Shown: one piece after another, positions 1 to 64,000 of the stretch | Position numbering within the stretch: position 1 is the first letter of the stretch | How the letters are laid out: the number at the start of each line of letters is the position of its first letter | Assembly (NCBI GenBank): GCA_017466345.1 | Contig: JAFTUI010000023.1 | Span: 94,990 to 158,989 of the forward strand | DNA: 64,000 nt | DNA from: Tidjanibacter sp. | Lineage (GTDB): Bacteria > Bacteroidota > Bacteroidia > Bacteroidales > Rikenellaceae | Direction of reading: 5' to 3' | Notes under the pieces: model-generated | What the model was told of the DNA's origin: nothing | The model's input: only the letters and a program-made list of their open reading frames with translations | Databases searched by the model: none | Made by a program: the position numbers and the translations under genes

Positions 1-60
1 AAGGTGGAAAAACCTGCCGTAAAATCCAACTTAGGCAAACGTATTATGGTGGTTCGCTAA
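1..60 (+). CDS. 3' end of an unidentified gene
   Basis: The first 60 bases read open in frame 1 and end in TAA at 58-60, giving a basic C-terminal tail that ends MVVR. A strong hairpin with a T-run follows 25 nt later, as expected after a real gene. The gene begins outside the window, so the product cannot be named. Confidence 0.5.
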   Translation, partial: KVEKPAVKSNLGKRIMVVR

Positions 61-85
61 CCACCTCGAATTACTATCATTTCGC

Positions 86-121
86 ACCCCCGACAGAGCC
101 TCTCTATCGGGGGTGTGTTTT
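86..121 (+). terminator. Rho-independent terminator of the upstream plus-strand gene
   Basis: Inverted repeat ACCCCCGA (86-93) with TCGGGGGT (107-114), extended inward by AGAG/CTCT and followed by TTTT. It lies just after the stop codon at 58-60. Confidence 0.75.
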
Positions 122-130
122 GTAGGAAAT

Positions 131-165
131 GCCCCCAAAAGTTTGTTATCCGAACTCTTGGGGGC
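131..165 (-). terminator. Terminator hairpin at the end of cinA
   Basis: GCCCCCAA (131-138) pairs with TTGGGGGC (158-165), with AAGTT/AACT inside. It lies 7 nt beyond the cinA stop, between convergent genes, so it probably ends the cinA/pyrD transcript. Confidence 0.65.
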
Positions 166-171
166 ACTTTA

Positions 172-1416
172 CTAATTCTTAGCCTTTATTTCGAAGCGTA
201 GCATATTGATTACGGCAGTAGCAGCGCGTTCGATGTTCACTGCACGGATTTTGCCGTGTTGTACACACTTGGCAATGGTGTGTGTTGGCGTAGCAACAGC
301 CATCCATACGGTACCTACCGGTTTGTCGGGCGTGCCACCCGTAGGACCTGCTATGCCCGTTGTGGAGATGCCATAGGTGGTGCCGCAAAGCCTACGGACA
401 CCCTCTGCCATCTCGCGTGCCACCTGTTCGCTCACAGCCCCATACTGTTCAAGACTCTCGCGTTTTACGCCCAAAACGCCCTCTTTGACGCTATTGTCAT
501 AAGACACCACGCCGCCCATAAAGTAGGCTGAGGCGCCGCTCATAGCCGTAAATTTGGATGCCACAACTCCACCTGTGCAACTCTCTGCCGAGGAGAGTGT
601 TTCGCCCCTTTGGAGCAACATCTCGGCAACAGCACTCTGCACAGTGCAATCTCCCCAACCCACAAACAGGTCGCCCAGCAATGGCATAAGTAACTCAAAC
701 TGTTCCTCAATCTCGCGTTCTGCCTGCTCTCGCTCCACATCGTATGCCGAGAGTCGCAATCGCAACTGAGATGGCGAAGGAAGGTAGGCGAGGTGGAGAT
801 GCGGGGGTAGAGCGTCTTCCCACTCGGCAATGCGCTCTGCCATCATACTCTCTGCCAATCCGTAGGTTATGGCTGTGCGATGAACAACCGAGGAGAGCAC
901 AAAAAACTCCCTAACACGAGGCAGCACACTCTCCGTCATAAGCGCCTCCATCTCGAAAGGAACACCCGGGAGCGATACCACAACTCTGCCCTCCTGCTCG
1001 AACCACATACCGGGAGCTGTGCCTTTGTGGTTGGCGAGTACGGTGCAACATTCGGGAACCATCGCCTGCCCTTTGTTGAGTTCGTTGAAAGCTATGCCTC
1101 GTGCAGCCATCATACGCTCCACGCGCTCGTATGTTTCAGCGTGGCGAACCATTGGGGAGTTGAAAATATCCGCCAGCACCCGCTTTGTTATGTCGTCTTT
1201 CGTGGGACCAAGACCGCCCGTAATGATTGTCAGTTCGCTCTGCCTCATCGACTCCCGAAGGGCATCTACAATCTCCTCTCTACGGTCGCCAATGGAGTAT
1301 TTGCGCCTTATGCTTACGCCTATTTCGCCCAGACGGGCTGCAATCCACGCCGAGTTGGTATCGACAATCTGACCGATGAGTATCTCATCGCCTATGGTTA
1401 TAATATCTGCCCTCAT
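172..1416 (-). CDS. cinA: CinA family protein (NMN amidohydrolase / competence-damage protein)
   Basis: Full-length 414-aa CinA. The N-terminal half is a MoCF/molybdopterin-binding-like domain (IITIGDEILIGQ at the start, ITGGLGPTKDD near residue 65). The C-terminal half is the CinA deamidase domain, with SSAESCTGG and STTGIAGPTGGTPDKPVGTVW. In characterised homologues the C-terminal domain deamidates NMN to NaMN in pyridine-nucleotide salvage, and the N-terminal domain can have ADP-ribose pyrophosphatase activity. The start codon overlaps the pyrD stop by 4 nt (ATGA type), so the two genes are translationally coupled. Cytoplasmic; nothing looks broken. Confidence 0.93.
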   Translation of the reverse strand: MRADIITIGDEILIGQIVDTNSAWIAARLGEIGVSIRRKYSIGDRREEIVDALRESMRQSELTIITGGLGPTKDDITKRVLADIFNSPMVRHAETYERVERMMAARGIAFNELNKGQAMVPECCTVLANHKGTAPGMWFEQEGRVVVSLPGVPFEMEALMTESVLPRVREFFVLSSVVHRTAITYGLAESMMAERIAEWEDALPPHLHLAYLPSPSQLRLRLSAYDVEREQAEREIEEQFELLMPLLGDLFVGWGDCTVQSAVAEMLLQRGETLSSAESCTGGVVASKFTAMSGASAYFMGGVVSYDNSVKEGVLGVKRESLEQYGAVSEQVAREMAEGVRRLCGTTYGISTTGIAGPTGGTPDKPVGTVWMAVATPTHTIAKCVQHGKIRAVNIERAATAVINMLRFEIKAKN

Positions 1417-2507
1417 TTTTTAGCATTTTTGTAGGCTTTTCTATGCTTCTTTTCGGCTATTCGTGCGGGTTCGGATAGTTTGCGACATATGCGACCTGGC
1501 AGTGCAGGACCCTCGTAGACCATTGCCGAGTAGCACTGCACAAGACTTGCTCCCGCATCGAGCATACGCTGTGCATCATCGGCACTCATCATACCACCCA
1601 CGCCAATAACGGGATAGCTGTAATCCATCTTGCTACATACATATTTTATCAATTCGATGGTGCGCTCCAAGAGGGGTGCGCCACCCAGCACACACCCTGC
1701 CGCACGCCCCATCTCGCGAGGGGAGAGAGCTCCCATAAATTGGCGCGAGCAATCGCTCACCACAAGACCATCTAAGGGGGTGTCGATGAGGATTTTAACC
1801 ATATCGTCTATCTGCTCATAGCTCCAATCGGGCGATATTTTCAGCAGTATGGGGCGGTAGTCGTTTTGACCTCGGCGGAAGTCGAAGAGCGAGTCGAGCA
1901 TACTCTCCACAAAGGTCCTATCCTCGGGCGTATAATCTTCCCCGCTGCCAATTAGCGAGGTTACATTTATGGTAAAATAGTCCACATATTGGTAAAGACT
2001 GCGGAAGGGGCGCAGATAGTCTTTCAGAGCGTTTTCGCGCATTTCGAGCGAGCCTGCCGCAAGGTTAGCACCCACCACAACCTTCCTGCCGTGAGCCCTA
2101 CGGCGCAGACGCTCCACAGCCTTTTCGAGTCCGCAGTTGGGCTCGCCCATACGGTGCAACAGAGCCTTAACACGGCGCATACGCATCAGCCTGGGGCGTG
2201 GGTTGCCATTTTGTGGTTTGGGCGTAAGGGAGCCAATCTCCACAAAACCAAAGCCCAAAGCCCCCAGAGGACGATAGAGCCTTGCATCGCGATCTATGCC
2301 CGCTGCGGCACCAATAGGGTTGCGGAACCTAACACCAAAGACCTCTCTTTCGAGCGAGGGGTGGCGGTAGCCATAGAGGCGCGAGAGGAGCCATTCGCCA
2401 AAGCGCGAACTACCAATCGTGCGGAGCAATCCGAGCGAAAAATTCCTCACCCTCTCGGCAGGGAACAAAAAGAGTATGGGGCGTACTATGCGACTGTAAA
2501 AGGACAT
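1413..2507 (-). CDS. pyrD: Dihydroorotate dehydrogenase, class 2-like (quinone-type)
   Basis: A 364-residue flavoprotein of the DHODH TIM-barrel family: IGAAAGIDRDARLYRPL, FVEIGSLTPKPQ and a C-terminal VGGMMSADDAQRMLDAGASLVQ flavin-phosphate region. The N-terminal helical extension (MSFYSRIVRPILFLFPAE) is typical of the membrane-associated class 2 enzymes that pass electrons to quinone in pyrimidine synthesis. I chose the start at 2507 because the open frame upstream reads through a REP-like repeat and is not protein-like. Oddity: substrate-binding segments are divergent, with EPNCG where class 2 enzymes usually have FNNxG and NVTSLIG in the catalytic Ser loop. It could be a divergent paralogue rather than the main PyrD. 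Coupled to cinA. Confidence 0.82.
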   Translation of the reverse strand: MSFYSRIVRPILFLFPAERVRNFSLGLLRTIGSSRFGEWLLSRLYGYRHPSLEREVFGVRFRNPIGAAAGIDRDARLYRPLGALGFGFVEIGSLTPKPQNGNPRPRLMRMRRVKALLHRMGEPNCGLEKAVERLRRRAHGRKVVVGANLAAGSLEMRENALKDYLRPFRSLYQYVDYFTINVTSLIGSGEDYTPEDRTFVESMLDSLFDFRRGQNDYRPILLKISPDWSYEQIDDMVKILIDTPLDGLVVSDCSRQFMGALSPREMGRAAGCVLGGAPLLERTIELIKYVCSKMDYSYPVIGVGGMMSADDAQRMLDAGASLVQCYSAMVYEGPALPGRICRKLSEPARIAEKKHRKAYKNAKK

Positions 2508-2516
2508 ATCGTTGAG

Positions 2517-2586
2517 TAATTGAAAATTGAGAATTGAGAATTGAGAATTATGGTGCGCCTTTTGGCGCGAGGCAAATTTCAATTCC
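2517..2586. repeat. REP-like element, copy 1
   Basis: Tandem AATTGAG units followed by a GCGCC (2555-2559)/GGCGC (2564-2568) hairpin and an AT-rich tail that partly complements the start (AATTGAAAATT against AAATTTCAATT). The same arrangement occurs at 3756-3812. It fills the space between pyrD and pdxB. Confidence 0.6.
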
Positions 2587-2709
2587 CTCTTCAATAAATC
2601 TTCTATGCAACCACAAAAGTAAGCAAACATTTCGATAGTTGTTACGGTGGGTGGCTTTTTTCTTGTGCTAAAAGTGCGCCCCGAGTGGCAAAATCCCACA
2701 AGAAATTTG

Positions 2710-2717
2710 TATATTTG
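2710..2717 (+). promoter_or_regulatory. -7 box of the pdxB promoter
   Basis: TATATTTG matches the Bacteroidetes TAnnTTTG consensus and ends 6 nt before the pdxB ATG, implying a very short or absent leader. Confidence 0.45.
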
Positions 2718-2723
2718 CCGATT

Positions 2724-3758
2724 ATGAAGATACTCATTGACCAATTTGTGCCATACTTGGCAGAGGCTCTTGCCCCCTATGCCGAAGTTGTGAGTGTAGA
2801 TGGACGCACGCTAACGCCCGAAAGTGTTGCAGATGCCGATGCGATAGTGGTGCGTACTCGCACACGCTGCAACGAGGCTCTGCTCGGTGGCGCACACGCT
2901 CTGAAATTTGTCGGTACAGCCACCATAGGCTACGACCACATAGACCAACCCTACCTCGCCAGCCGAGGCGTAACATTCACAAGTGCCGCAGGTTGCAACG
3001 CCCGAGGAGTGTTGCAGTGGGTGGCAGCCGCACTTGCCCACCTTGCCCAAAAGCAGGGCTGGAAGCCCGAGAAGAAGACTCTGGGTGTTGTGGGCGTAGG
3101 ACACGTTGGTAGTCTTGTAGCGGAGTATGGCAAGGCGTGGGGTTTCAGGGTGCTGTGCAGTGACCCTCCACGCGAGAGGGCTGAGGGCTTGGGCGAGAGT
3201 GACGGTTTTGTGCCACTCGAAAGGCTACTCAAAGAGAGCGACATCGTAACACTCCACACTCCGCTGCTCCGCGAGGGCGAGCACCCAACCTATCATCTTG
3301 CCGACAACGATTTCCTCGCAAAGATGCACACAGGAGCCACGCTCCTGAACGCCTCGCGTGGCGAGGTTGCCGACACTGAGGCTCTGCTGGCTCACTCCGA
3401 GCGACTTACGCTCTGCTTAGACGTGTGGGAGGGCGAGCCCGACAACATAAACCTCAGGCTCTTGGAGGCCACAGAGATTGCTACGCCCCACATTGCGGGC
3501 TACTCCTTGCAGGGCAAGGCAAACGCCTCGGCGATAGTACTCCGTGCGCTTGCCCACAGACTCGGCATTGGCGAGTTGGAGGAGTGGTACCCCGAGGGTG
3601 TCCGCCCCAGCACTCCTCAACCTATTGGTTGGGAAGAGATGTGCAGCCGCATAGACGACCACTGCCACCTCTTGGACGAAACAACAAGGATGAAACAACA
3701 CCCTCACGACTTGGAAGATAGGCGAAATACCTACCCACTGAGGGAAGAGTTTTTTTAG
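2724..3758 (+). CDS. pdxB: 4-phosphoerythronate dehydrogenase
   Basis: A 344-residue D-2-hydroxyacid dehydrogenase. The Rossmann NAD-binding motif GVVGVGHVGSLVAEYGKAWG lies near residues 115-134, followed by the catalytic Arg segment LLNASRGEV and the His segment ATPHIAGYS. The PdxB-type C-terminal extension follows. PdxB oxidises 4-phosphoerythronate in the DXP-independent pathway to pyridoxal 5'-phosphate. I used the ATG at 2724, right after a good promoter box, because the 13 residues upstream (2685-2723) would begin before the promoter. A REP-like repeat follows directly after the stop. No operon partner on this strand upstream. Confidence 0.9.
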   Translation: MKILIDQFVPYLAEALAPYAEVVSVDGRTLTPESVADADAIVVRTRTRCNEALLGGAHALKFVGTATIGYDHIDQPYLASRGVTFTSAAGCNARGVLQWVAAALAHLAQKQGWKPEKKTLGVVGVGHVGSLVAEYGKAWGFRVLCSDPPRERAEGLGESDGFVPLERLLKESDIVTLHTPLLREGEHPTYHLADNDFLAKMHTGATLLNASRGEVADTEALLAHSERLTLCLDVWEGEPDNINLRLLEATEIATPHIAGYSLQGKANASAIVLRALAHRLGIGELEEWYPEGVRPSTPQPIGWEEMCSRIDDHCHLLDETTRMKQHPHDLEDRRNTYPLREEFF

Positions 3759-3812
3759 AATTGAGAATTGAGAATTTAGGTGCGCCGTTGGCGCAGAGTT
3801 TTGAATTTTGAA
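3756..3812. repeat. REP-like element, copy 2
   Basis: AATTGAG repeats, then TGCGCC (3781-3786), a 3-nt loop GTT and GGCGCA (3790-3795), then TTTTGAATTTTGAATCC. It has the same layout as copy 1 at 2517-2586. Its right end overlaps the apparent TTG start of recQ. Confidence 0.6.
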
Positions 3813-5727
3813 TCCAAAGCCGAACATACTCGAAACACTCCGTAAGTGGTGGGGCTATACAGGGTTCCGCGAGGGACAGCGTGAGGTCATCGAACGTGTC
3901 TTGGCGGGCGAGGACACCCTTGCATTGATGCCTACGGGTGCCGGTAAGTCGCTCCTCTATCAGGTGCCAACAATGGCGCGAGAGGGTATCTGCGTGGTTG
4001 TCACTCCGCTTGTGGCACTGATGAAGGACCAAGTAGACAACCTGCAAAAGCGAGGCATAAAGGCGGTGGCTCTCCATAGCGGTATGACACGCCGCAGTAT
4101 AGACATCGCATTAGACAACTGCGTCTATGGCGATGTGAAATTCCTCTACATAGCTCCCGAAAGGATACACAACGAGATGTTGGTGGCAAGGCTCCGCAAG
4201 ATGAATGTAAGCCTCATTGCCATTGACGAGGCACACTGCATCTCGCAGTGGGGCTACGACTTCCGCCCCGCCTACTTGGAGGTGGGCTACCTCAGGCGCA
4301 TAGTGCCCGATGCTCCCATACTCGCTCTTACCGCCTCGGCGACCGATGCTGTGGCACAAGATATTATGCGTCTGCTGCAATTCCGCGATGGCAAGATAGT
4401 AAGGAGCAGTTATGCACGCCCTAACGTGTCTTTCGTGGTGCGCAGGTGTGACGACAAGAGGGAGCAACTCTGTCGTGTACTCTCCAATGTGGATGGTGCG
4501 GCAATTGTCTATGTCCGTACAAGGGAGCGCAGTGTGAAGGTCTGCGAATGGCTCACAGAGGAGGGTTTCTCCTCACAATTCTACCACGCGGGCTTGCCTC
4601 ACGAAGAGCGAGCCATACGTCAAGATGAGTGGCAGAGGGGCGATAGGCGCATTATGGTCGCCACCAACGCCTTCGGTATGGGCATCGACAAGAGCGATGT
4701 GAGGGCGGTTGTACACTACGATATGTGCTCTTCGCTCGAAGCCTACTACCAAGAGGCTGGTAGGGCAGGTAGGGATGGAAAGCGTAGTTTTGCCGTTATG
4801 CTTGTAGATCCCAACGAAGAGCACTCTACCACACTCAGAGTAGAAAATGACTTCCCACCGCTACCACTCATAAAAAGTATCTACTCTAAAATCTGCACCC
4901 AACTGATGATAGCCTATGGCGAGGGTGCGGGCGTGGGCAGGGAGTTCAACCCCTACGAGTTTGCCCACAAGGAGGGTATTACTATCGATATGCTCCACAA
5001 CGCCACAAAGATCCTCGCCCAAAATGGCTACCTCTCGCTGAGCGATGAGAGGGAGAATTCGGCACGACTGATGTTCTGCGTGGGCAGGGAAGAACTCTAC
5101 GACTACCGCATCCGCAGGGGCGAGATGGAGGGTGTACTACTCGCCATAATGAGGCTCTACGAGGGTGTCTTTACGGAATTCCGCCCCATTGACGTCCAAG
5201 AGATTGCCCTTTATAGCGGCTATGGGGTGGAGAGAGTGAGGGAGGAGCTGAAACACCTCTGGCGACAGCACATCATCCGCTATGTTCCGAGTAGTTATTC
5301 GCCCATAGTGAGTCTGCTTTGCGACAGGGTGCCCGAGGAGGATGTCTACATAGCCCCCGAGAGTTACCTCATAAGAAAGCAGTATGCCATCGAGCGTGCC
5401 GAAGCTATTGTGAACTACGCACTCTTGGAGGATGGTTGCAGGAGCCAATATATACAGGAGTATTTTGGCGAGAGGGACGCTAAGGCGTGCGATGCGTGCG
5501 ACCTCTGCCTTGCAAGGCGCAAGCGCCGAAGCAAAGAGCCCGAAGCGCCCTCGGTAACTCCCGAAGAGGTGTTGGCGGTGGTGGCGACTAAGGATGGTAT
5601 CTCGCCTCGCGACCTTGCCAGAGAGTTCTCTGCCGAGCCCGAAAGCATAGCTCGTGCAGTGGAAATTCTCTTCGAGAAGGAGAAAATTTATACCGACAAA
5701 GGCGGTATTCTCAGGATAAAGCGATAA
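3808..5727 (+). CDS. recQ: ATP-dependent DNA helicase RecQ
   Basis: A 639-aa RecQ-family 3'-5' DNA helicase. Motif 0 is YTGFREGQ, Walker A MPTGAGKS, DEAH-type box IDEAHCISQWGYDFRPAY and motif VI QEAGRAGRDGKRS. An RQC zinc-binding Cys cluster follows (CRSQYIQEYFGE ... CDACDLC) with a winged helix, but no obvious HRDC domain, so it is a short RecQ. It resolves recombination and replication intermediates. The start is TTG: an in-frame TGA lies at 3802-3804 and no ATG precedes the helicase core. The REP-like repeat therefore supplies the start codon. The next gene starts 13 nt after its stop. Confidence 0.93.
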   Translation: MNPKPNILETLRKWWGYTGFREGQREVIERVLAGEDTLALMPTGAGKSLLYQVPTMAREGICVVVTPLVALMKDQVDNLQKRGIKAVALHSGMTRRSIDIALDNCVYGDVKFLYIAPERIHNEMLVARLRKMNVSLIAIDEAHCISQWGYDFRPAYLEVGYLRRIVPDAPILALTASATDAVAQDIMRLLQFRDGKIVRSSYARPNVSFVVRRCDDKREQLCRVLSNVDGAAIVYVRTRERSVKVCEWLTEEGFSSQFYHAGLPHEERAIRQDEWQRGDRRIMVATNAFGMGIDKSDVRAVVHYDMCSSLEAYYQEAGRAGRDGKRSFAVMLVDPNEEHSTTLRVENDFPPLPLIKSIYSKICTQLMIAYGEGAGVGREFNPYEFAHKEGITIDMLHNATKILAQNGYLSLSDERENSARLMFCVGREELYDYRIRRGEMEGVLLAIMRLYEGVFTEFRPIDVQEIALYSGYGVERVREELKHLWRQHIIRYVPSSYSPIVSLLCDRVPEEDVYIAPESYLIRKQYAIERAEAIVNYALLEDGCRSQYIQEYFGERDAKACDACDLCLARRKRRSKEPEAPSVTPEEVLAVVATKDGISPRDLAREFSAEPESIARAVEILFEKEKIYTDKGGILRIKR

Positions 5728-5740
5728 TTTTGCGCCCGAA

Positions 5741-6328
5741 ATGACAAAAGAACTATTCCAACATAGCATCACACCCGAAGAGATTAAGGATTTGCCCGTT
5801 GCAACATTTGAGGGCAAAATCGTCATTGTGGACTCCTCGGAGAAGTTGGCGAGGGCTTGTGAGCACCTATCGACACAGAGCGTCATAGGCTTCGACACCG
5901 AAACACGCCCCTCGTTCAAGGCGGGCGTGACCTACAACGTGTCGCTCATACAACTCTCCACAGCCGATGTCTGCTATCTCATAAGACTCGGCTCGGTAAG
6001 GATGGAGCGTTGCTTGATGCACCTCTTGGAGAGTCGCAAAACGCTGAAAGTGGGCGTGGATGTGGCAGGCGACATTCGTAACCTCAACAAGGTACGCCAC
6101 TTCCGAGCCGCAGGATTTGTGGAGTTGCAAAAGGAGGTGGAGGCTTTCGGCATTGAGGATAAGAGCCTCAAAAAGATGGCTGCCATTATTCTTGGCGTGG
6201 GTGTGTCGAAGGCGCAAAGGCTCAGCAATTGGGAGGCACGCGAACTCACCGCAGCACAGATGCGCTACGCCGCTACGGATGCGTGGATATGCTTGGAGAT
6301 GTACGATAAACTGTTAAGGGCAAAATAA
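5741..6328 (+). CDS. 3'-5' exonuclease domain protein (DEDD family)
   Basis: A 195-aa protein with an RNase D/WRN-type exonuclease fold. GFDTETRPSF carries the first DE pair (near residue 50), VGVDVAGDIRNL the central Asp, and MRYAATDAWICLEMYDKL the C-terminal Y-x3-D motif, so it is DEDDy class. No HRDC or helicase domain is attached. Sitting 13 nt downstream of recQ suggests joint work in DNA processing, reminiscent of the helicase/exonuclease pairing of WRN, although an RNA substrate is equally possible. A TAATTTTG box at 5725-5732 overlaps the recQ stop and could give it a promoter of its own. Confidence 0.87.
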   Translation: MTKELFQHSITPEEIKDLPVATFEGKIVIVDSSEKLARACEHLSTQSVIGFDTETRPSFKAGVTYNVSLIQLSTADVCYLIRLGSVRMERCLMHLLESRKTLKVGVDVAGDIRNLNKVRHFRAAGFVELQKEVEAFGIEDKSLKKMAAIILGVGVSKAQRLSNWEARELTAAQMRYAATDAWICLEMYDKLLRAK

Positions 6329-6337
6329 AGTAAGTCA

Positions 6338-7531
6338 ATGAGCAATAACAAAAAGATATATCTGAAAAAAGGCAAAGAGGAGTCGCTCCTGCGCCGCCAC
6401 CCCTGGGTTTTTTCGGGTGCCATAGGGCGTGTGAGTGAGCAAATTGAGGAGGGCGAGATTGTCGATGTACTCTCCCACTCCGGCGAGTTCATTGCTCGTG
6501 GTCATTCGCAGGTTGGCTCCATTGCCGTAAGGGTGCTCAGTTTTGAGCAGGAGGAGATAGACCAGCAGTGGTGGAACTCCCGCATCGGCTCGGCACTTGC
6601 CGTAAGGCAGACACTCGGGCTTACCGACAACCCCCAGACCACCTGCTACCGCCTTGTGCACGGCGAGGGCGACAATCTCCCGGGACTTGTCATCGACATC
6701 TATGGCTCTACGGCAGTCGTTCAGTGCCACAGTGTGGGTATGTACCTCTCGCTCGATAGTATTGTGGCGGCTCTGAGGGAAAACTACGGCGACTCGCTCG
6801 GTGCAATATATAACAAGAGTAGCCAGACTATGCCCTACAAGGCAGAGATTGAGGTTGAAGATGGTTACCTCTGGGGTTCGGGCGAGGGCGAAGAGGTCGT
6901 CTTGGAGGGCGGTCACAAGTTCGCCGTCAATTGGGCTAAGGGACAAAAGACGGGCTTCTTCATAGACCAAAGGGCAAACCGAGCACTCGTGGCAAAGTAT
7001 GCCAAGGGGCGCAATCTGCTCAATACGTTCTGCTATACGGGTGGCTTTTCGATATATGCTCTTGCGGGTGGTGCAAAGAGTGTTACGAGTGTGGATAGTA
7101 GCGGCTTGGCAGTGGAACTCGTGGAGCGCAACGTGGCTCTCAACTTCCCCAATGGCGCACCCCACCGCAGCGCAGCAATGGACACCTTCGACTTCCTACG
7201 CACAACCGAGGATGGCGAGTATGACCTAATAATCCTCGACCCACCCGCCTTTGCCAAACACCATAAGGTGCTGGGCAATGCACTGCAAGGCTATAAGAGG
7301 CTCAATGCGAGGGCTATGGAGAAGATTGCCAAGGGTGGCATTCTCTTTACATTTAGTTGCTCGCAGGCTGTCAGCAAGGAGCAGTTCCGCTTGGCGGTAT
7401 TCTCGGCGGCGGCTATTGCAGGGCGTAAGGTGCGCATCCTCCACCAACTCACGCAACCCACCGACCACCCAATCAACATCTACCACCCCGAGGGCGAGTA
7501 CCTCAAAGGCTTGGTGCTGTATGTAGAATAA
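6338..7531 (+). CDS. Class I SAM-dependent rRNA methyltransferase (RlmI-like)
   Basis: A 397-aa protein with an N-terminal PUA-like RNA-binding domain (KIYLKKGKEESLLRRHPWVFSGAI) and a C-terminal Rossmann methyltransferase. Substrate and SAM motifs are KTGFFIDQRANR, LLNTFCYTGGFSIYALAGGA and LIILDPPAFAKHH, followed by a catalytic-type Cys in FTFSCSQAVS. The layout fits RlmI/RlmK m5C methyltransferases acting on 23S rRNA. It is the last gene of the recQ-exonuclease run and ends in a strong terminator. The exact target base cannot be read from the sequence. Confidence 0.88.
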   Translation: MSNNKKIYLKKGKEESLLRRHPWVFSGAIGRVSEQIEEGEIVDVLSHSGEFIARGHSQVGSIAVRVLSFEQEEIDQQWWNSRIGSALAVRQTLGLTDNPQTTCYRLVHGEGDNLPGLVIDIYGSTAVVQCHSVGMYLSLDSIVAALRENYGDSLGAIYNKSSQTMPYKAEIEVEDGYLWGSGEGEEVVLEGGHKFAVNWAKGQKTGFFIDQRANRALVAKYAKGRNLLNTFCYTGGFSIYALAGGAKSVTSVDSSGLAVELVERNVALNFPNGAPHRSAAMDTFDFLRTTEDGEYDLIILDPPAFAKHHKVLGNALQGYKRLNARAMEKIAKGGILFTFSCSQAVSKEQFRLAVFSAAAIAGRKVRILHQLTQPTDHPINIYHPEGEYLKGLVLYVE

Positions 7532-7569
7532 AAAACTAAGGGACTCCACAGAGAGTTCCTTAGTTTTTT
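7530..7569 (+). terminator. Rho-independent terminator after the rRNA methyltransferase
   Basis: AAAAAACTAAGGGACTC pairs, with one mismatch, with GAGTTCCTTAGTTTTTT. The stem starts inside the stop codon and the T-run is in the 3' arm. Confidence 0.85.
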
Positions 7570-7719
7570 GTGGGAATTATGGGAGAACACTGCACGAGAT
7601 GAGAGAAAACAAACCCTGCAAACCACACACTACCTTGTGACAGAAAAATTCCCCTTTCCCTACGACAGGGATATTGGGATGTGTGGTAACACACAGCAAA
7701 TGGAGCCACAACAAAAAAA
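7570..7719. other. Intergenic stretch, no gene seen
   Basis: No convincing reading frame, repeat or RNA gene. It lies between the two terminators that separate the core genes from the accessory cluster. Confidence 0.5.
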
Positions 7720-7744
7720 GGCTATCCGAGTGGATAGCCTTTTT
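7720..7744. terminator. Bidirectional intrinsic terminator
   Basis: Perfect stem GGCTATCC (7720-7727), loop GAGT, GGATAGCC (7732-7739), with an A-run before it and TTTTT after it, so it can end transcription from either side. The 140 nt between it and the stop at 7884 hold nothing else I can identify. Confidence 0.8.
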
Positions 7745-7883
7745 CGTCTTGTGCTCCCTCTGGGGCATCGTTTTATGGGCTCTGTGTGCGTGTAAGGGCG
7801 ATTTTTACCTTCTTCTTCACACTTTCTTCAAGCGATTTTCGAACTTAAAATGAGGCTAAAATATTGAGTTTTTCATGTGGCTT

Positions 7884-9101
7884 TTATCTGAACGACTCCA
7901 AGTCTCTGCCGCCTATGCCAACGGGGAGCATATCACAATAGCGGGCATACCATTGTATCTTTGCTGGGGTGATGTCGCTATCGTACTCGCTAATAATACA
8001 ACCCGTTGTTAGGTCGTCTGCCAGGGCGAGAATTATCTCCGAGAGTTCGAGCGTCTGCTCCAACTCGCAACCTGCGGAGCAGAAGATGTTGCGTTGTTTG
8101 ATATGCTCATAGCCGTAGATAGCACCCATAATGTTGCCCGTAATAGAGCCTGTCGAGTCGCTATCGCCATCGTGATTGACAGCTGCAATTATCGCCATCT
8201 CTACACTGTCAATATGCCTAACAGCACAGAAGAGCGCAATCGCCCACGCATCGTCTGCCGTCCAACCCTCGCCAAGCATACTAATAGCCTCGGCATCGGG
8301 TGTGTCGGAGTTGGCCAAACGAAGAGCTTTTCTGCTCAACTCTCGCAATGCTTTCTTATATGGTGCATACTTCTCCTCCTTATATATACGCCCAAGAATC
8401 CGAATACAACTCTCAACAATATGGTCAATATCCTCTTTAACCTGGTCGGGAGTAAGGAATAGCACCTTATGGAGTAGTGTTGTGAGCAAAGCGGCAGGCA
8501 GGAAGCCGAGAGGGTGCTTGTGGGTACATTCAGCCACCTGACATCCCGCAGTAGCAAGTTCGGTAAGTGAGTAACCAGAGTGCTGATTGCGCAATTTATA
8601 TCCAGCATCGAGTAGTGCCATCGGTGCCACACGCATAATACCTCCGCACCCTTTGCTATTATTCTTTACCTCTTGGTGATTGACGAGGCTTTCGAGTGCA
8701 TTCAGACAAGTGATGCCTGGGGCTCGCCTATGTGCCATTTCGGGCAATCGGTATAGCCAAGTGTGGGGATAGTAATCTTTGGGCTTTCGGGTTTGAGTGT
8801 AGTACCAATCCATATATGCATATTCCACATAGTCTTCTGGCCGACCTCCTATGCCACGCATATAACCACGAGTTAATCCCATCAACATACCGTTGGCGGT
8901 AAAGAGGGTCATCTGCGTATCATCGCTGATGAGCGCCTTGCGGTTGGAGTCCAACTTAAACTCTCTAATACCACGCTCTCCATAGTGCGAGAGGATTGTT
9001 TTGCGGTTTATGAACTCCACCTCATAACCCAGAGCATCGCCTGCTGCTCCCGCCATCAGGCAACCTCTAATTTTGTCGTTTAGTGTATTCTCGCTAATCA
9101 T
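7884..9101 (-). CDS. ADP-ribosylglycohydrolase family protein (DraG/ARH-like)
   Basis: A 405-aa protein with the all-helical ADP-ribosyl-hydrolase fold. The metal-binding motifs are present: ISDDTQMTL with Ser59-Asp60-Asp61-Thr62, and NHDGDSDSTGS with Asp311, Asp313 and Asp315. Such enzymes remove ADP-ribose from proteins, nucleic acids or small molecules using two Mg2+ ions. In accessory DNA they can counter ADP-ribosylating toxins or act as effectors themselves, but nothing here shows the substrate. No signal peptide. It is the last gene of a minus-strand run and the SIMPL-domain gene lies 22 nt upstream. Family confident, role not. Confidence 0.88.
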   Translation of the reverse strand: MISENTLNDKIRGCLMAGAAGDALGYEVEFINRKTILSHYGERGIREFKLDSNRKALISDDTQMTLFTANGMLMGLTRGYMRGIGGRPEDYVEYAYMDWYYTQTRKPKDYYPHTWLYRLPEMAHRRAPGITCLNALESLVNHQEVKNNSKGCGGIMRVAPMALLDAGYKLRNQHSGYSLTELATAGCQVAECTHKHPLGFLPAALLTTLLHKVLFLTPDQVKEDIDHIVESCIRILGRIYKEEKYAPYKKALRELSRKALRLANSDTPDAEAISMLGEGWTADDAWAIALFCAVRHIDSVEMAIIAAVNHDGDSDSTGSITGNIMGAIYGYEHIKQRNIFCSAGCELEQTLELSEIILALADDLTTGCIISEYDSDITPAKIQWYARYCDMLPVGIGGRDLESFR

Positions 9102-9123
9102 ATTATTTCAAGTTTGTGTGTTG

Positions 9124-9783
9124 TTATACTAACTCCCAAACAACCTCCACATTCGCGTAGCCATTGAGGTCGGTTGGTGTTATGTCAATAGGTGTTCCAT
9201 CGCCCATTGGAGTAGGGCTGCCGATGCAGTCGCCATACAATCTGCCATCGTAGTAGTTGTCGCGAGGAACTCCATAATTGACATTCGACACCTCGCCAAG
9301 CCTCTTGCCCAGAGTTGTTGCCATAACCTCCGCCTTTCTTTGTGCATCCTTAACCGCAGCCTCGATAACCTTTAATCTGGCGGAGTCCGTGTCGCTAACT
9401 GCAAAGCCGAACTCAATCTCCACGCCTACTATCTCTCTGCCTATTTGGTCGAGTAGAGCGGTCAGTTGTGGGCAACCCATTTCGAGTTCGATTGTAAATC
9501 TTTGGTTGATTTTGTAGCCCTTAACAACCCACTGCCATTCGCCACGATCCATTTTCTTATGCACTCGGTGCATACTCACATCAAAACGAGAGGTCTTGGC
9601 AATATCTCTATCAAAGCCGTGCTCGGCAAGAATATCTTTGATGTGGCTTGTGTTTTTTGCGCCAGCCTCAAAAGCATCATTGTAGGTGGAGTGGAGCGCA
9701 TCAATATCCACCGTTACTCGTGTTACATCGGGTATAAACTTCAAATCGCCCTGACCTAATACCTTAATTGTTCCCATTGTCAT
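9124..9783 (-). CDS. SIMPL domain protein (DUF541)
   Basis: A 219-aa protein with the DUF541/SIMPL pattern: an N-terminal strand-rich GQGDLKFIPDVTRVTVDI, a central SRFDVSMHR region and VIEAAVKDAQRKAEVMATTLGKRLGEV. SIMPL proteins are usually exported and of poorly known function. This one has no signal peptide and would stay in the cytoplasm, which is unusual for the family. It is followed by the ADP-ribosylglycohydrolase and preceded, 14 nt away, by the DUF3841 gene, so all three probably share a transcript. Confidence 0.75.
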   Translation of the reverse strand: MTMGTIKVLGQGDLKFIPDVTRVTVDIDALHSTYNDAFEAGAKNTSHIKDILAEHGFDRDIAKTSRFDVSMHRVHKKMDRGEWQWVVKGYKINQRFTIELEMGCPQLTALLDQIGREIVGVEIEFGFAVSDTDSARLKVIEAAVKDAQRKAEVMATTLGKRLGEVSNVNYGVPRDNYYDGRLYGDCIGSPTPMGDGTPIDITPTDLNGYANVEVVWELV

Positions 9784-9797
9784 TTTGTTTTAAGATT

Positions 9798-10412
9798 CTA
9801 CATTTTGTTTGTCGGATTGAAGATTCTCACACTTCTAATCCACTCTTTGCGAAGATACCAGAATGTCGCCTGGATTGTTTTGTTGCGTCGAGGGTGATCG
9901 TCATACCCTTTATTGCGATAGTTCATATCAAAGATGCACTCCCAACTCTTCTTGATTTTCTCTTGCAGCTCGGTGGTGTACTGATGAAAGTAGGCTCCAT
10001 GCTGGATGTTATTGGCCTTCTCAAACGCATTAACCTCTTTTTCCAAAGCCCTGTCACCAATATGCCAACCATTTAGGCAGTGCCAACCCCACAAGTGAAA
10101 ATTGCTCCCCAATAGCAGTTCGTCTGGAATGTCGGCTTCGATGAAGACCTCGTGGAGATATTTGCCATCCACTTTGTTGGGTGTAAATTTGGGCTTTCGT
10201 GCCTTGTAACTCCCATACTGCACCCAGCACCACAGCGGGTACTTGATTTGTGGCATTGGCGGCGGACCGAGGCGCAGGTGCATCTGCTCGACCATCCAAT
10301 CGTAGGCAAACCTATACTCGTTGCATAGCCAACTCTCCCTGGTGCAGTAGGCAATGCCATTCTGTTCCAAGTCATCCAAAAAACTTATATCTTGCTGTGT
10401 CCAGACAATCAT
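9798..10412 (-). CDS. DUF3841-like protein
   Basis: A 204-aa Trp-rich cytoplasmic protein. The features QMHLRLGPPPMPQIKYPLWC, KARKPKF and a C-terminal TIQATFWYLRKEWIRSVRIF resemble the DUF3841 family, whose function is unknown. Its start overlaps the stop of the phosphatase-like gene by 4 nt, so the two are translationally coupled. No catalytic motif is evident. Confidence 0.6.
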   Translation of the reverse strand: MIVWTQQDISFLDDLEQNGIAYCTRESWLCNEYRFAYDWMVEQMHLRLGPPPMPQIKYPLWCWVQYGSYKARKPKFTPNKVDGKYLHEVFIEADIPDELLLGSNFHLWGWHCLNGWHIGDRALEKEVNAFEKANNIQHGAYFHQYTTELQEKIKKSWECIFDMNYRNKGYDDHPRRNKTIQATFWYLRKEWIRSVRIFNPTNKM

Positions 10413-10885
10413 TGGTTGCTATCTTCTTGTGTTTCGTTTAGTTTTCTAAGTATGTATTCAACTCCGTCTAATGGAGGCAGGTGGCCTGACTTGCAATCGT
10501 AAATCAAATGGTTGTCGTAACCTTTGTAGTGGTCAATGAAGTGTTCTCCGAACTTTGCATAGTGGAACGCCTCGATGACGAGCCTACTGCGGTGTTGTCC
10601 AAAATCGCAGTGAACAATCATTCTCTTGCCTTCTCTGTCGTACTCCAAAAGTGTCATGACAATGCGCACCAAGTTGTCCCACCCAACATCCTCCACCTCC
10701 TCGTCAAGAGGGATGTGTAGATAGGTAATGCCCTTTGACTCGATGATGTCAGCCACTATAGCACTATAATTTTGCGACACATTTACAACCAGAGCAACAT
10801 CGGATTGAAAAATCCAGGGGTTGTTCAAGTCGGCAATTGTCGGAAAACTGCGTGCTGCAATCTTTGAGAACTGATATATCTTCAT
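10409..10885 (-). CDS. Cys-dependent phosphatase-like protein (dual-specificity type)
   Basis: A 158-aa protein with the phosphatase loop MIVHCDFGQHRSR: Cys93, five residues, Arg99, Ser100, matching the C-X5-R-S/T signature of protein tyrosine and dual-specificity phosphatases. The upstream ITYLHIPLDEEVED segment is in the right place for the general-acid Asp loop. The substrate could be phosphotyrosine, phosphoserine, a nucleotide or RNA 5'-phosphate. It overlaps the next gene (DUF3841) by 4 nt and the preceding 83-aa gene by 4 nt. No export signal. Confidence 0.68.
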   Translation of the reverse strand: MKIYQFSKIAARSFPTIADLNNPWIFQSDVALVVNVSQNYSAIVADIIESKGITYLHIPLDEEVEDVGWDNLVRIVMTLLEYDREGKRMIVHCDFGQHRSRLVIEAFHYAKFGEHFIDHYKGYDNHLIYDCKSGHLPPLDGVEYILRKLNETQEDSNQ

Positions 10886-11133
10886 CTTACTTCTTCATTT
10901 ACGAAATCATACCATTGCTTATCCTTGGACCGCCAAAACTCCCTGCCTTCGGGAGTGGCAGACCAGTCGAAGGCGTGGGCGAAGATGAACTCCGCCTCGC
11001 CCGCATCCCACAAGGCTGCATCAAGGGCCGTGTGGCCGTTATGGAGCAGGAATGCAAGGTCGAACGCATCCTCGCACATCTGCTCCCGCAGGAACGAACG
11101 GAACGATTGGTATGTGGGCGATGTTAGTCCCAT
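10882..11133 (-). CDS. Small hypothetical protein
   Basis: 83 aa, cytoplasmic, with a C-terminal pattern FDWSATPEGREFWRSKDKQW. It overlaps the phosphatase gene start by 4 nt and the zinc-ribbon gene stop by 10 nt, so it belongs to the same tightly packed transcript. I do not recognise its family. Confidence 0.6.
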   Translation of the reverse strand: MGLTSPTYQSFRSFLREQMCEDAFDLAFLLHNGHTALDAALWDAGEAEFIFAHAFDWSATPEGREFWRSKDKQWYDFVNEEVR

Positions 11134-11330
11134 AGGATTACCTCACTGATTTTGTCGGCAAAGTCGGCATCTTGGGGGTTGTATCGCTTGTTGCAACAAG
11201 GACACCAGAAGGGCGCATAGTCATCAGCAATCTCCCCGCACCCCACGCAGGCGTAAACAAAACCCACGCCCGCCTGGTGCTCGAACTCCGAGCCACAACG
11301 CTCGCACTTAACTCTATATATCACGCCCAT
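11124..11330 (-). CDS. Small zinc-ribbon protein
   Basis: 68 aa with three Cys pairs: CERCG, CVGCG and CPCC near residues 9-12, 28-31 and 43-47. This is enough for one or two zinc knuckles. Probably a nucleic-acid- or protein-binding adaptor. It overlaps the downstream 83-aa gene by 10 nt. Confidence 0.6.
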   Translation of the reverse strand: MGVIYRVKCERCGSEFEHQAGVGFVYACVGCGEIADDYAPFWCPCCNKRYNPQDADFADKISEVILWD

Positions 11331-11333
11331 AGC

Positions 11334-11414
11334 CTACCAATCTTTATTTCCACCCAATAGGTATCCCAATGCAAGCAGGAAGATACCTATGCAAATAATT
11401 ATATCGTGTAGCAT
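11334..11414 (-). CDS. Micro-ORF, 26-aa hydrophobic peptide
   Basis: ATG at 11412-11414 and TAG at 11334-11336. The peptide is a single predicted membrane helix (MLHDIIICIGIFLLALGY...) ending GGNKDW. It fits exactly between two genes on the same strand, with 3 nt to each neighbour, which argues for real translation. It is below usual gene-calling size. Function unknown. Confidence 0.45.
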   Translation of the reverse strand: MLHDIIICIGIFLLALGYLLGGNKDW

Positions 11415-11417
11415 ATC

Positions 11418-11810
11418 TTATTTTTTGTATAACCTCACTGCTGGAACCGTCTTGTAACCATTTTTTGTAGGGTACTGATAGGTGCCCACTTGGCGCACAC
11501 ACTTGCCTTGTGACACTTTGATTATCTGGTCGTCATAATAGTTTGTGTTCTCATCTGCAAGAAATAGCACTACCATACCATAATAAGTATTGTGCCCACT
11601 TTCGGCATTTGCCAAAGCATTGCCACCATCAACCACTTGGAGTACCTCGTATGATTTGGCAGGCATTACCTCACCAGGCTGCTCAAAAAGAGTCAAACCT
11701 TGAATCTGCGAAGAGTTGTTCTCAACGCCCTTTGCGATAAGCAGCAACACGCCCAAAAGAACTACTGCACCCGAAATGAAACCAGCGAGAAAAATTAGAA
11801 ATTTTTTCAT
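11418..11810 (-). CDS. Membrane-anchored hypothetical protein
   Basis: 130 aa. An N-terminal membrane helix (FLIFLAGFISGAVVLLGVLL) is followed by a soluble domain of about 100 residues, rich in beta strand and ending AVRLYKK. The helix could be a signal anchor, with the domain outside the cytoplasm. I do not recognise the domain. It lies upstream of the micro-ORF at 11334. Confidence 0.6.
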   Translation of the reverse strand: MKKFLIFLAGFISGAVVLLGVLLLIAKGVENNSSQIQGLTLFEQPGEVMPAKSYEVLQVVDGGNALANAESGHNTYYGMVVLFLADENTNYYDDQIIKVSQGKCVRQVGTYQYPTKNGYKTVPAVRLYKK

Positions 11811-11861
11811 AGTAAGAATAGGTTTTATGAGTTAATAAATAGAAGATTCAATCTGTTGTAG

Positions 11862-11930
11862 CTAATCATCAAACCAACCAAATAGCCAAAGAAATAATAG
11901 CCATCGCCAAAAATTGTTGTGTCTGTCCAT
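11862..11930 (-). CDS. Micro-ORF, 22-aa Trp-rich membrane peptide
   Basis: ATG at 11928-11930, TAG at 11862-11864. The peptide has a charged start (MDRHNNF), a hydrophobic core with five Trp (WRWLLFLWLFGW) and an acidic end (FDD). It looks like a short amphipathic membrane peptide and not random translation. It is one of three such peptides within 700 bp on the same strand. Confidence 0.4.
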   Translation of the reverse strand: MDRHNNFWRWLLFLWLFGWFDD

Positions 11931-11938
11931 AGTCGTAG

Positions 11939-12028
11939 TTATTTAAGTTTTCCTCCGCCACCGAAGAGAATATCAAGACACTCCATTAGCAGAGCAATCA
12001 CCACCATAATTCCGAAAATTACCTTCAT
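11939..12028 (-). CDS. Micro-ORF, 29-aa hydrophobic peptide
   Basis: ATG at 12026-12028, TAA at 11939-11941. A membrane-helix core (VIFGIMVVIALLMECLDILF) is followed by GGGGKLK. It ends 9 nt before the 22-aa micro-ORF begins and starts 39 nt after the gene at 12067-12477 ends, consistent with one transcript. Confidence 0.4.
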   Translation of the reverse strand: MKVIFGIMVVIALLMECLDILFGGGGKLK

Positions 12029-12066
12029 ATTTAAGATGTTATAATAATTAAAAATCCCTGTTAAGA

Positions 12067-12477
12067 TTAAATCAACTCCTTCACTATCATTTTCTTAACG
12101 ATATCCATCCAATTCTGATAAATCCAGACGGGTGTTACTTCTTTGTACTCTTTTAACATATGGCAAAATTCATGATAATAGGGCTGTTTGAGAAACAGAT
12201 GATTACCTGCGCCCATATTTATGTGTTCCCAATCCTCAGGGTCACCATATAGACACTCCCACAAAGTGGGACATATAGCGCCACGAATAGTAACACTGTG
12301 AAAGCAAGAAAGGTTAAAGCAGAAAGCACTCCCATCAGCTTGTACTATCTCCACATTACCAGGAGACCCCATAGCACCGAATTCTGCGAACGAGAATACA
12401 ATGGGGTTTAAGGGACAATAATCTGGGAAATTGTCACAGGTGAGATAAATCATTTTCTCTTCCATAGTGTGCGACAT
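12067..12477 (-). CDS. Hypothetical protein under the hairpin promoter module
   Basis: About 136 aa, cytoplasmic, with no family I recognise. It is Cys- and aromatic-rich (YLTCDNFPDYCPLNP, FCFNLSCFHSVTIRG). The longer frame starting at 12576 cannot be real because it would begin upstream of the TACCTTTG promoter box at 12542-12549. ATGs at 12477, 12465 and 12453 are all possible starts, and I list the first. It is the first gene downstream of a promoter module that is duplicated at 30.2 kb. Confidence 0.55.
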   Translation of the reverse strand: MSHTMEEKMIYLTCDNFPDYCPLNPIVFSFAEFGAMGSPGNVEIVQADGSAFCFNLSCFHSVTIRGAICPTLWECLYGDPEDWEHINMGAGNHLFLKQPYYHEFCHMLKEYKEVTPVWIYQNWMDIVKKMIVKELI

Positions 12478-12510
12478 CGTTGTTGTGAATATAGAATCAT
12501 TAAATAAAAA

Positions 12511-12576
12511 GTCCCGACAACACTTTCTTATGCTGTCGGGACAAAGGTACGGGGCGCTTTTGACAATTACTGTCAA
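12511..12576 (-). promoter_or_regulatory. Promoter module B, copy 1: palindrome, -7 box and hairpin
   Basis: Palindrome TTGACA-N5-TGTCAA at 12560-12576, a 10-nt spacer, -7 box TACCTTTG (12542-12549), then hairpin GTCCCGACA...TGTCGGGAC (12511-12541) at the very start of the transcript. The hairpin is followed by a T-rich stretch, so it resembles an attenuator. 62 of 66 positions match the copy at 30231-30296. Confidence 0.75.
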
Positions 12577-12668
12577 TTGCTATTTTTGATAGATTTTTAA
12601 CGCATAAGTTTTAGTGTTTTACATCCATCCTCATGGCCCACTTTATGGATTCGCCGACAAGGGCGACA
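12577..12668. other. Short intergenic stretch
   Basis: AT-rich; I see no gene, repeat or RNA in it. It lies between the palindrome and the end of the membrane protein gene. Confidence 0.4.
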
Positions 12669-13451
12669 TCACATTCTTCCCCTAATAGAAGGCCCAAATA
12701 GCAGGTCTTCCAAAATCCCCACAAGCACAAAAAATGCAGCAACGGCAATGATTCCAAGCAAGATAAAACCAACTGCTTTGCCTATGCTTTTAAGGGTTGT
12801 TTTACTCCAAAATCGTAGCCCTTCGTGGCGATATACCTTGCAAGTCCAAATGATAAAGTATGCCAGAGCAGAGCCACCCAATGCGAGAATAACAATCACA
12901 CTTGGTGCGTAAAAATATCCCCATCCTACAATTGTCAGATAAGTAGAAAAGAGCATAATGATAGATATGGCCAAATCGCCACATATCAAAAACTCTCGTG
13001 CCGTCCTGACAAACTTAGAGTTCTGCCTTTTGCGCATACGGGTTAGCACAATAGCGTAGATTGCTGCAATTGAGAGTAAGGAGTAAAACAGCATCTGTAT
13101 GGGCAAAAGTGTCATTCCGACAGCCGCCCCCTTGGGGCCACCAATGCCTCCAAATAGCGAAACAGACAGGAGAATGGGAATAACAAGAATCATTACCACC
13201 TCGGCAATAATTCCAGGGATGACAAATCCCTTGAAGAGTTTGGTTTCAAAGTTTAGTGTATTCATAATGGTAGATATTTTTATGTCCTCTTGTGTAGGTG
13301 GGTTTATCATGCTCTCGGAATCATCAACCATATTCGCCCCGAAAACCCACTTTCCTACAACCCTCTGCCACCAAGGGCGATATTCAACATATACCCTATT
13401 TATTTGTGGCTTTGTGTATGTCTTATGTGCTTGTGTTGATTTATTCTTCAT
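12669..13451 (-). CDS. Multi-pass membrane protein, unknown
   Basis: About 260 aa. A hydrophilic N-terminus of about 85 residues contains YRPWWQRVVGKWVFG. At least five membrane helices follow (for example VIPGIIAEVVMILVIPILL, MLFYSLLSIAAIYAIVL, VGFILLGIIAVAAFFVLV). An earlier ATG at 13496 would overlap the neighbouring gene by 20 nt, so I prefer MKNKS at 13451. Transporter, channel or immunity functions are all possible and the sequence does not decide between them. Confidence 0.6.
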   Translation of the reverse strand: MKNKSTQAHKTYTKPQINRVYVEYRPWWQRVVGKWVFGANMVDDSESMINPPTQEDIKISTIMNTLNFETKLFKGFVIPGIIAEVVMILVIPILLSVSLFGGIGGPKGAAVGMTLLPIQMLFYSLLSIAAIYAIVLTRMRKRQNSKFVRTAREFLICGDLAISIIMLFSTYLTIVGWGYFYAPSVIVILALGGSALAYFIIWTCKVYRHEGLRFWSKTTLKSIGKAVGFILLGIIAVAAFFVLVGILEDLLFGPSIRGRM

Positions 13452-13476
13452 ATTGCCTTTAATTTGGGTGTGGCTG

Positions 13477-14604
13477 TTACTCGTCATCTTCGGCATCCAA
13501 CTCGGCCATTAAGGCTTGGACCTGGGGCGACTCAATTAAGCAAGACACTTCATCCAACATCCTACTATTGTGCTGGGGGCGGCTGAGTTCTTTTATCATT
13601 CGACCATTGCGTAGGCGAGTAGTCATATTGTTATCTATTGACTCCAACGGGAAGGTGTGTTTTCTCAGGGTGTCCCTAAACCAAGGTGTGCAAAAGACTG
13701 AAATGATTGGTTCGTGCTGAATGGATGAGCCACGAGGTCCCCATATTCTCTCTTGTATACTCAAAGACATATTTGTCACTCTGGCCCATATAATTATGTG
13801 GTCGGCCAAGGCTGGAACCAGCGTTCTTGCGATGTTCTCCTGGCGTGAAATGCGACTATAAATCTCACCCACCAGCCACTTGGCAAACTCAATCCACCTC
13901 GCCCTATATGAGTCCACATCGGAATAGGAGATCTCATCATCGAGTTTGCACCGAATGTCATAATATCTCTTGTAGGCCACATCGTTGAGGTGCATAAACT
14001 TCCTCGCAAAATCCTCCTGGTCGGGTACTGAATTGAGTAACGCAGGAACACCCTTGGCATCGGTAATTGTGCCGAATATTACATCCTGAAAATAGGAGGA
14101 ATCTCTTGTCTTCATCAACTCACTTTCATCTTGTAACTTACGATGCAAATCGCGAAGGACCAACGAGTAGATGGCTAATGTCGTGGCGTTTTTGCGCCCA
14201 CCATAGAACTTGGTAATAACCTTCTCGTATAAGGGATTAGGTATGATATTGCCGAGGTAGAGTAGCGAAATGGCCAGATTAACCCTCTGTGTTGGAGGGA
14301 TAATCTGGTCGAATACCTTGCGGTCGTGTTTGAGTAGTGCAGTGAGCAACTCCTCGGAACGCTTGGCATTACGCTCATTGGTGAGAAATTCCTTCGCTTC
14401 CCAGATGTTGCTCATACCATAGATGCGCTCCTCGCAATCGTAGGGCATAGGGAAGTAGAGCGATATGTCGCTGGCTATATAACGGAATCTAGTTGGGTCC
14501 CACGGATGGCAGATATCTCCACTCGTGAACACATATAGAATTTCTTTATAGTCGTGGTTATCTTGGAAATAATGATAACTCCTTAATTTGTTGCTCCTGC
14601 GCAT
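13477..14604 (-). CDS. Hypothetical protein, 375 aa
   Basis: Soluble, mostly helical by appearance, no membrane segment or signal peptide, acidic C-terminus (MAELDAEDDE). No catalytic motif or family that I recognise. It is followed by the membrane protein gene with a short gap or overlap, so the two may be partners. Confidence 0.6.
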   Translation of the reverse strand: MRRSNKLRSYHYFQDNHDYKEILYVFTSGDICHPWDPTRFRYIASDISLYFPMPYDCEERIYGMSNIWEAKEFLTNERNAKRSEELLTALLKHDRKVFDQIIPPTQRVNLAISLLYLGNIIPNPLYEKVITKFYGGRKNATTLAIYSLVLRDLHRKLQDESELMKTRDSSYFQDVIFGTITDAKGVPALLNSVPDQEDFARKFMHLNDVAYKRYYDIRCKLDDEISYSDVDSYRARWIEFAKWLVGEIYSRISRQENIARTLVPALADHIIIWARVTNMSLSIQERIWGPRGSSIQHEPIISVFCTPWFRDTLRKHTFPLESIDNNMTTRLRNGRMIKELSRPQHNSRMLDEVSCLIESPQVQALMAELDAEDDE

Positions 14605-14655
14605 AAGTTGTTTTTTAGTATTTAGTTCTTATGAAGAGGTCAGTGGAAATCTATT

Positions 14656-15339
14656 CTAAAAAGGAACATCCTCAATTATTCCCCTATGATATCGGAAGTT
14701 CTCATCTGCATAATTCACATATTCATATACTGCTATCGCTTCTTCGCAAACATCAACTGGGCGAAGGTAATCTCCATTGTCGAGCAGATAATAGACATAG
14801 CCGTTATCATCCTGGGCACTCACGGTCTTGTCCTGTAAGAATGCTGTGTGTTTTGACACTTCCAAAAGTGAGGTTTTCTTGTTCCGCACACTCTCTTTAC
14901 CTTGGGGGCTCTGCCATATATCCGCACCCGATTCATCGGGCAGATACTTGTCAACACAATGATAGGCAAGAGGAATGACTCCCATCCATCCATTAGAATG
15001 TGCAAACTCTTTTTCGAAGTATTTCCACAAGGGCTCCCCTTCGTTGAGCCAATAGATCTCTGTGATTAGATGGTTATCTCCCCTGCAAGAGAAAAGGTGC
15101 AAGCCCGTTCGTTGAGCAAGTTCTTTGTTATCCCAAGTTTCTACCCAATATTGTTTGCAGGTTTCTATCTTCTTATAGTTCAGAGTTATGTATATACCCC
15201 ATTCGTTGCAATAACACCATATGCAATCTGAATGAATTTCAGACCATTTTATGACACCAATATGAATTATATATCGTCCATATTTAATCTCATACACCCC
15301 TTGGCGGTCTATCATCCTATCAACTTCTTCTTTGGTCAT
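14656..15339 (-). CDS. Hypothetical protein, 227 aa
   Basis: Soluble, Trp- and Tyr-rich (YVEYVNY-type end, KYGRYIIHIGVIKWSEIHSD near the start). No recognised domain. It has its own probable promoter: TAACTTTG at 15372-15379, 33 nt upstream of the ATG. Confidence 0.55.
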   Translation of the reverse strand: MTKEEVDRMIDRQGVYEIKYGRYIIHIGVIKWSEIHSDCIWCYCNEWGIYITLNYKKIETCKQYWVETWDNKELAQRTGLHLFSCRGDNHLITEIYWLNEGEPLWKYFEKEFAHSNGWMGVIPLAYHCVDKYLPDESGADIWQSPQGKESVRNKKTSLLEVSKHTAFLQDKTVSAQDDNGYVYYLLDNGDYLRPVDVCEEAIAVYEYVNYADENFRYHRGIIEDVPF

Positions 15340-15371
15340 AATTTGGGCTGATTAAAATTGGTTGTTTCCCT

Positions 15372-15379
15372 CAAAGTTA
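15372..15379 (-). promoter_or_regulatory. -7 box upstream of the 227-aa gene
   Basis: TAACTTTG on the minus strand matches TAnnTTTG. Neither palindrome class seen elsewhere in the window lies at the usual spacing here. Confidence 0.4.
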
Positions 15380-15450
15380 GTAAATGTTAATCCCTCCACA
15401 CAAGCATTTACCGATAAATAGTTATCAACAGCCGCCAGGGATTATTGAGT

Positions 15451-16770
15451 CTAATTTGGTTGTGATGGATTGTTGGAGCGAATGGTAGATTGTGCTTCAA
15501 TGCTCTTGTTTTGGCTTAACACCCAAGTGATGAACGATTCAAGGTCAGAACTTTTTGCCTCGCCGTAATTAAGGTGTTGCTCGCCATTTACACCACAGTA
15601 GAACCACAAGCCATTATCCGACATCTCCAAAGTATAGTATTGGCACTCCAAGGTACGGGTATTAACTAACACTGCGCCATACTTGGCTTCGGGGGCGATT
15701 TGAGGCTCTGGGAATTGATAGACTACTTGTTTGATTTCGCCATAGTCGCTCACGCTCAATACTCGGAATTTTGCCAATTCCGCCTCATCCACATATCGCT
15801 CGCGGCTACGAAGAGTATCCCTAATCCACTCCTCGTTCCACAAATCTTCAATTGAGAGCTTACCGCTTGTCAAGTGGGTTAATACGGAAGGAATCAGCCT
15901 ATACGCCAGAGAGTATATGTAGTTGCGCCCAAGCGTAGGGTCGTTTTCCTGCTCATAGTTACTCATCACATTGTCGTGAGAATTGCTCAACCAGTGTGCA
16001 AAGTGCTCGAAGTATCGCTCCAACTCATCCATATATAGCATATGAGCCTCAATGGCATATACAATGCTATCATCAATAACAAACGCCTTGATTAGGTTGG
16101 CCGTTCTCGTAAGCTCATCCGTATATCTTCTAAATGTACCGAGATCTATTTTGTCATCATCAGATACCTTAAATCGTACATGCATCGTAAGAAAACCATT
16201 GTTGTAAGCGACAACCATATTGAGATCTCCATACTTAAATACAATGCCGTCGTTGTATTGCTGTGGAGCATAGCCCATATTTGTTAGTGACTGAATAATT
16301 CGATCCTTCGAAATGAATTGTTCCGAGTAGTCCCTCAATTTGACCATCCGCTTGATGACCTCCAACTCATACTTGCGACTCTTTTTGTGAGAAACAACAA
16401 ACACAGATATACATATAGCAAGTATAACGAAAATGGAGATAATAAGCCATTCGAGCCTAGCCTCCAAGCCAAGCCAAATTAGCAGCGCAATGGTAGCAAT
16501 GGTAGCACCAATTTCCAGATACAGCGATCCCTTGTTTTTGATGCTCAAAATCACATCATTCAGATCATTAATAGTGTGTTTTAGTTGCTCGTCACTCAAT
16601 TCAAACCCTGGGCAGGGAATGTTATCTCCCAAATTTTTATCATCATGGTCGCACACGATTTCATCGCCCTCGTGTTTGTGAAATCGGCAGTTTTTACAGA
16701 GTTTGTTGTGCGAAACATCTGCGATAAGTTCTGGGGTAATAGGTCCGTTTTTGTGTTTATTCGTATTCAT
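15451..16770 (-). CDS. Membrane protein with N-terminal Cys motif and sensory-type C-terminus
   Basis: About 439 aa. The N-terminus carries a possible zinc site (CKNCRFHKHEGDEIVC, then CPGF). Two adjacent membrane helices follow (YLEIGATIATIALLIWLGL and LIISIFVILAICISVFVV). The cytoplasmic part of about 300 residues begins with an alpha/beta segment (SLTNMGYAPQQYNDGIVFKY). Start chosen at 16770 because an earlier ATG (16812) overlaps the next gene by 32 nt. Function unknown. Confidence 0.55.
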   Translation of the reverse strand: MNTNKHKNGPITPELIADVSHNKLCKNCRFHKHEGDEIVCDHDDKNLGDNIPCPGFELSDEQLKHTINDLNDVILSIKNKGSLYLEIGATIATIALLIWLGLEARLEWLIISIFVILAICISVFVVSHKKSRKYELEVIKRMVKLRDYSEQFISKDRIIQSLTNMGYAPQQYNDGIVFKYGDLNMVVAYNNGFLTMHVRFKVSDDDKIDLGTFRRYTDELTRTANLIKAFVIDDSIVYAIEAHMLYMDELERYFEHFAHWLSNSHDNVMSNYEQENDPTLGRNYIYSLAYRLIPSVLTHLTSGKLSIEDLWNEEWIRDTLRSRERYVDEAELAKFRVLSVSDYGEIKQVVYQFPEPQIAPEAKYGAVLVNTRTLECQYYTLEMSDNGLWFYCGVNGEQHLNYGEAKSSDLESFITWVLSQNKSIEAQSTIRSNNPSQPN

Positions 16771-16780
16771 AAGTAATCGT

Positions 16781-17707
16781 TTAATTGGCGTTTTCGTTTT
16801 GTTGTTTTGCAACTATATTGAACTCTTCGGTTAACATCTTCATCATATCGACTTTGATGGCAGTTGCTTTAATCATAAACTCCTCAAACTCGGCATTTGT
16901 AAGTATTTTATCTTTTGATCCACCCGAATAAATCACATCGTATATCGGTTGGGATATTTCATCAAAATACAATGCGTATTCGATGACAGTCTCTCTTGTT
17001 GCCTCCAATTGTTCAGCCGAAGTTGCAAAGTCGCAAATGAGTCCACAATATGTCTTATAAAAGCACACTGTTTCCAAGACAAAGTAGATCTTCTGCAACT
17101 CCTCTTGGGTGAAACGATCCACCATTTTCGCGAGCTCTATCGTTCTGATTGTTTTCAACGGGAATCCGTAATCAATATCTCGGAATTCGTCATTTCTTTC
17201 TACCTTGTTTGCTATTGTGCGGAAAAGTTGGGTATAGTAATATGAATAGCCAGACATCTCCGCCAGTGCCACAATATCCTCGTAGTTGCTCTTGGCGACA
17301 TTGTTAGCCAAAGAGTCGCAGATGGGCACAGAATTAAGCGCATATCCTGCCTCTTCGGGACAAACATATAGTCCTAAAATGCTCACAAAATAGTTCATTC
17401 CGTAAGCAAACAAATTGTTCATCTGGAAGATGGTGGTCATCTGCTGTAAGAATGGACGGTCCATAGTAGTAACAACTTTATGGAGGCTATCCACCATTGA
17501 AGAAGCCCACACGGTTTCGGTATCTCCGCCTATGGGTATAGATGCCTCCGACAGCTCTCTTATAGCACCACTTAAATCATTGATCATAGTTTTTTGCGTC
17601 TGCTCGGTCAAGAGAGGGAATGTATTCTTTTTCTCGACTTTGGGTCTGCAATTTGAGCATAAAAATATGCCGATAATAACGCTAATTAATAGTAAGGTAT
17701 TTTTCAT
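16781..17707 (-). CDS. Predicted lipoprotein, unknown
   Basis: 308 aa. The N-terminus MKNTLLLISVIIGIFLCSNC is a lipoprotein-like signal with Cys in the lipobox position, so export to the envelope is likely. The mature part is helical and lacks recognised motifs. The gene starts 20 nt after the stop of the exported-protein gene at 17728-18198, so the two are probably co-transcribed from the palindrome-bearing promoter at 18234-18268. Confidence 0.6.
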   Translation of the reverse strand: MKNTLLLISVIIGIFLCSNCRPKVEKKNTFPLLTEQTQKTMINDLSGAIRELSEASIPIGGDTETVWASSMVDSLHKVVTTMDRPFLQQMTTIFQMNNLFAYGMNYFVSILGLYVCPEEAGYALNSVPICDSLANNVAKSNYEDIVALAEMSGYSYYYTQLFRTIANKVERNDEFRDIDYGFPLKTIRTIELAKMVDRFTQEELQKIYFVLETVCFYKTYCGLICDFATSAEQLEATRETVIEYALYFDEISQPIYDVIYSGGSKDKILTNAEFEEFMIKATAIKVDMMKMLTEEFNIVAKQQNENAN

Positions 17708-17727
17708 ATTTCAACTTTAATTATAGG

Positions 17728-18198
17728 TTACCACAGCTTTATTTCTGGGTGGTTGGTAACGAGGTTGAGATAGTCCTCTTTGGTGAAGCCCGATTGTTCT
17801 TCAAGCATTCGGAAGGTCCTAACTTCATATCCCAAGACCTCCTCCTTCTCCTCATCTACGAAGCCGTACACCCAAACTTGAAATATCTTTTCGGGAGCAT
17901 CCAAGAAAGAGATGCTTACCCATAGTCCACCTCCAAGAAATGGTTGAGCTTGAAGTACAATAAACATACTATCCAACGCATCTTTGTTCATAGATAACAC
18001 ACCATCCCTCACCGTTCCTTGTTGGAATGATGTGATATACTTTCGTATCTCACGATAGTAGTCGTTGTCTTGCCAATCGTCCTCGGTCCAATTTTCGAAG
18101 CGGATGTCGTTGAGGCTACGATGGGACTGTTCTTGTGCCGAACAGAGGGCGGGCACTGCAATCAGCGCCACCGCCAAAAGAGTAAGTAGTTTTTTCAT
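17728..18198 (-). CDS. Exported hypothetical protein
   Basis: 156 aa with a clear Sec signal peptide (MKKLLTLLAVALIAVPALCSAQ) cleaved after about residue 22. The mature domain (FENWTEDDWQDNDYYREI, then GLWVSISFLDAPEKIFQVWV) is not one I recognise. It is the first gene of a minus-strand unit whose promoter carries the class A palindrome, so it shares control with the defence genes on the other side of the intergenic region. Confidence 0.65.
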   Translation of the reverse strand: MKKLLTLLAVALIAVPALCSAQEQSHRSLNDIRFENWTEDDWQDNDYYREIRKYITSFQQGTVRDGVLSMNKDALDSMFIVLQAQPFLGGGLWVSISFLDAPEKIFQVWVYGFVDEEKEEVLGYEVRTFRMLEEQSGFTKEDYLNLVTNHPEIKLW

Positions 18199-18233
18199 GG
18201 TAAAAGCTGTTTGTTATTGATGTTTTCTCGCCC

Positions 18234-18268
18234 CAAATTTAAGAATACCCTGCGCACTCTTTGTTCGT
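18234..18268 (-). promoter_or_regulatory. Class A operator/promoter for the exported-protein operon
   Basis: In transcription direction: ACGAACAAAGAGTGCGC (18268-18252), a 10-nt gap, then TAAATTTG (18241-18234). It is the most degenerate of six copies of the 17-bp site, but spacing and box are identical. Confidence 0.7.
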
Positions 18269-18369
18269 AACCTGACTCACTATAATTAAGATGAGGATTA
18301 ACGCGAATGTAGCCCATAAAGGCCAGTTTCTTAAGGGTTGAAAATATCAAGCCCTTAATAAAGATTTGC

Positions 18370-18404
18370 GCGAACATAGCGTTCGTGCCGCATTTTTAAA
18401 TTTG
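18370..18404 (+). promoter_or_regulatory. Class A operator/promoter for the HAD-PRT-SLOG operon
   Basis: GCGAACATAGCGTTCGT (18370-18386), a 10-nt gap, then TAAATTTG (18397-18404). It is divergent from the promoter at 18234-18268, and the 219-nt intergenic region holds both. Confidence 0.82.
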
Positions 18405-18417
18405 TCGCCGAAAACAG

Positions 18418-19128
18418 ATGATTATGGCGACCACTATTACATATCCACAAGCATCATTAGTCGAAGTTGCACTCTCGAATTTGTGCAGAGAGTTATTCGA
18501 TTTCAATGCTGCACTAGTAACCTCTTCTTTAAAAGAAGATGTGTGCACGCGTGATATGCATAGGTTGAACTCACTTGATTGGCAAGTGAGTGCAGGTGAT
18601 GTGTTGCTCTTTGATATGGACGGCACCCTCATTGATACGGATGCCTGCAATACCAAAGCATACAAAGCAGCTATTGAAGTGGTGCTGGGTGGTGATTATG
18701 CGGAATTGCTGGATATTTCCCGTATAGAACGAAGGGTACTGCGTGAAAGGCTTTCCTGGATTTCCGAGAAGCAACTCGCAGATATCATCGCCCTTAAAGA
18801 GAAATTTTACACGCAGTTCATTGACGAGATTAGCATTATCTCCTCAACAATGGAAATTCTCAACCGTTTTGTGGAAACTCACAAAGTGGTTCTAGTGACC
18901 AATGCTCGTCGTGGCAGGACTATGCAGACCCTCCGCCATCTGTATCTGGAAAATACATTTGATGCGATCGTAACAAAGGATGACTGCAATGGTACAGACA
19001 AGTTTACGACAGCTATTAATATTCTCGGACTCAACCCTAATAAAGTATGGGTGTTTGAGAACGAAGAGGTGCAGGCTATGGCAGCAGTAGCAGCAGGTAT
19101 AAATATTAATCACATAATTCTTAGGTAG
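18418..19128 (+). CDS. HAD-superfamily hydrolase
   Basis: 236 aa. The HAD catalytic motif LLFDMDGTLIDTD gives Asp66 and Asp68. Motif II is VLVTNARRG and motif III is a Lys in GTDKF. Motif IV is unusual: VFENEEVQAM has Glu residues where an acidic DD pair is typical. A 60-residue N-terminal extension precedes the core. It probably removes phosphate from a nucleotide-like or sugar-phosphate substrate. First gene of a three-gene operon with a phosphoribosyltransferase and a SLOG protein. The promoter carries the class A operator. ATG at 18424 is an alternative start. Confidence 0.82.
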   Translation: MIMATTITYPQASLVEVALSNLCRELFDFNAALVTSSLKEDVCTRDMHRLNSLDWQVSAGDVLLFDMDGTLIDTDACNTKAYKAAIEVVLGGDYAELLDISRIERRVLRERLSWISEKQLADIIALKEKFYTQFIDEISIISSTMEILNRFVETHKVVLVTNARRGRTMQTLRHLYLENTFDAIVTKDDCNGTDKFTTAINILGLNPNKVWVFENEEVQAMAAVAAGININHIILR

Positions 19129-19129
19129 T

Positions 19130-19753
19130 ATGAAGAAATTTACAATCGAGGCAAACAACTTTCTTTCGCAGAACATTCAGGGCTATTTCCGTCAATACTA
19201 CATAGGTGGAGAGAATAGGCATTTGAACCCCAAAAACATCGAGCACTTAATTTGCTCGTTCAAAAACGACATCACCGTAACACCTAACGAGGTAATGGAG
19301 TGTTGCATAGATAGATTGAGCGACATCCTTAGAGAGGATTTGTGCGCGATTGTAGAGAATGAGAATCTTTCTTGTCCTACCATCTGCGTCATTCCTAGGG
19401 CTAAAGTCAGCTATCGTCCAGATCAAATGCTGTTTAAGGCTACCATTAAGAATGTAGTCCAGTCTATGAGCTGTGTTGTGGATGGCACGGATTATATCAT
19501 CCGCACTGCCGATACAAAAACTACCCATAGAGCACGCAGGGGATATGGTGGTGATGGTAAACTGCCATATCCAGGAATCACCATAGACACTTGTGCCATC
19601 TCCAATGATGTTAGAGGTAAGGATATTATTCTTATCGACGACCTATATACCAAGACCGTCAATATCGACGAGGACGCCATTGAAGCTCTCTTACGCAAAG
19701 GAGCCAATTCGGTAACTTTTTACTCGATTGGTCGCACTGTTTCTCGCTACTAA
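19130..19753 (+). CDS. Phosphoribosyltransferase-like protein
   Basis: 207 aa. The PRPP loop is recognisable as DIILIDDLYTKTVNIDEDAI (residues 165-184), a variant of the type I loop DD-x-TTG. Strands before it (TICVIPRAKVSY) and the TADTKTTHR segment fit a PRTase core. It begins 1 nt after the HAD gene stops. With HAD phosphatase and SLOG neighbours, it probably makes or salvages a ribosylated nucleotide-like molecule. PRTases are also reported as retron effectors, but this gene converges on the retron and is not in its operon. Confidence 0.75.
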   Translation: MKKFTIEANNFLSQNIQGYFRQYYIGGENRHLNPKNIEHLICSFKNDITVTPNEVMECCIDRLSDILREDLCAIVENENLSCPTICVIPRAKVSYRPDQMLFKATIKNVVQSMSCVVDGTDYIIRTADTKTTHRARRGYGGDGKLPYPGITIDTCAISNDVRGKDIILIDDLYTKTVNIDEDAIEALLRKGANSVTFYSIGRTVSRY

Positions 19754-19781
19754 TTATTAATTTTGTAACAGATATAGGACT

Positions 19782-20753
19782 ATGAATTACACGCAGAACG
19801 CACTAAATGTACTAGCAGTACGAACCTTTAAGGGTATTGGCAGGGCTTGGTTTGTTAAGAATTGGCAACCCAACCTCACCGATATGGATATAGTTGCACT
19901 GATCAATCAGGGCAACAAAGTCGATGTGCCAGCAACGATAGGCGATTTGGAGCAAAAACGCACAGCAATAAAGCGTCTGCTCGAACAATCGCAAGGATGC
20001 ATGGATGGCGTAGTAGCATTGGGCGATAAGGATTTTCCCAAACACAGAGGCGATGTTAAGAATAGTGAGCAGCCTATTTTTCTTTTCTACAAGGGAGATT
20101 TGTCGCTACTCTCATTAACCAACCGCAATGTGGCTGTAATAGGACTATTAAATCCCACTCCTGAAATAGAGGGGCGAGAACGCCAAGTTGTGTCTGAATT
20201 GGTAAAACAAGGTGCTACTATTGTAAGTGGCTTGGCGTTGGGATGTGATTCTATTGCACACCGTACAACTTTGGAGTGTAATGGTAAGACTGTGGCGATA
20301 TTGCCGAGTCCACTGAGTTCTATTATGCCCGCAACTAATAGACCATTGGCGCAACAGATATTAGACCAGGGTGGTTTGTTAGTTTCGGAATATCTCACAG
20401 ATGCAAAGAGCAAGATGGCGCTCAGTAGTCGCTACCAGGAGCGAGATAGATTGCAGGCTTTGTTTAGTGATGCCATTGTGCTTTCAGCAAGTTATGCCAA
20501 GAATAACTTGGGACTTGATAGTGGCTCTCGTTTGGCAATGAGCTACGCTGCGGATTATGGTATCCCTCGTGCTGTGATTTATGATGATTCGGAAGCAACC
20601 AACCCAATGTTCGACCTAAATAGGCAGTATATGAGAGAGGATGGCAGAGTGGTGGTTATAAGGGAAACAACATCGGCTTCTGACCTTGACCGATTGCTGC
20701 GCCTAAAACCTCGCACGGCTCAACCCAGATATTCACAGAATACCATTTTCTAA
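19782..20753 (+). CDS. SLOG-domain protein, DprA/Smf-like
   Basis: 323 aa. The SMF/DprA Rossmann core is clear: IFLFYKGDLSLL, TIVSGLALGCDSIAHRTTL (about residues 147-165), GGLLVSEYL and RYQERDRLQALFSDAIVLS. The usual VGxRxxS strand is altered to VIGLLNPTPEIEG, and there is no C-terminal winged helix. SLOG proteins outside competence are proposed to sense nucleotide-derived ligands. In this operon it may sense the product of the PRTase/HAD pair. It ends in a perfect bidirectional terminator. Confidence 0.82.
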   Translation: MNYTQNALNVLAVRTFKGIGRAWFVKNWQPNLTDMDIVALINQGNKVDVPATIGDLEQKRTAIKRLLEQSQGCMDGVVALGDKDFPKHRGDVKNSEQPIFLFYKGDLSLLSLTNRNVAVIGLLNPTPEIEGRERQVVSELVKQGATIVSGLALGCDSIAHRTTLECNGKTVAILPSPLSSIMPATNRPLAQQILDQGGLLVSEYLTDAKSKMALSSRYQERDRLQALFSDAIVLSASYAKNNLGLDSGSRLAMSYAADYGIPRAVIYDDSEATNPMFDLNRQYMREDGRVVVIRETTSASDLDRLLRLKPRTAQPRYSQNTIF

Positions 20754-20790
20754 CCATAAAGGAGAGAGCTGCTGGCTCTCTCCTTTATGG
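20754..20790. terminator. Bidirectional terminator between SLOG and retron operons
   Basis: Perfect 16-bp stem: CCATAAAGGAGAGAGC (20754-20769), loop TGCTG, and its complement (20775-20790). It separates the convergent operons. Confidence 0.88.
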
Positions 20791-20797
20791 TTCCTCT

Positions 20798-21433
20798 TTA
20801 TTCCTTAATCAAATCGTTTAATAGGTTCTTCAATTGCACCAACTCTTGCTTGGTGGCAGTCCTTTGTATGATTTTATACACCTTAATAATATTCATAAGT
20901 ATTTGATCATCTTCTGCACCTGCTGTTTGGGGGTTCCAATCCATCCCAGTGATTTCAGTAAACAAATTTTCTCCTTCTACAAACCATTGGTCGTATTGTT
21001 CCGACATTCGTTCAAAGCGGTCATCTTCTTGTATGGCCATATCCACACGATAGACATCTGTGGTTTTATATGGAACCAACTCATCTTTCTTATTCTTGTA
21101 AGCTCCATTTTTGGGAATGTATGTTAATCTTGCTTCAACATAGATTGGGTTTTCCAATTCAAGAGAACGAACATATCCTAATTGTGGTTTTAGAGGACAG
21201 TCTACTTGACTCCCCGATAATTTCATAAGGTTCTCGATGGTTAATAAGTTCGTACAAAATTGCTGACCATAAGACTTCTTCATCAAGATGTTGTCAAACT
21301 TCTGCCCTGTTATCAGATCAACGGCATATATGCGCAACAACTCATCAAAGACGCCCTCTCTTTCGCCTCGAATTACCGTGCCTTTTATATGGGTAATTTT
21401 AAGATGATATTGTTTGCTTTGTGGCACAACCAT
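20798..21433 (-). CDS. Third gene of the retron operon, unknown
   Basis: 211 aa, soluble. A beta-rich N-terminal half (QYHLKITHIKGTVIRGERE) and a helical C-terminus (TATKQELVQLKNLLNDL). No family recognised and no nuclease motif. It lies 31 nt downstream of the HEPN-motif gene and ends at the operon terminator, so it is probably co-expressed with the retron and may be an adaptor or antitoxin-like component. Confidence 0.6.
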   Translation of the reverse strand: MVVPQSKQYHLKITHIKGTVIRGEREGVFDELLRIYAVDLITGQKFDNILMKKSYGQQFCTNLLTIENLMKLSGSQVDCPLKPQLGYVRSLELENPIYVEARLTYIPKNGAYKNKKDELVPYKTTDVYRVDMAIQEDDRFERMSEQYDQWFVEGENLFTEITGMDWNPQTAGAEDDQILMNIIKVYKIIQRTATKQELVQLKNLLNDLIKE

Positions 21434-21464
21434 GTCTGAACTACAATAACTATTGTTTATTATT

Positions 21465-22376
21465 TTACGAATTCGTTGTGTCTGAGTTCTTCAAATTGTC
21501 AGAGATGGTATTGGCAAGTTTGGTCAAAGCCTCAACTATTTCAGCAAATGGTGTGGTGTGGACAAAATTGGCAAAACTAGCATTTTGGGCAAACTCTTTA
21601 TACTCATTTACAGTCATTCCAATCTCTCTATTGAAACTGTCTTTTAGTGTATCATCGCTAAAGCGTCTATAATCTATATTATACCATTGTCTATTAAACC
21701 ACAATTTATTGGCTCTTGCAAAACGATCAACTCGGTTGATTATCTCAAAACTATCAGTATGAGTGTTTTTAATAGTCCTATGACTCTGTATATTTCGTAC
21801 TTTTCTTACTGCGTCAAGTATGCTGAAGACATCTATTTTGTATTGTGAGTTAAAGGCATATAGCAATGTGCCATATGCTGCTAAGTCCTTTGCTTTGGGA
21901 TTATAAAGTATCACATTTTCTTTGATAGCATTCGTGTCGCTATTAAACTTAATATCATAATAATAGTTCAACAGTGGTTCTGTTTGCAGTTGCACATATC
22001 TGCAAAACTCAAAGAAGTCTGTTTTATGTCCCCTTAAACCATATCTACAACGAAGCATTTCTCTATAATCTGCCTCTAACTGATTGCGTACATCAGTATC
22101 TATCACAAAAGAGTAGTCAATGGCGGGCTTTGCTGAATCTAACCTATAGTCCAAACCAAGATATTTTTCTATGGCATCAATCTTTGCATTGGACACACCT
22201 TCGTGAGTGACATTCTTTTGAGGTTCAACAATAGGCGAGCTCTCTTTTGTTTCGTGTGTTTCTCTTAGCACCATCCTTAAATCAGCAATGAACTCCTCGT
22301 TGCCAGGGAGTTCTTTGACTGCTTTGACGAAAGCCACTACTCTATCTAATTCTTGCTTATTTAGTCCCATACTCAA
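21465..22376 (-). CDS. Retron-associated protein with HEPN-type RNxxxH motif
   Basis: 303 aa. The segment DAVRKVRNIQSHRTIKNTH has Arg194-Asn195-x3-His199, the catalytic pattern of HEPN ribonucleases, inside a helical region followed by further helices (ETLKD-type and EIVEALTKLANTISDNL). The first 60 residues look like a separate small helical domain. It starts 5 nt after the reverse transcriptase stop, so it is the likely effector of this retron: an RNase held in check by the RT-msDNA complex. The motif is short and could occur by chance; the operon position supports the reading. ATG at 22370 is an alternative start. Confidence 0.55.
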   Translation of the reverse strand: MSMGLNKQELDRVVAFVKAVKELPGNEEFIADLRMVLRETHETKESSPIVEPQKNVTHEGVSNAKIDAIEKYLGLDYRLDSAKPAIDYSFVIDTDVRNQLEADYREMLRCRYGLRGHKTDFFEFCRYVQLQTEPLLNYYYDIKFNSDTNAIKENVILYNPKAKDLAAYGTLLYAFNSQYKIDVFSILDAVRKVRNIQSHRTIKNTHTDSFEIINRVDRFARANKLWFNRQWYNIDYRRFSDDTLKDSFNREIGMTVNEYKEFAQNASFANFVHTTPFAEIVEALTKLANTISDNLKNSDTTNS

Positions 22377-22381
22377 TCATT

Positions 22382-23971
22382 TTATAAGTTATCAGGCTCT
22401 GGAATATCTGCCTCCATAAGAGCAATTAACCTTTCACGATTAGCAATCTCTACACGATCAGAGGCAATATCTTCCATGCTCACAACTTTGTAATTTTTAC
22501 CATCAACTTTATCTTCGTTAAGTACTTGCGAGAAGATGTCGCTCTCAACCAATGCAGAAAGTTCTTCCTGCAACTCAACTGTCTTTCGTTTACCAGCTTT
22601 GGTGTGTTGTGGCGCCACCAATTTTTTGTGGAGCATATAAAAGAGCGAGATGCCGTTGTCGCAAAGTGAAATCTGATATTTGCGCCACAATTCTGCTGCT
22701 TCATCTCCCTTAGCGAACAACTCTTTCACAGGAACTGTTTGGCTGACTGTAATAGGTCGTATATCATCGCCCACTTTGAAAAACAAAGCAGGTGTTGTTT
22801 CGGGATTGTACTCTATTTGGCTAGAGAGGGTTTCCTCAAACTCTTCTCGATTCATTGTATGGACATAAGCGAGTGGCTTCTTTGCATACTTTATGGGAGC
22901 CAATTCTTGTCCTTGCAATTTGGCAAAACGACTATTTAGAGCCTTGTAGGTCGCATCCTCTGCACCCTTAACCATTTTGAGATACTGTAACTTACCCATC
23001 AACACAGCGTCCAAACTTGGCATACCTCCTTTGTGGCGATGTGTAGGGTTGAGTTTGCGAGCCCTCATATAACTCTCACAAGCGGCCATATGACCAAACT
23101 TCTCCCATATGTGAAGCAGTGTGCGTACCTCACGGGTGTATGTGCGTACAACATTGACCTTATCTGATAAAATAAGTCCTGTTACTTCCTGGCGTTCACC
23201 TACTTTTTGGAGTCGGGTTTTCTTTTCGTTTATGGTAAAATGATTGTCGGCAATAATTCGGTGCAACTCCTTTATGAACTCGCCTTCGTTGGAATAGATA
23301 TAGTTCATACTGCTGAATGTGATATCATCAGCATAGCGACTATACTTTGCACCAAACCTTTTGGCAAGACCACCGAGTTGTCGGTCAAGCTTCTCGCAGA
23401 TGATGTTGGTAATGGTAGGAGATGTGGGCGCACCTTGTGGAAGAACATAGCGAGTCTCCTTGCCATCCTCTTCCAAGCGCATAGTGCACAAGCCTGCTAT
23501 CACATCCGACAATTCGCTTGGGAAGTTGAATGGGGGTAGAGTGAGGCGCTTCCATAGCCTTGATTTGTCAATGCTGGGGAAGAAATCTTTTAGGTCGAGA
23601 TTGTAGATGTAGTTTTGTCCGAGATGCAGTTTTGCATTATCCACCACAGAACGACCTTGCACAAAGCCCATCGCATATTTCGATGGCTCATAGATTGCCT
23701 GCAAGATTGTATTGAGGGAAAACAAGATCGATTTCAGCCCTGCTACAGGTGCGGAAATAACCCTCTCGCCACCACTCTTTTTGGGTATGGTGAAGTTTTT
23801 ATATCGCTGGTGTGTTGCTCGCTTGGGGTTGCAATGATATGTGATTTGATTGAGGTGGAAAGGGCGAAATTTGTCACCCAGCGCATCTTGCTTCACCTGA
23901 TTGAGCAATCGGCGAAGGTCTTTGATATTCTTCATTGCAAGGGCTGTTGTTCTAATTTCGGTTCTCTCCAT
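22382..23971 (-). CDS. Retron reverse transcriptase
   Basis: 529 aa. The RT domain has the retron hallmarks in order: NAKLH (NAXXH motif, residues 112-116), NLDLKDFFPSID, LPQGAPTSPTITN (178-189), RYADDITFS with catalytic YADD at 213-216, and QEVTGLILS (VTG at 263-265). Retron RTs copy part of an adjacent structured RNA into msDNA. The expected ncRNA lies immediately upstream. The protein is about 200 residues longer than classical retron RTs. The C-terminal extension (about 350-529) has no motif I recognise and may contact the partner protein. The operon order is ncRNA-RT-HEPN-unknown. Confidence 0.9.
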   Translation of the reverse strand: MERTEIRTTALAMKNIKDLRRLLNQVKQDALGDKFRPFHLNQITYHCNPKRATHQRYKNFTIPKKSGGERVISAPVAGLKSILFSLNTILQAIYEPSKYAMGFVQGRSVVDNAKLHLGQNYIYNLDLKDFFPSIDKSRLWKRLTLPPFNFPSELSDVIAGLCTMRLEEDGKETRYVLPQGAPTSPTITNIICEKLDRQLGGLAKRFGAKYSRYADDITFSSMNYIYSNEGEFIKELHRIIADNHFTINEKKTRLQKVGERQEVTGLILSDKVNVVRTYTREVRTLLHIWEKFGHMAACESYMRARKLNPTHRHKGGMPSLDAVLMGKLQYLKMVKGAEDATYKALNSRFAKLQGQELAPIKYAKKPLAYVHTMNREEFEETLSSQIEYNPETTPALFFKVGDDIRPITVSQTVPVKELFAKGDEAAELWRKYQISLCDNGISLFYMLHKKLVAPQHTKAGKRKTVELQEELSALVESDIFSQVLNEDKVDGKNYKVVSMEDIASDRVEIANRERLIALMEADIPEPDNL

Positions 23972-23993
23972 ACTCGTTTTAGGCTAAAAAAGA

Positions 23994-24355
23994 GCGCTCT
24001 TTGAGTCAGCTTATTGAAATTTCTTTTCTTTGTCTATGAATAAGTAAACGCAGTTTAATTATTCTCACTTGACGCAAAATACGGAGTATTTTGCTTAATG
24101 ATATTCAAGTTCAGACTTGAATATCACCCATATCACTTCGAAGAAGGGATATGTTGTTATTTAATATTAACTTCTTAAGTTAATATGTTCTCAATTTATT
24201 GAGAATACTTGACTTTTAACAGACAGGAACTGTCGGTCAAAAGTCCAATAACAACAAGACCTTGGTTTACCCATTGAAGTTACCTCCTTTGGGCCAGCTG
24301 TACAATACGACAGCCTAAATCAAAATGTCATTTCAATAAGCCACTCAAAGAACGC
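23994..24355 (-). ncRNA. Retron ncRNA (msr-msd)
   Basis: The 5' end (24330-24355) and 3' end (23994-24020) are complementary over 26-27 nt with three differences: the a1/a2 repeat that defines a retron transcript. Inside are an msr-type hairpin GCTGT/ACAGC (24297-24314) and a row of strong stems: 24211-24245, 24188-24205, 24164-24186, 24101-24124 (10-bp stem) and 24074-24094 (9-bp stem). GTTGTTAT (24153-24160) pairs with ATAACAAC (24248-24255) and encloses three of them, so the msd is branched. The a2 end stops 22 nt before the RT start. The promoter box lies 20 nt upstream of a1. Confidence 0.88.
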
Positions 24356-24375
24356 TTTAGTTTTGTTTCGTGCTG

Positions 24376-24410
24376 CAAATATAATACCCCATTGCGCACT
24401 CTATATTCGC
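24376..24410 (-). promoter_or_regulatory. Class A operator/promoter of the retron
   Basis: In transcription direction: GCGAATATAGAGTGCGC (24410-24394), 10 nt, then TATATTTG (24383-24376). The inferred start lies about 12 nt before the a1 repeat, the expected place for a retron promoter. Confidence 0.82.
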
Positions 24411-24470
24411 ACTATTGCAGTGTGCTATAATCCTCTACAAATATACAAAAAACTGTATAGATACCACATC

Positions 24471-25526
24471 CTATTCGCGATTTCTTACGATTAGGCGGTT
24501 TGAGCAAGGCTCGTTGCCTGGGAGGTGTTTCCATTGCCCTTCGTTGGTGCAATTTACAACTTTAGATGTGACTCGATTAATAACTCCCATATATTCATCA
24601 TCGCACGCATCGTTAATACTTTGAATGCCTGGGTGTAGTATGCTAACATCTGTTTGCTTAGTCGCTTTGCCGTATTTGTTGATTGAGTCGAAGCCGCCAC
24701 CAACTTTGATTCTTACATTGTTTGTGAGGATATATCTGTCGTGGAAGGTATTGGAACTTGTGTTTTGCTCTACGAACATATCAAACTCAAAATCCAGATT
24801 AGGGCGAATCTGTTTTATCTTTTCGACTAACTGGCGGTATATGTTCTCATCATTTCTAGTGTTGCTTTTATCTTTTGCTGTAATGATTGTCAGGTAAAAC
24901 TTATCTTCTCGTGTTACTCCTGGTATCTGCCTGGGTAGTAGTGCATTCAATATCTCTTCTAGGTTGTTGAGGCTTTTAAGGATGTAATTATCAATAATGA
25001 CTATCGAATTGCAGTTCGACAGATTGTGTTGACTTTGCAGTATATCTGCCCACTTGAGATACTTACCCTCCTCAACAGATTTGCCACAATCTCTAAAGAG
25101 GTAAGAGTTGGCATCCGCATCTTCTTCGCTGCTCCAGCAAGTTGGAGATAGCGTCACTATACCAAACTTCGAAGCGTAATTTCTGCAAATACCAGCCGAT
25201 TTGTCAATTAAGTATGTGGTTCGTGTGCGTTTGGTTGATTTGTTGACATTCTCCACATACTCAAATCCGTGAGTGTCGGAACATACGCATTCGCCCTGCA
25301 CATACTTCTTGGCGATATTTAGTTTTTCGGGTAGAGTCTGAAGTTGTTGTGCAAATTGTTCATCCTTAATATCTATCATAATTTGAGATTTGCGGATAAA
25401 CTTTCCAACATTCAGCCACATTTGCACCGCATTCTCATCGGTGAGTATATTAAACGCAGAGCTTGAGTCCCTATACTTTTTTAGGAACTCAAACTCGCAA
25501 TAGACTTGCTTTCTGTAGGTAGCCAT
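24471..25526 (-). CDS. Phospholipase D-like (MIT_C-like) putative nuclease
   Basis: 351 aa. The C-terminal segment TFHDRYILTNNVRIKVGGGFD resembles the HDR...G..D pattern of PLD-like domains of the MIT_C type, in which the usual HxK motif is modified. Only one such motif is seen, so the protein would act as a dimer if it is a nuclease. The N-terminal 200 residues are unfamiliar. It starts 1 nt after the stop of the AAA ATPase gene, so the pair is one unit, like other ATPase-nuclease defence pairs. The nuclease assignment is tentative. Confidence 0.5.
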   Translation of the reverse strand: MATYRKQVYCEFEFLKKYRDSSSAFNILTDENAVQMWLNVGKFIRKSQIMIDIKDEQFAQQLQTLPEKLNIAKKYVQGECVCSDTHGFEYVENVNKSTKRTRTTYLIDKSAGICRNYASKFGIVTLSPTCWSSEEDADANSYLFRDCGKSVEEGKYLKWADILQSQHNLSNCNSIVIIDNYILKSLNNLEEILNALLPRQIPGVTREDKFYLTIITAKDKSNTRNDENIYRQLVEKIKQIRPNLDFEFDMFVEQNTSSNTFHDRYILTNNVRIKVGGGFDSINKYGKATKQTDVSILHPGIQSINDACDDEYMGVINRVTSKVVNCTNEGQWKHLPGNEPCSNRLIVRNRE

Positions 25527-25527
25527 A

Positions 25528-27606
25528 CTAACTCATTGCTTTGAGGGTTAATATGTCGGTTACCAGATTGTCGGCCTCGTCGAGGAAGCCAGGCCCGAAC
25601 GGGGCGAGCAAAATGCCATCCTCCCTGATTGGGATGTCCTTGACTTGTGGCTCTCCCTGTGGGCGCTGCTCGATGTTGGGGTTGTAGAAGTATTGCAACG
25701 ACACCTCCTTGGGAGTGAGTTCCTTGCGAGCAACTAGCACTTGGAGTTTACGCACCATATACTCACTGTGGGTCTCCACAATGAAATGAATGCCATAGTT
25801 CTTGTAGGCATCTGTAAACATCTCCGCCAACAGCGACTGGAACTTCGGATGGAGGTGATTCTCTGGCTCCTCAACGGCAATGGTTATCCCTTTGGTTGTC
25901 CTTTCGTTATTTTTAAGAATTTCGAGTTCCACATTAATAAGGGTACCTAACAACTTCGTTATTCCCAAACCCTCGTCGGCTAAGAAAACTCCTATATCTT
26001 CTGGTGTTTTGTGGAGTTTGACAATCAAACCCAAACCCTCCGCCGTGCTTGTAATGGAAATGCGATCTCCCAACTCAAACTTCTTTACCCATTTGTTTAT
26101 GTACTCACCTGCAACGGGGGTGTGATACATTGTTTCACCTTTAAGTTCGTCGGGCAAATCAACTTTCGCTTCTTCTTTGGGAGCGTATTTTCTCGCAACA
26201 TCGGCATATTCAAACAATGTTTGGGTGAAAGCATCTTGTTTATCATCAGCAGTATAAACCCTTTTGGACAGAATAGCAGAGTCTGGCACATATTCTACAC
26301 CTTTGAACATAGCTGGTGACAATACCTCAGCCAACATTTCTGAATAAAAATCTCTCAGATATGCAAAAACCCAATGTCCACCATTGGAATCATCATGCCA
26401 GGAACCTTCGATCCAGGAACCTTTGTAGCTTTTCATATACTCTTGACGCTCTACTCCCATTTCATTGCCAATGAATTTATCAGCAAGATGTAGGGTAAAG
26501 AATATACCTCCAAAACCATCTCCATTGAATATTGGGAACTTTTTAAAATCATCTAATTCGTAGATGCCTATATCATCAAATATGTACTCCGAAGTAACTT
26601 CTTGAAGAGTAATGTCTTGTAGCCACTTCTTCTCCTCTGCAACAAAATACGAAAGTAGAGAGCAGTGTTCGGATTCCTCGAACCAAGTCAAGATTTGATC
26701 GAGAAACTCTATATACTCAAAAGCGCATCGGTTTTCTTCGACACCATTTCTTCTGTTTCTAGACTCCGCCTCGGCAATCCAATTATGGAAGGTCTTTCTA
26801 ACATCACATTTTGCAATACCATCAAGAGCTTTCCAGATCGGCATAGGAAATAGGGTATCTTGTTGTACTGCGCTATCAAACAAAGGGGCGATGGCCCAAA
26901 ATGGACTATCCTTGTGATTTTTCGCAGAGTAGTCAAAATAAGGATCTATTCTCGCTTCATTTAATCTATTAACAAAGCGATCAAATTGCTCGGGAGTAAC
27001 AATGCTTTTTAAGAGATCTATCTTGTCAGGCAACTCGTTTTCGTGGCTATACAAAGCATCAAAGGCAATATACTTTATTGTGGCTGCCAGATAGTTGTTC
27101 TTAATCGAAAGTAGGTTATTTACTTTTAATACCAACTTTCCATATTTGTGATTGGCAAAGAGATTCTCTTTCTTATCCCTATTTACCATAGCATCAAGGA
27201 TAATGGTTCCATCAAGTTTCTTAATTAGAATATCGCAAAGCCATCCATTATTTAACACATCATTGGTATCCGCTATAAATGTCAACTCAATATCAACATC
27301 CTCGTCGAGAAGTCCGGAATGTATGGTGTAGGAAAAAGTCATCTTGCTACCCTCTCGAGACTTATTATTACGAGCAAGGTCGAACATACCCAATTTGGCA
27401 GTTCCCAAAAAGTCAAGTTTGCAATCTGCAAACTTCTCATATTCCATCTGACAGAAGAAACTTTTAAGCAACAGCAACGCTTTGGCAAACGAACTCTTAC
27501 CAGAGCTATTACAGCCTGTGAGCAAGGTAATGGGAGCGAGATTAATAGTTCCGCCATTTTCACTATCAAATACTCGGAAATTCTTTATTTTCAGACTTGT
27601 TTTCAT
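25528..27606 (-). CDS. AAA family ATPase, DUF3696/OLD-like
   Basis: About 692 aa. An ABC-type ATPase head is split across the chain: Walker A LLTGCNSSGKSSFAKAL (near residues 28-44), a long coiled-coil and insert region, then Walker B IAVEEPENHLHPKFQSLLAE and H-loop FIVETHSEYMVRKLQ near the C-terminus. This is the SMC/OLD-like layout of the DUF3696 family. It has no TOPRIM domain, so the nuclease activity would come from the PLD-like partner just downstream. Start set at 27606 (MKTSLKIKNF), which directly opens the first strand of the ATPase fold; a longer frame from 27678 would begin before the inferred transcription start. Confidence 0.85.
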   Translation of the reverse strand: MKTSLKIKNFRVFDSENGGTINLAPITLLTGCNSSGKSSFAKALLLLKSFFCQMEYEKFADCKLDFLGTAKLGMFDLARNNKSREGSKMTFSYTIHSGLLDEDVDIELTFIADTNDVLNNGWLCDILIKKLDGTIILDAMVNRDKKENLFANHKYGKLVLKVNNLLSIKNNYLAATIKYIAFDALYSHENELPDKIDLLKSIVTPEQFDRFVNRLNEARIDPYFDYSAKNHKDSPFWAIAPLFDSAVQQDTLFPMPIWKALDGIAKCDVRKTFHNWIAEAESRNRRNGVEENRCAFEYIEFLDQILTWFEESEHCSLLSYFVAEEKKWLQDITLQEVTSEYIFDDIGIYELDDFKKFPIFNGDGFGGIFFTLHLADKFIGNEMGVERQEYMKSYKGSWIEGSWHDDSNGGHWVFAYLRDFYSEMLAEVLSPAMFKGVEYVPDSAILSKRVYTADDKQDAFTQTLFEYADVARKYAPKEEAKVDLPDELKGETMYHTPVAGEYINKWVKKFELGDRISITSTAEGLGLIVKLHKTPEDIGVFLADEGLGITKLLGTLINVELEILKNNERTTKGITIAVEEPENHLHPKFQSLLAEMFTDAYKNYGIHFIVETHSEYMVRKLQVLVARKELTPKEVSLQYFYNPNIEQRPQGEPQVKDIPIREDGILLAPFGPGFLDEADNLVTDILTLKAMS

Positions 27607-27675
27607 TCGCTTATAATTGGAGGTTAGTTCTGCAAATATAGTAAATTGAGTTGGGTTTTGCCAGTTTCGATGATG

Positions 27676-27710
27676 CAAAAGTAATGAAGTGGAGCGAACG
27701 CTATGTTCGC
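27676..27710 (-). promoter_or_regulatory. Class A operator/promoter of the ATPase-PLD pair
   Basis: In transcription direction: GCGAACATAGCGTTCGC (27710-27694, perfect 6+5+6 palindrome), 10 nt, then TACTTTTG (27683-27676). It overlaps the last base of the WYL gene stop codon. Confidence 0.85.
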
Positions 27711-28738
27711 TATTGTTTATATCCTCTCGCCAATTTCTCGAATCGCTCTCTCATCTCGTTGTGGAGTGTGGCGGGAGTAAGGACTACAACACCATCCATA
27801 AACGAGGCGAGGAGTTGTTTGAGCTCGGTGTTGATTAGGCAGCGGAGCTCCACGAACTGTCCGTTTTCGAAGCCGTATTGTGCTCGCAGTTGATCTGCTC
27901 GACCACCCTTAACAATCTTCTGGGATCCGTGGATGGGCTTTGTTTCGATATAGGGCAGCTGACTATCCGACACCCACAAGAGAATCTTCTCCACCTCGGC
28001 ATCCTTGAAAATAGTAACACCTACGATGTCGTCGAATCGCTCCTCTAACTCCTCCGAGGGCTCGATGTACTTCTTGCCAAACAGAAGCTCAAAGCCATCG
28101 ATGCGGTCGAGGGCAAAGTTGAGAATATATCCATCCTCGGCCGCCGCAATCAAAAACCAGCGATTGTTATACTGTTTGAGCAGATATGGGTGCACTGTGA
28201 TTGTTTTGGACTTGTCGGGCTCAGCAAAAGTGTGATATGTAAGGGCGATAACCTGCTTATTGGCAATGGCTGTAAAGAGCGAGCCAAGCAGATTGGACCC
28301 TGCGAGATAGTCGGGGTTGGTGCTGAACTGAATAATGCGCCTACCTTCCTGCACACTGAGTCGTTGTTTGAGACCATCGAGCCACTCAAAATTGTCGAGC
28401 CCATCGAACTGACCGAGCGTATTGAGCACCTCGCCCAGCAGATGTTCCTCGTCCTCGGAGAGTTTCTTGGTGAAGATGGAGAATGCAGGGTCGGCATAGT
28501 GGACATACTCCTTGCCATCGCGTCTCTCTTTGCGCTCCAACTCGACCATAAAGACCTCCTCTTCGAGGGCCTTGATGTCCTTCTGAATACAACGCAGCGA
28601 TACGGGGTCAAAGCAATCCATTTGCAACTGCTCGTTCACATAGTCGCAGATCTCACGCGTGGTAAAAAACTTGTGCTTGTGCGATAGGCACTCATCTATG
28701 TAGCGATAACGAATTACCGCATTCTTGTTCATCGGCAT
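27710..28738 (-). CDS. WYL-domain transcriptional regulator 1
   Basis: 342 aa. An N-terminal winged helix (YIDECLSHKHKFFTTREICDYVNEQL), a WYL domain with VIALTYHTFAEPDKSKTITVHPYLLKQYNNRWFLIA around residues 155-195, and a WCX-type C-terminus (VEKILLWVSDSQLPYIETKPIHGSQ). WYL regulators of phage-defence islands, such as BrxR and CapW, are DNA-binding homodimers that respond to a nucleic-acid or nucleotide ligand. Its own promoter and five others in the window carry the same 17-bp palindrome, which makes it the obvious candidate to bind that site. Confidence 0.9.
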   Translation of the reverse strand: MPMNKNAVIRYRYIDECLSHKHKFFTTREICDYVNEQLQMDCFDPVSLRCIQKDIKALEEEVFMVELERKERRDGKEYVHYADPAFSIFTKKLSEDEEHLLGEVLNTLGQFDGLDNFEWLDGLKQRLSVQEGRRIIQFSTNPDYLAGSNLLGSLFTAIANKQVIALTYHTFAEPDKSKTITVHPYLLKQYNNRWFLIAAAEDGYILNFALDRIDGFELLFGKKYIEPSEELEERFDDIVGVTIFKDAEVEKILLWVSDSQLPYIETKPIHGSQKIVKGGRADQLRAQYGFENGQFVELRCLINTELKQLLASFMDGVVVLTPATLHNEMRERFEKLARGYKQ

Positions 28739-28761
28739 AGGCTCATCTATTTAATTTTCGG

Positions 28762-28796
28762 CAAAGGTAGGACACTTATGCGAACCCTTTGTTCGC
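28762..28796 (-). promoter_or_regulatory. Class A operator/promoter of WYL regulator 1
   Basis: In transcription direction: GCGAACAAAGGGTTCGC (28796-28780, perfect palindrome), 10 nt, TACCTTTG (28769-28762), with the WYL ATG 24 nt further on. The site covers the -33 position, which suggests autoregulation. Confidence 0.87.
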
Positions 28797-28852
28797 GAAA
28801 GGCGTTTACAAATTTATGGATTTATCTTTTGAAACGCAAATAACCCAAATTA

Positions 28853-29242
28853 TTATGCGATGTGTAGCTCTGGATCTTCTGCAAGTTCTATTCGTACACG
28901 CATATTAAGGTTGTCTCGAATCATCATTGCGACAAATTTTGAGTGGGCGATCGGAGTCTCTAACTTCCCATCGTAACAAAGAACTCCCCAGAGCCCATCC
29001 TTCTCTACACAGTTGTATGGCGTGCGACAACTGAGCGGACCTGCATATTTGTCATATTCGGGTTTTACAATCACCTCGCCGAGTTCCCAATTTACAAATC
29101 CCACTTTACCACCTACTTGAATGGGAGAAATCTCCCACATGGTATCAAACTGACAACCATACTGCATTAGTAGGTTGATTACACTCTGCAAATCATCCTC
29201 ACTCTCAAACATCAATGGCACCTTAACACACTCTTTCGTCAT
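28853..29242 (-). CDS. WG-repeat-like small protein
   Basis: About 129 aa. The central segment GKVGFVNWELGEVIVKPEYDKY, followed by EKDGLWGVLCYDG, resembles WG (beta-propeller-type) repeats; no enzyme motif. A longer frame from 29278 would start before the inferred transcription start, so I take MTKECVKV at 29242. It sits upstream of the WYL gene under its own class A promoter, so it is a separate member of the same regulon. Role unknown. Confidence 0.6.
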   Translation of the reverse strand: MTKECVKVPLMFESEDDLQSVINLLMQYGCQFDTMWEISPIQVGGKVGFVNWELGEVIVKPEYDKYAGPLSCRTPYNCVEKDGLWGVLCYDGKLETPIAHSKFVAMMIRDNLNMRVRIELAEDPELHIA

Positions 29243-29266
29243 ACCCCTAAACTTTGTTTCACGGCA

Positions 29267-29300
29267 CAAAAATACCACCTCTTGCGTACGCTATGTTCGC
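29267..29300 (-). promoter_or_regulatory. Class A operator/promoter of the WG-repeat-like gene
   Basis: In transcription direction: GCGAACATAGCGTACGC (29300-29284), a 9-nt gap, TATTTTTG (29274-29267). It is the right-most copy of the site. Confidence 0.78.
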
Positions 29301-29356
29301 GAGGTGGTTGGATTTGTGAAAAGTTCTTGAGAAATATTAAAGCAATATTCGCGCGG

Positions 29357-30130
29357 TTATGGCTCAAGCGTAAGGGTGATTACTCCATCTACGGCCTCTT
29401 TTTGAAAGTCTTGTACGCATCTTAACCACGAAATATAGTGCTCTTTATTGATGGCTGCAAGTTGTGTGTCGGACATGTCGGTTTCGTTCATAAAGGTTGC
29501 GTATTGTACAAGCATAGATTCTACTTTATCTTTACTTCTGTCTCCATCCTCACTCATCACTCCATCAACACCAGACCTGGCAAAACAAAAGCCATCCCTA
29601 ACACGATATCCATATTTTGCACTATCCCCATAGGCTTCTAGGCGTCTATTTATCTGCTCGTTCATCTCGATTGGCATACCTATTTTATTTCGAGTTAGAT
29701 ACCTGCAAACAATCTCGTTTGAGCCTATGGATTTGTCCTTCCAGATCCTCTCATTATAGCGTTCGAAAAAGTGTCGAGAATAGATACTCACTTGTCGAAT
29801 GAGTTGGAATGGGCTTTCTTCGGTATGCCTATACCCAGTAGGGTATGCTTGTATTATGTATCGACCTTTAGAATCATACACAACGGCATAGAAGTCCACA
29901 TATGGCCTTTCTATCCTGGATCGACTTTCGGCATAAAAGAAGATGATATATTTATTGTTAGACTCTGGAATTGTATATTCGTACCATCTCCACGCAGGGA
30001 ACTTCCGCTCTTTCTTAAACTCTCTGATAGCCTTTGAGCGTAAGAAGTCTTGTTTGATCTTTATCTTATTATGATAGTCCTTGGTGATATCGTCGTATAT
30101 CTCCTTGTTTGTCATTGTTGGGATTAGCAT
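29357..30130 (-). CDS. Hypothetical protein under promoter module B copy 2
   Basis: 257 aa, soluble, basic N-terminus, Tyr/Arg-rich middle (YIIQAYPTGYRHTEESPFQL, HFFERYNERIW). No recognised domain and no signal. The start at 30130 gives a leader of about 120 nt after the promoter box at 30262-30269; ATG at 30115 is also possible. It shares its promoter module with the unrelated gene at 12067-12477. Confidence 0.6.
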   Translation of the reverse strand: MLIPTMTNKEIYDDITKDYHNKIKIKQDFLRSKAIREFKKERKFPAWRWYEYTIPESNNKYIIFFYAESRSRIERPYVDFYAVVYDSKGRYIIQAYPTGYRHTEESPFQLIRQVSIYSRHFFERYNERIWKDKSIGSNEIVCRYLTRNKIGMPIEMNEQINRRLEAYGDSAKYGYRVRDGFCFARSGVDGVMSEDGDRSKDKVESMLVQYATFMNETDMSDTQLAAINKEHYISWLRCVQDFQKEAVDGVITLTLEP

Positions 30131-30230
30131 ATCCTTTCTTTCTATTTAGTTGTTTTAAGTTGTTATTAGTAAATTCATTAAGGCGCCATTTTCAAACTAT
30201 ATCACGCTAATAATTCCCACATTGGAGAAA

Positions 30231-30296
30231 GTCCCGACAACACTTTCATATGCTGTCGGGACAAAGTTACGGGGCTGTTTTGACAATTACTGTCAA
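30231..30296 (-). promoter_or_regulatory. Promoter module B, copy 2
   Basis: TTGACA-N5-TGTCAA palindrome at 30280-30296, a 10-nt spacer, TAACTTTG (30262-30269), then hairpin GTCCCGACA/TGTCGGGAC (30231-30261). The palindrome overlaps the stop codon of the nuclease gene upstream. 62/66 identical to 12511-12576. Confidence 0.75.
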
Positions 30297-31147
30297 TCTG
30301 AAAAATTCCTTATATTTGTTTGGTTTGCGAGTACAAATTCGAAGTCGGGCATATCTTTCGTTGCATTTAACTTCTTCTTCTGAAATTCAAATACAGCATT
30401 GAATAGTTCTTGCATATCAACTTTGACAATCTCTTCTATGGTTTGGTCATAGACCACAGTCAAGGCATCTATCCCTAATTCACTGGGATTATAAATTAGG
30501 TAAATGAAGCGTATTTTGTTTTTGGCATCATCATTTGTTAAATAGTTGGCAGAGATTGCCAAGAAGTGACATATCAACTGTTTGAAATCCAAATGCTCAA
30601 TTGGGCTGCATTTATACTTAAATTCGCACTTAAATCGGTTTTTATCTCCCTTGATGTCGCCTTCGTTGGTGTAAATATCGCCAACTGATTTGGCAATGGC
30701 ATCATAAACTGGCATATATGCTCTTTTTACCGATTTGTTTTTGCTACCATAGATTTCTCGACATTTTGCCTCAATAAAAATCTCGCAATTCTCTCTGGCT
30801 ATATAGGCGTCAAGATAGGCTGTACCACCCACTTTAGTCTCCAAAGGGCATTCAAATTTAACATCGGCGACATCTCGTAAAAGCAAATAGATAAAACGAC
30901 TTGAAGATCCATAGCAAGCCATTTTTGGAGGATACCTACCCTCTTTAATCTCTCCGCCACCACCATTATGATAGTTGTCGTGATGTCTTTTATATTGCTT
31001 AGCCATATTTCTCAAGAAAGCACGCCAACTATCATTGTTCATATAGCGATCATAGCATTTTCCATTTTTAACCTCATAGCCATATTTATGACCATCCTTA
31101 TCTATGTTGCGAAGAGCATAGTCTAAATCATATTGAAGGTTTCCCAT
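30293..31147 (-). CDS. PD-(D/E)XK-type nuclease, putative
   Basis: 284 aa. The core motif reads YLDAYIARENCEIFIEAKCRE: Asp113, then Glu126-x-Lys128, preceded by Glu103 in CPLETKV, as in PD-(D/E)XK nucleases. It resembles the PGN_0703-type putative restriction endonucleases of Bacteroidales. It starts 4 nt after the WYL regulator 2 stop and is the last gene of the nine-gene operon starting at hsdM. It may supply DNA cleavage to the Zorya-like module or be an added effector. Confidence 0.68.
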   Translation of the reverse strand: MGNLQYDLDYALRNIDKDGHKYGYEVKNGKCYDRYMNNDSWRAFLRNMAKQYKRHHDNYHNGGGGEIKEGRYPPKMACYGSSSRFIYLLLRDVADVKFECPLETKVGGTAYLDAYIARENCEIFIEAKCREIYGSKNKSVKRAYMPVYDAIAKSVGDIYTNEGDIKGDKNRFKCEFKYKCSPIEHLDFKQLICHFLAISANYLTNDDAKNKIRFIYLIYNPSELGIDALTVVYDQTIEEIVKVDMQELFNAVFEFQKKKLNATKDMPDFEFVLANQTNIRNFSD

Positions 31148-31151
31148 ATAA

Positions 31152-32054
31152 CTACTTTTGATGAAACATATTAGTTACTTTCTGCCATATATACTCCTCA
31201 AATTCGGGGGTTAGAATTCGGATGTCCTCTGCCAAGCCCATAACGAAACGACCGATGCCCGCATAGTCGCAAACCATCGTGTCCAAGAGCCAATGGCTCT
31301 CGTCAATCTGCGTCAAATCTCGGCTGGCAAGGGGGTATTCCTCCACCAAGAGGTTGTGGGCCATAACGCCCAATTCGAGTTGCACACGCTTCTGCTCAAA
31401 GCCCGTAATGCGGAAGATGTCAATGTAGCCCTCGTGGTGCAATTCGCCAAACTGCCACCCCTCCGACAGCACGACCACCGAGCCGATGCGGGCGGTATTG
31501 AAGAGCTTATTCTTGCCCGACTCAGGCTCGTAGCACCACACCTGAACATAGTTCGTAGTAAAGCCAAAAGGCTCCACCAAGCGGTCGCGTACAATGCCCG
31601 TATGCGAGGATGCGTAACGCTTCAAAACGACCTGCTTGCGCTCGCCAATAGCCTCCACCAAGTGATTGACATTGACAGCATTCTTGCCCTCCACAACGCA
31701 GTCGGCCAGCGAGGTGCAGTTGTAGACAGCGGTGAGCTTCTTGCGCAGGTTTTGCTTGATGATGTTGGTGTTGTCGAGTGCCTCGATGAGTTGATTGACG
31801 ATGTGTGCCTCCTCATCCGTAAAGTGGATGAGCTGCGAAATCTCCTTGAAGTAGCGACTCTCCTTGCCAAGGCGGTAGATGCCGCCCTCCTTGCGCTGCA
31901 CCACAAAGCCCGACTCCTTGAAGGTATAGATGTAACGATACACCGAACGATAGGAGATGCCCAATCGCTCTGCCATATCCTCGACGGTGTAGTTGTTGTT
32001 GCCCGTCATCATCTTCATCAGACGCAGCACGCGCTCAATTTTCGGCTGTTCCAT
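31152..32054 (-). CDS. WYL-domain transcriptional regulator 2
   Basis: 300 aa. An N-terminal HTH (YTVEDMAERLGISYRSVYRYIYTFKESG) and a WYL domain (RKQVVLKRYASSHTGIVRDRLVEPFGF, VQVWCYEPESGKNKLFNTARI). It is embedded between the SNF2 gene (10 nt upstream) and the nuclease gene (4 nt downstream), so it is expressed as part of the operon it probably controls. It is visibly more GC-rich than the SNF2 and GHKL genes, suggesting a separate origin. Candidate binding sites are the palindromes near the hsdM promoter or module B. Confidence 0.87.
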   Translation of the reverse strand: MEQPKIERVLRLMKMMTGNNNYTVEDMAERLGISYRSVYRYIYTFKESGFVVQRKEGGIYRLGKESRYFKEISQLIHFTDEEAHIVNQLIEALDNTNIIKQNLRKKLTAVYNCTSLADCVVEGKNAVNVNHLVEAIGERKQVVLKRYASSHTGIVRDRLVEPFGFTTNYVQVWCYEPESGKNKLFNTARIGSVVVLSEGWQFGELHHEGYIDIFRITGFEQKRVQLELGVMAHNLLVEEYPLASRDLTQIDESHWLLDTMVCDYAGIGRFVMGLAEDIRILTPEFEEYIWQKVTNMFHQK

Positions 32055-32064
32055 ATCATCTGGT

Positions 32065-34920
32065 CTATTTGATACTCCACTTAAATTTGAACAATAGTTC
32101 TACCTCAGTTTTGTTCTCCATGGATTTTCTCAATTTCTCTGTAAGTTGATCCACTTCCTTTGCACAATCATCTTGTCTGTCAAACAATTCTTGTTGCTTT
32201 CTCCTTAAGTCCTTAAATAGTTTAGTCTCTTGCTCCTTAAGTGCAAGTTTGATTTTAGCGACACGTTCTTTGCGAATTTGTCGTTTAATATTCTCATGTT
32301 CCTTTCGCAAGGCGATAACTTCTTCTTCTAGTCTATAAATTCTATCCTCTGACCATGATTCAAATTTATCAATCTCTAGAATTATGTACTCATTTGTGCG
32401 TTCAGACAAGTCCTCTTTTAACTTTTCAAGTCGCTCCTGCATAATGTTCTGCATAGCCTCGTCTTCTTCTAATATGATGGGACTATAATGCATAGGAGAA
32501 ACCTGCAACAATGCCTTTGCAAAATCATCATGGAGTATTGTTCCGTCTTCTGTTATAGTGCAGCATATCAAGTCTTCCTGACTATCGTGCTCGTTGTAGG
32601 TGTATACTTTATACACATACGAAATACCCGAACATCCCCTTTGTTCTTCAAGAAGACTCTTTCTGATTGGATGACCATCTAGGTCAAAAACAATACTTAA
32701 TGAATTTGTATCGGATTGCCTTGCCTCAGCAATTATATATTCTCCAAGAGGATGAGTCAATCTCAACTGGTGATCACAACCATTGTCCTTACCCAACCTA
32801 TAACGACCTGTGGATATCGAATCCGAGGGACTACTTATCAGTGTAAACGACATTGTGTCGTCATCAATATCTGAAATCCTACTTTGCAGAACTGATTTAG
32901 CGAGTAGCCATAAACTCCTATTATACACATTTACTCTATTGCAATCATCAACCTGGCGCATGCGTAACTTTTGTACGACTTCATCATCAAAATTCTCTAA
33001 TAATGAGCGATGTGTCTGTTTTAACCTTTCACGGATAACATCTTCAAGTTCTTTCTGTAACTCATCAAAGGCAGCTTCAATCTCTTCTGCCGTTCTACAA
33101 GTTTGGTATATTCTATTTAACTTCTTCTCAAAGCCGATACCAGAATCTATTGCGCCAATGACTTCATCGCTACACCCAAATACGCCATCAAACAGATTGA
33201 ACTTACTAGAGAGTAACTGATACACTCTATTGTCGGCAATATTCTTTTGATTAACAAAGTTTACAACTACGACATCGTGCCTTTGACCATAACGATGGCA
33301 ACGACCAATACGCTGCTCTATTCGTTGTGGATTCCAAGGCATATCAAAGTTGACAACCAGAGAACAGAACTGAAGGTTGATACCTTCTGCGCCAGCCTCG
33401 GTAGCAATCATAATCTCTGCATCTGTACTAAAATAGTCTACGAGTGCTTGCTTCCTATCAATGTCCTTATTGCCAGAAATTCGATTTGTTCCATGATAGC
33501 GAGTAAGCCAATTTTCATATATGCACTTCGAAGTAAAGTCGTTATTCATTCCATTGAAACACACAACCTTATCTCGGTAACCGTGTTCTTCGAGGTAGAA
33601 TTTGAGATATTCTTGTGTCTTCCTACTTTCTGTGAAAATGAGGGCTTTGCGATTCCCACCAAGTTTCTCTATTTCATCGAATGCCACACCAAGAGCCTCT
33701 ATTAGCTGAACTGCTTTAGTCTCATGCTTTATTTGTTGAGCAAGTTTTCTGCATTCTACTAGTTCTTTAATCTCACCGTCAATCGAATAATCTACATAGG
33801 GTTCGTATTCGTCTGAATACTCGTTGTCCTCATACAATTCTTCGTCTTCATCAAACTCAATATCATCAACCACGTCCTCAATGTTGTTGATGGGCATACC
33901 ATCCTTTTTATACTCCTCAAGTTTTGCTATAAGCTTTCCAAGAGTGAAGGAGATTGCATAAGCCGAGGATGAGAGGATTTTTCGTATGATAAGGGACAGC
34001 ATGGGCAATGCTATTGGATTGATAGCATGAATTACCCTGCGCTTTAAGTATTTATCTACACGGTCATATAGTTCTTGCTCTTGAGGGGTCGGCTCATATT
34101 TAATAACCATTGCAGAACGCTTCGTATAGTTAACATACTCTTGGACTTGACACCTAAGAGTTCTGTGAATAATGCGTTGTAGCCTTCCTTTAAGTTCGCC
34201 AAAACGAGAGTTATCCCTGGTTGTGATAGCATTGTATTGCTTATCGAAAGTGTCGACAGAAGAGAAAAATTCCCCATCAATTATGCTGATCAGACCATAT
34301 AGTTCCTTTAGGTTATTTTGAAGAGGGGTGGCAGTTAGTAATACCTTCTTGAATGGATACAAAGTGCGCTTAATATCAGACGCCATTTTAGCACCATGCA
34401 TATACACATTTCTGAGTTTATGCGCCTCATCAAGCACCACCAAGTCCCAACTGACGCGTTTTATATCTTCCGCATATTTGACGGCAAAATTATATGAGCA
34501 GACGATGATCTCCTCTCCTTTATCCAATGGACTTATATCCGCACTCTTATAAGCTTCGTAATTGCTGGTTAGCAATATTTTAGAGGGAAGATAAAATTTC
34601 TCTAACAACTCAATATTCCATTGGTTTCTGAGGGATGCAGGAACAATAACAAGAATCTTCCTTTTATGTTGCGCCCACATTTCTGACAGAATAATACAAG
34701 CCTCAATGGTTTTGCCAAGACCCACCTCATCTCCTAGTATTGCACCCTTTGACAGAGGAGACTTGAATGCAAAAAGAGCCGCCTCAACCTGATGCGGGTT
34801 GAGGTCAACCTTTGCCTCCGACAATATGCCCGTAAAGCGAGAATCATCACTTACGGATTTCTTGTGAGTTAAATCCCACGCAAAATATAGTTGCTGTAGG
34901 GGAGAAATGTGTTGTGCCAT
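32065..34920 (-). CDS. SNF2-family helicase/translocase
   Basis: 951 aa. Motif I is GDEVGLGKTIEA (about residues 62-73), motif II VLDEAHKLRN, and the C-terminal helicase lobe has IATEAGAEGINLQ and RIEQRIGRCHRYGQ. An acidic insert (DDIEFDEDEELYEDNEY) splits the core, and about 100 residues of charged coiled coil close the protein. The family translocates on double-stranded DNA. In Zorya type I the SNF2 protein ZorD carries a nuclease domain, which I do not see here. The gene lies 4 nt downstream of the GHKL-DUF3883 gene. Confidence 0.87.
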   Translation of the reverse strand: MAQHISPLQQLYFAWDLTHKKSVSDDSRFTGILSEAKVDLNPHQVEAALFAFKSPLSKGAILGDEVGLGKTIEACIILSEMWAQHKRKILVIVPASLRNQWNIELLEKFYLPSKILLTSNYEAYKSADISPLDKGEEIIVCSYNFAVKYAEDIKRVSWDLVVLDEAHKLRNVYMHGAKMASDIKRTLYPFKKVLLTATPLQNNLKELYGLISIIDGEFFSSVDTFDKQYNAITTRDNSRFGELKGRLQRIIHRTLRCQVQEYVNYTKRSAMVIKYEPTPQEQELYDRVDKYLKRRVIHAINPIALPMLSLIIRKILSSSAYAISFTLGKLIAKLEEYKKDGMPINNIEDVVDDIEFDEDEELYEDNEYSDEYEPYVDYSIDGEIKELVECRKLAQQIKHETKAVQLIEALGVAFDEIEKLGGNRKALIFTESRKTQEYLKFYLEEHGYRDKVVCFNGMNNDFTSKCIYENWLTRYHGTNRISGNKDIDRKQALVDYFSTDAEIMIATEAGAEGINLQFCSLVVNFDMPWNPQRIEQRIGRCHRYGQRHDVVVVNFVNQKNIADNRVYQLLSSKFNLFDGVFGCSDEVIGAIDSGIGFEKKLNRIYQTCRTAEEIEAAFDELQKELEDVIRERLKQTHRSLLENFDDEVVQKLRMRQVDDCNRVNVYNRSLWLLAKSVLQSRISDIDDDTMSFTLISSPSDSISTGRYRLGKDNGCDHQLRLTHPLGEYIIAEARQSDTNSLSIVFDLDGHPIRKSLLEEQRGCSGISYVYKVYTYNEHDSQEDLICCTITEDGTILHDDFAKALLQVSPMHYSPIILEEDEAMQNIMQERLEKLKEDLSERTNEYIILEIDKFESWSEDRIYRLEEEVIALRKEHENIKRQIRKERVAKIKLALKEQETKLFKDLRRKQQELFDRQDDCAKEVDQLTEKLRKSMENKTEVELLFKFKWSIK

Positions 34921-34924
34921 ATTA

Positions 34925-37900
34925 CTACTTCTTTTCTATCCTGATTGCATACTCTGGAGAGTCGCTTCTAAACTCTTCAATTCCTGCTCTTTGCCAATAG
35001 TTTTTGGCAATTCTTTGACAGCGTTTTTTGAGATTCTCATTCTCGCGAGGATTCTGGTCTTTACCAAAAACATCACGCGCATCTGAATAGCTATTTGCCA
35101 AATTCAGGTCTTTAAGCGATACCCTAACAATTCGGTAATCTGCACGTGGGTTTTCATGCATAAACCCATTCTGCATTCTATGTAGATAGAAAGGTGAATT
35201 GCCTTCTTTTAAACTATATAGATTGGTCTTGACATCGACATATACAATATGCCCATCAGCCTCCGTATATTTGAAGTCATATTGCCCAACACCTTTATCT
35301 GCAGAGAACTCATATTCAACTTTCAATTTCTCTTTCAAATATTGCTCATAGATCAATTCACCAATATAGCCGATGATTTGTCTTACCTGCGATTGTTCAT
35401 CCTTTTCGTCAGACATCATCTCCTTGATCTTATCAATGTTCTGTTTTAGATATGAAAGATCATCGCCTGAGAATTCCTCGCATAGAGTTACTACATTTTC
35501 GATATTTTCAGTCAGAATTCGTTTCTGTTCTGCTGTCAATGTAGAAAGAGTTTTATCTTCCTTACTTGCAGGAGCGGGAGTGTATTCACTGATGAAGTCT
35601 GCAACCTCCAATCCTTTCTCTTCGGCAATTTTCTCTAATTGCTCAAATTGATTCAAAAACATACCTTGCAAAGCCATAAAGGGCTTTTGAAACCAATATA
35701 GCAATTTGTAATCTTCTGACTCGGCAAGACTTTGCTCTAGTGTTTTTATAACAGTTGTTTTCTGCTGTGTAGGATATTGTAAGATTATAAACTTAGAGTC
35801 TTTACTATATCCTATTTGAGCATTATTCTGATTCTCTGAGAATATTTCGTTGCCATTGCGGTTGATAGTAAAATGAATTACCACATCTTGTTTCGACAGC
35901 ATAATGCGAATTCTATACAACGAAAACCACTCCTTGTATAATTGATTATCCCACTCAATGGCATTTTTATCTTCTCGGGCTACTGTGTCAATTCTCCACC
36001 TTGAGTCATTGTCTAATTTATATTTGCTTACTAATTCTCCGTCACACTTGTAAACTATATGTGACGCAATTAATTTTTGAAGAGCTGCACTAACCAACAA
36101 CCTTCTTGCGAAATTGTTTTTGTCCTCATCAAATAATATATTGTAGTCGGACTCAACCATCTCGAGCTTAAATACCGACAAGGCATTATTGTCCTTTTGA
36201 ACAGCTTTTACATACTTAAGAAGATATTTGTCTCCCACAAAGCCTTTCTTTAGAGCCTTGATTAACGAGTTGGTAATCAAATATTCATTAGAATCCTCAA
36301 TGATCTCTCTATTTTGGTTGGAAATCCATCGGAGACAACTCAAAATGTGTTGATTTTCTAATGTATATACTCCATCATATGGAACTCCATCGAGAAAAGC
36401 TTGTCTAATTTTAATATGTGGCTCATCTGCGGTAATAGCACCTTCAAATAGGATATATCCGTCATGGTTTTGTGTAAACCAGAGGTCTAGATCATTAGGC
36501 AGACACTCATCTGGATTAAGGAGGCTCTTGTCTGCAAAAATATGCTTATTAATATCAAAGTCGTTGATTTTGAAGTATCTGTTAAAACCAACCATATTTC
36601 TCTCCTTAATAGCATCAAGCATATTAGAGAGTCTAATAGACGAACTTAACAGAAGCTCTCCATCTTCACATTCATTGGAAAACAAGTAGTCCAAGCAGAA
36701 GAGCATTTGTGGAATAGTCAAAGACTCTCCGCACAACTGATCGTATAAATCATCGGTATCTATTTGTGTTTCTCTACCCTCATAATAGTAATTCTTGAAC
36801 TCTACGGGCGCTGGTATTAATGCAAGGAACGATTCAATAGTGTCGTTCTCGATTTTAACATCCTCGTCAAGGTCATAGACGGAGTAGACTTGCCCATTGC
36901 AAACCACCTCGCTGCTGATTATCGAGTCGGGTAATCTTTGGCCGCCACTATAAATTGCCTTGAAGATACTGTTTCTAAATTGAGAATGTCGCTTGCCATA
37001 GTCTATAATTGCCCACTCCTCGCTATCCAATGTAATAGGAGAACTTATGTCAATATCGCCAAGATTGGCAAAATAGTACCCTTTAACATCCTCATTACAC
37101 TTATCGATAACAGGAAGTAAGAATAATTTGGAAGCCCGAGAAAAACTATTGATTACATATCTTGCCAGACCACTATTGCTAGTTAATTTATATTCATCCC
37201 TTTTATCTTCTGGGATAAAATAAACCAGGTCTTTGTCAATCCTAAAGAAATTGTGGCTTTCAAGAATAGCATCTATTCGAGTAGCTTCTTCTGTTATTCC
37301 TATGTAGTTGCGCTCGTTAGATTGCAAGGGCTCAATAGTCCACATTGTGCCACTTTTAGCGACATGGAAACCTCGTCCCTCATTACTTAGCAAGTCCCCA
37401 TTTTTCATTTTGAAAAATGCGGTCAAAGTCATATTATCAATCGGTACATCTTTTTCGTGCAAATCGAAAACTCTCAGACTATCCAACTTAAATGGGGGTG
37501 TATTTAAAGCGGATACATATTTGCGACTAACAATACCAGCAGAGGGGAATACTTCGCGCAAATGCTCATACTCCTCATCTGTAAGAAAGGCTCCATTTGT
37601 TAGTTTTTGTTTCTTTTCGTCTGTTGGGATGCCAGCGTCATCTAGATACAATTCCAGACTATCGCTTCTTCCACTGTCGGACACATATGCAGAATATACC
37701 GTTGAAATGTCTTTTAGACACTTATGTGGATTCTCTGCCCAGTCTGGCAAGGCTTTAATAAGATTTATCTTGTGTTTTGTCCAAAACCACTGCTTTTCTG
37801 GAGACACTCGGCACCAACTCTCTTCAATATTTGACGGTCTGTAACCTTGAAGCACAAAGTGATCATACAATGTGGTGTCTGTCGGACGCTCGAGAAATAA

Positions 37901-39856
37901 GTTATTAAATGCAACCCTCTCTTTATCTCTATTTGACAAGATGGCAATCTCGCCTATGGTTGTATAATACTTGCTCTTATTGGAGTTGTATGCTTTCTTT
38001 AGAATGGCGCATGCACATTCTTGGGTAGAGGGATTAGTGGCGAATAAATCTTGATGAGCATTAATTTTATTTACTTGGAGTTGCAATAAAACTGCCTCAT
38101 CCAATGTTATTGGCAAGCTGATGTACTCAAGTTCATTACTGCCTTTTAGATATCTACCTATTTGTTCTTCACAATAGAACATGATAGGAGATTCCGCGCT
38201 TCTAATATCTGAAGGCGAATATACATTCCCCTTACTGGATTTGAATAACTTTTTGTCAGAAACACTGATATCATTGAATAATGACACACAGAGGCTATGG
38301 AAGTTTTCATAGTCTGTCTGACTTAAGGAAAGAATCCAGGTTACTAATTTATCTGAATCGGCATTTCGTAAAATTTCAGCAAGAGTAACTCGGATAATAC
38401 CTTTGAGATTAAACTCGTATTCATACTTTCTCCTAAGCTTACTATCAATCCACCGATTTTGTGATCCGATAGCCTCCAACGATATCCATTCCAACTTCTC
38501 AGTTGTATATTGAGCATTGGTAATATGTACATACTCTCCTTCTACGGAACGGACATTTTCCTTGAGGAAGTTAGCAAACTCTTCCCTAATAACGGATCGT
38601 ATAAAATCGAAATCTTCGCCCTCGGGTATATCGGTAGCAAGGATAGAATCATAGCAATAGTTAAATAACTCAATGTTAGTTGTTTTTAATGCCACGATTT
38701 TATCCAACAGAAGGCGGAAAGCTATTCTTAATTGTTCTCCTGTCTTCTTGCTGTCAGTAATGCGTTGACGACTATTGTCGACATCGAACTGTTGACTATC
38801 GACAATGAATCCAAGACCATATTTTGTCTCAAGAATTGGGAGGCCCTTGAAGAAGTTTACATATCCCTCATTGGCAAATATGGGATTAAAGGCAAATTGA
38901 TATTCAAATAACTCATCATCCTCTGTAAACTCCACCGATATTGACTTTACGGGGTGCTGTTCAACTTCTTTACCAAAGACATAGATGTGGTCGATATGTT
39001 TACCCTTATTATAGTCCTTGTCACTTGTTAAAGAGGAAAAACCACCAAGCCTAGTAAGTACTCTATTGATATTTTCCTCATCAATAATAGACTCGTATTG
39101 ACCTTTACCCAAAGGAATGATAAGAGCCGTGCCTCGTTGTAGTCTATTCATGTTGCGTTTAGGATCAACCAGTGACTCAAACGCCTTAACTGCCTTGGAA
39201 AGCTCACTAAACGAGAACAAAGTATCATCTACTCCTGGTGAAATGGGATAATAGGAGTACAGAATTTTTGCTACCAGCATTCCCTCCTCCTCATTTTCGG
39301 GGTCAACAAAATTCCATTGAGGACGCAGCAATAATAGGTTTTGCAGTTGTGTTGTGTCGTTCCAACTTAACAGATAAGGAGCTTTATGCTCATACTTGAT
39401 AACTTTTATTAACTGCTTACTATTACTACCGAGGGTTTTGTCTGTCAAAAGTGTGTATAGTAATTTAGAGCCCTGACCATATTTACCCAGCTGTCCTGCG
39501 TCACTATATTTAGAACTCTTGCCTTTTGCCAAGAAACTATATAACTGTCCGTGGCGTTTTTTGATGTCTTTGTCTGTGTAAAATGGATCTCCATTATTCA
39601 ATACAACGAGATAGTCCTCATTAATGAAGAACATCAAGGCTGTGGCATTCGCATCATATGCATTTTGAACGAATTCATAGAAGAGTTGTTCTTCTGAATG
39701 ACTAGCAAAATCGGCCGCACCACCAATTGCAGCCTCAAGTTCTTGCCCAGTACCATACATGTACGACAAGAACGTATCCTCATTAGTGCCCAACTTCTCA
39801 AAAGAGGCTGTGCCGCAAAGAGACTCTATATATTGTCTTAAATCACGAATCTTCAT
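34925..39856 (-). CDS. Giant GHKL ATPase with C-terminal DUF3883 domain
   Basis: 1643 aa. Near the N-terminus is a sacsin/Hsp90-like GHKL ATP-binding site: N-box FYEFVQNAYDANATA (about 60-74), G1 VVLNNGDPF and G2 GQLGKYGQGSKLL. The middle 1000 residues have no domain I recognise. The C-terminus is a DUF3883 domain, IGYIGELIYEQYLKEKL then GQYDFKYTEADGHIVYVDVK, with the Asp...Asp-x-Lys pattern of a PD-(D/E)XK-like nuclease fold. An ATP-gated clamp with a terminal nuclease-like domain is a reasonable model. It overlaps the ZorB-like gene by 14 nt. No frameshift visible. Confidence 0.8.
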   Translation of the reverse strand: MKIRDLRQYIESLCGTASFEKLGTNEDTFLSYMYGTGQELEAAIGGAADFASHSEEQLFYEFVQNAYDANATALMFFINEDYLVVLNNGDPFYTDKDIKKRHGQLYSFLAKGKSSKYSDAGQLGKYGQGSKLLYTLLTDKTLGSNSKQLIKVIKYEHKAPYLLSWNDTTQLQNLLLLRPQWNFVDPENEEEGMLVAKILYSYYPISPGVDDTLFSFSELSKAVKAFESLVDPKRNMNRLQRGTALIIPLGKGQYESIIDEENINRVLTRLGGFSSLTSDKDYNKGKHIDHIYVFGKEVEQHPVKSISVEFTEDDELFEYQFAFNPIFANEGYVNFFKGLPILETKYGLGFIVDSQQFDVDNSRQRITDSKKTGEQLRIAFRLLLDKIVALKTTNIELFNYCYDSILATDIPEGEDFDFIRSVIREEFANFLKENVRSVEGEYVHITNAQYTTEKLEWISLEAIGSQNRWIDSKLRRKYEYEFNLKGIIRVTLAEILRNADSDKLVTWILSLSQTDYENFHSLCVSLFNDISVSDKKLFKSSKGNVYSPSDIRSAESPIMFYCEEQIGRYLKGSNELEYISLPITLDEAVLLQLQVNKINAHQDLFATNPSTQECACAILKKAYNSNKSKYYTTIGEIAILSNRDKERVAFNNLFLERPTDTTLYDHFVLQGYRPSNIEESWCRVSPEKQWFWTKHKINLIKALPDWAENPHKCLKDISTVYSAYVSDSGRSDSLELYLDDAGIPTDEKKQKLTNGAFLTDEEYEHLREVFPSAGIVSRKYVSALNTPPFKLDSLRVFDLHEKDVPIDNMTLTAFFKMKNGDLLSNEGRGFHVAKSGTMWTIEPLQSNERNYIGITEEATRIDAILESHNFFRIDKDLVYFIPEDKRDEYKLTSNSGLARYVINSFSRASKLFLLPVIDKCNEDVKGYYFANLGDIDISSPITLDSEEWAIIDYGKRHSQFRNSIFKAIYSGGQRLPDSIISSEVVCNGQVYSVYDLDEDVKIENDTIESFLALIPAPVEFKNYYYEGRETQIDTDDLYDQLCGESLTIPQMLFCLDYLFSNECEDGELLLSSSIRLSNMLDAIKERNMVGFNRYFKINDFDINKHIFADKSLLNPDECLPNDLDLWFTQNHDGYILFEGAITADEPHIKIRQAFLDGVPYDGVYTLENQHILSCLRWISNQNREIIEDSNEYLITNSLIKALKKGFVGDKYLLKYVKAVQKDNNALSVFKLEMVESDYNILFDEDKNNFARRLLVSAALQKLIASHIVYKCDGELVSKYKLDNDSRWRIDTVAREDKNAIEWDNQLYKEWFSLYRIRIMLSKQDVVIHFTINRNGNEIFSENQNNAQIGYSKDSKFIILQYPTQQKTTVIKTLEQSLAESEDYKLLYWFQKPFMALQGMFLNQFEQLEKIAEEKGLEVADFISEYTPAPASKEDKTLSTLTAEQKRILTENIENVVTLCEEFSGDDLSYLKQNIDKIKEMMSDEKDEQSQVRQIIGYIGELIYEQYLKEKLKVEYEFSADKGVGQYDFKYTEADGHIVYVDVKTNLYSLKEGNSPFYLHRMQNGFMHENPRADYRIVRVSLKDLNLANSYSDARDVFGKDQNPRENENLKKRCQRIAKNYWQRAGIEEFRSDSPEYAIRIEKK

Positions 39857-40571
39857 CTTTCTTGCTCTTTAGGTTGGTTTTGATGTATGGTACAACTTGT
39901 ATTACAAAAGTTCTATTTTTTCCTGAAACACGTCCTTCTCCTTCTAATCCAGAGCCTGCAACAATCACATTGTCACCCTTAAGAATATCATTATCCTTCC
40001 AAAGGATGCGAAGATTGTTGGCACGGTTGTAACTGAGGTTTCGCTGACTATTGGGGATCTTCTCTTTTTCGCCTTCGCCTATGCGTCCATCAATAATGAT
40101 TTTAAATCCGATATAGTCATTGCCTTTAAAGTTTGAAACAACACTTTGTATTGCACGTCCAATCTCAATTAGGTCCTCCTTGTCTTTTTCTGGAATAATA
40201 GCCCTATTCTCCTCAAACTCTACATGTTTTTTAACTCGGAACATATTGTGTTCAGAGTCGTATTCTATGTATTTATTATTGATCTGCTCTTGTGCCTTGC
40301 GAAGTTCATTCATTGCTTTGTACAACTCTAAAGAGATTTGAATATCACCTTCGGTAATATCCAGACCAGAGCCACCCTCGTCATTAAGCGTGGACTCTAT
40401 AAAGTTAACAATACCTTCGTGTTCTTCACGCCATTTAATAGCATCTCGATAAATTACAATGGCAATTACACTGGCAATCATAAATACGATTAGAAAGCCA
40501 GACATAAGATCTGTATAACTCTGGTATGAGTTATGTTCGTCTTCGTTGTCTTTAAATTGCAGCCTACCCAT
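39843..40571 (-). CDS. ZorB-like MotB/OmpA-family protein
   Basis: 242 aa. A single N-terminal membrane helix begins with a Tyr-Thr-Asp motif (SYTDLMSGFLIVFMIASVIA). Asp21 occupies the place of the ion-binding Asp of MotB-type stator proteins. A coiled coil follows (ELRKAQEQINNKYIEYDSEH), then an OmpA-like peptidoglycan-binding domain (FKIIIDGRIGEGEKEKIPNS, RNLSYNRANNLRILW). In Zorya, ZorB anchors the ion-driven complex to the cell wall. The start codon overlaps the ZorA-like stop (TAATG), so synthesis is coupled. Confidence 0.83.
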   Translation of the reverse strand: MGRLQFKDNEDEHNSYQSYTDLMSGFLIVFMIASVIAIVIYRDAIKWREEHEGIVNFIESTLNDEGGSGLDITEGDIQISLELYKAMNELRKAQEQINNKYIEYDSEHNMFRVKKHVEFEENRAIIPEKDKEDLIEIGRAIQSVVSNFKGNDYIGFKIIIDGRIGEGEKEKIPNSQRNLSYNRANNLRILWKDNDILKGDNVIVAGSGLEGEGRVSGKNRTFVIQVVPYIKTNLKSKKDEDS

Positions 40572-41995
40572 TATGCTCTAAGTTTGTTAAGTGTGGCTTC
40601 AAGATTCTGCAACGAGACAATAGCCTCGCTCACCTCTCTAATGCGTTGGGTTAGATTATCAATATTTGTTTGTCGAGTTTCCAACAAAGACAGAATGTTT
40701 TTGATGTTCTTATTGGTGTTCTCCATTGCAGACAAACTCTCATTCATGCGGGTAATCGCACTCTCGACAACTTCATTATTGTCATGAGCGTTCTGAACAG
40801 CATCCCTGTATGCCAATGTGGCTTGCTCATAGTCGGACTTAATTTGAGCTATGTGTTCGTCGATGAACTCATAACTATCACCCAACTGGTCGACAATGTT
40901 TGATATGGCATCTGCAAGACCTTTGCACTCAGCACTGACAGATTCTGATATCTGGCTAACAACATCAGAAAGTGAGTCGTTGAGTTGTTTGGCAACCTGC
41001 TCATTTTGCTCGGTAGCCTTGTTAAGCATTTCTTCACAACTTGCAGCATACTGTTCTCCAAGTTCCTGCATGTTTTTTTGCAATTGCTCGTTGCTTCTTG
41101 CGGACTCCTCAAATAGCTTGTTTGAGAGTACCTCTTGGTTTTGAACGAGAAGCGAAAGTTTCTCATTCTGTTGGTCAGTGAGAGCTTGAATAGCCGAACT
41201 ACTAGTGGCAGACACATTGTCTATCATAGATGTTAGAGATGTGGATATCTCGTCCAACTGTTTTTGGGTTGTATCAATGGAGGCTTTGATGTTTTCTTTC
41301 TGCTGTTCAATGAGTCCTGATGACACCTCTGACATTTTTTGAGTCATCTCTTCAAGAACCTTACGACTTTGCTCAAATTGCGAATTGCCAAAAGTCTGTA
41401 CCTGCTGTTCAATGGATGTCTCCATCTTTTTGAAAATAACATCCATTCGGTCAACAAAGTCATCAACAAACCTCTTCAATATATCGCTTTGCGACAAGAT
41501 GTTTGTTGTAAGTTCCTCATTATAGATTCTTGATAGTTCTTGCTGACTCTTCAGTAAGGTAACAATTGACTTGATGTTTTTCTCTGGCGAATCCAACTGC
41601 TCAAATTCAGCAACTTCTTCTGCTTGATAACGTAACTTATTAATAATCGTAGTTATAACCGCACCGACAATGCCATAAATTGATGTGGAAAATGCAGGCA
41701 CAAGATTGCCGATCAACCTTGTAATAAGAGACATATCTTTCACTGTCTCATCTTCCACTGCAGCAAATGCATTAAGTGAGATACAAATTGCGCAGAATGT
41801 ACCAAAGATACCTAGCGATGTCCAAATCGTAGGTATTGAATTGAGCAACTGTCGGGAGTGAAATTTGGTTGCCTTAAACTGCTTGTTATCTCTACGATAA
41901 AACCACCAAGTAATACATCCTCCAATTAACAAAACAAAAGCGTTCCAGGACTGCCAAGGCTGTAATGCTACAATTAACGAATCTATTTCCTTCAT
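40571..41995 (-). CDS. ZorA-like MotA/TolQ/ExbB-family protein with coiled-coil tail
   Basis: 474 aa. Three membrane helices (about residues 14-31, 45-68 and 90-112 from the start used here), with the family pattern SIPTIWTSLGIFGTFCAICISL in the second and AFSTSIYGIVGAVITTIINKL in the third. A long helical tail of about 340 residues, rich in Gln, Glu and Ser heptads, follows. This matches ZorA, whose stator channel carries a long cytoplasmic tail. The tail here is shorter than in the Zorya proteins I know. ATG at 41995 lies 4 nt after the hsdR stop; an earlier ATG at 42028 would overlap hsdR by 29 nt. Confidence 0.83.
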   Translation of the reverse strand: MKEIDSLIVALQPWQSWNAFVLLIGGCITWWFYRRDNKQFKATKFHSRQLLNSIPTIWTSLGIFGTFCAICISLNAFAAVEDETVKDMSLITRLIGNLVPAFSTSIYGIVGAVITTIINKLRYQAEEVAEFEQLDSPEKNIKSIVTLLKSQQELSRIYNEELTTNILSQSDILKRFVDDFVDRMDVIFKKMETSIEQQVQTFGNSQFEQSRKVLEEMTQKMSEVSSGLIEQQKENIKASIDTTQKQLDEISTSLTSMIDNVSATSSSAIQALTDQQNEKLSLLVQNQEVLSNKLFEESARSNEQLQKNMQELGEQYAASCEEMLNKATEQNEQVAKQLNDSLSDVVSQISESVSAECKGLADAISNIVDQLGDSYEFIDEHIAQIKSDYEQATLAYRDAVQNAHDNNEVVESAITRMNESLSAMENTNKNIKNILSLLETRQTNIDNLTQRIREVSEAIVSLQNLEATLNKLRA

Positions 41996-41999
41996 CACA

Positions 42000-44900
42000 T
42001 TAATTATTTTTACTTTTATAATTTTCAACTTGTCCCATTACCTGTTCAAATACTTCGTCATTATATTGTGGTGGGTAACCGTTTTTGACCAGGCAGAAGA
42101 ATATTTTTTGATTTAGATCGGCTCTAACATTTGAGTTGTTTAACCAGTCGGTAAATGACGACTGAATATCAATGAGTTCTTTTATCTTTTGCGCCAACGA
42201 CTTACATTTATCATTGATAATCAGATTGCCAACCTTCTTATCCTCTCCGTACTCAAAGTTATACTTGTCGCGTAGGTGCATAAGAATATCATAAAACGCC
42301 TTCTCCTCGAATGTCAAACCGAGTTTACGGAAACTCTCTTTATCCTCTCCCAATCCTGCGAGAATGTCGAGTGCTTGTTGAGTTGCATTTTTGATAATCT
42401 CATCAATTGCTTCATTTTGTACTTGCGTGCCCTCTTCGTTAGATAATGAAGCACGACGATTGTGGTACTCTTCTAGAGTTTTCTTCAACAATTCTTCAAA
42501 CTTCTCAGCTGCTATTTTGTTTGTGTTCTTGTACTCTTTAATGGATCTACGAAGTAATTTTACTAGAATTTCAAGTTTTGTTGCTGGGAGTTTGATACAT
42601 TCAAGTTGTGCTGTAAACTCTGGGCTAAATATGTTTTCTTCAACATCCGTTTCGAGTATATCAACTACCGAGTTGCATTTGAGGGCCTCTGCAACCATTT
42701 TTTCTACAACTCTGTTCATGCTCTCTGTGTCATGCTTATCGCCAGAGGTCTTGCGTATATATGATGCCACAGCCATAAAACACTGCGATAGGGAGAGTGT
42801 TTCATTGTCGAGGACATTGGCTGGTTGGCAAATATCGTAAGCTGCCCTTAATCGTTTTACATGAGCAAGAAAGAAGGTCTTTGCGCTGACCAATTTCGGA
42901 GTTTTTCCCTCCTGGGTGGCAGCATTCAATTGGTCTGTTAAAGTTATAATGTAATCAGCTGCTGCAGATAGGCATTCCAAACGCTCTAATGGTTTTGCGT
43001 TTGGGTCAGTGAATGGGGATATGTCAAAGCCGACAAAGAGTTTCTTCAATATATCCAATTCAATCAGCAGAGCCTGCAGGGCTTGCAATACATCGTCTTC
43101 ACTAGGACCGAAATCACCGCCTCCATTACCTTTGCCACCGCCGTATCTACCCATCGCTTCCATCATATTACTATGGATGCCGATATAATCGATAATGTAA
43201 CCATACTCTTTATTGGGGTATTTACGATTTACACGACTTATTGTTTGTATTAAGGACTGTTTTTGTAATGGTTTATCGTTATAGAGATAAGTTAGACAAG
43301 GCACATCAAAGCCCGTAATCCACATATCAACAACTATCACGATACGGAAATTGGAGTGTTCCATTTTGAAGGCTTCATCCAACTTTGTTGTACGAGATTT
43401 CTCCCCGAGATACTCATACATATCTTTGGGATCATTTTTTCCTCGTGTAGCCACCATTGCGATAGTGGGCATCAACTTGAGTTCTTTTAACTCCTCAGCG
43501 GTAAGCTTGCTGTCATCGGGCGATTTTTTCTCTTCAAACCACTCTGGTTTCAGTTTTTTAAACTTACATAGTAGTTTATATCCAATGTGGCGTTTGCTAC
43601 AAACGATCATGGCCTTTTGGACCACATCCACCTTATTCTCACAAGCCTTGGTATAGTGGTCAATAATATCTTTTGCAAGTCGTTCAAGTCGTTCTTCATC
43701 GCCCAAGATGACTTCCATTGCACTCATCGCCTGCTTGCTGGCTGCCACATCGTCCTCTGTGGCACCTTCTTCTGCACACTTTTTGTAGAACTCATCAATT
43801 TGTTGCACTTTTTCGCTGTCGAGTGTGACTTTGGCAATACGTGGGATGTATTTCAGAGGCACTGTGATTTCGTCATCGACAGCCTGCTGCATTGTGTAAC
43901 TATCCACAATCTGCCCGAACACCTGGATAGTCTCATCAATGGGGGTGCCTGTAAAGCCTACGAATGTAGCATTGGGGAACGCGCAACGAAGATGCTCTGC
44001 ATAAGGCTTGGTAATAAATGCGCCTAATTGTTCATCTTCGAGTGTCTCCTCTGCGCTTTTGCGATCTTTGATTTTGAGTTGTTTATTAAGTCGTATCTGC
44101 GTACGGTGTGCTTCATCCGAGAAACAGATGATGTTTCTACGAGTGTTAAGTTCGCCTATCTCCTCGCAGAACTTTTGGATTGTGCAGATGAAGAATCCAC
44201 CCGACTCACGCAGCGATAGTTCTGTTTTTAGTTCGTTTCTGTTGGCAATAACTTTGGCCGCACCGATCGAAAGGAACTCCTCCGAGCGTAAGAATAGCTT
44301 GCCTGCTTGTGTTTGCAGGTCATCGCGGTCAACTATCATCACAATTGTTGGTGAGCCCAACTCCTCACAGCGCAGTGCCAACTGTCGAGCCAGGAACATC
44401 ATTGTGTAGGTCTTGCCACAGCCAGTTGCGCCAAAGTATGTGCCTCCTTTGCTACTTTTCTCTTTGTATGCTGCAACAACACTCTCTCGGAGCATTCGGG
44501 ATGCAAAGAACTGCGGATATCGACACACAATCTCCTCCTCTTTGGCAAAGTTTTTGTCAGGGAAATAGACATAGTCGCGCAGTATTTCCAGGAATCGAGA
44601 TGGCTCATATGCACCTTTAACAATCGTCTTTACTTGATCGATGCCTTTTTGTGCTGCTGGGTCCTCATTGTTAACCTTTTTCCATGCATAGTAGTGCTCG
44701 TATGGAGTATATGTAGTTCCCAACTTTGTGTTATTTATCGTTGCATCACTAATGCACGAGAGGGGGCAATATCGCAACAGATGAGGGATGTCTCGTAAAT
44801 AACGAGTGTGAATTTGCTCGTATGCATCGGCAATTGTTGCGTTGAAATCGGTCGGGTTTTTCAGCTCGAAGATACAGAGTGGAATGCCGTTGACAAACAA

Positions 44901-45314
44901 CAGTACATCTGGTATGCGAATGTCGTTTTTAAGACCATAGCCCACTTCAAACTGATTTACACAGCGAAAGGTGTTGTTGCTATACTCCTCGAAGTCGATG
45001 TACTCGATGTCGAAAACCTTGCCATCGGCATGGCGAGTATAGCGGTAACCATCCCTAACTAGTTGGAAAGTATTACGCAACACATCAAAGTGGGCCTGAC
45101 CGCTTGTGTGCTTCAAGTGGTTTACAACCTCTTCGACATCTTCTTTTGTTAGCTCGGAGTATTGCTTCTGCAGATAACTTTGCAGGTCATCAAAGAGCAA
45201 TACCTCGCGATTGTTGCGAGGTATCTTGCCACCATAGGTATATGTCCACCCTTCATTTTCGAGGAGGTCTATGAGGGCTTCTTCGTAATCGCTTTCGTAA
45301 TACTTACCTATCAT
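42000..45314 (-). CDS. hsdR: Type I restriction enzyme, R subunit
   Basis: 1104 aa. The N-terminal PD-(D/E)XK nuclease is RIPDVLLFVNGIPLCIFELK. The SF2 translocase has Walker A GATGCGKTYTMMFLA, DEAH box FSDEAHRTQ, FVGFTGTPIDET and ISRVNRKYPNKEYG. A helical C-terminal region for HsdM/HsdS assembly follows. It cuts DNA after ATP-driven translocation when the target is unmethylated. It begins 14 nt after hsdS and is followed 4 nt later by the ZorA-like gene. Confidence 0.94.
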   Translation of the reverse strand: MIGKYYESDYEEALIDLLENEGWTYTYGGKIPRNNREVLLFDDLQSYLQKQYSELTKEDVEEVVNHLKHTSGQAHFDVLRNTFQLVRDGYRYTRHADGKVFDIEYIDFEEYSNNTFRCVNQFEVGYGLKNDIRIPDVLLFVNGIPLCIFELKNPTDFNATIADAYEQIHTRYLRDIPHLLRYCPLSCISDATINNTKLGTTYTPYEHYYAWKKVNNEDPAAQKGIDQVKTIVKGAYEPSRFLEILRDYVYFPDKNFAKEEEIVCRYPQFFASRMLRESVVAAYKEKSSKGGTYFGATGCGKTYTMMFLARQLALRCEELGSPTIVMIVDRDDLQTQAGKLFLRSEEFLSIGAAKVIANRNELKTELSLRESGGFFICTIQKFCEEIGELNTRRNIICFSDEAHRTQIRLNKQLKIKDRKSAEETLEDEQLGAFITKPYAEHLRCAFPNATFVGFTGTPIDETIQVFGQIVDSYTMQQAVDDEITVPLKYIPRIAKVTLDSEKVQQIDEFYKKCAEEGATEDDVAASKQAMSAMEVILGDEERLERLAKDIIDHYTKACENKVDVVQKAMIVCSKRHIGYKLLCKFKKLKPEWFEEKKSPDDSKLTAEELKELKLMPTIAMVATRGKNDPKDMYEYLGEKSRTTKLDEAFKMEHSNFRIVIVVDMWITGFDVPCLTYLYNDKPLQKQSLIQTISRVNRKYPNKEYGYIIDYIGIHSNMMEAMGRYGGGKGNGGGDFGPSEDDVLQALQALLIELDILKKLFVGFDISPFTDPNAKPLERLECLSAAADYIITLTDQLNAATQEGKTPKLVSAKTFFLAHVKRLRAAYDICQPANVLDNETLSLSQCFMAVASYIRKTSGDKHDTESMNRVVEKMVAEALKCNSVVDILETDVEENIFSPEFTAQLECIKLPATKLEILVKLLRRSIKEYKNTNKIAAEKFEELLKKTLEEYHNRRASLSNEEGTQVQNEAIDEIIKNATQQALDILAGLGEDKESFRKLGLTFEEKAFYDILMHLRDKYNFEYGEDKKVGNLIINDKCKSLAQKIKELIDIQSSFTDWLNNSNVRADLNQKIFFCLVKNGYPPQYNDEVFEQVMGQVENYKSKNN

Positions 45315-45328
45315 AGTAATGCGGTTAA

Positions 45329-46447
45329 TTATGAGTTAGCAGCTCTTTGCACCAGTGCTGGGCAAAGTGTTTTAAGTTTTTCTCTTGCCTCCGAAGCAAT
45401 CTTCTTTGACTCTTCAAGGCAGGTATATACTTTTACGATTGAACGCTGTACCTCTATCGGAGGTATTGGTATTTTGTATTCACATAAATTTTCTTCTTGT
45501 AAAAACTCATATGCACTACCCACAGACTTCCAATACACATATCGACCAAATTCTCTTCTCTTTACCCATAAGAAAAGATATTTTGGTAAAAGTTCTTCTG
45601 ATTTTGAAGGCTTAATTTCAAAAGCATTATATACGGGAGAGACAACACAGTCTTCTCCTTCTCTATAAGCTATTGCGACATTTTCATTATTTAACTGTGT
45701 ACAATACGCAAATTGCCCTTTTCTGACAATTATTCTTGAGGATAGATCGGAGTTAGAGCGTTGTGGTGTGATGAATTGTTTGTCAATATTAATACCTTGT
45801 TCAAGTTCTATTTTGCAATCCGAATTTTTCTCTTTATATATGTCAATATACTCTCCAAGTTCAACTTCGGGGTACTTGGTTTTGCAATCGACAATAAAAG
45901 CTTCGCAAGCTTTGCTGAGTGGCTCAATCAATGCCTCATTCTGCTCCGCAAGAGCCTTCAATCCATTGTAAGTATCCACCAACTCCTGCTGCACCTCAAT
46001 CGAAGGCAGAGGAATTTCTGTGCGACAGAACTCACTCCAGTCAAAAGTCTCTCTTGCGCTGCCCCAAGAGTTGAAACGAGAATAGCGATCAAACTCACTA
46101 CGACTCAATAGAAGAAATAAATATTCTGGCAACAACTTTGACACATCCTTGCATCTGAAATTTTCATAAGATGATGACACGATGTATGTGTTTTCAGTGT
46201 CATTAATAGCCAAAGAAATCTTTCCTCCATTTCTTGAAGTTACCGTGACATAACTAAACTCTCTCGGTTTAAGCAATTTATATGGAGTCAGTGATACACC
46301 CTGCATATCAGCTTTTGTGAATATAAGTTTCTTTTGGATACTTATACCACGCACATCGTCAAGAGTGTATTTCCCCTCGCTATTTCGTTCATCGCAAGGC
46401 TCTATATACTCCCCAAGCTGCACCCACTTTACACTACTCGCACTCAT
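45329..46447 (-). CDS. hsdS: Type I restriction enzyme, S (specificity) subunit
   Basis: 372 aa. Two target-recognition domains are visible as an internal repeat: WVQLGEYIEPCDERNSEG... LLPEYLFLLLSRSEFDRY, and VELGEYIDIYKEKNSDC... LLPKYLFLWVKRREFGRY. Each is followed by a conserved helix (PLPSIEVQQELVDTYNGL and PIPPIEVQRSIVKVYTCL). The recognised sequence cannot be read from this. Start at 46447 overlaps the hsdM end by 14 nt. No second hsdS or recombinase nearby, so no sign of shuffling. Confidence 0.92.
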   Translation of the reverse strand: MSASSVKWVQLGEYIEPCDERNSEGKYTLDDVRGISIQKKLIFTKADMQGVSLTPYKLLKPREFSYVTVTSRNGGKISLAINDTENTYIVSSSYENFRCKDVSKLLPEYLFLLLSRSEFDRYSRFNSWGSARETFDWSEFCRTEIPLPSIEVQQELVDTYNGLKALAEQNEALIEPLSKACEAFIVDCKTKYPEVELGEYIDIYKEKNSDCKIELEQGINIDKQFITPQRSNSDLSSRIIVRKGQFAYCTQLNNENVAIAYREGEDCVVSPVYNAFEIKPSKSEELLPKYLFLWVKRREFGRYVYWKSVGSAYEFLQEENLCEYKIPIPPIEVQRSIVKVYTCLEESKKIASEAREKLKTLCPALVQRAANS

Positions 46448-48032
46448 AACCCAATTGTTTAAGCGCATTGCGCAAGGTTTCGTCATTCTTTTTTTGGCGT
46501 TTCAATAGGTCTGAAACGGTTGATGCGGTTTCGGTAAGCACAGCATTGTAGTCGATATCTGAATCTCTGTCAACAAACTCGATATAGCGGCTTGGAACAA
46601 GTGAGTAGCCATTCTCTTTGAGTTCTTCAAGGCTAACCGAGCGATAGAGTTCTGGCTCTGCATAGTTTGCTCCATCTGTGCCTTCGGCCTGCCACTTGAA
46701 ATAGATATCCCTCGCACGCTCTACCTGATCGGCTTTAAGCTCCACCTTCTTTTTCTGCTCGCCCTTAACGGCATTATCAGTCCACTGGCGCAAGTCCATA
46801 AATAGTATCTCACCAGATCGGTCGCGCTGCTTGCGATCATGCCACAAGCCACCCTTCTTATTCTGATTGAGAATCCACAAAGTAACCGAAATATCTGTGG
46901 TGTAGAACAGCTCACGGGGTAAAACAATGATTGCCTCCACTTTGTCGTTCTCAATGAGTTTCTTGCGAATCTCCACAGCATCACTATCGCCCAGTGCACC
47001 ATTCGCAAGCAAGAAGCCTGCAATGCCTTTACCAACTTTTAGTTTGGAAAGCATATGCAGAATCCAGGCGTAGTTGGCATTGCCCTCGGGTGGCAACGCA
47101 TAGTCTGCCCAACGAGCATCGGTGCTCAACTTGTCGTCGTACCACTTCTTCAAATTGAAAGGAGGGTTTGCCATAATATAGTCAAAGACTAAACCCTTGT
47201 GCATATCGTTGGTAAAGGTAGATGCGTTCTTCGCTCCCAAGTGATGCGAGATGCCACGAACAGCCAAGTTCATCTTCGCAAGTCGATAGGTGGCAGGATC
47301 GCTCTCTTGACCATAGACATTTACAGCCTTGATGTCGCCTTGTTTAAGTTCTACATATTTAGCGCACTGAACAAACATACCACCAGAGCCACAACATGGA
47401 TCGTAGAGAGTGCCATCAAATGGCTCAATAAAAGCAGCAATCAACTCAACTATATCGTGTGGGGTGTAGAACTCGCCATCCTCTTTGGTTGCATTTACGG
47501 CAAATGACTTTAAGAAGTACTCATACACACGACCTATCAAATCCTTTTCCTCTCCAAAAACCTTATGTGAAATCTTGTTGATTTCATCTACAACTTTCTT
47601 CGCAACATTAGCTTCTAGATTTATAGAAGAGAACAATCCCAAGCGCACGCAGCCTTTCAACGCCTCGCCACTATCGTCAATAGCTTGCAATGCATCATCC
47701 AATGCACCATTTAGTTTCACTGCGGGAAGGTTGATGAGATTGCTCCAACGAGCAGCCTCTGGAACATATGCAACATTCTGATAGCGGGCAGGACTATTGA
47801 GGAATGCCTCGATAACTGCCTCATCATTGATGCCATGCTTGATACAATCTTCGCGCATTGCAATTTGTGCATCCTCGAACTTCTCGCCAATAAAGCGCAG
47901 GAATACGAGCGTGAGGAGCAAATCTCGTTTGTCGTTGAGAGTCGCATTACTGCGCAAATAATCTCGACAGTTAAACAATATGGATTCTAGATTGAGGTTT
48001 TTCTCTTCTTTCTTTGTTGCTTTTTTTGCCAT
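46434..48032 (-). CDS. hsdM: Type I restriction enzyme, M subunit (adenine methylase)
   Basis: 532 aa. An N-terminal HsdM helical domain (FNCRDYLRSNATLNDKRDLL) and an N6-adenine methyltransferase core with SAM motif LYDPCCGSGGMFVQ and catalytic ANPPFNLKKW (NPPF). It modifies adenine in the site selected by HsdS, protecting host DNA. First gene of the nine-gene operon; its promoter box is TAACTTTG at 48098-48105. Confidence 0.95.
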   Translation of the reverse strand: MAKKATKKEEKNLNLESILFNCRDYLRSNATLNDKRDLLLTLVFLRFIGEKFEDAQIAMREDCIKHGINDEAVIEAFLNSPARYQNVAYVPEAARWSNLINLPAVKLNGALDDALQAIDDSGEALKGCVRLGLFSSINLEANVAKKVVDEINKISHKVFGEEKDLIGRVYEYFLKSFAVNATKEDGEFYTPHDIVELIAAFIEPFDGTLYDPCCGSGGMFVQCAKYVELKQGDIKAVNVYGQESDPATYRLAKMNLAVRGISHHLGAKNASTFTNDMHKGLVFDYIMANPPFNLKKWYDDKLSTDARWADYALPPEGNANYAWILHMLSKLKVGKGIAGFLLANGALGDSDAVEIRKKLIENDKVEAIIVLPRELFYTTDISVTLWILNQNKKGGLWHDRKQRDRSGEILFMDLRQWTDNAVKGEQKKKVELKADQVERARDIYFKWQAEGTDGANYAEPELYRSVSLEELKENGYSLVPSRYIEFVDRDSDIDYNAVLTETASTVSDLLKRQKKNDETLRNALKQLGYECE

Positions 48033-48065
48033 ATCTAGTTTGTGGTTAGTTATTCACTCAAACAA

Positions 48066-48127
48066 GACAAAAATATGTTTTGTCCTTGCACTTCGTACAA
48101 AGTTAGGAATTTTTCTGCTACGCAGAA
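48066..48127 (-). promoter_or_regulatory. hsdM operon promoter with two palindromes
   Basis: -7 box TAACTTTG (48105-48098). Upstream of it is a perfect 15-bp palindrome TTCTGC-TAC-GCAGAA (48113-48127). Downstream, in the leader, is GACAAAA-ATATG-TTTTGTC (48066-48084). Either could bind WYL regulator 2. Neither matches the class A or B sites. Confidence 0.55.
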
Positions 48128-48147
48128 CATAATTTGTCGCAAAAATG

Positions 48148-48618
48148 TCATTGGACTATAATAAATTCCTCCACTCTCCGACTTTTTGACAGACGGATGT
48201 CATAGAGAACATTGAGCGAACTGCCTTTGTGGAGTCCCGCAAATACACACTCATCGGCATAGTCGGCAACAACGAAATTGCGCAGTTGGGAGGTGCGATA
48301 GTTATTCCTCGATACATCGCGGACATTCATAATCAACATTCGTCCTTCCGACAGAGGGTCGGCATACTGCGTAGGGACTCTCTTGTAGAGAGTGCGCCCG
48401 AGCACAATCACAACGGGATGTTTATGTTCCAGGAGAATGTTTAAGACTTCTTTTTCTAGTGGCGAGTGAAAACCACTAATGACCACCTTGTCGGTTGTAG
48501 AAACCTGCTCGGCCCACTTTAAGGCACACTTTGCTACTTCCTCGGGTGTCTGGCGAGAGGCGAAAAAAGCGACCAGGGGCTGGTCGAGTAGTTCAAGGTT
48601 ACCCAGGTGTTCGTCCAT
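48148..48618 (-). CDS. Small SLOG/DprA-like protein
   Basis: 156 aa, only the Rossmann core of the SMF/DprA (SLOG) fold: KVVISGFHSPLEKEVLNILL, PVVIVLGRTLYKRVP and LSEGRMLIMN. No DNA-binding winged helix. Similar short proteins are common in Bacteroidales and are often annotated as DNA-processing proteins, but natural competence is not implied. It lies upstream of, and on the same strand as, the hsd operon, which has its own promoter. Its long structured leader suggests control after transcription starts. Confidence 0.7.
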   Translation of the reverse strand: MDEHLGNLELLDQPLVAFFASRQTPEEVAKCALKWAEQVSTTDKVVISGFHSPLEKEVLNILLEHKHPVVIVLGRTLYKRVPTQYADPLSEGRMLIMNVRDVSRNNYRTSQLRNFVVADYADECVFAGLHKGSSLNVLYDIRLSKSRRVEEFIIVQ

Positions 48619-48668
48619 AAAAAAAGTGAGCCACGATGTGACTAACCCTTCGTTCGGTCTTCGCTACC

Positions 48669-48781
48669 TTGTGAGAATTAGAAACACGCAGCCCACGAGG
48701 ATGTATAAAGACATATACCGCACCAAAGTGCGGTCATGGTCGATACATCGATCATAGGCGCTTCATGCTCTGATCTCACAA
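48669..48781 (-). ncRNA. Structured leader RNA of the small SLOG gene, candidate
   Basis: An outer stem TTGTGAGA (48669-48676) / TCTCACAA (48774-48781) encloses ATGTAT/ATACAT and a perfect 7-bp hairpin ACCGCAC-CAAA-GTGCGGT centred near 48726. It lies 51-163 nt upstream of the gene in its 5' leader. A 16-codon hydrophobic frame (MSLYILVGCVFLILTR) is encoded inside. Could be a cis-regulatory RNA or a small RNA. Confidence 0.4.
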
Positions 48782-49279
48782 AATTAAAGTTGCGAAGTTT
48801 AACGAAGGTCAGTCCAATAAAACGCAGTATGTAATGCAGAGACTAAGTCTATGCGACCACAAAGATATGCAAAGTTTTCTTACGGAGAATTAAAAAATAC
48901 GAAAAAATGCAACATGTAAAAAAATAGTTTTTGTTGACATTATTTGTCAAAAACAAGGGGTTACTTTATGCCCATTTTTGTTGCGAAGTTTGAGTTATGA
49001 GTTCCCTTGTCTGTATAAGATCTCCTGCTCATTGTGTGCTTCTGATAGCAAGCTTATTGGCTTGTTATACTTTACTATAGCCATAAACTATCACTCATAT
49101 TCTCATAGAAGCCAGGCTGCGGAGCACTCACATTTGCAACATAGTATAGTCCAAATGGTCAGGATATAGTTTAATCGGTTGAGAGGTGGAATTGCGGCAC
49201 GAAATTTGTTTAACATTTAGTTTGGGAAATTATATCTCAACCCAAGCTAACTTGATACTAACCTCAAATACTTACAACT
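48782..49279. other. Intergenic region at the prophage left edge
   Basis: Holds TATCTTTG (48867-48860, minus) as a likely promoter box of the small SLOG gene, and a TTGACA-TTATT-TGTCAA palindrome (48934-48950) like module B but without a clear box at the right distance. The prophage boundary probably lies here; I see no tRNA gene or att repeat. Confidence 0.4.
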
Positions 49280-49879
49280 ATGAGGCAGCAAATCAATGTG
49301 ATTCTTAATTGTCAGCTCTTCGAGATGCTGCAAGACCGCTATCCAGAACTACTTACATCCAACCAATTGGCAACTGCTTTCGAGGAGGTCCACGCTCTCC
49401 TCCAAGAGGTGACAGATGGTGCGGAATCATTCAGTGATAAGTATAGAGTTCTGACATTTGTTACCGCTTTTGTGAACGGCATAAATCCTCGCCCCAAAGA
49501 TGAACTAGTGAAGCGCACGATAAAGATACTCAAAGAGTGCATAAAAGCCGAGCTCGAACTACTTCAAAAGCATCTAATATATCCCAGCCTATTTGCTCCA
49601 AGGCCAGACCAATCACCCTCCCCATTGTATTGGAATAATGACAAGTATACCAAGCGAGACCTAATTGAACTTGTCTCTGCTCTGGGTGCTTCGGGGGCAA
49701 TAGTAGATAGTAGTGGTAAGCCAATTTCTTATATTCAACTGGTAAAACTTGTGTCATCAAAGTTAAATTCTCCAATCTCGGATAAATACGCCTACAAGGA
49801 GCGCGACTATGTGACAAACATAAAGCACAACTCAACAGCTTTCCTTGAAAAGTTGGTCCGCTCTCTAGAAAATAATTAA
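49280..49879 (+). CDS. RteC-like protein
   Basis: 199 aa. The C-terminal half (LYWNNDKYTKRDLIELVSAL, then FLEKLVRSL) has the pattern of RteC, the regulator of conjugative transposon excision in Bacteroides. The N-terminal half is a helical domain. At the left edge of the prophage it may control excision or lysogeny. It is followed by its own terminator. Confidence 0.6.
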   Translation: MRQQINVILNCQLFEMLQDRYPELLTSNQLATAFEEVHALLQEVTDGAESFSDKYRVLTFVTAFVNGINPRPKDELVKRTIKILKECIKAELELLQKHLIYPSLFAPRPDQSPSPLYWNNDKYTKRDLIELVSALGASGAIVDSSGKPISYIQLVKLVSSKLNSPISDKYAYKERDYVTNIKHNSTAFLEKLVRSLENN

Positions 49880-49918
49880 AAAAATAGTGCCTGAATAACA
49901 GTTAGTTGCAATTTATTA

Positions 49919-49954
49919 TGGGTGGAGTCCACTGTGGACTCTACCCATTTTTTG
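49919..49954 (+). terminator. Rho-independent terminator after the RteC-like gene
   Basis: TGGGT plus GAGTCCA pair with TGGACTC plus ACCCA across a 3-nt loop, followed by TTTTTTG. Confidence 0.85.
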
Positions 49955-50002
49955 TTTTGTCGTTTCGGACCTTTGCACCGAACAAACAAAACAAGCAGAG
50001 TT

Positions 50003-50362
50003 ATGGGTATAATCGCACAAAAACAGAGATATCTCGAAGTCGAGATAAAGAAACTCCGTAAAGATTTAGAGATGATTTCGCATGTCCACGATGTGGATTT
50101 TGACAAGGTGTATCTATCCAAGAGCGCAGCTGCAAGAGTCATCGGTATTTCCACGAGGACACTGGACCGTTGGTATATCAATGGCTATGCGAGAAGAACT
50201 GTAATTGGTGGTAGGGTTTACTACTCCAAAAGGGAGATTTTGCGTATTGCACAACTCTACAATCATGGCATTGGCGAGTTGGCCGATGCCTATGAGGTTT
50301 CTCCCTTTGCACCTTTCGCACAGCAATTAGACGCACATCTCCAAGTAGCACAACCTCAATGA
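50003..50362 (+). CDS. Helix-turn-helix DNA-binding protein (excisionase-like)
   Basis: 119 aa. YLSKSAAARVIGISTRTLDRWYINGYARRTVIGGRVYYSKREILRI is a MerR/excisionase-type winged helix with the typical Trp and a wing of basic residues; an N-terminal coiled coil precedes it. I used the ATG at 50003 because an upstream frame starts inside the terminator. Could be a directionality factor or early regulator. It overlaps the next gene by 4 nt. Confidence 0.75.
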   Translation: MGIIAQKQRYLEVEIKKLRKDLEMISHVHDVDFDKVYLSKSAAARVIGISTRTLDRWYINGYARRTVIGGRVYYSKREILRIAQLYNHGIGELADAYEVSPFAPFAQQLDAHLQVAQPQ

Positions 50363-51201
50363 ACTATCTGACCGAGATACGACTATTCTACGAGTGGCTC
50401 GAAACCCATCGGCTCACCACCTCATCCATCACTTTGTGGCACGCCCTGATGTACACAGTGAATAGGTCGGGCTGGGCGGAGCAGGTACGTATCCCCATCT
50501 CTGTACTTGAAAGCCGCACCCAAATGACTCGCTCGACCATATACCGATCGCGTGAGCAGCTTGTAGAACGGGGCCTGGTGGAGATTGAGGTGCGTGGCAG
50601 TTCTCAAAGTGCAATATACTCGATGCGCTCCCTGGAAGGTATGCTTGTGTCGCAAAGTGTGTCCCAAAATAAAACACAAAATGCGACACAAAATGGGACA
50701 CAAGGTGAAGCGGAATCGACTGCTGTGTCTCAAAATGAAACACAAAATGGGAACATATATAAACTAAACAGAGATAGTATTAATAATCCTTCTTCACAGA
50801 AGAGTATTAAATCAAAAAGAGAAAAACCAACAAAAGAGAAAAAGTTCTCGATCGATGAGTGGGCAAAAGCGCAGGAGAGTCCCTGGCGAGAGTTAATGCT
50901 TATCTGGCTTGAATATAAGCGCACTCGCAAGGAGTCGTATCGCAGCGAGATGGGGGCAAAGAAGTGTCTGACGATGCTTCGCAACCTCTCGGGTGGTAAT
51001 GCCGAGATAGCCCAGCGCATCATCGACCAGAGCATGGCAAACAATTGGGCAGGACTTTTCGCTTTGCGTGAAGAACAGCCACGAGGCCACCCACCAGAGG
51101 GTCGCCAATATGGTCAGCGCATCGGTCAGATAGTCCAAAGCGACGACGAACAAAAGCGACAATACTACATCGATAAACTCAAAAATGCAGGTAACAAGTA
51201 A
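50359..51201 (+). CDS. Phage replication protein, DnaD-like/winged-helix
   Basis: 280 aa. An N-terminal winged helix (RIPISVLESRTQMTRSTIYRSREQLVERGLV), a linker with repeated TQN-type units (QNKTQNATQNGTQ, QNETQNGN) and a Lys-rich stretch, then a C-terminal helical domain (MGAKKCLTMLRNLSGGNAEIAQRIIDQSM) typical of phage replisome organisers. It lies directly upstream of a DnaC-like loader, as in other phage replication modules. Confidence 0.7.
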   Translation: MNYLTEIRLFYEWLETHRLTTSSITLWHALMYTVNRSGWAEQVRIPISVLESRTQMTRSTIYRSREQLVERGLVEIEVRGSSQSAIYSMRSLEGMLVSQSVSQNKTQNATQNGTQGEAESTAVSQNETQNGNIYKLNRDSINNPSSQKSIKSKREKPTKEKKFSIDEWAKAQESPWRELMLIWLEYKRTRKESYRSEMGAKKCLTMLRNLSGGNAEIAQRIIDQSMANNWAGLFALREEQPRGHPPEGRQYGQRIGQIVQSDDEQKRQYYIDKLKNAGNK

Positions 51202-51217
51202 AACATAAACGAAAACT

Positions 51218-51859
51218 ATGAATAGAGTTGATGAGATTATTGGCTCGATGATGAGCCAGAGGCAGTTTCAAATCAAGCGCTGGACAAAGAGTTGGGGAAA
51301 CCGCGAGGAGTGCAAAAGGCTCTTCTGTCATATCTTTTGCAGTGTGGACCCAACCCTTGATTTCTACTATCACTTGCCCGAGTACGACATGGTCATCGAT
51401 TGGATGACCAGTACGGACGACAAAGGGTTGATGTTGATGGGGGATTGTGGTCGTGGCAAGAGTATCATAATCACGCGTGTCATACCGATACTGCTCCGCA
51501 TGTTAGAGGAGAGAGCAAATCCATATCCAGTACACGCCTCGGAGTTGGCTAGTGTATATCCCAATGCTCACACCACAGAGAACTACAAACCCACCGATAC
51601 AAATCTCGTGTATCTCACACGCACACCATACCCAATCATTGACGAGGTGGGTGTCGAGCCAATGATGAATAACTATGGCGAGAAGAGCGAGGGTTTTAAT
51701 CAGATTGTCAATGTTGCAGAACGATACCATCGACCAATGTTTGTAACGACCAACCTTACGCCATTGCAGCTGCTGGACCGCTATGGCGAACGCACGATGG
51801 ACCGCTTAGCACATCTATGTCGAACAATCAACTTCCAAGGCGACAGCCTTCGTAAATAA
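51218..51859 (+). CDS. DnaC/IstB-like helicase loader ATPase
   Basis: 213 aa. Walker A LMGDCGRGKSIIITRVIP, Walker B PIIDEVGVEPMMNNYG, sensor segment FVTTNLTPLQLLDRYGER and Arg in RTMDRLAHL. This is the AAA+ layout of DnaC-type loaders that bring the replicative helicase to the origin. It follows the replication initiator by 16 nt. Confidence 0.83.
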   Translation: MNRVDEIIGSMMSQRQFQIKRWTKSWGNREECKRLFCHIFCSVDPTLDFYYHLPEYDMVIDWMTSTDDKGLMLMGDCGRGKSIIITRVIPILLRMLEERANPYPVHASELASVYPNAHTTENYKPTDTNLVYLTRTPYPIIDEVGVEPMMNNYGEKSEGFNQIVNVAERYHRPMFVTTNLTPLQLLDRYGERTMDRLAHLCRTINFQGDSLRK

Positions 51860-51870
51860 CGCATAAGAGT

Positions 51871-52149
51871 ATGAAACCGACAACAAGTATTCAAATTGTA
51901 TCGCTGTGTTACAGCTATATCCTCAGTCGCTTTGAACTTGTTATTCCTCCTTCGGAGGTCGCTCCCGAGGGTTACAAAGTGATGGCAGTTCAGATGGACA
52001 AAACAGATGCCGAGAGGTTTATCTCGCAGATGCACCGCAAGTATGTGTGGAATCGCAAGAAGGGACGATATCCGACCAATTCTATTGTCAAGTTGGAGTT
52101 GGAACTATTCATCAAACTGAAAGATTACAAACGCAAACTAGTATGGTAG
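51871..52149 (+). CDS. Hypothetical phage protein, 92 aa
   Basis: Small basic protein ending in FIKLKDYKRKLVW. No family recognised. Starts 11 nt after the helicase loader and overlaps the next gene (ATGGTAG). Confidence 0.55.
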   Translation: MKPTTSIQIVSLCYSYILSRFELVIPPSEVAPEGYKVMAVQMDKTDAERFISQMHRKYVWNRKKGRYPTNSIVKLELELFIKLKDYKRKLVW

Positions 52150-52442
52150 AAAAGAGCGAAAAACCTCCCAAAGAGTACAGAGTGATATTTCGACTAGCCA
52201 ATGGCAAGAAGAAGTATGCAACCCACCAGGGGCAAATCCTCCTCTGGGACGAGGACGACATTAGGGCATTGAAACTGAACTTGATCCGTTATGAGAAGTT
52301 CGCCTACACCGAGGACTTGGAACACTTCGCCTTCTTTGCCGAGGACCTGGCTGTCCGTTATCCGCGCACCCCGATAGTCCGAGTGACGGGATTCAGAAAA
52401 GAGGAAGCAACAGACCCTCTTGACCCTAATGTGATTGTGTAG
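52143..52442 (+). CDS. Hypothetical phage protein, 99 aa
   Basis: Start at 52143 overlaps the previous stop by 7 nt. A beta-rich beginning (EYRVIFRLANGKKKYATHQG) and acidic middle. No family recognised; in the replication-to-HNH transcript. Confidence 0.55.
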   Translation: MVEKSEKPPKEYRVIFRLANGKKKYATHQGQILLWDEDDIRALKLNLIRYEKFAYTEDLEHFAFFAEDLAVRYPRTPIVRVTGFRKEEATDPLDPNVIV

Positions 52443-52443
52443 T

Positions 52444-52740
52444 ATGCCGAGGTTAAAGAAGAGTGTTGCTCGTCCTTGGCAACCAAAGCGAAAACCCTTC
52501 GAGGGCTACCGCCACCACAACACCGAGTTCTACCAGAGCACCTCTTGGCGAAAGCTCCGAGCCTTGAAGTTGGAGCAGGAGCCTATGTGCGAGGAGTGTC
52601 TCAAAGCGGGTCGTTTAACACCTGCCCAGATGGTGGACCACATCGTCCCCATCAACAAGGGTGGAGCATCGCTCGACATAGAGAACCTCCAATCTCTCTG
52701 CAACGCCTGCCACGCTCGTAAGAGCGCAAAGGATAAATAA
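52444..52740 (+). CDS. HNH endonuclease
   Basis: 98 aa. The HNH core has two Cys pairs: MCEECLKAG, then MVDHIVPINKGGASLDIENLQSLCNACHARKS, with catalytic His in VDHIVP and Asn in ENLQ. Such phage HNH proteins often work with the terminase in packaging of cos phages. It lies ahead of the terminase with the integrase gene between. Confidence 0.87.
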   Translation: MPRLKKSVARPWQPKRKPFEGYRHHNTEFYQSTSWRKLRALKLEQEPMCEECLKAGRLTPAQMVDHIVPINKGGASLDIENLQSLCNACHARKSAKDK

Positions 52741-52859
52741 CCAAATGTCTAACTAAAATCATTCTTTCACATGTAAAAAGCCAACATGGAGGGTCTATTT
52801 GAATACATATTGCAAGCCGCTTTTTAGCACCAAATATACCCTCCCACTTTTTTGAAGCA

Positions 52860-53792
52860 ATGAAAACGACACTAACGATAAATCAAATCATAGACGAGTG
52901 GATACTTTCGCTGGACTGCCTGCCCACAACCAAGGAGGACTATCGTAGGAAGATACAGCTATGGTTTCGGTGGCTATCCAACCAGGGCTACGACACGCGC
53001 TCACCCTCGCGCACAAATGTCTTGGAGTATAAAGAGTATCTGCAAAAGCAACATAAGAGTGCCTACACATACCACTCCTATGTGACAGTTGTTAGACTCT
53101 TCTATCGTTACTGCTACGAGCAGGGCTACTACGATGACATTGGCAGAGGACTACGATTGAGCCTGCGCCAACGCACCCACTGCAAGCACCCACTAACGGT
53201 CTACCAAGTGCAACAGCTACTCGCATCCATAAAGCCCTCGGACATTGTGGGCAAGCGCGACCTGCTGATGGTATCTATGATGTTGATGTTGGGTCTGCGC
53301 ACTTGTGAGATTAGCCGAATAGACATTGGGGACTTTGGTCTTGTAGATAAAACACCCGTATTGCGTATCCAGCGCAAGGGGCAAGTAGAGAAGCGGGCAT
53401 TGCTGGCACTACCTCAAAGGATTATGGACCTCTTCGAGGACTACATCTCCGAGCGCAACTTCACTCTCGATGAGCCTCTCTTTGTCAGCCACTGCCGAGG
53501 TCAGAAGTCAGGGCGACTGAGGACTCAAACCATCTCCCATATCATTAAACAACGACTTCGAGCCATTGGTGTAGATGATCCGCGAATCACTGCTCACTCC
53601 CTGCGCCACACTTGTGGTAGTTTGCTCGTTGAGCGAGGTGTAGAGGTCGAAATTATCAAGGAGTTGCTGGGGCACACCTCCACATCGACCACCAGAATCT
53701 ATGTCGATATGGCTATCAAGCGCAAACTTTTAGAGGACAATCCGAGCGATGTGATTGCCGAGATGGTGGCAGAAAAACCAAAAAAACATTAA
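52860..53792 (+). CDS. Tyrosine recombinase (phage integrase)
   Basis: 310 aa. An N-terminal SAM-like DNA-binding domain (TINQIIDEWILSLDCLPTTK) and catalytic domain with Arg in MLGLRTCEISR, HSLRHTCGSLLVERG (H-x-x-R), GHTSTSTTRIYVD with the second His and Tyr nucleophile. XerC/D-like size. The attachment site would be expected nearby; the 250 nt after it hold palindromes and a tRNA-like segment. Confidence 0.88.
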   Translation: MKTTLTINQIIDEWILSLDCLPTTKEDYRRKIQLWFRWLSNQGYDTRSPSRTNVLEYKEYLQKQHKSAYTYHSYVTVVRLFYRYCYEQGYYDDIGRGLRLSLRQRTHCKHPLTVYQVQQLLASIKPSDIVGKRDLLMVSMMLMLGLRTCEISRIDIGDFGLVDKTPVLRIQRKGQVEKRALLALPQRIMDLFEDYISERNFTLDEPLFVSHCRGQKSGRLRTQTISHIIKQRLRAIGVDDPRITAHSLRHTCGSLLVERGVEVEIIKELLGHTSTSTTRIYVDMAIKRKLLEDNPSDVIAEMVAEKPKKH

Positions 53793-54039
53793 ACACAAAG
53801 CTAGGTTTAATGAAGGTATGATTAATTGAATGTCAGACACTTTGAATGTCAAAGAGTTGCAGTTTGGCAAAAATCAAGCAAAAACGCCCGTAACTCTTTG
53901 ATAATGGGTAGGCGATAAGGCTCAATTAACAGCACGCAGATCTAGTGGGAAGGGGGTCGAATTCCTTCACACCCTACGAAAACCAATCGCCCCCCAAGTC
54001 TTTTGTACGCACATGCAAAATTGGAGAAATTAGGAAACT
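53793..54039. other. Intergenic region with palindromes and a tRNA-like segment
   Basis: CATTAAAC (53787-53794) / GTTTAATG (53805-53812) at the integrase stop, CTTTGA-ATG-TCAAAG (53840-53854), and 53906-53978 with a T-arm-like AGGGG-GTCGAAT-TCCTT and GTAGG/CCTAC ends. The anticodon arm does not fold well, so it is not called a tRNA. Confidence 0.3.
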
Positions 54040-54519
54040 ATGAAAGGACGCAAGAAACTACCAGATAGCATCAAGGCTCTGCGTGGCACTGACCAGCCTT
54101 GCCGCATGACCGACAAGCCTGCGGTGCAGGGTGCAACGGTCATCAAGCTTCCGAAGGTGGGCTTGAAGGGAACTGCCAAGAAGGTCTTTGCGGTGGTTGC
54201 CTCCGAGCTGATGCACAACAACCTCCTGGATGTCTATGGCGTGGACATGGTCGTGGCGTACGCACGCGAGATGGCTCTCTATCACGACATGATGTCGGAG
54301 ATCGAGAAGGAGGGAGTGACCATTGAGGTTATGACCAAGACGGGTGTCGTTACGCAGATCAACCCGAAGCGTAAGGTTGCCGAGGGAGCACTCGCTGCCG
54401 CCAAGTCGCTGGCAATGGAGTTCGGTATGACACCATCGAGCCGCAGCCGAGTTTCGGCAATAATGAATGATAATGCTCCGAAGGACGAGTTTGCCGAGTT
54501 CGAGGAGATTGAAGAATAA
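54040..54519 (+). CDS. Terminase small subunit, P27 family
   Basis: 159 aa. GRKKLPDSIKALRGTDQPCR at the start, then KVGLKGTAKKVFAVVASELMHNNLLDVYGVDMVVAYARE, the pattern of the P27-type small terminase. It binds the packaging site and recruits the large subunit. An acidic C-terminus (DEFAEFEEIEE). Confidence 0.85.
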   Translation: MKGRKKLPDSIKALRGTDQPCRMTDKPAVQGATVIKLPKVGLKGTAKKVFAVVASELMHNNLLDVYGVDMVVAYAREMALYHDMMSEIEKEGVTIEVMTKTGVVTQINPKRKVAEGALAAAKSLAMEFGMTPSSRSRVSAIMNDNAPKDEFAEFEEIEE

Positions 54520-54538
54520 CACTTAACTATCTAAATGT

Positions 54539-54931
54539 ATGAACTTGCACGATAAATTAAAGACAAGTAGCAAATCCAAGGGAACTGCTACTGAAGATTT
54601 CATGTCTGCTACTCTTCCTTTAGCTGACATAATTGTCAGAACGATGAGATTGATTTATCCCAATGATTACGACGCCTATTTGTATACCAGTTCGTTACGA
54701 GGTGTTTTTATGTACAAATGGGATGAAGCCAGATCTAAATCAAAAGACGAGCCAAATAAAAATCTAGAGTTGTTTATATATCCGAAGATAGCAGAGATAC
54801 TCAGACTAGCCACTGAAAAACTAGAGGAGTCGCTGTGCGAAGTTGTATATGATCCAACAATAAGATGGGAAATAAAACATCGTAAACGACAGGATCGCAG
54901 ATTTGCAAAGAAACTGTATGGCAACAAATAA
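54539..54931 (+). CDS. AT-rich hypothetical gene between terminase subunits
   Basis: 130 aa, no family recognised. Visibly more AT-rich than its neighbours, which suggests an inserted moron-type gene. Its end overlaps the large terminase start by 14 nt, so it is still transcribed with packaging genes. Confidence 0.55.
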   Translation: MNLHDKLKTSSKSKGTATEDFMSATLPLADIIVRTMRLIYPNDYDAYLYTSSLRGVFMYKWDEARSKSKDEPNKNLELFIYPKIAEILRLATEKLEESLCEVVYDPTIRWEIKHRKRQDRRFAKKLYGNK

Positions 54932-56585
54932 ACTACATCTAGCTGAACTTTACGCCCACCAAGTCCTCCATGGCGAACTCCTGGTCTGCGAGTTCGTGCG
55001 CCTGGCAGTGGAACGCTACTACAACGACCTCGACATGGCTCTCGATAAGGGTTGGTATTTTGATCGCAAGGCAGCCTCTCGTGCCATCAACTTCATTCAG
55101 AAGCTCAAGCACACAAAGGGCGTATGGGCAGGTCAGCGTTTTAGACTCGAGCCTTGGCAACAGTTTATTATCTGGAACATATTTGGCTGGATGAACGCTG
55201 ACGGCACACGCAGGTTTCGCTACGCCTACATCGAGATTTCGCGTAAGAACGGCAAGACGATGCTCTCCGCGAGTACGGGACTGCTAATGCTCTTTGCCGA
55301 TGGCGAGTCACGCCCAGAGGTATATTCTGCTGCTACGGTCAAAGACCAGGCGAAGCTCTGCTTCTCGGATGCAGTGGCTATCGTCAAGGCAACAGACCTC
55401 AAGAACTATCTCACTCCTTACCGCAACTCCATAACCTACGAGCTGAAGGGCGGCACTATGAAGCCACTATCCTCGGACTATGGCACGCACGATGGTCTCT
55501 CGCCCTCGTGTGCCATCATCGATGAGTTTCATGCGCACAAAGATAGCGGCATGTTCGATGTCCTTAAGTCGGCATTTGGCGCGAGGCGTCAACCTCTTAT
55601 GTTCATCATTACCACCGCAGGCTTCAACAAGGCGGGTGTCTGCTATGCCTACCGCGACAATGTCATCAAGGTGCTGCGTGGCGTAAATATCGATGACAGC
55701 TTATTCGGCATTATCTACACCCAGGACTCGAAGGAGGAGTGGGAAAACCCGAAGATGTGGATCAAGTCAAACCCTAACCTCGGAGTGTCGGTCTCTGCCG
55801 AGTATCTTGCCGACCAGGTCAAGGACGCCAAGAACAGACCCGAAGCGGTACGCAATGTGCTGACAAAGAATTTTAATCTTTGGGTTGATGCCGAGCGCAC
55901 CTGGATACTCGATGAGAAATGGATGCAGTGTGTTGGCACGACACCATTGGAGTCGCTTCGTGGCTGCGAGTGCTGGGGAGGTCTCGACCTCTCGAATGTC
56001 TCGGATATCACTGCCTTTGTGTTGCTCTTCCACGAGAATGACAAGTTCCAGATCGTGCCACTCTTCTGGATACCCGAAGAGAAGATGCTGGAGAAGATAC
56101 GCAAGGAGAATATCAACTACGATCGCTGGGTGGCTGATGGGCATGTAAAGGTCACTTCGGGCAATGTCATCGACTACGACTTTGTCAAAGCTGACATTCT
56201 CCGCACCATCGAGCAGTACAACCTGCGCTCGGCAGCCTACGATAGGTGGAACTCCTCGCAGACCATCATCGACCTGCAGAATGAGGGCATGGAGTGTAAC
56301 CCTTTCGGGCAGGGCTATGGCTCGATGTCGGCACCCACGAAGGAGTTTGAGAAGCTCGTCTTAACCGAGCGCATCGAACACTTCGGCAACCCCGTACTGC
56401 GCTGGATGCTCTCCTCGACCGTTGTGATGACCGACCCTGCGGGCAACATCAAACCCGACAAGGCGAAGTCCGCGCAGAAGATTGACGGCATCGTTGCCGC
56501 TATTATGGCTCTGGGCGAATGGATGACCGCCCAAGCCGATGAAGACAACAACCCTTATAACCAGAGAGGAATGCTATCGTTATGA
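54918..56585 (+). CDS. Terminase large subunit (HK97-type, Terminase_1)
   Basis: 555 aa. ATPase: YIEISRKNGKTMLSASTGLLML (Walker A variant) and SPSCAIIDEFHAHKD (Walker B). Nuclease: GGLDLSNVSDITAFVLLF with the first acidic residues, AAYDRWNSSQ, and DGIVAAIMALGEW at the end. It packages and cuts phage DNA. Start chosen at 54918, overlapping the previous gene. Confidence 0.92.
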   Translation: MATNKLHLAELYAHQVLHGELLVCEFVRLAVERYYNDLDMALDKGWYFDRKAASRAINFIQKLKHTKGVWAGQRFRLEPWQQFIIWNIFGWMNADGTRRFRYAYIEISRKNGKTMLSASTGLLMLFADGESRPEVYSAATVKDQAKLCFSDAVAIVKATDLKNYLTPYRNSITYELKGGTMKPLSSDYGTHDGLSPSCAIIDEFHAHKDSGMFDVLKSAFGARRQPLMFIITTAGFNKAGVCYAYRDNVIKVLRGVNIDDSLFGIIYTQDSKEEWENPKMWIKSNPNLGVSVSAEYLADQVKDAKNRPEAVRNVLTKNFNLWVDAERTWILDEKWMQCVGTTPLESLRGCECWGGLDLSNVSDITAFVLLFHENDKFQIVPLFWIPEEKMLEKIRKENINYDRWVADGHVKVTSGNVIDYDFVKADILRTIEQYNLRSAAYDRWNSSQTIIDLQNEGMECNPFGQGYGSMSAPTKEFEKLVLTERIEHFGNPVLRWMLSSTVVMTDPAGNIKPDKAKSAQKIDGIVAAIMALGEWMTAQADEDNNPYNQRGMLSL

Positions 56586-56857
56586 CACGAAGGAAATGTA
56601 CAAGACACGAAGAGTTGATGCGTTTGCAGGTGGAGCGAGAACTTATCTCCATAAAGCCCGTTTCGCCCCAAGTGCGTGAGCTGATGACCTTTGAGGGTTT
56701 TACTAGGTGGTATGAGAGAATGCAGTATCTCTATCCTACCAAGGAGGATGCTTACGAGGCGTTAGAGGCTCACCACTTGCGCATTTGCGGACGACGGAGG
56801 TATTCCGAATACACATCGTTCCGTCTAGTTTACTCCCGTAAATGTAACAAAGTTTAA
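56582..56857 (+). CDS. Hypothetical phage protein, 91 aa
   Basis: Small basic protein starting at the terminase stop (4-nt overlap). RWYERMQYLYPTKEDAYEALEAHHL is its core. No family recognised; conserved position between terminase and portal suggests a minor packaging or head gene. Confidence 0.5.
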   Translation: MTRRKCTRHEELMRLQVERELISIKPVSPQVRELMTFEGFTRWYERMQYLYPTKEDAYEALEAHHLRICGRRRYSEYTSFRLVYSRKCNKV

Positions 56858-56917
56858 GCCCATACGAGGGTAGGCGACATAAGTTTGCACTGTAACTAAC
56901 CCCAACTTTTATTTACG

Positions 56918-58195
56918 GTGTCAAACTATTTCACTCGTCTATTCACTCGTTTTAGCTCTGCTTTCCGAGGGGAGGCGCGTATGACCTCTGCCGAATTCGA
57001 GTCGGCTGTCAATAACGCCCTCCTCTCTGACACCGTTTCTGCGAACACTGCACGCCCAGTCATAACCGAGGAGATCTCGCTTTCCATATCTGCTGTCTGG
57101 GCGTGCGTTCGCATACTCTCCGAGACTGTTGGTTCTCTGCCAATCCATCTTTATAGACGCACCGAGAAGGGGCGTGAAAAGGTTGTTAATGTTTGTATTT
57201 ATGTGCTCAATCGCCCCAACGAGTACTGCGGTCGCTTTGCTCTTATGCAGCATCTTATGATCGGTTGTACTCTTTGGGGCAATGGGTATGCTCGTATCTA
57301 CCGCGATAAGATGTATCGACCCGAGCGCATCGAGTTGCTGCACCCGACAGAGATTGAGCCTATTCTCACACACGACAACCACCTCTTCTATCGCGATAAA
57401 ACAGGTCTATTCCTACCACCAGAAGACATCATCCACCTCAAAGGAGTATCCACCAATGGCTACAAGGGATTGAGCCCTATCCAGGTACATCGTTCAAACC
57501 TCGGCCTCGGAGTTTCCGCGCAGATGTACGGAGAACGCTTCTTTAACCAAGGTGGCAATATGTCGGGTGTATTCAAGTATCCATCGACACTAAAACCCGA
57601 AGCCTACCAACGCTTAAAGCACGATCTCATCGCTCAATCAACGGGTCTGCACAACGCCCACACACCACTGCTGTTGGAGGGCGGTATGACCTACGAGCGA
57701 ATATCTATCCCTCCCGAAGACGCACAATTCATCGCTACACGCAAGTTTCAGAAGACCGAGATCGCCACCATCTATGGTGTACCTCCCCATATGATTGCCG
57801 ACCTGGAACGAGCCACGAACAACAACATCGAGCATCAGGGTATGGAGTTCGTGCAGTACTGCCTCATGTCCTACGTCATCCGCCTGGAAGAGGAGTTTAA
57901 TCGCAAGCTGCTGCGTGACGATGAGTTCGAGGAGTTCTACTTTCTCTTCTCGCTCAACGGTCTGCTTCGTGGCGATGCCAAGACGCGCTCGGAATACTAC
58001 AAGAACATGAACTTGGTGGGTGCAATGTCCGCCAACGAGATCCGTGCCTTCGAAGATATGAACGCCTACGAGGGTGGCGACACCTACTTCGTGCAGGCAA
58101 ATATGCAGTCCGTCAAAGTAGCTCTCGGGCAGACCGCCCCAGCACCTACTACTAATAACACCACAGAAAACGATGACACAAACGAAGAAGAGTAA
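56918..58195 (+). CDS. Phage portal protein (HK97 family)
   Basis: 425 aa. SISAVWACVRILSETVGSLPIHLYRR near residue 55, LHPTEIEPILTHDN, IIHLKGVSTNGYKGLSPI and ATIYGVPPHMIADLERATNNNIEHQGMEF, all typical of HK97-type portals. The dodecameric portal is the DNA channel of the capsid. The start is GTG at 56918. A 60-nt gap lies before it. Overlaps the protease gene by 23 nt. Confidence 0.93.
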   Translation: MSNYFTRLFTRFSSAFRGEARMTSAEFESAVNNALLSDTVSANTARPVITEEISLSISAVWACVRILSETVGSLPIHLYRRTEKGREKVVNVCIYVLNRPNEYCGRFALMQHLMIGCTLWGNGYARIYRDKMYRPERIELLHPTEIEPILTHDNHLFYRDKTGLFLPPEDIIHLKGVSTNGYKGLSPIQVHRSNLGLGVSAQMYGERFFNQGGNMSGVFKYPSTLKPEAYQRLKHDLIAQSTGLHNAHTPLLLEGGMTYERISIPPEDAQFIATRKFQKTEIATIYGVPPHMIADLERATNNNIEHQGMEFVQYCLMSYVIRLEEEFNRKLLRDDEFEEFYFLFSLNGLLRGDAKTRSEYYKNMNLVGAMSANEIRAFEDMNAYEGGDTYFVQANMQSVKVALGQTAPAPTTNNTTENDDTNEEE

Positions 58196-58883
58196 CCAAG
58201 TAGAGGTGCGTTGCCAGACAAGTGAGTTGCGCACTAGTGGCGAGAGCCGAACGATTGTGGGCTATGCCGCCAAGTTTGAGAGTTGGTCAGAGCCAATCAT
58301 GGGCTGGTTTAGGGAGAAAATATCTCGCGAGGCCTTCTCTGAGTGCGATGTTACAGATGTGATTATGTGCTTCAACCACAGCATCGACTCCATTCTCGCC
58401 CGTACCACCAGCGGAACGCTTACCCTCTCGACCGATGAGCAAGGGTTGCGCTTTGAGTTCGAGGCTCCCAATACCTCACTCGGCAACGATATGCTCGAAC
58501 TTGTCCGCAGGGGCGACATCTCGAAATGTTCCTTCAAGTTCACTGTTGAGGAGGACGAGTGGCGATATGCCGACAAAGATAACGGACTCGAATACGACGA
58601 GCGTACCATCCGCAAGATTGACAAGCTCTACGATGTCTCGCTAGTAGTCTATCCCGCATATAGCGACACCGAGGCGGGTGTCCGTCACCTCGAAGAGCGT
58701 AAACGACAATTCCTAACCCAGAATAACGATGAAGAAGAATCTAACCAAACTCAAAAAAGTGTGGCGGTGGACTCTGCGGAAGATCCTAGTGCCCACAGCG
58801 AAGTGTCTCGTGAGGATACTCACAAAGTTCATTCAGAAGCACGCAGAAGATTAACCGAACAACTCCAACTTAAAAACCGATAA
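58173..58883 (+). CDS. Prohead protease (HK97 gp4-like)
   Basis: 236 aa. GYAAKFESWSEPIMGWFREKI at the N-terminus, His in MCFNHS and Ser in DISKCSFKFTV, giving the Ser-His protease core, then DVSLVVYPAYSDT. It matures the capsid. A hydrophilic C-terminal tail. Confidence 0.92.
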   Translation: MTQTKKSNQVEVRCQTSELRTSGESRTIVGYAAKFESWSEPIMGWFREKISREAFSECDVTDVIMCFNHSIDSILARTTSGTLTLSTDEQGLRFEFEAPNTSLGNDMLELVRRGDISKCSFKFTVEEDEWRYADKDNGLEYDERTIRKIDKLYDVSLVVYPAYSDTEAGVRHLEERKRQFLTQNNDEEESNQTQKSVAVDSAEDPSAHSEVSREDTHKVHSEARRRLTEQLQLKNR

Positions 58884-58886
58884 ATT

Positions 58887-60080
58887 ATGGGAAAACTAAA
58901 ATCACTTAAAGAGAAACGCGCGGCCATCTATACCAGTATCGATGAGTTGCGTAATGCTACCAATGGTCGTGAGATGACCGCAGAGGAGCAAGAGCGCTGG
59001 GACACTATGCTTTCGGACTATGACAAGGCGGACAAGGCTGTTGAGGCGGAGGAGCGTTTTGCAGAGATTAGCCGTAAGCAAGCCGAGAAGGAGGTGGCGC
59101 AGCGTGACCGCACCATTGGTCAGCAGCTGGGCGAGGAGTACCGCAGAGCCTTTGGCGACTACTTGCTCAACGGCATGCATGGTATTTCGCCTGAGAGTCG
59201 TGCCACATTTGAACAGCGTGCTGGTATTTCTGGTTTGGCAGCTGGCGTACTAATTCCATCTACTCTTGCCGCAGAGGTTGAAGTAGCACTAAAAGACTAC
59301 GGAGGCATGTTCGAGGCTGCAACAATCATCAATACCTCAGATGGTAGGGATCTTATATTGCCAACCATCAATGATACAGCCTCAAAGGCAACCATTGTTT
59401 CAGAGTATGACCAATCAACAAAGAAGGCACCTTCATTTGGATCGGTTACTCTCAAAGCTCACACTTATCGTACACCTATTATCCCCGTATCGCAAGAACT
59501 AATGCAGGATTCTGCATTTAACCTTGATTCGCTCCTTAGCGGTTTGTTAGCCGATGCAATTAGTAGAGGTGTTAATGCAGATTTGACTACGGGTACAGGA
59601 CAGAGTATGCCCACAGGCGTGGTAACAGCGGCTGTCGACTGTGGAACGGCACCAGCGGCAACATCACTGAAACTTGATAACATTATTGATCTTATCAAGT
59701 CTGTGAACTCCGCCTACGCTCGTAAAGGTAAGTTCATGTTCAACCGAAATACCCTCTGGGAACTTGCCAAGATAAAGGACCAGAATGGTCGATACATCTG
59801 GCATGAGGGAGCAAGAGATGGCTCGCCCGCAACACTCTTTGGCAAAGAATATATCCTGAACGATGACATGGCAGATATCGGTGCAGGCAACACTTCGGTG
59901 CTCTTTGGAGACTTCTCGAAGTATAATATCCGTATGGTGCAGTCCATTCGAGTTGTACGCCTTAACGAGCTCTTGGCAGAGTACCTTTCAATTGGTCTTT
60001 GTGGCTTTGTTCGTGTTGACGGTAACCTCCTCGATGCTGGTACTAACCCAATCAAGAAACTCGTACACGCAAAATCCTAG
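58887..60080 (+). CDS. Major capsid protein (HK97 fold)
   Basis: 397 aa. An N-terminal coiled-coil scaffolding region (KSLKEKRAAIYTSIDELRNA to about residue 105) that the protease would remove, then the HK97 core: GVLIPSTLAAEVEVALKDYG, TYRTPIIPVSQELMQDSAF and FMFNRNTLWELAKIKDQNGR. Starts 3 nt after the protease gene. Confidence 0.94.
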   Translation: MGKLKSLKEKRAAIYTSIDELRNATNGREMTAEEQERWDTMLSDYDKADKAVEAEERFAEISRKQAEKEVAQRDRTIGQQLGEEYRRAFGDYLLNGMHGISPESRATFEQRAGISGLAAGVLIPSTLAAEVEVALKDYGGMFEAATIINTSDGRDLILPTINDTASKATIVSEYDQSTKKAPSFGSVTLKAHTYRTPIIPVSQELMQDSAFNLDSLLSGLLADAISRGVNADLTTGTGQSMPTGVVTAAVDCGTAPAATSLKLDNIIDLIKSVNSAYARKGKFMFNRNTLWELAKIKDQNGRYIWHEGARDGSPATLFGKEYILNDDMADIGAGNTSVLFGDFSKYNIRMVQSIRVVRLNELLAEYLSIGLCGFVRVDGNLLDAGTNPIKKLVHAKS

Positions 60081-60085
60081 TAGTT

Positions 60086-60457
60086 ATGCCAGTCCCCTTG
60101 TCATTAGAACTAGCCAAGGCGCACCTCCGCATTGGAGATGATACCTCGCTTGATGCGCTTATCGAGCAGTATCTGGAGATGGCTTTCGCCATAGCCGAAG
60201 ACTACACAAATCGGAAACTTACGCAGGAGTTTTCTGCCGAAAGCCTCCCTGCGTCCATCAAAGCGGCTGTTCTTCTGACATTGGGGACTCTTTTCGACAA
60301 CGAAGCTGATGTACTTGTCGGGCGGTCTGTGGCGCAGCTGCCACTAACTGCGGAGAAACTTCTCCAACCATGGCGAATCCATCCATACAGCAACGAAACC
60401 CCATCGCCATCCGTACCAGAGGGTGTGGTAGTGCGTGTGGTTAAAATGGGAAAATAG
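60086..60457 (+). CDS. Head-tail connector (gp6-like)
   Basis: 123 aa. LELAKAHLRIGDDTSLDALIEQYLEMA is the standard N-terminus of gp6/phage_gp6-type connector proteins. It joins portal and tail. The C-terminus has a short Pro-rich tail. Confidence 0.85.
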   Translation: MPVPLSLELAKAHLRIGDDTSLDALIEQYLEMAFAIAEDYTNRKLTQEFSAESLPASIKAAVLLTLGTLFDNEADVLVGRSVAQLPLTAEKLLQPWRIHPYSNETPSPSVPEGVVVRVVKMGK

Positions 60458-60463
60458 AGAGCG

Positions 60464-60775
60464 ATGTTTAACCACCGAATAGAAATCCATGAGTACAAAG
60501 AGCTCCGCGATGAGTACAACGACCGCACAAAGGAGTTGCAGAGGGTAGCTGTGTGCTACGCCCAGCGCACCGAGACGGGCGGTAGAGAGAATCTCTACGC
60601 GGGTCGTATCGTCCACGAGAACGAGGTGGTCTATACCATTCGCTATCGTGCAGGGTTGCTGGCGGGAATGGTCGTCAAGGATGGAGAGTCGTTCCGCAAG
60701 ATAACCTCCATACACGAGGAGGGACGCAGATGGCGACTACACCTTAAAACAACCAAGAGCGATGCTGAAGATTGA
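60464..60775 (+). CDS. Head closure / head-tail adaptor protein
   Basis: 103 aa. HRIEIHEYKELRDEYNDRTKEL then a beta-rich core with VVYTIRYRAGLLAGMVVKDG, as in head-closure proteins of the SPP1 gp16 type. Overlaps the next gene by 14 nt. Confidence 0.78.
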   Translation: MFNHRIEIHEYKELRDEYNDRTKELQRVAVCYAQRTETGGRENLYAGRIVHENEVVYTIRYRAGLLAGMVVKDGESFRKITSIHEEGRRWRLHLKTTKSDAED

Positions 60776-61286
60776 AGTTAAAGGCTATCGCGAAGCAAAG
60801 GCGATTCTCGATCAGCTGCCCAATAATATGCAGAAGCGTATGCTCCTGGCGGCACTTCGCTCCTCGGCAAAGCCGATGCTCCAAAGTGCCAAGGGCAAGG
60901 TGCCCGTTAGGTCTGGTAGGCTCAAACGCCAACTACGCATTGTGCGCTTCCGTGACCGCAAAGCACCCAAGTCGGAGGTCTCCGTAGCGGTTAAACCTGT
61001 CTTCGAGAAGACCAAGAAGAAGGGCACGATCAACCAATACTACGGCAAGTTTATACACGAGGGTACGACAAATCCGCGTGTGTCGCGCAAGGGCAAGACC
61101 CTCGTCTTCCAAAACGAGGCAGGCGAGAAGATCTTTGTCAAGAGCGTAAAGGGCATACGACCTAACCCATACCTGGAGCAGGCGTACACCGAATACTCCG
61201 AGCGTGTGGTGGCATCGTTTGGCAATGAGCTGGCGGCTGCAGTCGAAAAGTATGTAAACAAGAATTTCAAATCCGTAGCAAAATGA
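60762..61286 (+). CDS. HK97 gp10-like head-tail protein
   Basis: 174 aa. GYREAKAILDQLPNNMQKRM and LRSSAKPMLQSAKGKVPVRSG mark the HK97-gp10 family; YGKFIHEGT and PNPYLEQAYTEY follow. Structural joining or tail-terminator role. Overlaps the next gene by 4 nt. Confidence 0.85.
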   Translation: MLKIEVKGYREAKAILDQLPNNMQKRMLLAALRSSAKPMLQSAKGKVPVRSGRLKRQLRIVRFRDRKAPKSEVSVAVKPVFEKTKKKGTINQYYGKFIHEGTTNPRVSRKGKTLVFQNEAGEKIFVKSVKGIRPNPYLEQAYTEYSERVVASFGNELAAAVEKYVNKNFKSVAK

Positions 61287-61639
61287 CAGATGTCAAAGTC
61301 GAGATACTAGCAGTTCTCGAAGAGGCTCTTCCCGAGTTGGGCGACCGCATACAGGCAGGTGCGGTGGACGAACGCACCGCCACACCATTTGCAGCGTATA
61401 CAACCCCAGAGGAGATACCAATTCGCACAAAGAATGGCATTGCTGGTTACCAGACGACCTTCGAGGTGTCGATCTACGACAAGCGTATAGCCCAATTGGA
61501 GCAGCTACGCCACCGCGTGATTGCCGCCCTGGAGCGCAAAGAGCTGGACGAGAGGATTTGTACCTATCGTTCCTCCACAACTGACTATTATCCCGATTAT
61601 GACCTTCATGGCGCAACACTCACATTCCTAATCGTATAA
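61283..61639 (+). CDS. Tail completion protein (DUF3168-like)
   Basis: 118 aa. AAYTTPEEIPIRTKNGIAGY and TTFEVSIYDKRIAQLEQLRH match the tail terminator/DUF3168 pattern. It would cap the tail tube at the head-proximal end. Confidence 0.78.
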   Translation: MTDVKVEILAVLEEALPELGDRIQAGAVDERTATPFAAYTTPEEIPIRTKNGIAGYQTTFEVSIYDKRIAQLEQLRHRVIAALERKELDERICTYRSSTTDYYPDYDLHGATLTFLIV

Positions 61640-61652
61640 CCAATAAAATACT

Positions 61653-62081
61653 ATGGCAGAAACTGAAAATAGAAAAATCGTGCAGGGCGAGGATATCATC
61701 ATCCTCCTGGACGACAAACCAACGCTCCACGCCACCTCGCACAGCCTCAAAGTAGACCTAGAATTGAAGGATATCCGCACCAAGGACACCAATGGTAAGG
61801 AGAAATTCCCTGGCGACATTTCGTGGTCGGTAGATGGCGATGGTCTGGTAGTTATTGACCCCGCAATCACCAACTCACACTCCTCGGAGGATGTCCTCTC
61901 GCTGGTGCTCACAAAGAAGCTCGTCAAGGTTGTGTTGAAGTCGCCCGTATCGGGACTCACCAAGACCTACACTGGCGAGGGTTACATCACCTCGTTCTCT
62001 CTCTCAACGCCCGCAGGCGACAACTCGACCTACAACTTCTCCATCTCGGGTAGTGGTGACCTCACACCCGCAACATCCTAG
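61653..62081 (+). CDS. Major tail tube protein
   Basis: 142 aa. A beta-sandwich type sequence ending GYITSFSLSTPAGDNSTYNF, SISGSGDLTP, the typical end of TP901-1/lambda-type tail tube proteins. Located directly before the tail assembly chaperones, as in other siphophages. Confidence 0.82.
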   Translation: MAETENRKIVQGEDIIILLDDKPTLHATSHSLKVDLELKDIRTKDTNGKEKFPGDISWSVDGDGLVVIDPAITNSHSSEDVLSLVLTKKLVKVVLKSPVSGLTKTYTGEGYITSFSLSTPAGDNSTYNFSISGSGDLTPATS

Positions 62082-62086
62082 TGGCT

Positions 62087-62428
62087 ATGGCAGAGATTAC
62101 GATTAACGGGAAAACGCATCCGATTCATTTCGGCTTGAAGGCTATCAGCCGCTTTGCCCAGCAGCACAATGTAGACTTCGCGGATATGCTCTCTACGCCC
62201 GACACACTCTCCTCGTTTGAGGGGATTGCTGACCTGGCAGTGTTGGGTCTGAATGATGGCGCACGCAGAGCGAAGAGCGATGTGCGCTACACAGTGGACG
62301 ATGTGTGGGACTTCTTCGATGACGATCCGCAGGTTATCCTCTCCGTAGCCGAGATCTTCGTTCAGAGTGTAACCCCTCTTGTAGATAAACTCGCAAACCT
62401 CCCAAACCCACCGAGCCCAACGGAGTAG
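62087..62428 (+). CDS. Tail assembly chaperone, gpG-like
   Basis: 113 aa. MAEITINGKTHPIHFGLKAISRFAQQHN and DDVWDFFDDDPQVILSVAEIF are typical of gpG-type chaperones. ATG at 62087 is preferred; a GTG at 62081 overlaps the tail tube stop. The slippery heptamer at 62401-62407 lies seven codons before the stop, so part of the product should carry the downstream frame, as in lambda G-T. Confidence 0.82.
   Translation: MAEITINGKTHPIHFGLKAISRFAQQHNVDFADMLSTPDTLSSFEGIADLAVLGLNDGARRAKSDVRYTVDDVWDFFDDDPQVILSVAEIFVQSVTPLVDKLANLPNPPSPTE
62401..62407 (+). promoter_or_regulatory. Programmed -1 frameshift site
   Basis: CCCAAAC read as C-CCA-AAC in the gpG frame is a perfect X-XXY-YYZ heptamer. A -1 slip here enters the open frame that continues to 62760. 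Confidence 0.85.
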
Positions 62429-62760
62429 ATAGCAAGCCGACCTACGAGCAGTGGTTTGCCATTGCCGTTGGGCAGATAGGAATTCGCCCCGAGGACTTCG
62501 AGCAGATGACCCCTGCCGAGTTCTTTTATGCGTGGGTGGGCTGGTCCAAGGGCGAGATTGAGCACCAGCAGCAGGCGTGGGAACGCACGCGCTGGGAGGC
62601 TTGGGTGCTAACCTCGGTACAGCTCGACCGTAAGGACCGCAAGCCAATGCAAGAGATGTTCCCGCTACCATGGGACAAAGCCAGCCTACCTACCAGAGAA
62701 CTATCAATTCAAGAGCGCACACAGCGCGTAAATGAACTAATGCAATGTATCAAAAAATAG
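62408..62760 (+). CDS. Tail assembly chaperone, T-domain (expressed by -1 frameshift)
   Basis: After a -1 shift at CCCAAAC, the frame reads through PTEPNGVDSKPTYEQWFAIA and continues to AEFFYAWVGWSKGEIEHQQQ. The MTPAEFFYAW-type pattern with a Trp is usual for T domains. It has no good start of its own, so it should exist as a gpG-T fusion needed to assemble the tail with the tape measure. The stop overlaps the next gene by 16 nt. Confidence 0.8.
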
Positions 62761-63239
62761 CTCTTGTAAGCCTGGTCGCTACCACTGCGCTCGGTTGTGC
62801 TCCGCTCAAAAAAGCGACCACCGAGCGTCAAGTGGTGGTAACGATTGATGACAGTCTTCTGCTACATCTTGTGCGTAGTGAGCTGGAACGGAGCATAGTT
62901 GAGGTGCAACAGACCGTTGTTGAGTTCTATCCTCCGCAGCCCATTCCGCAAGAGCCTCCAACCGAGAAAGAGAATGATGTGGCTGTGGTCTCGCCAATTG
63001 TCGTCACATCCCCACAAAGTGCTGTCAGGCGTATAGTCAAGACCGAGATAAGGAACGAAACAGAGAATAAATCTTCCACCGACAGCCTCTCGCACAGCCG
63101 CATAAACACAGCCGCAAGATGCGATGAGCAGTCCTCGCTCGAAGAGTCTCCAAACACTAGCGGCTCATCGTGGCTCAAATGGTGCGCAGGTTGCCTGGCT
63201 CTGTTGCTACTAATTATCGCAATCCTAAAATTCAAGTAA
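62745..63239 (+). CDS. Lipoprotein with C-terminal membrane helix, u-spanin-like
   Basis: 164 aa. An N-terminal lipoprotein signal (MYQKIALVSLVATTALGC, Cys in the lipobox), a periplasmic Pro/Glu/Ser-rich linker, and a C-terminal membrane helix (WCAGCLALLLLIIAILKFK). A lipid anchor at one end and a membrane helix at the other is the topology of unimolecular spanins, which fuse inner and outer membranes in lysis. No endolysin or holin gene is seen in the window. Confidence 0.6.
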   Translation: MYQKIALVSLVATTALGCAPLKKATTERQVVVTIDDSLLLHLVRSELERSIVEVQQTVVEFYPPQPIPQEPPTEKENDVAVVSPIVVTSPQSAVRRIVKTEIRNETENKSSTDSLSHSRINTAARCDEQSSLEESPNTSGSSWLKWCAGCLALLLLIIAILKFK

Positions 63240-63249
63240 ACCCCAACCT

Positions 63250-64000
63250 ATGAAAACACCGATATCCTACTACGGAGGTAAGCAAACCCTCCTCAAACAC
63301 ATCCTCCCGCTGATCCCCGAACACGCACTCTACACCGAGGCGTTCTGCGGTGGTTGCGCAGTATTGTTCGCAAAGGAGCCTGCAAAATGTGAGGTCATCA
63401 ACGACATCAACACCGAGCTTGTCAACTTCTACCAGGTGGCACAGCGCAAGTATCCCGCGCTCAAAGAGCTTATCGATGCCACGCTCCACAGCCGCGAGAT
63501 ACACGCCCACGCCAAGCATATCAACTCTCACCCGCAGTTCTTCACTCCCGTAGAGCGTGCCTGGGCAGTGTGGGTATGCTCGAAGCTCGGCTTCGCATCG
63601 ATGCTTGATGGCACTTTCGGCTACGACCGTACGGGAACGACAACGCAGAAGCTGCGCAATGCCAAGGATGCCTTTACCGAGGAGCTCTGCGGCAGGCTCG
63701 ACTATGTGACCATCGAGTGTGAGGATGGCACAAACCTCATCAAACGCTACGACTGCGAGGAGGCGTTCCACTTTGTTGATCCACCCTATGTCGGAACGGA
63801 CTGCGGACACTACAACGGAGCATTCAACGAGGAGGATTTTTCCAAGCTGCTTGACACGCTATCGAAAGTCAAGGGAAAATTTATGCTGACGATGTTCCCG
63901 CACAAGAAGATCGAGGAGTACGCAGAGCGTTGCGGCTGGACTATCCACCGCATCGAGCGCACCATCACAGCATCCAAGACCTCGCGCAGACGCCAGGAGG
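63250..64000 (+). CDS. DNA adenine methylase (D12 class), 3' end outside window
   Basis: At least 250 aa, cut by the window edge. The SAM motif is SYYGGKQTLLKHILPLIP plus YTEAFCGGCAVLFAKEP. The catalytic motif is HFVDPPYVG (DPPY). It belongs to the Dam/D12 class of N6-adenine methylases. Its place between tail chaperones and the unseen tape measure is unusual. It may protect the phage genome from host restriction. Confidence 0.88.
   Translation, partial: MKTPISYYGGKQTLLKHILPLIPEHALYTEAFCGGCAVLFAKEPAKCEVINDINTELVNFYQVAQRKYPALKELIDATLHSREIHAHAKHINSHPQFFTPVERAWAVWVCSKLGFASMLDGTFGYDRTGTTTQKLRNAKDAFTEELCGRLDYVTIECEDGTNLIKRYDCEEAFHFVDPPYVGTDCGHYNGAFNEEDFSKLLDTLSKVKGKFMLTMFPHKKIEEYAERCGWTIHRIERTITASKTSRRRQE

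Follow-up and report, generated by a model that had tools for sequence, protein, structure and literature searches.

We have identified a group of four genes in a genome of Tidjanibacter sp., zorA, zorB, tmtA and snf2, whose products probably make up an anti-phage system of the Zorya type with a new set of effectors, where a membrane-embedded stator would gate a GHKL nuclease. The assignment draws on gene content, gene order, recurrence in other genomes, sequence motifs and a predicted nuclease fold. Judged by its sequence, the combination of a Zorya-kind motor with a giant ATPase-nuclease, usually accompanied by a DNA translocase, looks to be absent from the named Zorya types that were checked. 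The genes are located on contig JAFTUI010000023.1, in a stretch of 64,000 nucleotides that was analysed as a whole and is referred to as the window. Nine open reading frames were confirmed on its minus strand:

46434..48032, minus strand: hsdM, neighbour (Pfam N6_Mtase, E 1.2e-87)
45329..46486, minus strand: hsdS, neighbour (PADLOC Specificity_I, E 1.5e-137)
42000..45314, minus strand: hsdR, neighbour (PADLOC REase_I, E 1.2e-248)
40571..42028, minus strand: zorA, 485 residues from a TTG start or 474 from an ATG at codon 12
39843..40571, minus strand: zorB, ZorB-like subunit of 242 residues
34925..39856, minus strand: tmtA, GHKL ATPase of 1643 residues with a C-terminal NOV_C (DUF3883) domain, predicted to be a PD-(D/E)XK nuclease
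32065..34920, minus strand: snf2, SNF2/RapA-like translocase of the DrmD type, 951 residues
31152..32054, minus strand: wyl, neighbour, HTH-WYL-like regulator of 300 residues (HTH and PADLOC WYL, E 1.8e-15)
30293..31147, minus strand: p284, neighbour, protein of 284 residues with unassigned family

The core from zorA to snf2 spans positions 32065-42028 on the minus strand. In the entire run, hsdM and hsdS overlap by 53 nt in their longest reading frames and by 14 nt if hsdS starts from the ATG at codon 14, a gap of 14 nt separates hsdS from hsdR, and hsdR either overlaps with zorA by 29 nt (TTG start) or precedes it by 4 nt (ATG at codon 12). Further downstream, zorA and zorB overlap by 1 nt and zorB and tmtA by 14 nt, followed by gaps of 4 nt (tmtA-snf2), 10 nt (snf2-wyl) and 4 nt (wyl-p284), whereas the outer gaps of the run measure 115 and 162 nt. 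A preliminary description of this locus had proposed a nine-gene operon with a spacing of 1-14 nt throughout. This spacing is reproduced with the shorter hsdS and zorA, and the nine genes are indeed packed on the same strand, but their interpretation as a single system was rejected, since only the middle four recur together, without hsdMSR, the WYL gene and the 284-residue gene. Among the domain labels assigned at that stage, those of hsdM, hsdS, hsdR and SNF2 are clear, those of ZorA and ZorB specific but remote, and those of GHKL and NOV_C weak in Pfam.

TmtA, the giant protein of the locus, is already covered by the PADLOC family of this name (model PDLC03970, E 2e-161 over residues 1-1600), the match by which TmtA of Tiamat is recognized and which extends to 12 of 12 rows. 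We take this family to be equivalent to the single-gene system Tiamat, reportedly described as such by Millman et al. in 2022. Two regions of the protein carry recognizable motifs:

39464..39676, minus strand: GHKL ATP-binding boxes, residues 61-131 (E61, N65, D68; N87-N88-G89; G124, G127, G129)
35057..35407, minus strand: predicted PD-(D/E)XK nuclease core, residues 1484-1600 (E1500, D1527, D/E1541, K1543)

The GHKL boxes are invariant in all 12 rows, and the NCBIfam sacsin-like ATPase model is matched with an E of 9.9e-10, where its 38.7 bits fall short of the cut-off of 50. Together with the NOV_C domain at the C-terminus, which is presumably the former DUF3883, they bear out the initial view of a GHKL-DUF3883 partner protein. 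The nuclease motif E...D...(D/E)xK at the same C-terminus is equally retained in 12 of 12 rows, and the modelled region contains helices at 52-72 and 121-129 and strands at 76-78, 89-92, 98-106 and 134-141. The leading matches of this model are nucleases and resolvases of the PD-(D/E)XK fold, although the Foldseek E is no better than 0.024. The motif and the predicted α-β-β-β-α-β core both point to a PD-(D/E)XK nuclease domain, which had gone unnoticed in the preliminary description, so that the effector set includes a predicted nuclease. DUF3883 has been proposed as a new REase domain (PMC3710099). A TmtA profile did not find any match in the PDB. In five TmtA-like proteins that are unlinked to ZorAB, the motif was not matched in a test confined to a regular expression. 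The lineage found here carries a predicted nuclease domain that is unnamed in the PADLOC TmtA entries examined, which hints at a possible role of TmtA proteins.

In PADLOC, the SNF2 protein matches DrmD (E 1.8e-188) much better than ZorD (E 8.5e-31) or the DrmA helicase model (E 3.7e-34), although its 624 bits do not reach the cut-off of 950 of the NCBIfam model DrmD_b. Its top match in the PDB is RapA, whose fold is also followed in a model of its C-terminus. The possibility of a hidden nuclease was considered for this protein and rejected in light of this RapA-like model and the invariant C-terminal residues, which do not include a catalytic nuclease motif, in agreement with its initial description as an SNF2 partner without visible nuclease. 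In RapA, the first domain past the helicase is a degenerate REase-like fold, according to PMC12839542.

A scan of genome contigs with the TmtA lineage of the window identified 15 loci, where zorA and zorB are in all cases located directly upstream in the same order, with a spacing of –4 to +12 nt between the three genes. Downstream, snf2 was found in 9 of the 10 loci with a complete tmtA; the loci L064, L065, L069, L071 and L073 end inside this gene and were left out of A7-A10. Two loci, L029 from another order of the class, which is additional to the 15, and L072 from a Saprospiraceae MAG, contain zorA-zorB-tmtA without snf2, which defines this triad as the minimal unit seen. The set thus recurs, with the triad in 15 of 15 loci, in each case without hsdMSR in the operon, whereas SNF2 is missing in the two triad loci L029 and L072. 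In L029, ZorA and ZorB were missed by blastp and detected in a profile search, so that the blastp-based reading of class-wide TmtA homologues as being devoid of ZorAB is wrong for this locus. Matches to ZorB were obtained in 24 genomes, and 12 loci, some terminating at contig ends, were examined besides G322 and the genome of the window. One carrier of the core (L063) is Prevotella sp. P5-50, a record not labelled as MAG, which offers a possible gene source for tests. Phylum-wide searches with TmtA profiles found matches in 5 of 395 and 10 of 355 genomes, where the only full-length match originates from the genome of the window. A tblastn search of TmtA against 72,556 plasmid records did not find any match, and viral contigs scanned with TmtA and ZorA did not contain a confirmed relative.

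The same comparisons bear on the question whether two systems reside side by side, a stand-alone TmtA of the Tiamat type, together with SNF2, and an orphan Zorya-like stator sharing a transcript by chance. There are TmtA homologues without a ZorAB match nearby (L027, L030, L051, L052, L159 and L162), and in L033 an SNF2 protein is found beside a GHKL protein without ZorAB, as would be expected from such independence. We nevertheless consider it unlikely, since the triad is present in each of the 15 scan loci and additionally in L029, and since the ZorAB-linked TmtAs form a branch of their own. The support of this branch is 100/100 in a midpoint-rooted tree of 12 linked and 6 unlinked rows, where long branches were flagged, only residues 1-1650 of L027 were used and shorter or weaker homologues (among them L006, L022, L033, L160, L161 and L163) were left out. 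Moreover, the distances of the four core proteins co-vary with r values of 0.87-0.98, which were not attained in any of 5000 permutations.

The adjacent genes hsdM, hsdS and hsdR constitute a separate type I restriction-modification system in the neighbourhood of the core. A functional connection between both had been suggested initially, and in such a composite the methylation by HsdM would mark self-DNA for an effector composed of TmtA and SNF2. The tight packing of all nine genes on the minus strand, with hsdR abutting or overlapping zorA, is compatible with this proposal, which we yet regard as quite improbable. hsdMSR was not found in the operon of any of the 15 related loci, 13 of which include more than 7 kb upstream of zorA and two less than 1 kb. 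One of these loci, L064, contains a divergent gene for an N6-methyltransferase of 703 residues, and the upstream genes that were scanned include UvrD helicases, an AbiE pair and one gene each of the DprA-like and T5orf172 kinds. Conversely, among the best 30 hsdR loci from 198 genomes, zorA was present in the flank read only in case of the window, and in 20 kb read from a congener, hsdMSR is present without any zor gene. Similarly, neither the WYL gene nor the 284-residue gene had a blastp match in the 15 loci, 7 of which extend at least 2 kb past snf2. The 284-residue protein, previously labelled as PD-(D/E)XK protein, shows this motif by eye only, is not matched by any model of Pfam, PADLOC or NCBIfam and was found exclusively in its own genome among 198 genomes of the order. 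A search of the right flank of the window (50-64 kb) against two congeners, carried out without a positive control, did not give a match. The absence of hsdMSR, the WYL gene and the 284-residue gene from the 15 loci suggests that the link to the type I system is local to this Tidjanibacter genome, and in our preferred interpretation these genes are likely defence-island neighbours that are not required by the core.

The relationship of the first two core proteins to the Zorya stator is supported by profiles of both subunits. ZorA of the window matches PADLOC ZorA2 with an E of 7.4e-15, ZorA models are matched by 16 of 16 rows, and its profile (A6) finds the solved ZorA structures 8qyk (E 2.5e-15) and 8vvn_C (E 1.2e-8). 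The protein combines a MotA-like membrane part, with transmembrane segments at 73-91 and 111-129 and a third near 31-47 as judged by alignment with relatives, with a long, helical cytoplasmic tail of about 350 residues past the last segment. A hydropathy cut-off gave three segments for 13 of the 16 rows, whereas the window and L068 showed two and L069 four. In case of ZorB, PADLOC ZorB1 is matched with an E of 1e-12 in the window and by 16 of 16 rows, and positions 9-228 of its profile (A5) match 8vvn_B in the PDB (E 5.3e-18). A single transmembrane helix (22-40), with one such segment in all 16 rows, adjoins the ion-carrying Asp21 (40509-40511), which is invariant in 16 of 16 rows and whose counterpart D24 is described in PMC11890865 as being required for defence in Zorya types I and II. 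The OmpA-like region that follows is recognized by Pfam with an E of 0.12 in the window and of 2.7e-11 in L029. Among its putative peptidoglycan-binding positions, Ser180, Arg183, Ala184 and Arg214 are found in 15 of 16 rows and Leu179 in 9 of 16, while the histidine position is occupied by arginine in 15 of 16. NCBIfam cut-offs were not reached by either protein. By its PADLOC and PDB matches, the pair is related to the Zorya stator, as initially claimed. That it would instead energize an envelope or transport process in the manner of ExbBD, TolQR or GldLM, without role in defence, is very unlikely: the resemblance to Zorya is remote in sequence and Pfam MotA_ExbB scores an E of 0.0012, short of its cut-off, but in the PDB both profiles rank Zorya ZorA and ZorB first, the only chains named after MotA, TolQ or ExbB among the best 60 of 96 PDB rows of ZorA are 8vvn and 8vvi, which belong to Zorya ZorAB according to PMC11890865, and the partners are a predicted GHKL nuclease and an SNF2 protein in a neighbourhood of defence type.

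In the proposed Zorya-type mechanism, whose stator assembly, sensing, activation and DNA cutting are carried over from published work on Zorya, ZorA and ZorB would assemble into a membrane stator that is powered by ions and held in place by peptidoglycan. Phage infection would disturb the envelope, and the ensuing ion flow through the motor may alter the tail of ZorA, which in turn would recruit or switch on TmtA. The latter is a GHKL ATPase that would probably act as clamp closing around DNA, and its C-terminal PD-(D/E)XK domain may cleave DNA close to the membrane. Within the Bacteroidales group, TmtA would be joined by the SNF2 protein, a DNA translocase that may either supply the substrate or open it, a role that may resemble the helicase part of ZorD in type I. 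We see about an even chance that the locus represents a fourth Zorya type with the minimal form ZorA-ZorB-TmtA, where a peptidoglycan-anchored ion motor mechanically gates a GHKL clamp nuclease and where an SNF2 translocase was added in the Bacteroidales line. If so, it would link Zorya to Tiamat, two defence families with separate catalogue entries, and raise the prospect that proteins of the Tiamat kind serve as general effectors in the cytosol, open to being driven by different sensors. The signalling from the Zorya motor to a cytosolic nuclease is still at the stage of models, and a variant with an unrelated, ATP-gated effector would help to distinguish the common part of the system (stator and tail) from the swappable part (effector), and serve as a natural test for a general signal in the ZorA tail.

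In comparison to known systems, the locus shares with Zorya type I (ZorA-ZorB-ZorC-ZorD) the stator pair, with ZorB being closest to ZorB1 models, an SNF2-type helicase partner and a nuclease in the effector set, which is predicted for the locus and described as an Mrr-like domain of ZorD in type I. It differs in its DrmD-like SNF2 protein, in the location of the putative nuclease on the giant GHKL protein and with respect to ZorC, which was not among the PADLOC matches listed for the nine proteins (the best 25 for hsdM, hsdS and SNF2). The triads in L029 and L072 resemble type II (ZorA-ZorB-ZorE) by combining a stator with a single cytosolic partner bearing a predicted nuclease, and ZorA of the window is closest to ZorA2 models. 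ZorE, an HNH protein with nickase activity according to PMC11890865, is unlike the giant GHKL/PD-(D/E)XK partner. It was not among the PADLOC matches listed (with the same best 25), but was detected in the positive control L108 (E 5.3e-48), a type II Zorya with ZorE from the same order as the genome of the window. As for type III, DUF3348 (ZorF) and DUF2894 (ZorG) were absent in Pfam at an E of 0.001, and ZorF and ZorG were not among the PADLOC matches listed, in a search without positive control. The composition is thus, as initially claimed, outside types I, II and III as defined in the literature checked. In searches of open-licence literature, the best 20 of 53 matches for a further Zorya type or variant and the best 20 of 555 for TmtA included nothing relevant, a combination of Zorya with GHKL was not found, and for Zorya and Tiamat in a Bacteroid context a single review with names only was obtained. 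A further type is likewise not named in the parts of PMC13192584 and PMC12904381 that were consulted. The SNF2 protein is of the type found as DrmD in DISARM, BrxH in BREX and RapA. Unlike in DISARM, no other gene of that system was recognized in the operon and its DrmA-DrmB-DrmC core was not found, with DrmB and DrmC not being among the Pfam, PADLOC and NCBIfam matches listed (in PADLOC the best 25 for hsdM, hsdS and SNF2). Finally, the locus resembles Tiamat, whose TmtA model covers nearly the whole giant protein; yet, unlike in Tiamat, a single-gene system, TmtA of the window is joined to a Zorya stator, as is its lineage in 15 of 15 loci, and resides on a branch apart from six unlinked relatives.

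The nine ORFs that a preliminary description had placed in a single closely spaced run are present as described:

30293–48032, minus strand: hsdM, hsdS, hsdR, zorA, zorB, tmtA, snf2, a WYL gene and a gene for a 284-aa protein
32065–42028, minus strand: the core set zorA-zorB-tmtA-snf2 within this run

The assembly comprises 1.82 Mb in 30 contigs. The tight spacing is reproduced when hsdS and zorA are started at later ATG codons (–14 to +14 nt), with the longest ORFs giving junctions of –53 to +14 nt. In searches of Pfam, PADLOC and NCBIfam, hsdM, hsdS and hsdR are clearly identified, the 951-aa snf2 product is an SNF2 ATPase with DrmD as nearest family and the 284-aa protein has no family match. 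The assignment of ZorA and ZorB is remote but specific, with Zorya models as top PADLOC matches (E 7.4e-15 and 1e-12) and no NCBIfam cut-off reached. The 1643-aa protein matches TmtA of PADLOC, which we take to be the one protein of Tiamat, a single-gene system, over residues 1–1600 (E 2e-161), and Pfam returns weak signals for GHKL and for NOV_C, presumably the former DUF3883. The run is flanked by further genes:

22382–23971: gene for a reverse transcriptase (RVT_1, E 2e-23), within the same AT-rich stretch
24471–30130, minus strand: genes for a MIT_C protein of 351 aa (phospholipase D-like), for an AAA_15 ATPase of 716 aa and for another WYL regulator, along with two genes that fall into no clear family
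48148–48618: short DprA-like gene, next to hsdM on its upstream side
54903–60080: phage terminase, portal and capsid genes

The latter genes point to a prophage next to the defence island; the region at 50–64 kb had no match in two congeners, in a comparison run without positive control.

For the stator pair, profiles built from 16 ZorA and 16 ZorB sequences were searched against every PDB chain. Top ZorA matches are Zorya ZorA chains (8qyk, E 2.5e-15; 8vvn_C, E 1.2e-8; 8vvi_F, E 1.4e-6), with many coiled-coil chains such as apolipoproteins also matched, and the ZorB profile is led by 8vvn_B (E 5.3e-18), 8vvi_A and 8qyd_F. PMC11890865 describes 8VVN and 8VVI as ZorAB of type I and type II. PADLOC Zorya models match every ZorA and ZorB row, bearing out the proposed stator. 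By hydropathy, ZorB contains one transmembrane segment in all 16 rows. At the chosen cut-off, 13 of the 16 ZorA rows show three; the window and L068 show two each and L069 shows four. Asp21 of ZorB is invariant (16/16); according to PMC11890865, type I and type II systems need its counterpart D24 for defence. Residue 163 (window numbering) takes the alignment position of the His that binds peptidoglycan in known ZorB proteins; it is Arg in 15 of the 16 rows and His only in L072, a Saprospiraceae locus.

Searching 295 genomes of the same order with TmtA gave matches in seven, of which, besides the genome of the window, only G322 has a full-length one (39% identity). There, zorA-zorB-tmtA-snf2 recur in the same order and on the same strand, with no hsd match in the 40 kb examined. 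A genome-contig scan with a two-row TmtA alignment, in a collection of 84,980 species as stated for the tool, retrieved 15 loci, of which one (L061) is the G322 contig again. By record title, 14 are assigned to Bacteroidales, Bacteroidia or similar and one to a Saprospiraceae MAG. In all 15, zorA and zorB directly precede tmtA, the gaps ranging from –4 to +12 nt; since the search patterns derive from two ZorAB-linked proteins, this result concerns their lineage rather than TmtA in general. Five loci end inside tmtA, and snf2 is found downstream in nine of the ten with a complete gene, at junctions of –26 to +6 nt in eight and behind an inserted 529-aa Schlafen/AlbA-type ORF in L059, leaving L072 with a complete tmtA and no snf2 downstream. 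Not all loci are independent, as L059, L063, L067 and L068 are mutually close, and so are L060 and L066.

A class-wide TmtA search gave matches in 20 of 247 genomes. One locus from another order (L029) contains zorA-zorB-tmtA followed by a PKD/CHU_C protein, without snf2, an arrangement found in one of three genomes of that order. This triad is thus the minimal shared unit seen, which snf2 accompanies in the Bacteroidales group. For the remaining TmtA relatives in class and phylum, the stretches examined gave no ZorAB profile match; in one (L033, 7425–14038), a 1240-aa GHKL TmtA-like protein directly adjoins a 962-aa SNF2 protein, and in another (L027, 8227–17332) a 2307-aa TmtA-like protein with an extra AAA/SF1 helicase part adjoins QatC- and QatD-like genes. 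Pairwise distances of the four core proteins across 10 loci correlate with r of 0.87–0.98, a level reached for no pair in 5000 permutations, and with r of 0.64–0.95 in six less redundant loci (correlation alone). Among 18 long TmtAs placed in a tree, a branch with support of 100/100 separates 12 ZorAB-linked from six unlinked proteins; given long branches and a midpoint root, the direction of change can be read from this tree only to a limited extent.

The preliminary description had also tied the set to modification by a type I R-M enzyme, a link that appears local to this genome, as hsdMSR are part of the operon in none of the 15 scan loci, where the sequence covered upstream of zorA exceeds 7 kb in 13 and is under 1 kb in L062 and L065. 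The upstream genes scanned include an AbiE pair (L063), UvrD helicases (L060, L071), a T5orf172 gene (L061), a WG-repeat gene (L073), a DEAD-type helicase (L059) and a DprA-like gene (L070) longer than the one preceding hsdM; L064 carries a divergent 703-aa N6-methyltransferase protein. Conversely, 104 of the 198 genomes searched in the order contain hsdR relatives, and among the best 30 loci, with flanks of about 1.5 kb or less, zorA is near hsdR in the window only. A congener contains hsdM-hsdS-hsdR with no zor genes within the 20 kb examined, and its genome has no TmtA or ZorB match. The WYL and 284-aa genes find no blastp match in the scan loci, seven of which reach at least 2 kb past snf2.

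Of 295 genomes searched in the order, 24 contain a match to the ZorB profile, and in the 12 other loci examined the partners differ from the core set, one (L108) being a Zorya type II system with ZorE. In L101, L103, L104, L106 and L107, ZorB-like genes lie beside a 541–581-aa gene (in L103 matched by PADLOC as ZorA-like) and a 1053–1165-aa protein, which in the three loci scanned for it (L103, L104, L107) has no PADLOC match; this arrangement is possibly another stator-based system. In L098 (2185–9921), ZorA- and ZorB-like genes have as neighbours a type IIG restriction enzyme of 1212 aa and a 459-aa protein that PADLOC assigns to no family.

ZorAB and TmtA both belong to known families. According to PMC11890865, Zorya I and II depend on ion flow, on the ZorA tail and on the peptidoglycan-binding domain of ZorB; recruitment of nuclease complexes by ZorAB is its authors' proposal. 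For type I, the same logic is set out in PMC12904381. By analogy, we infer that this logic applies here, where ZorAB would recruit TmtA as effector, which, as a member of the GHKL class, may act as DNA clamp. The named Zorya types combine the stator with ZorC and ZorD (I), ZorE (II) or ZorF and ZorG (III). As initially proposed, the core set fits none of the three, with prior descriptions sought in the open-licence literature, and it thus possibly constitutes a fourth Zorya type.
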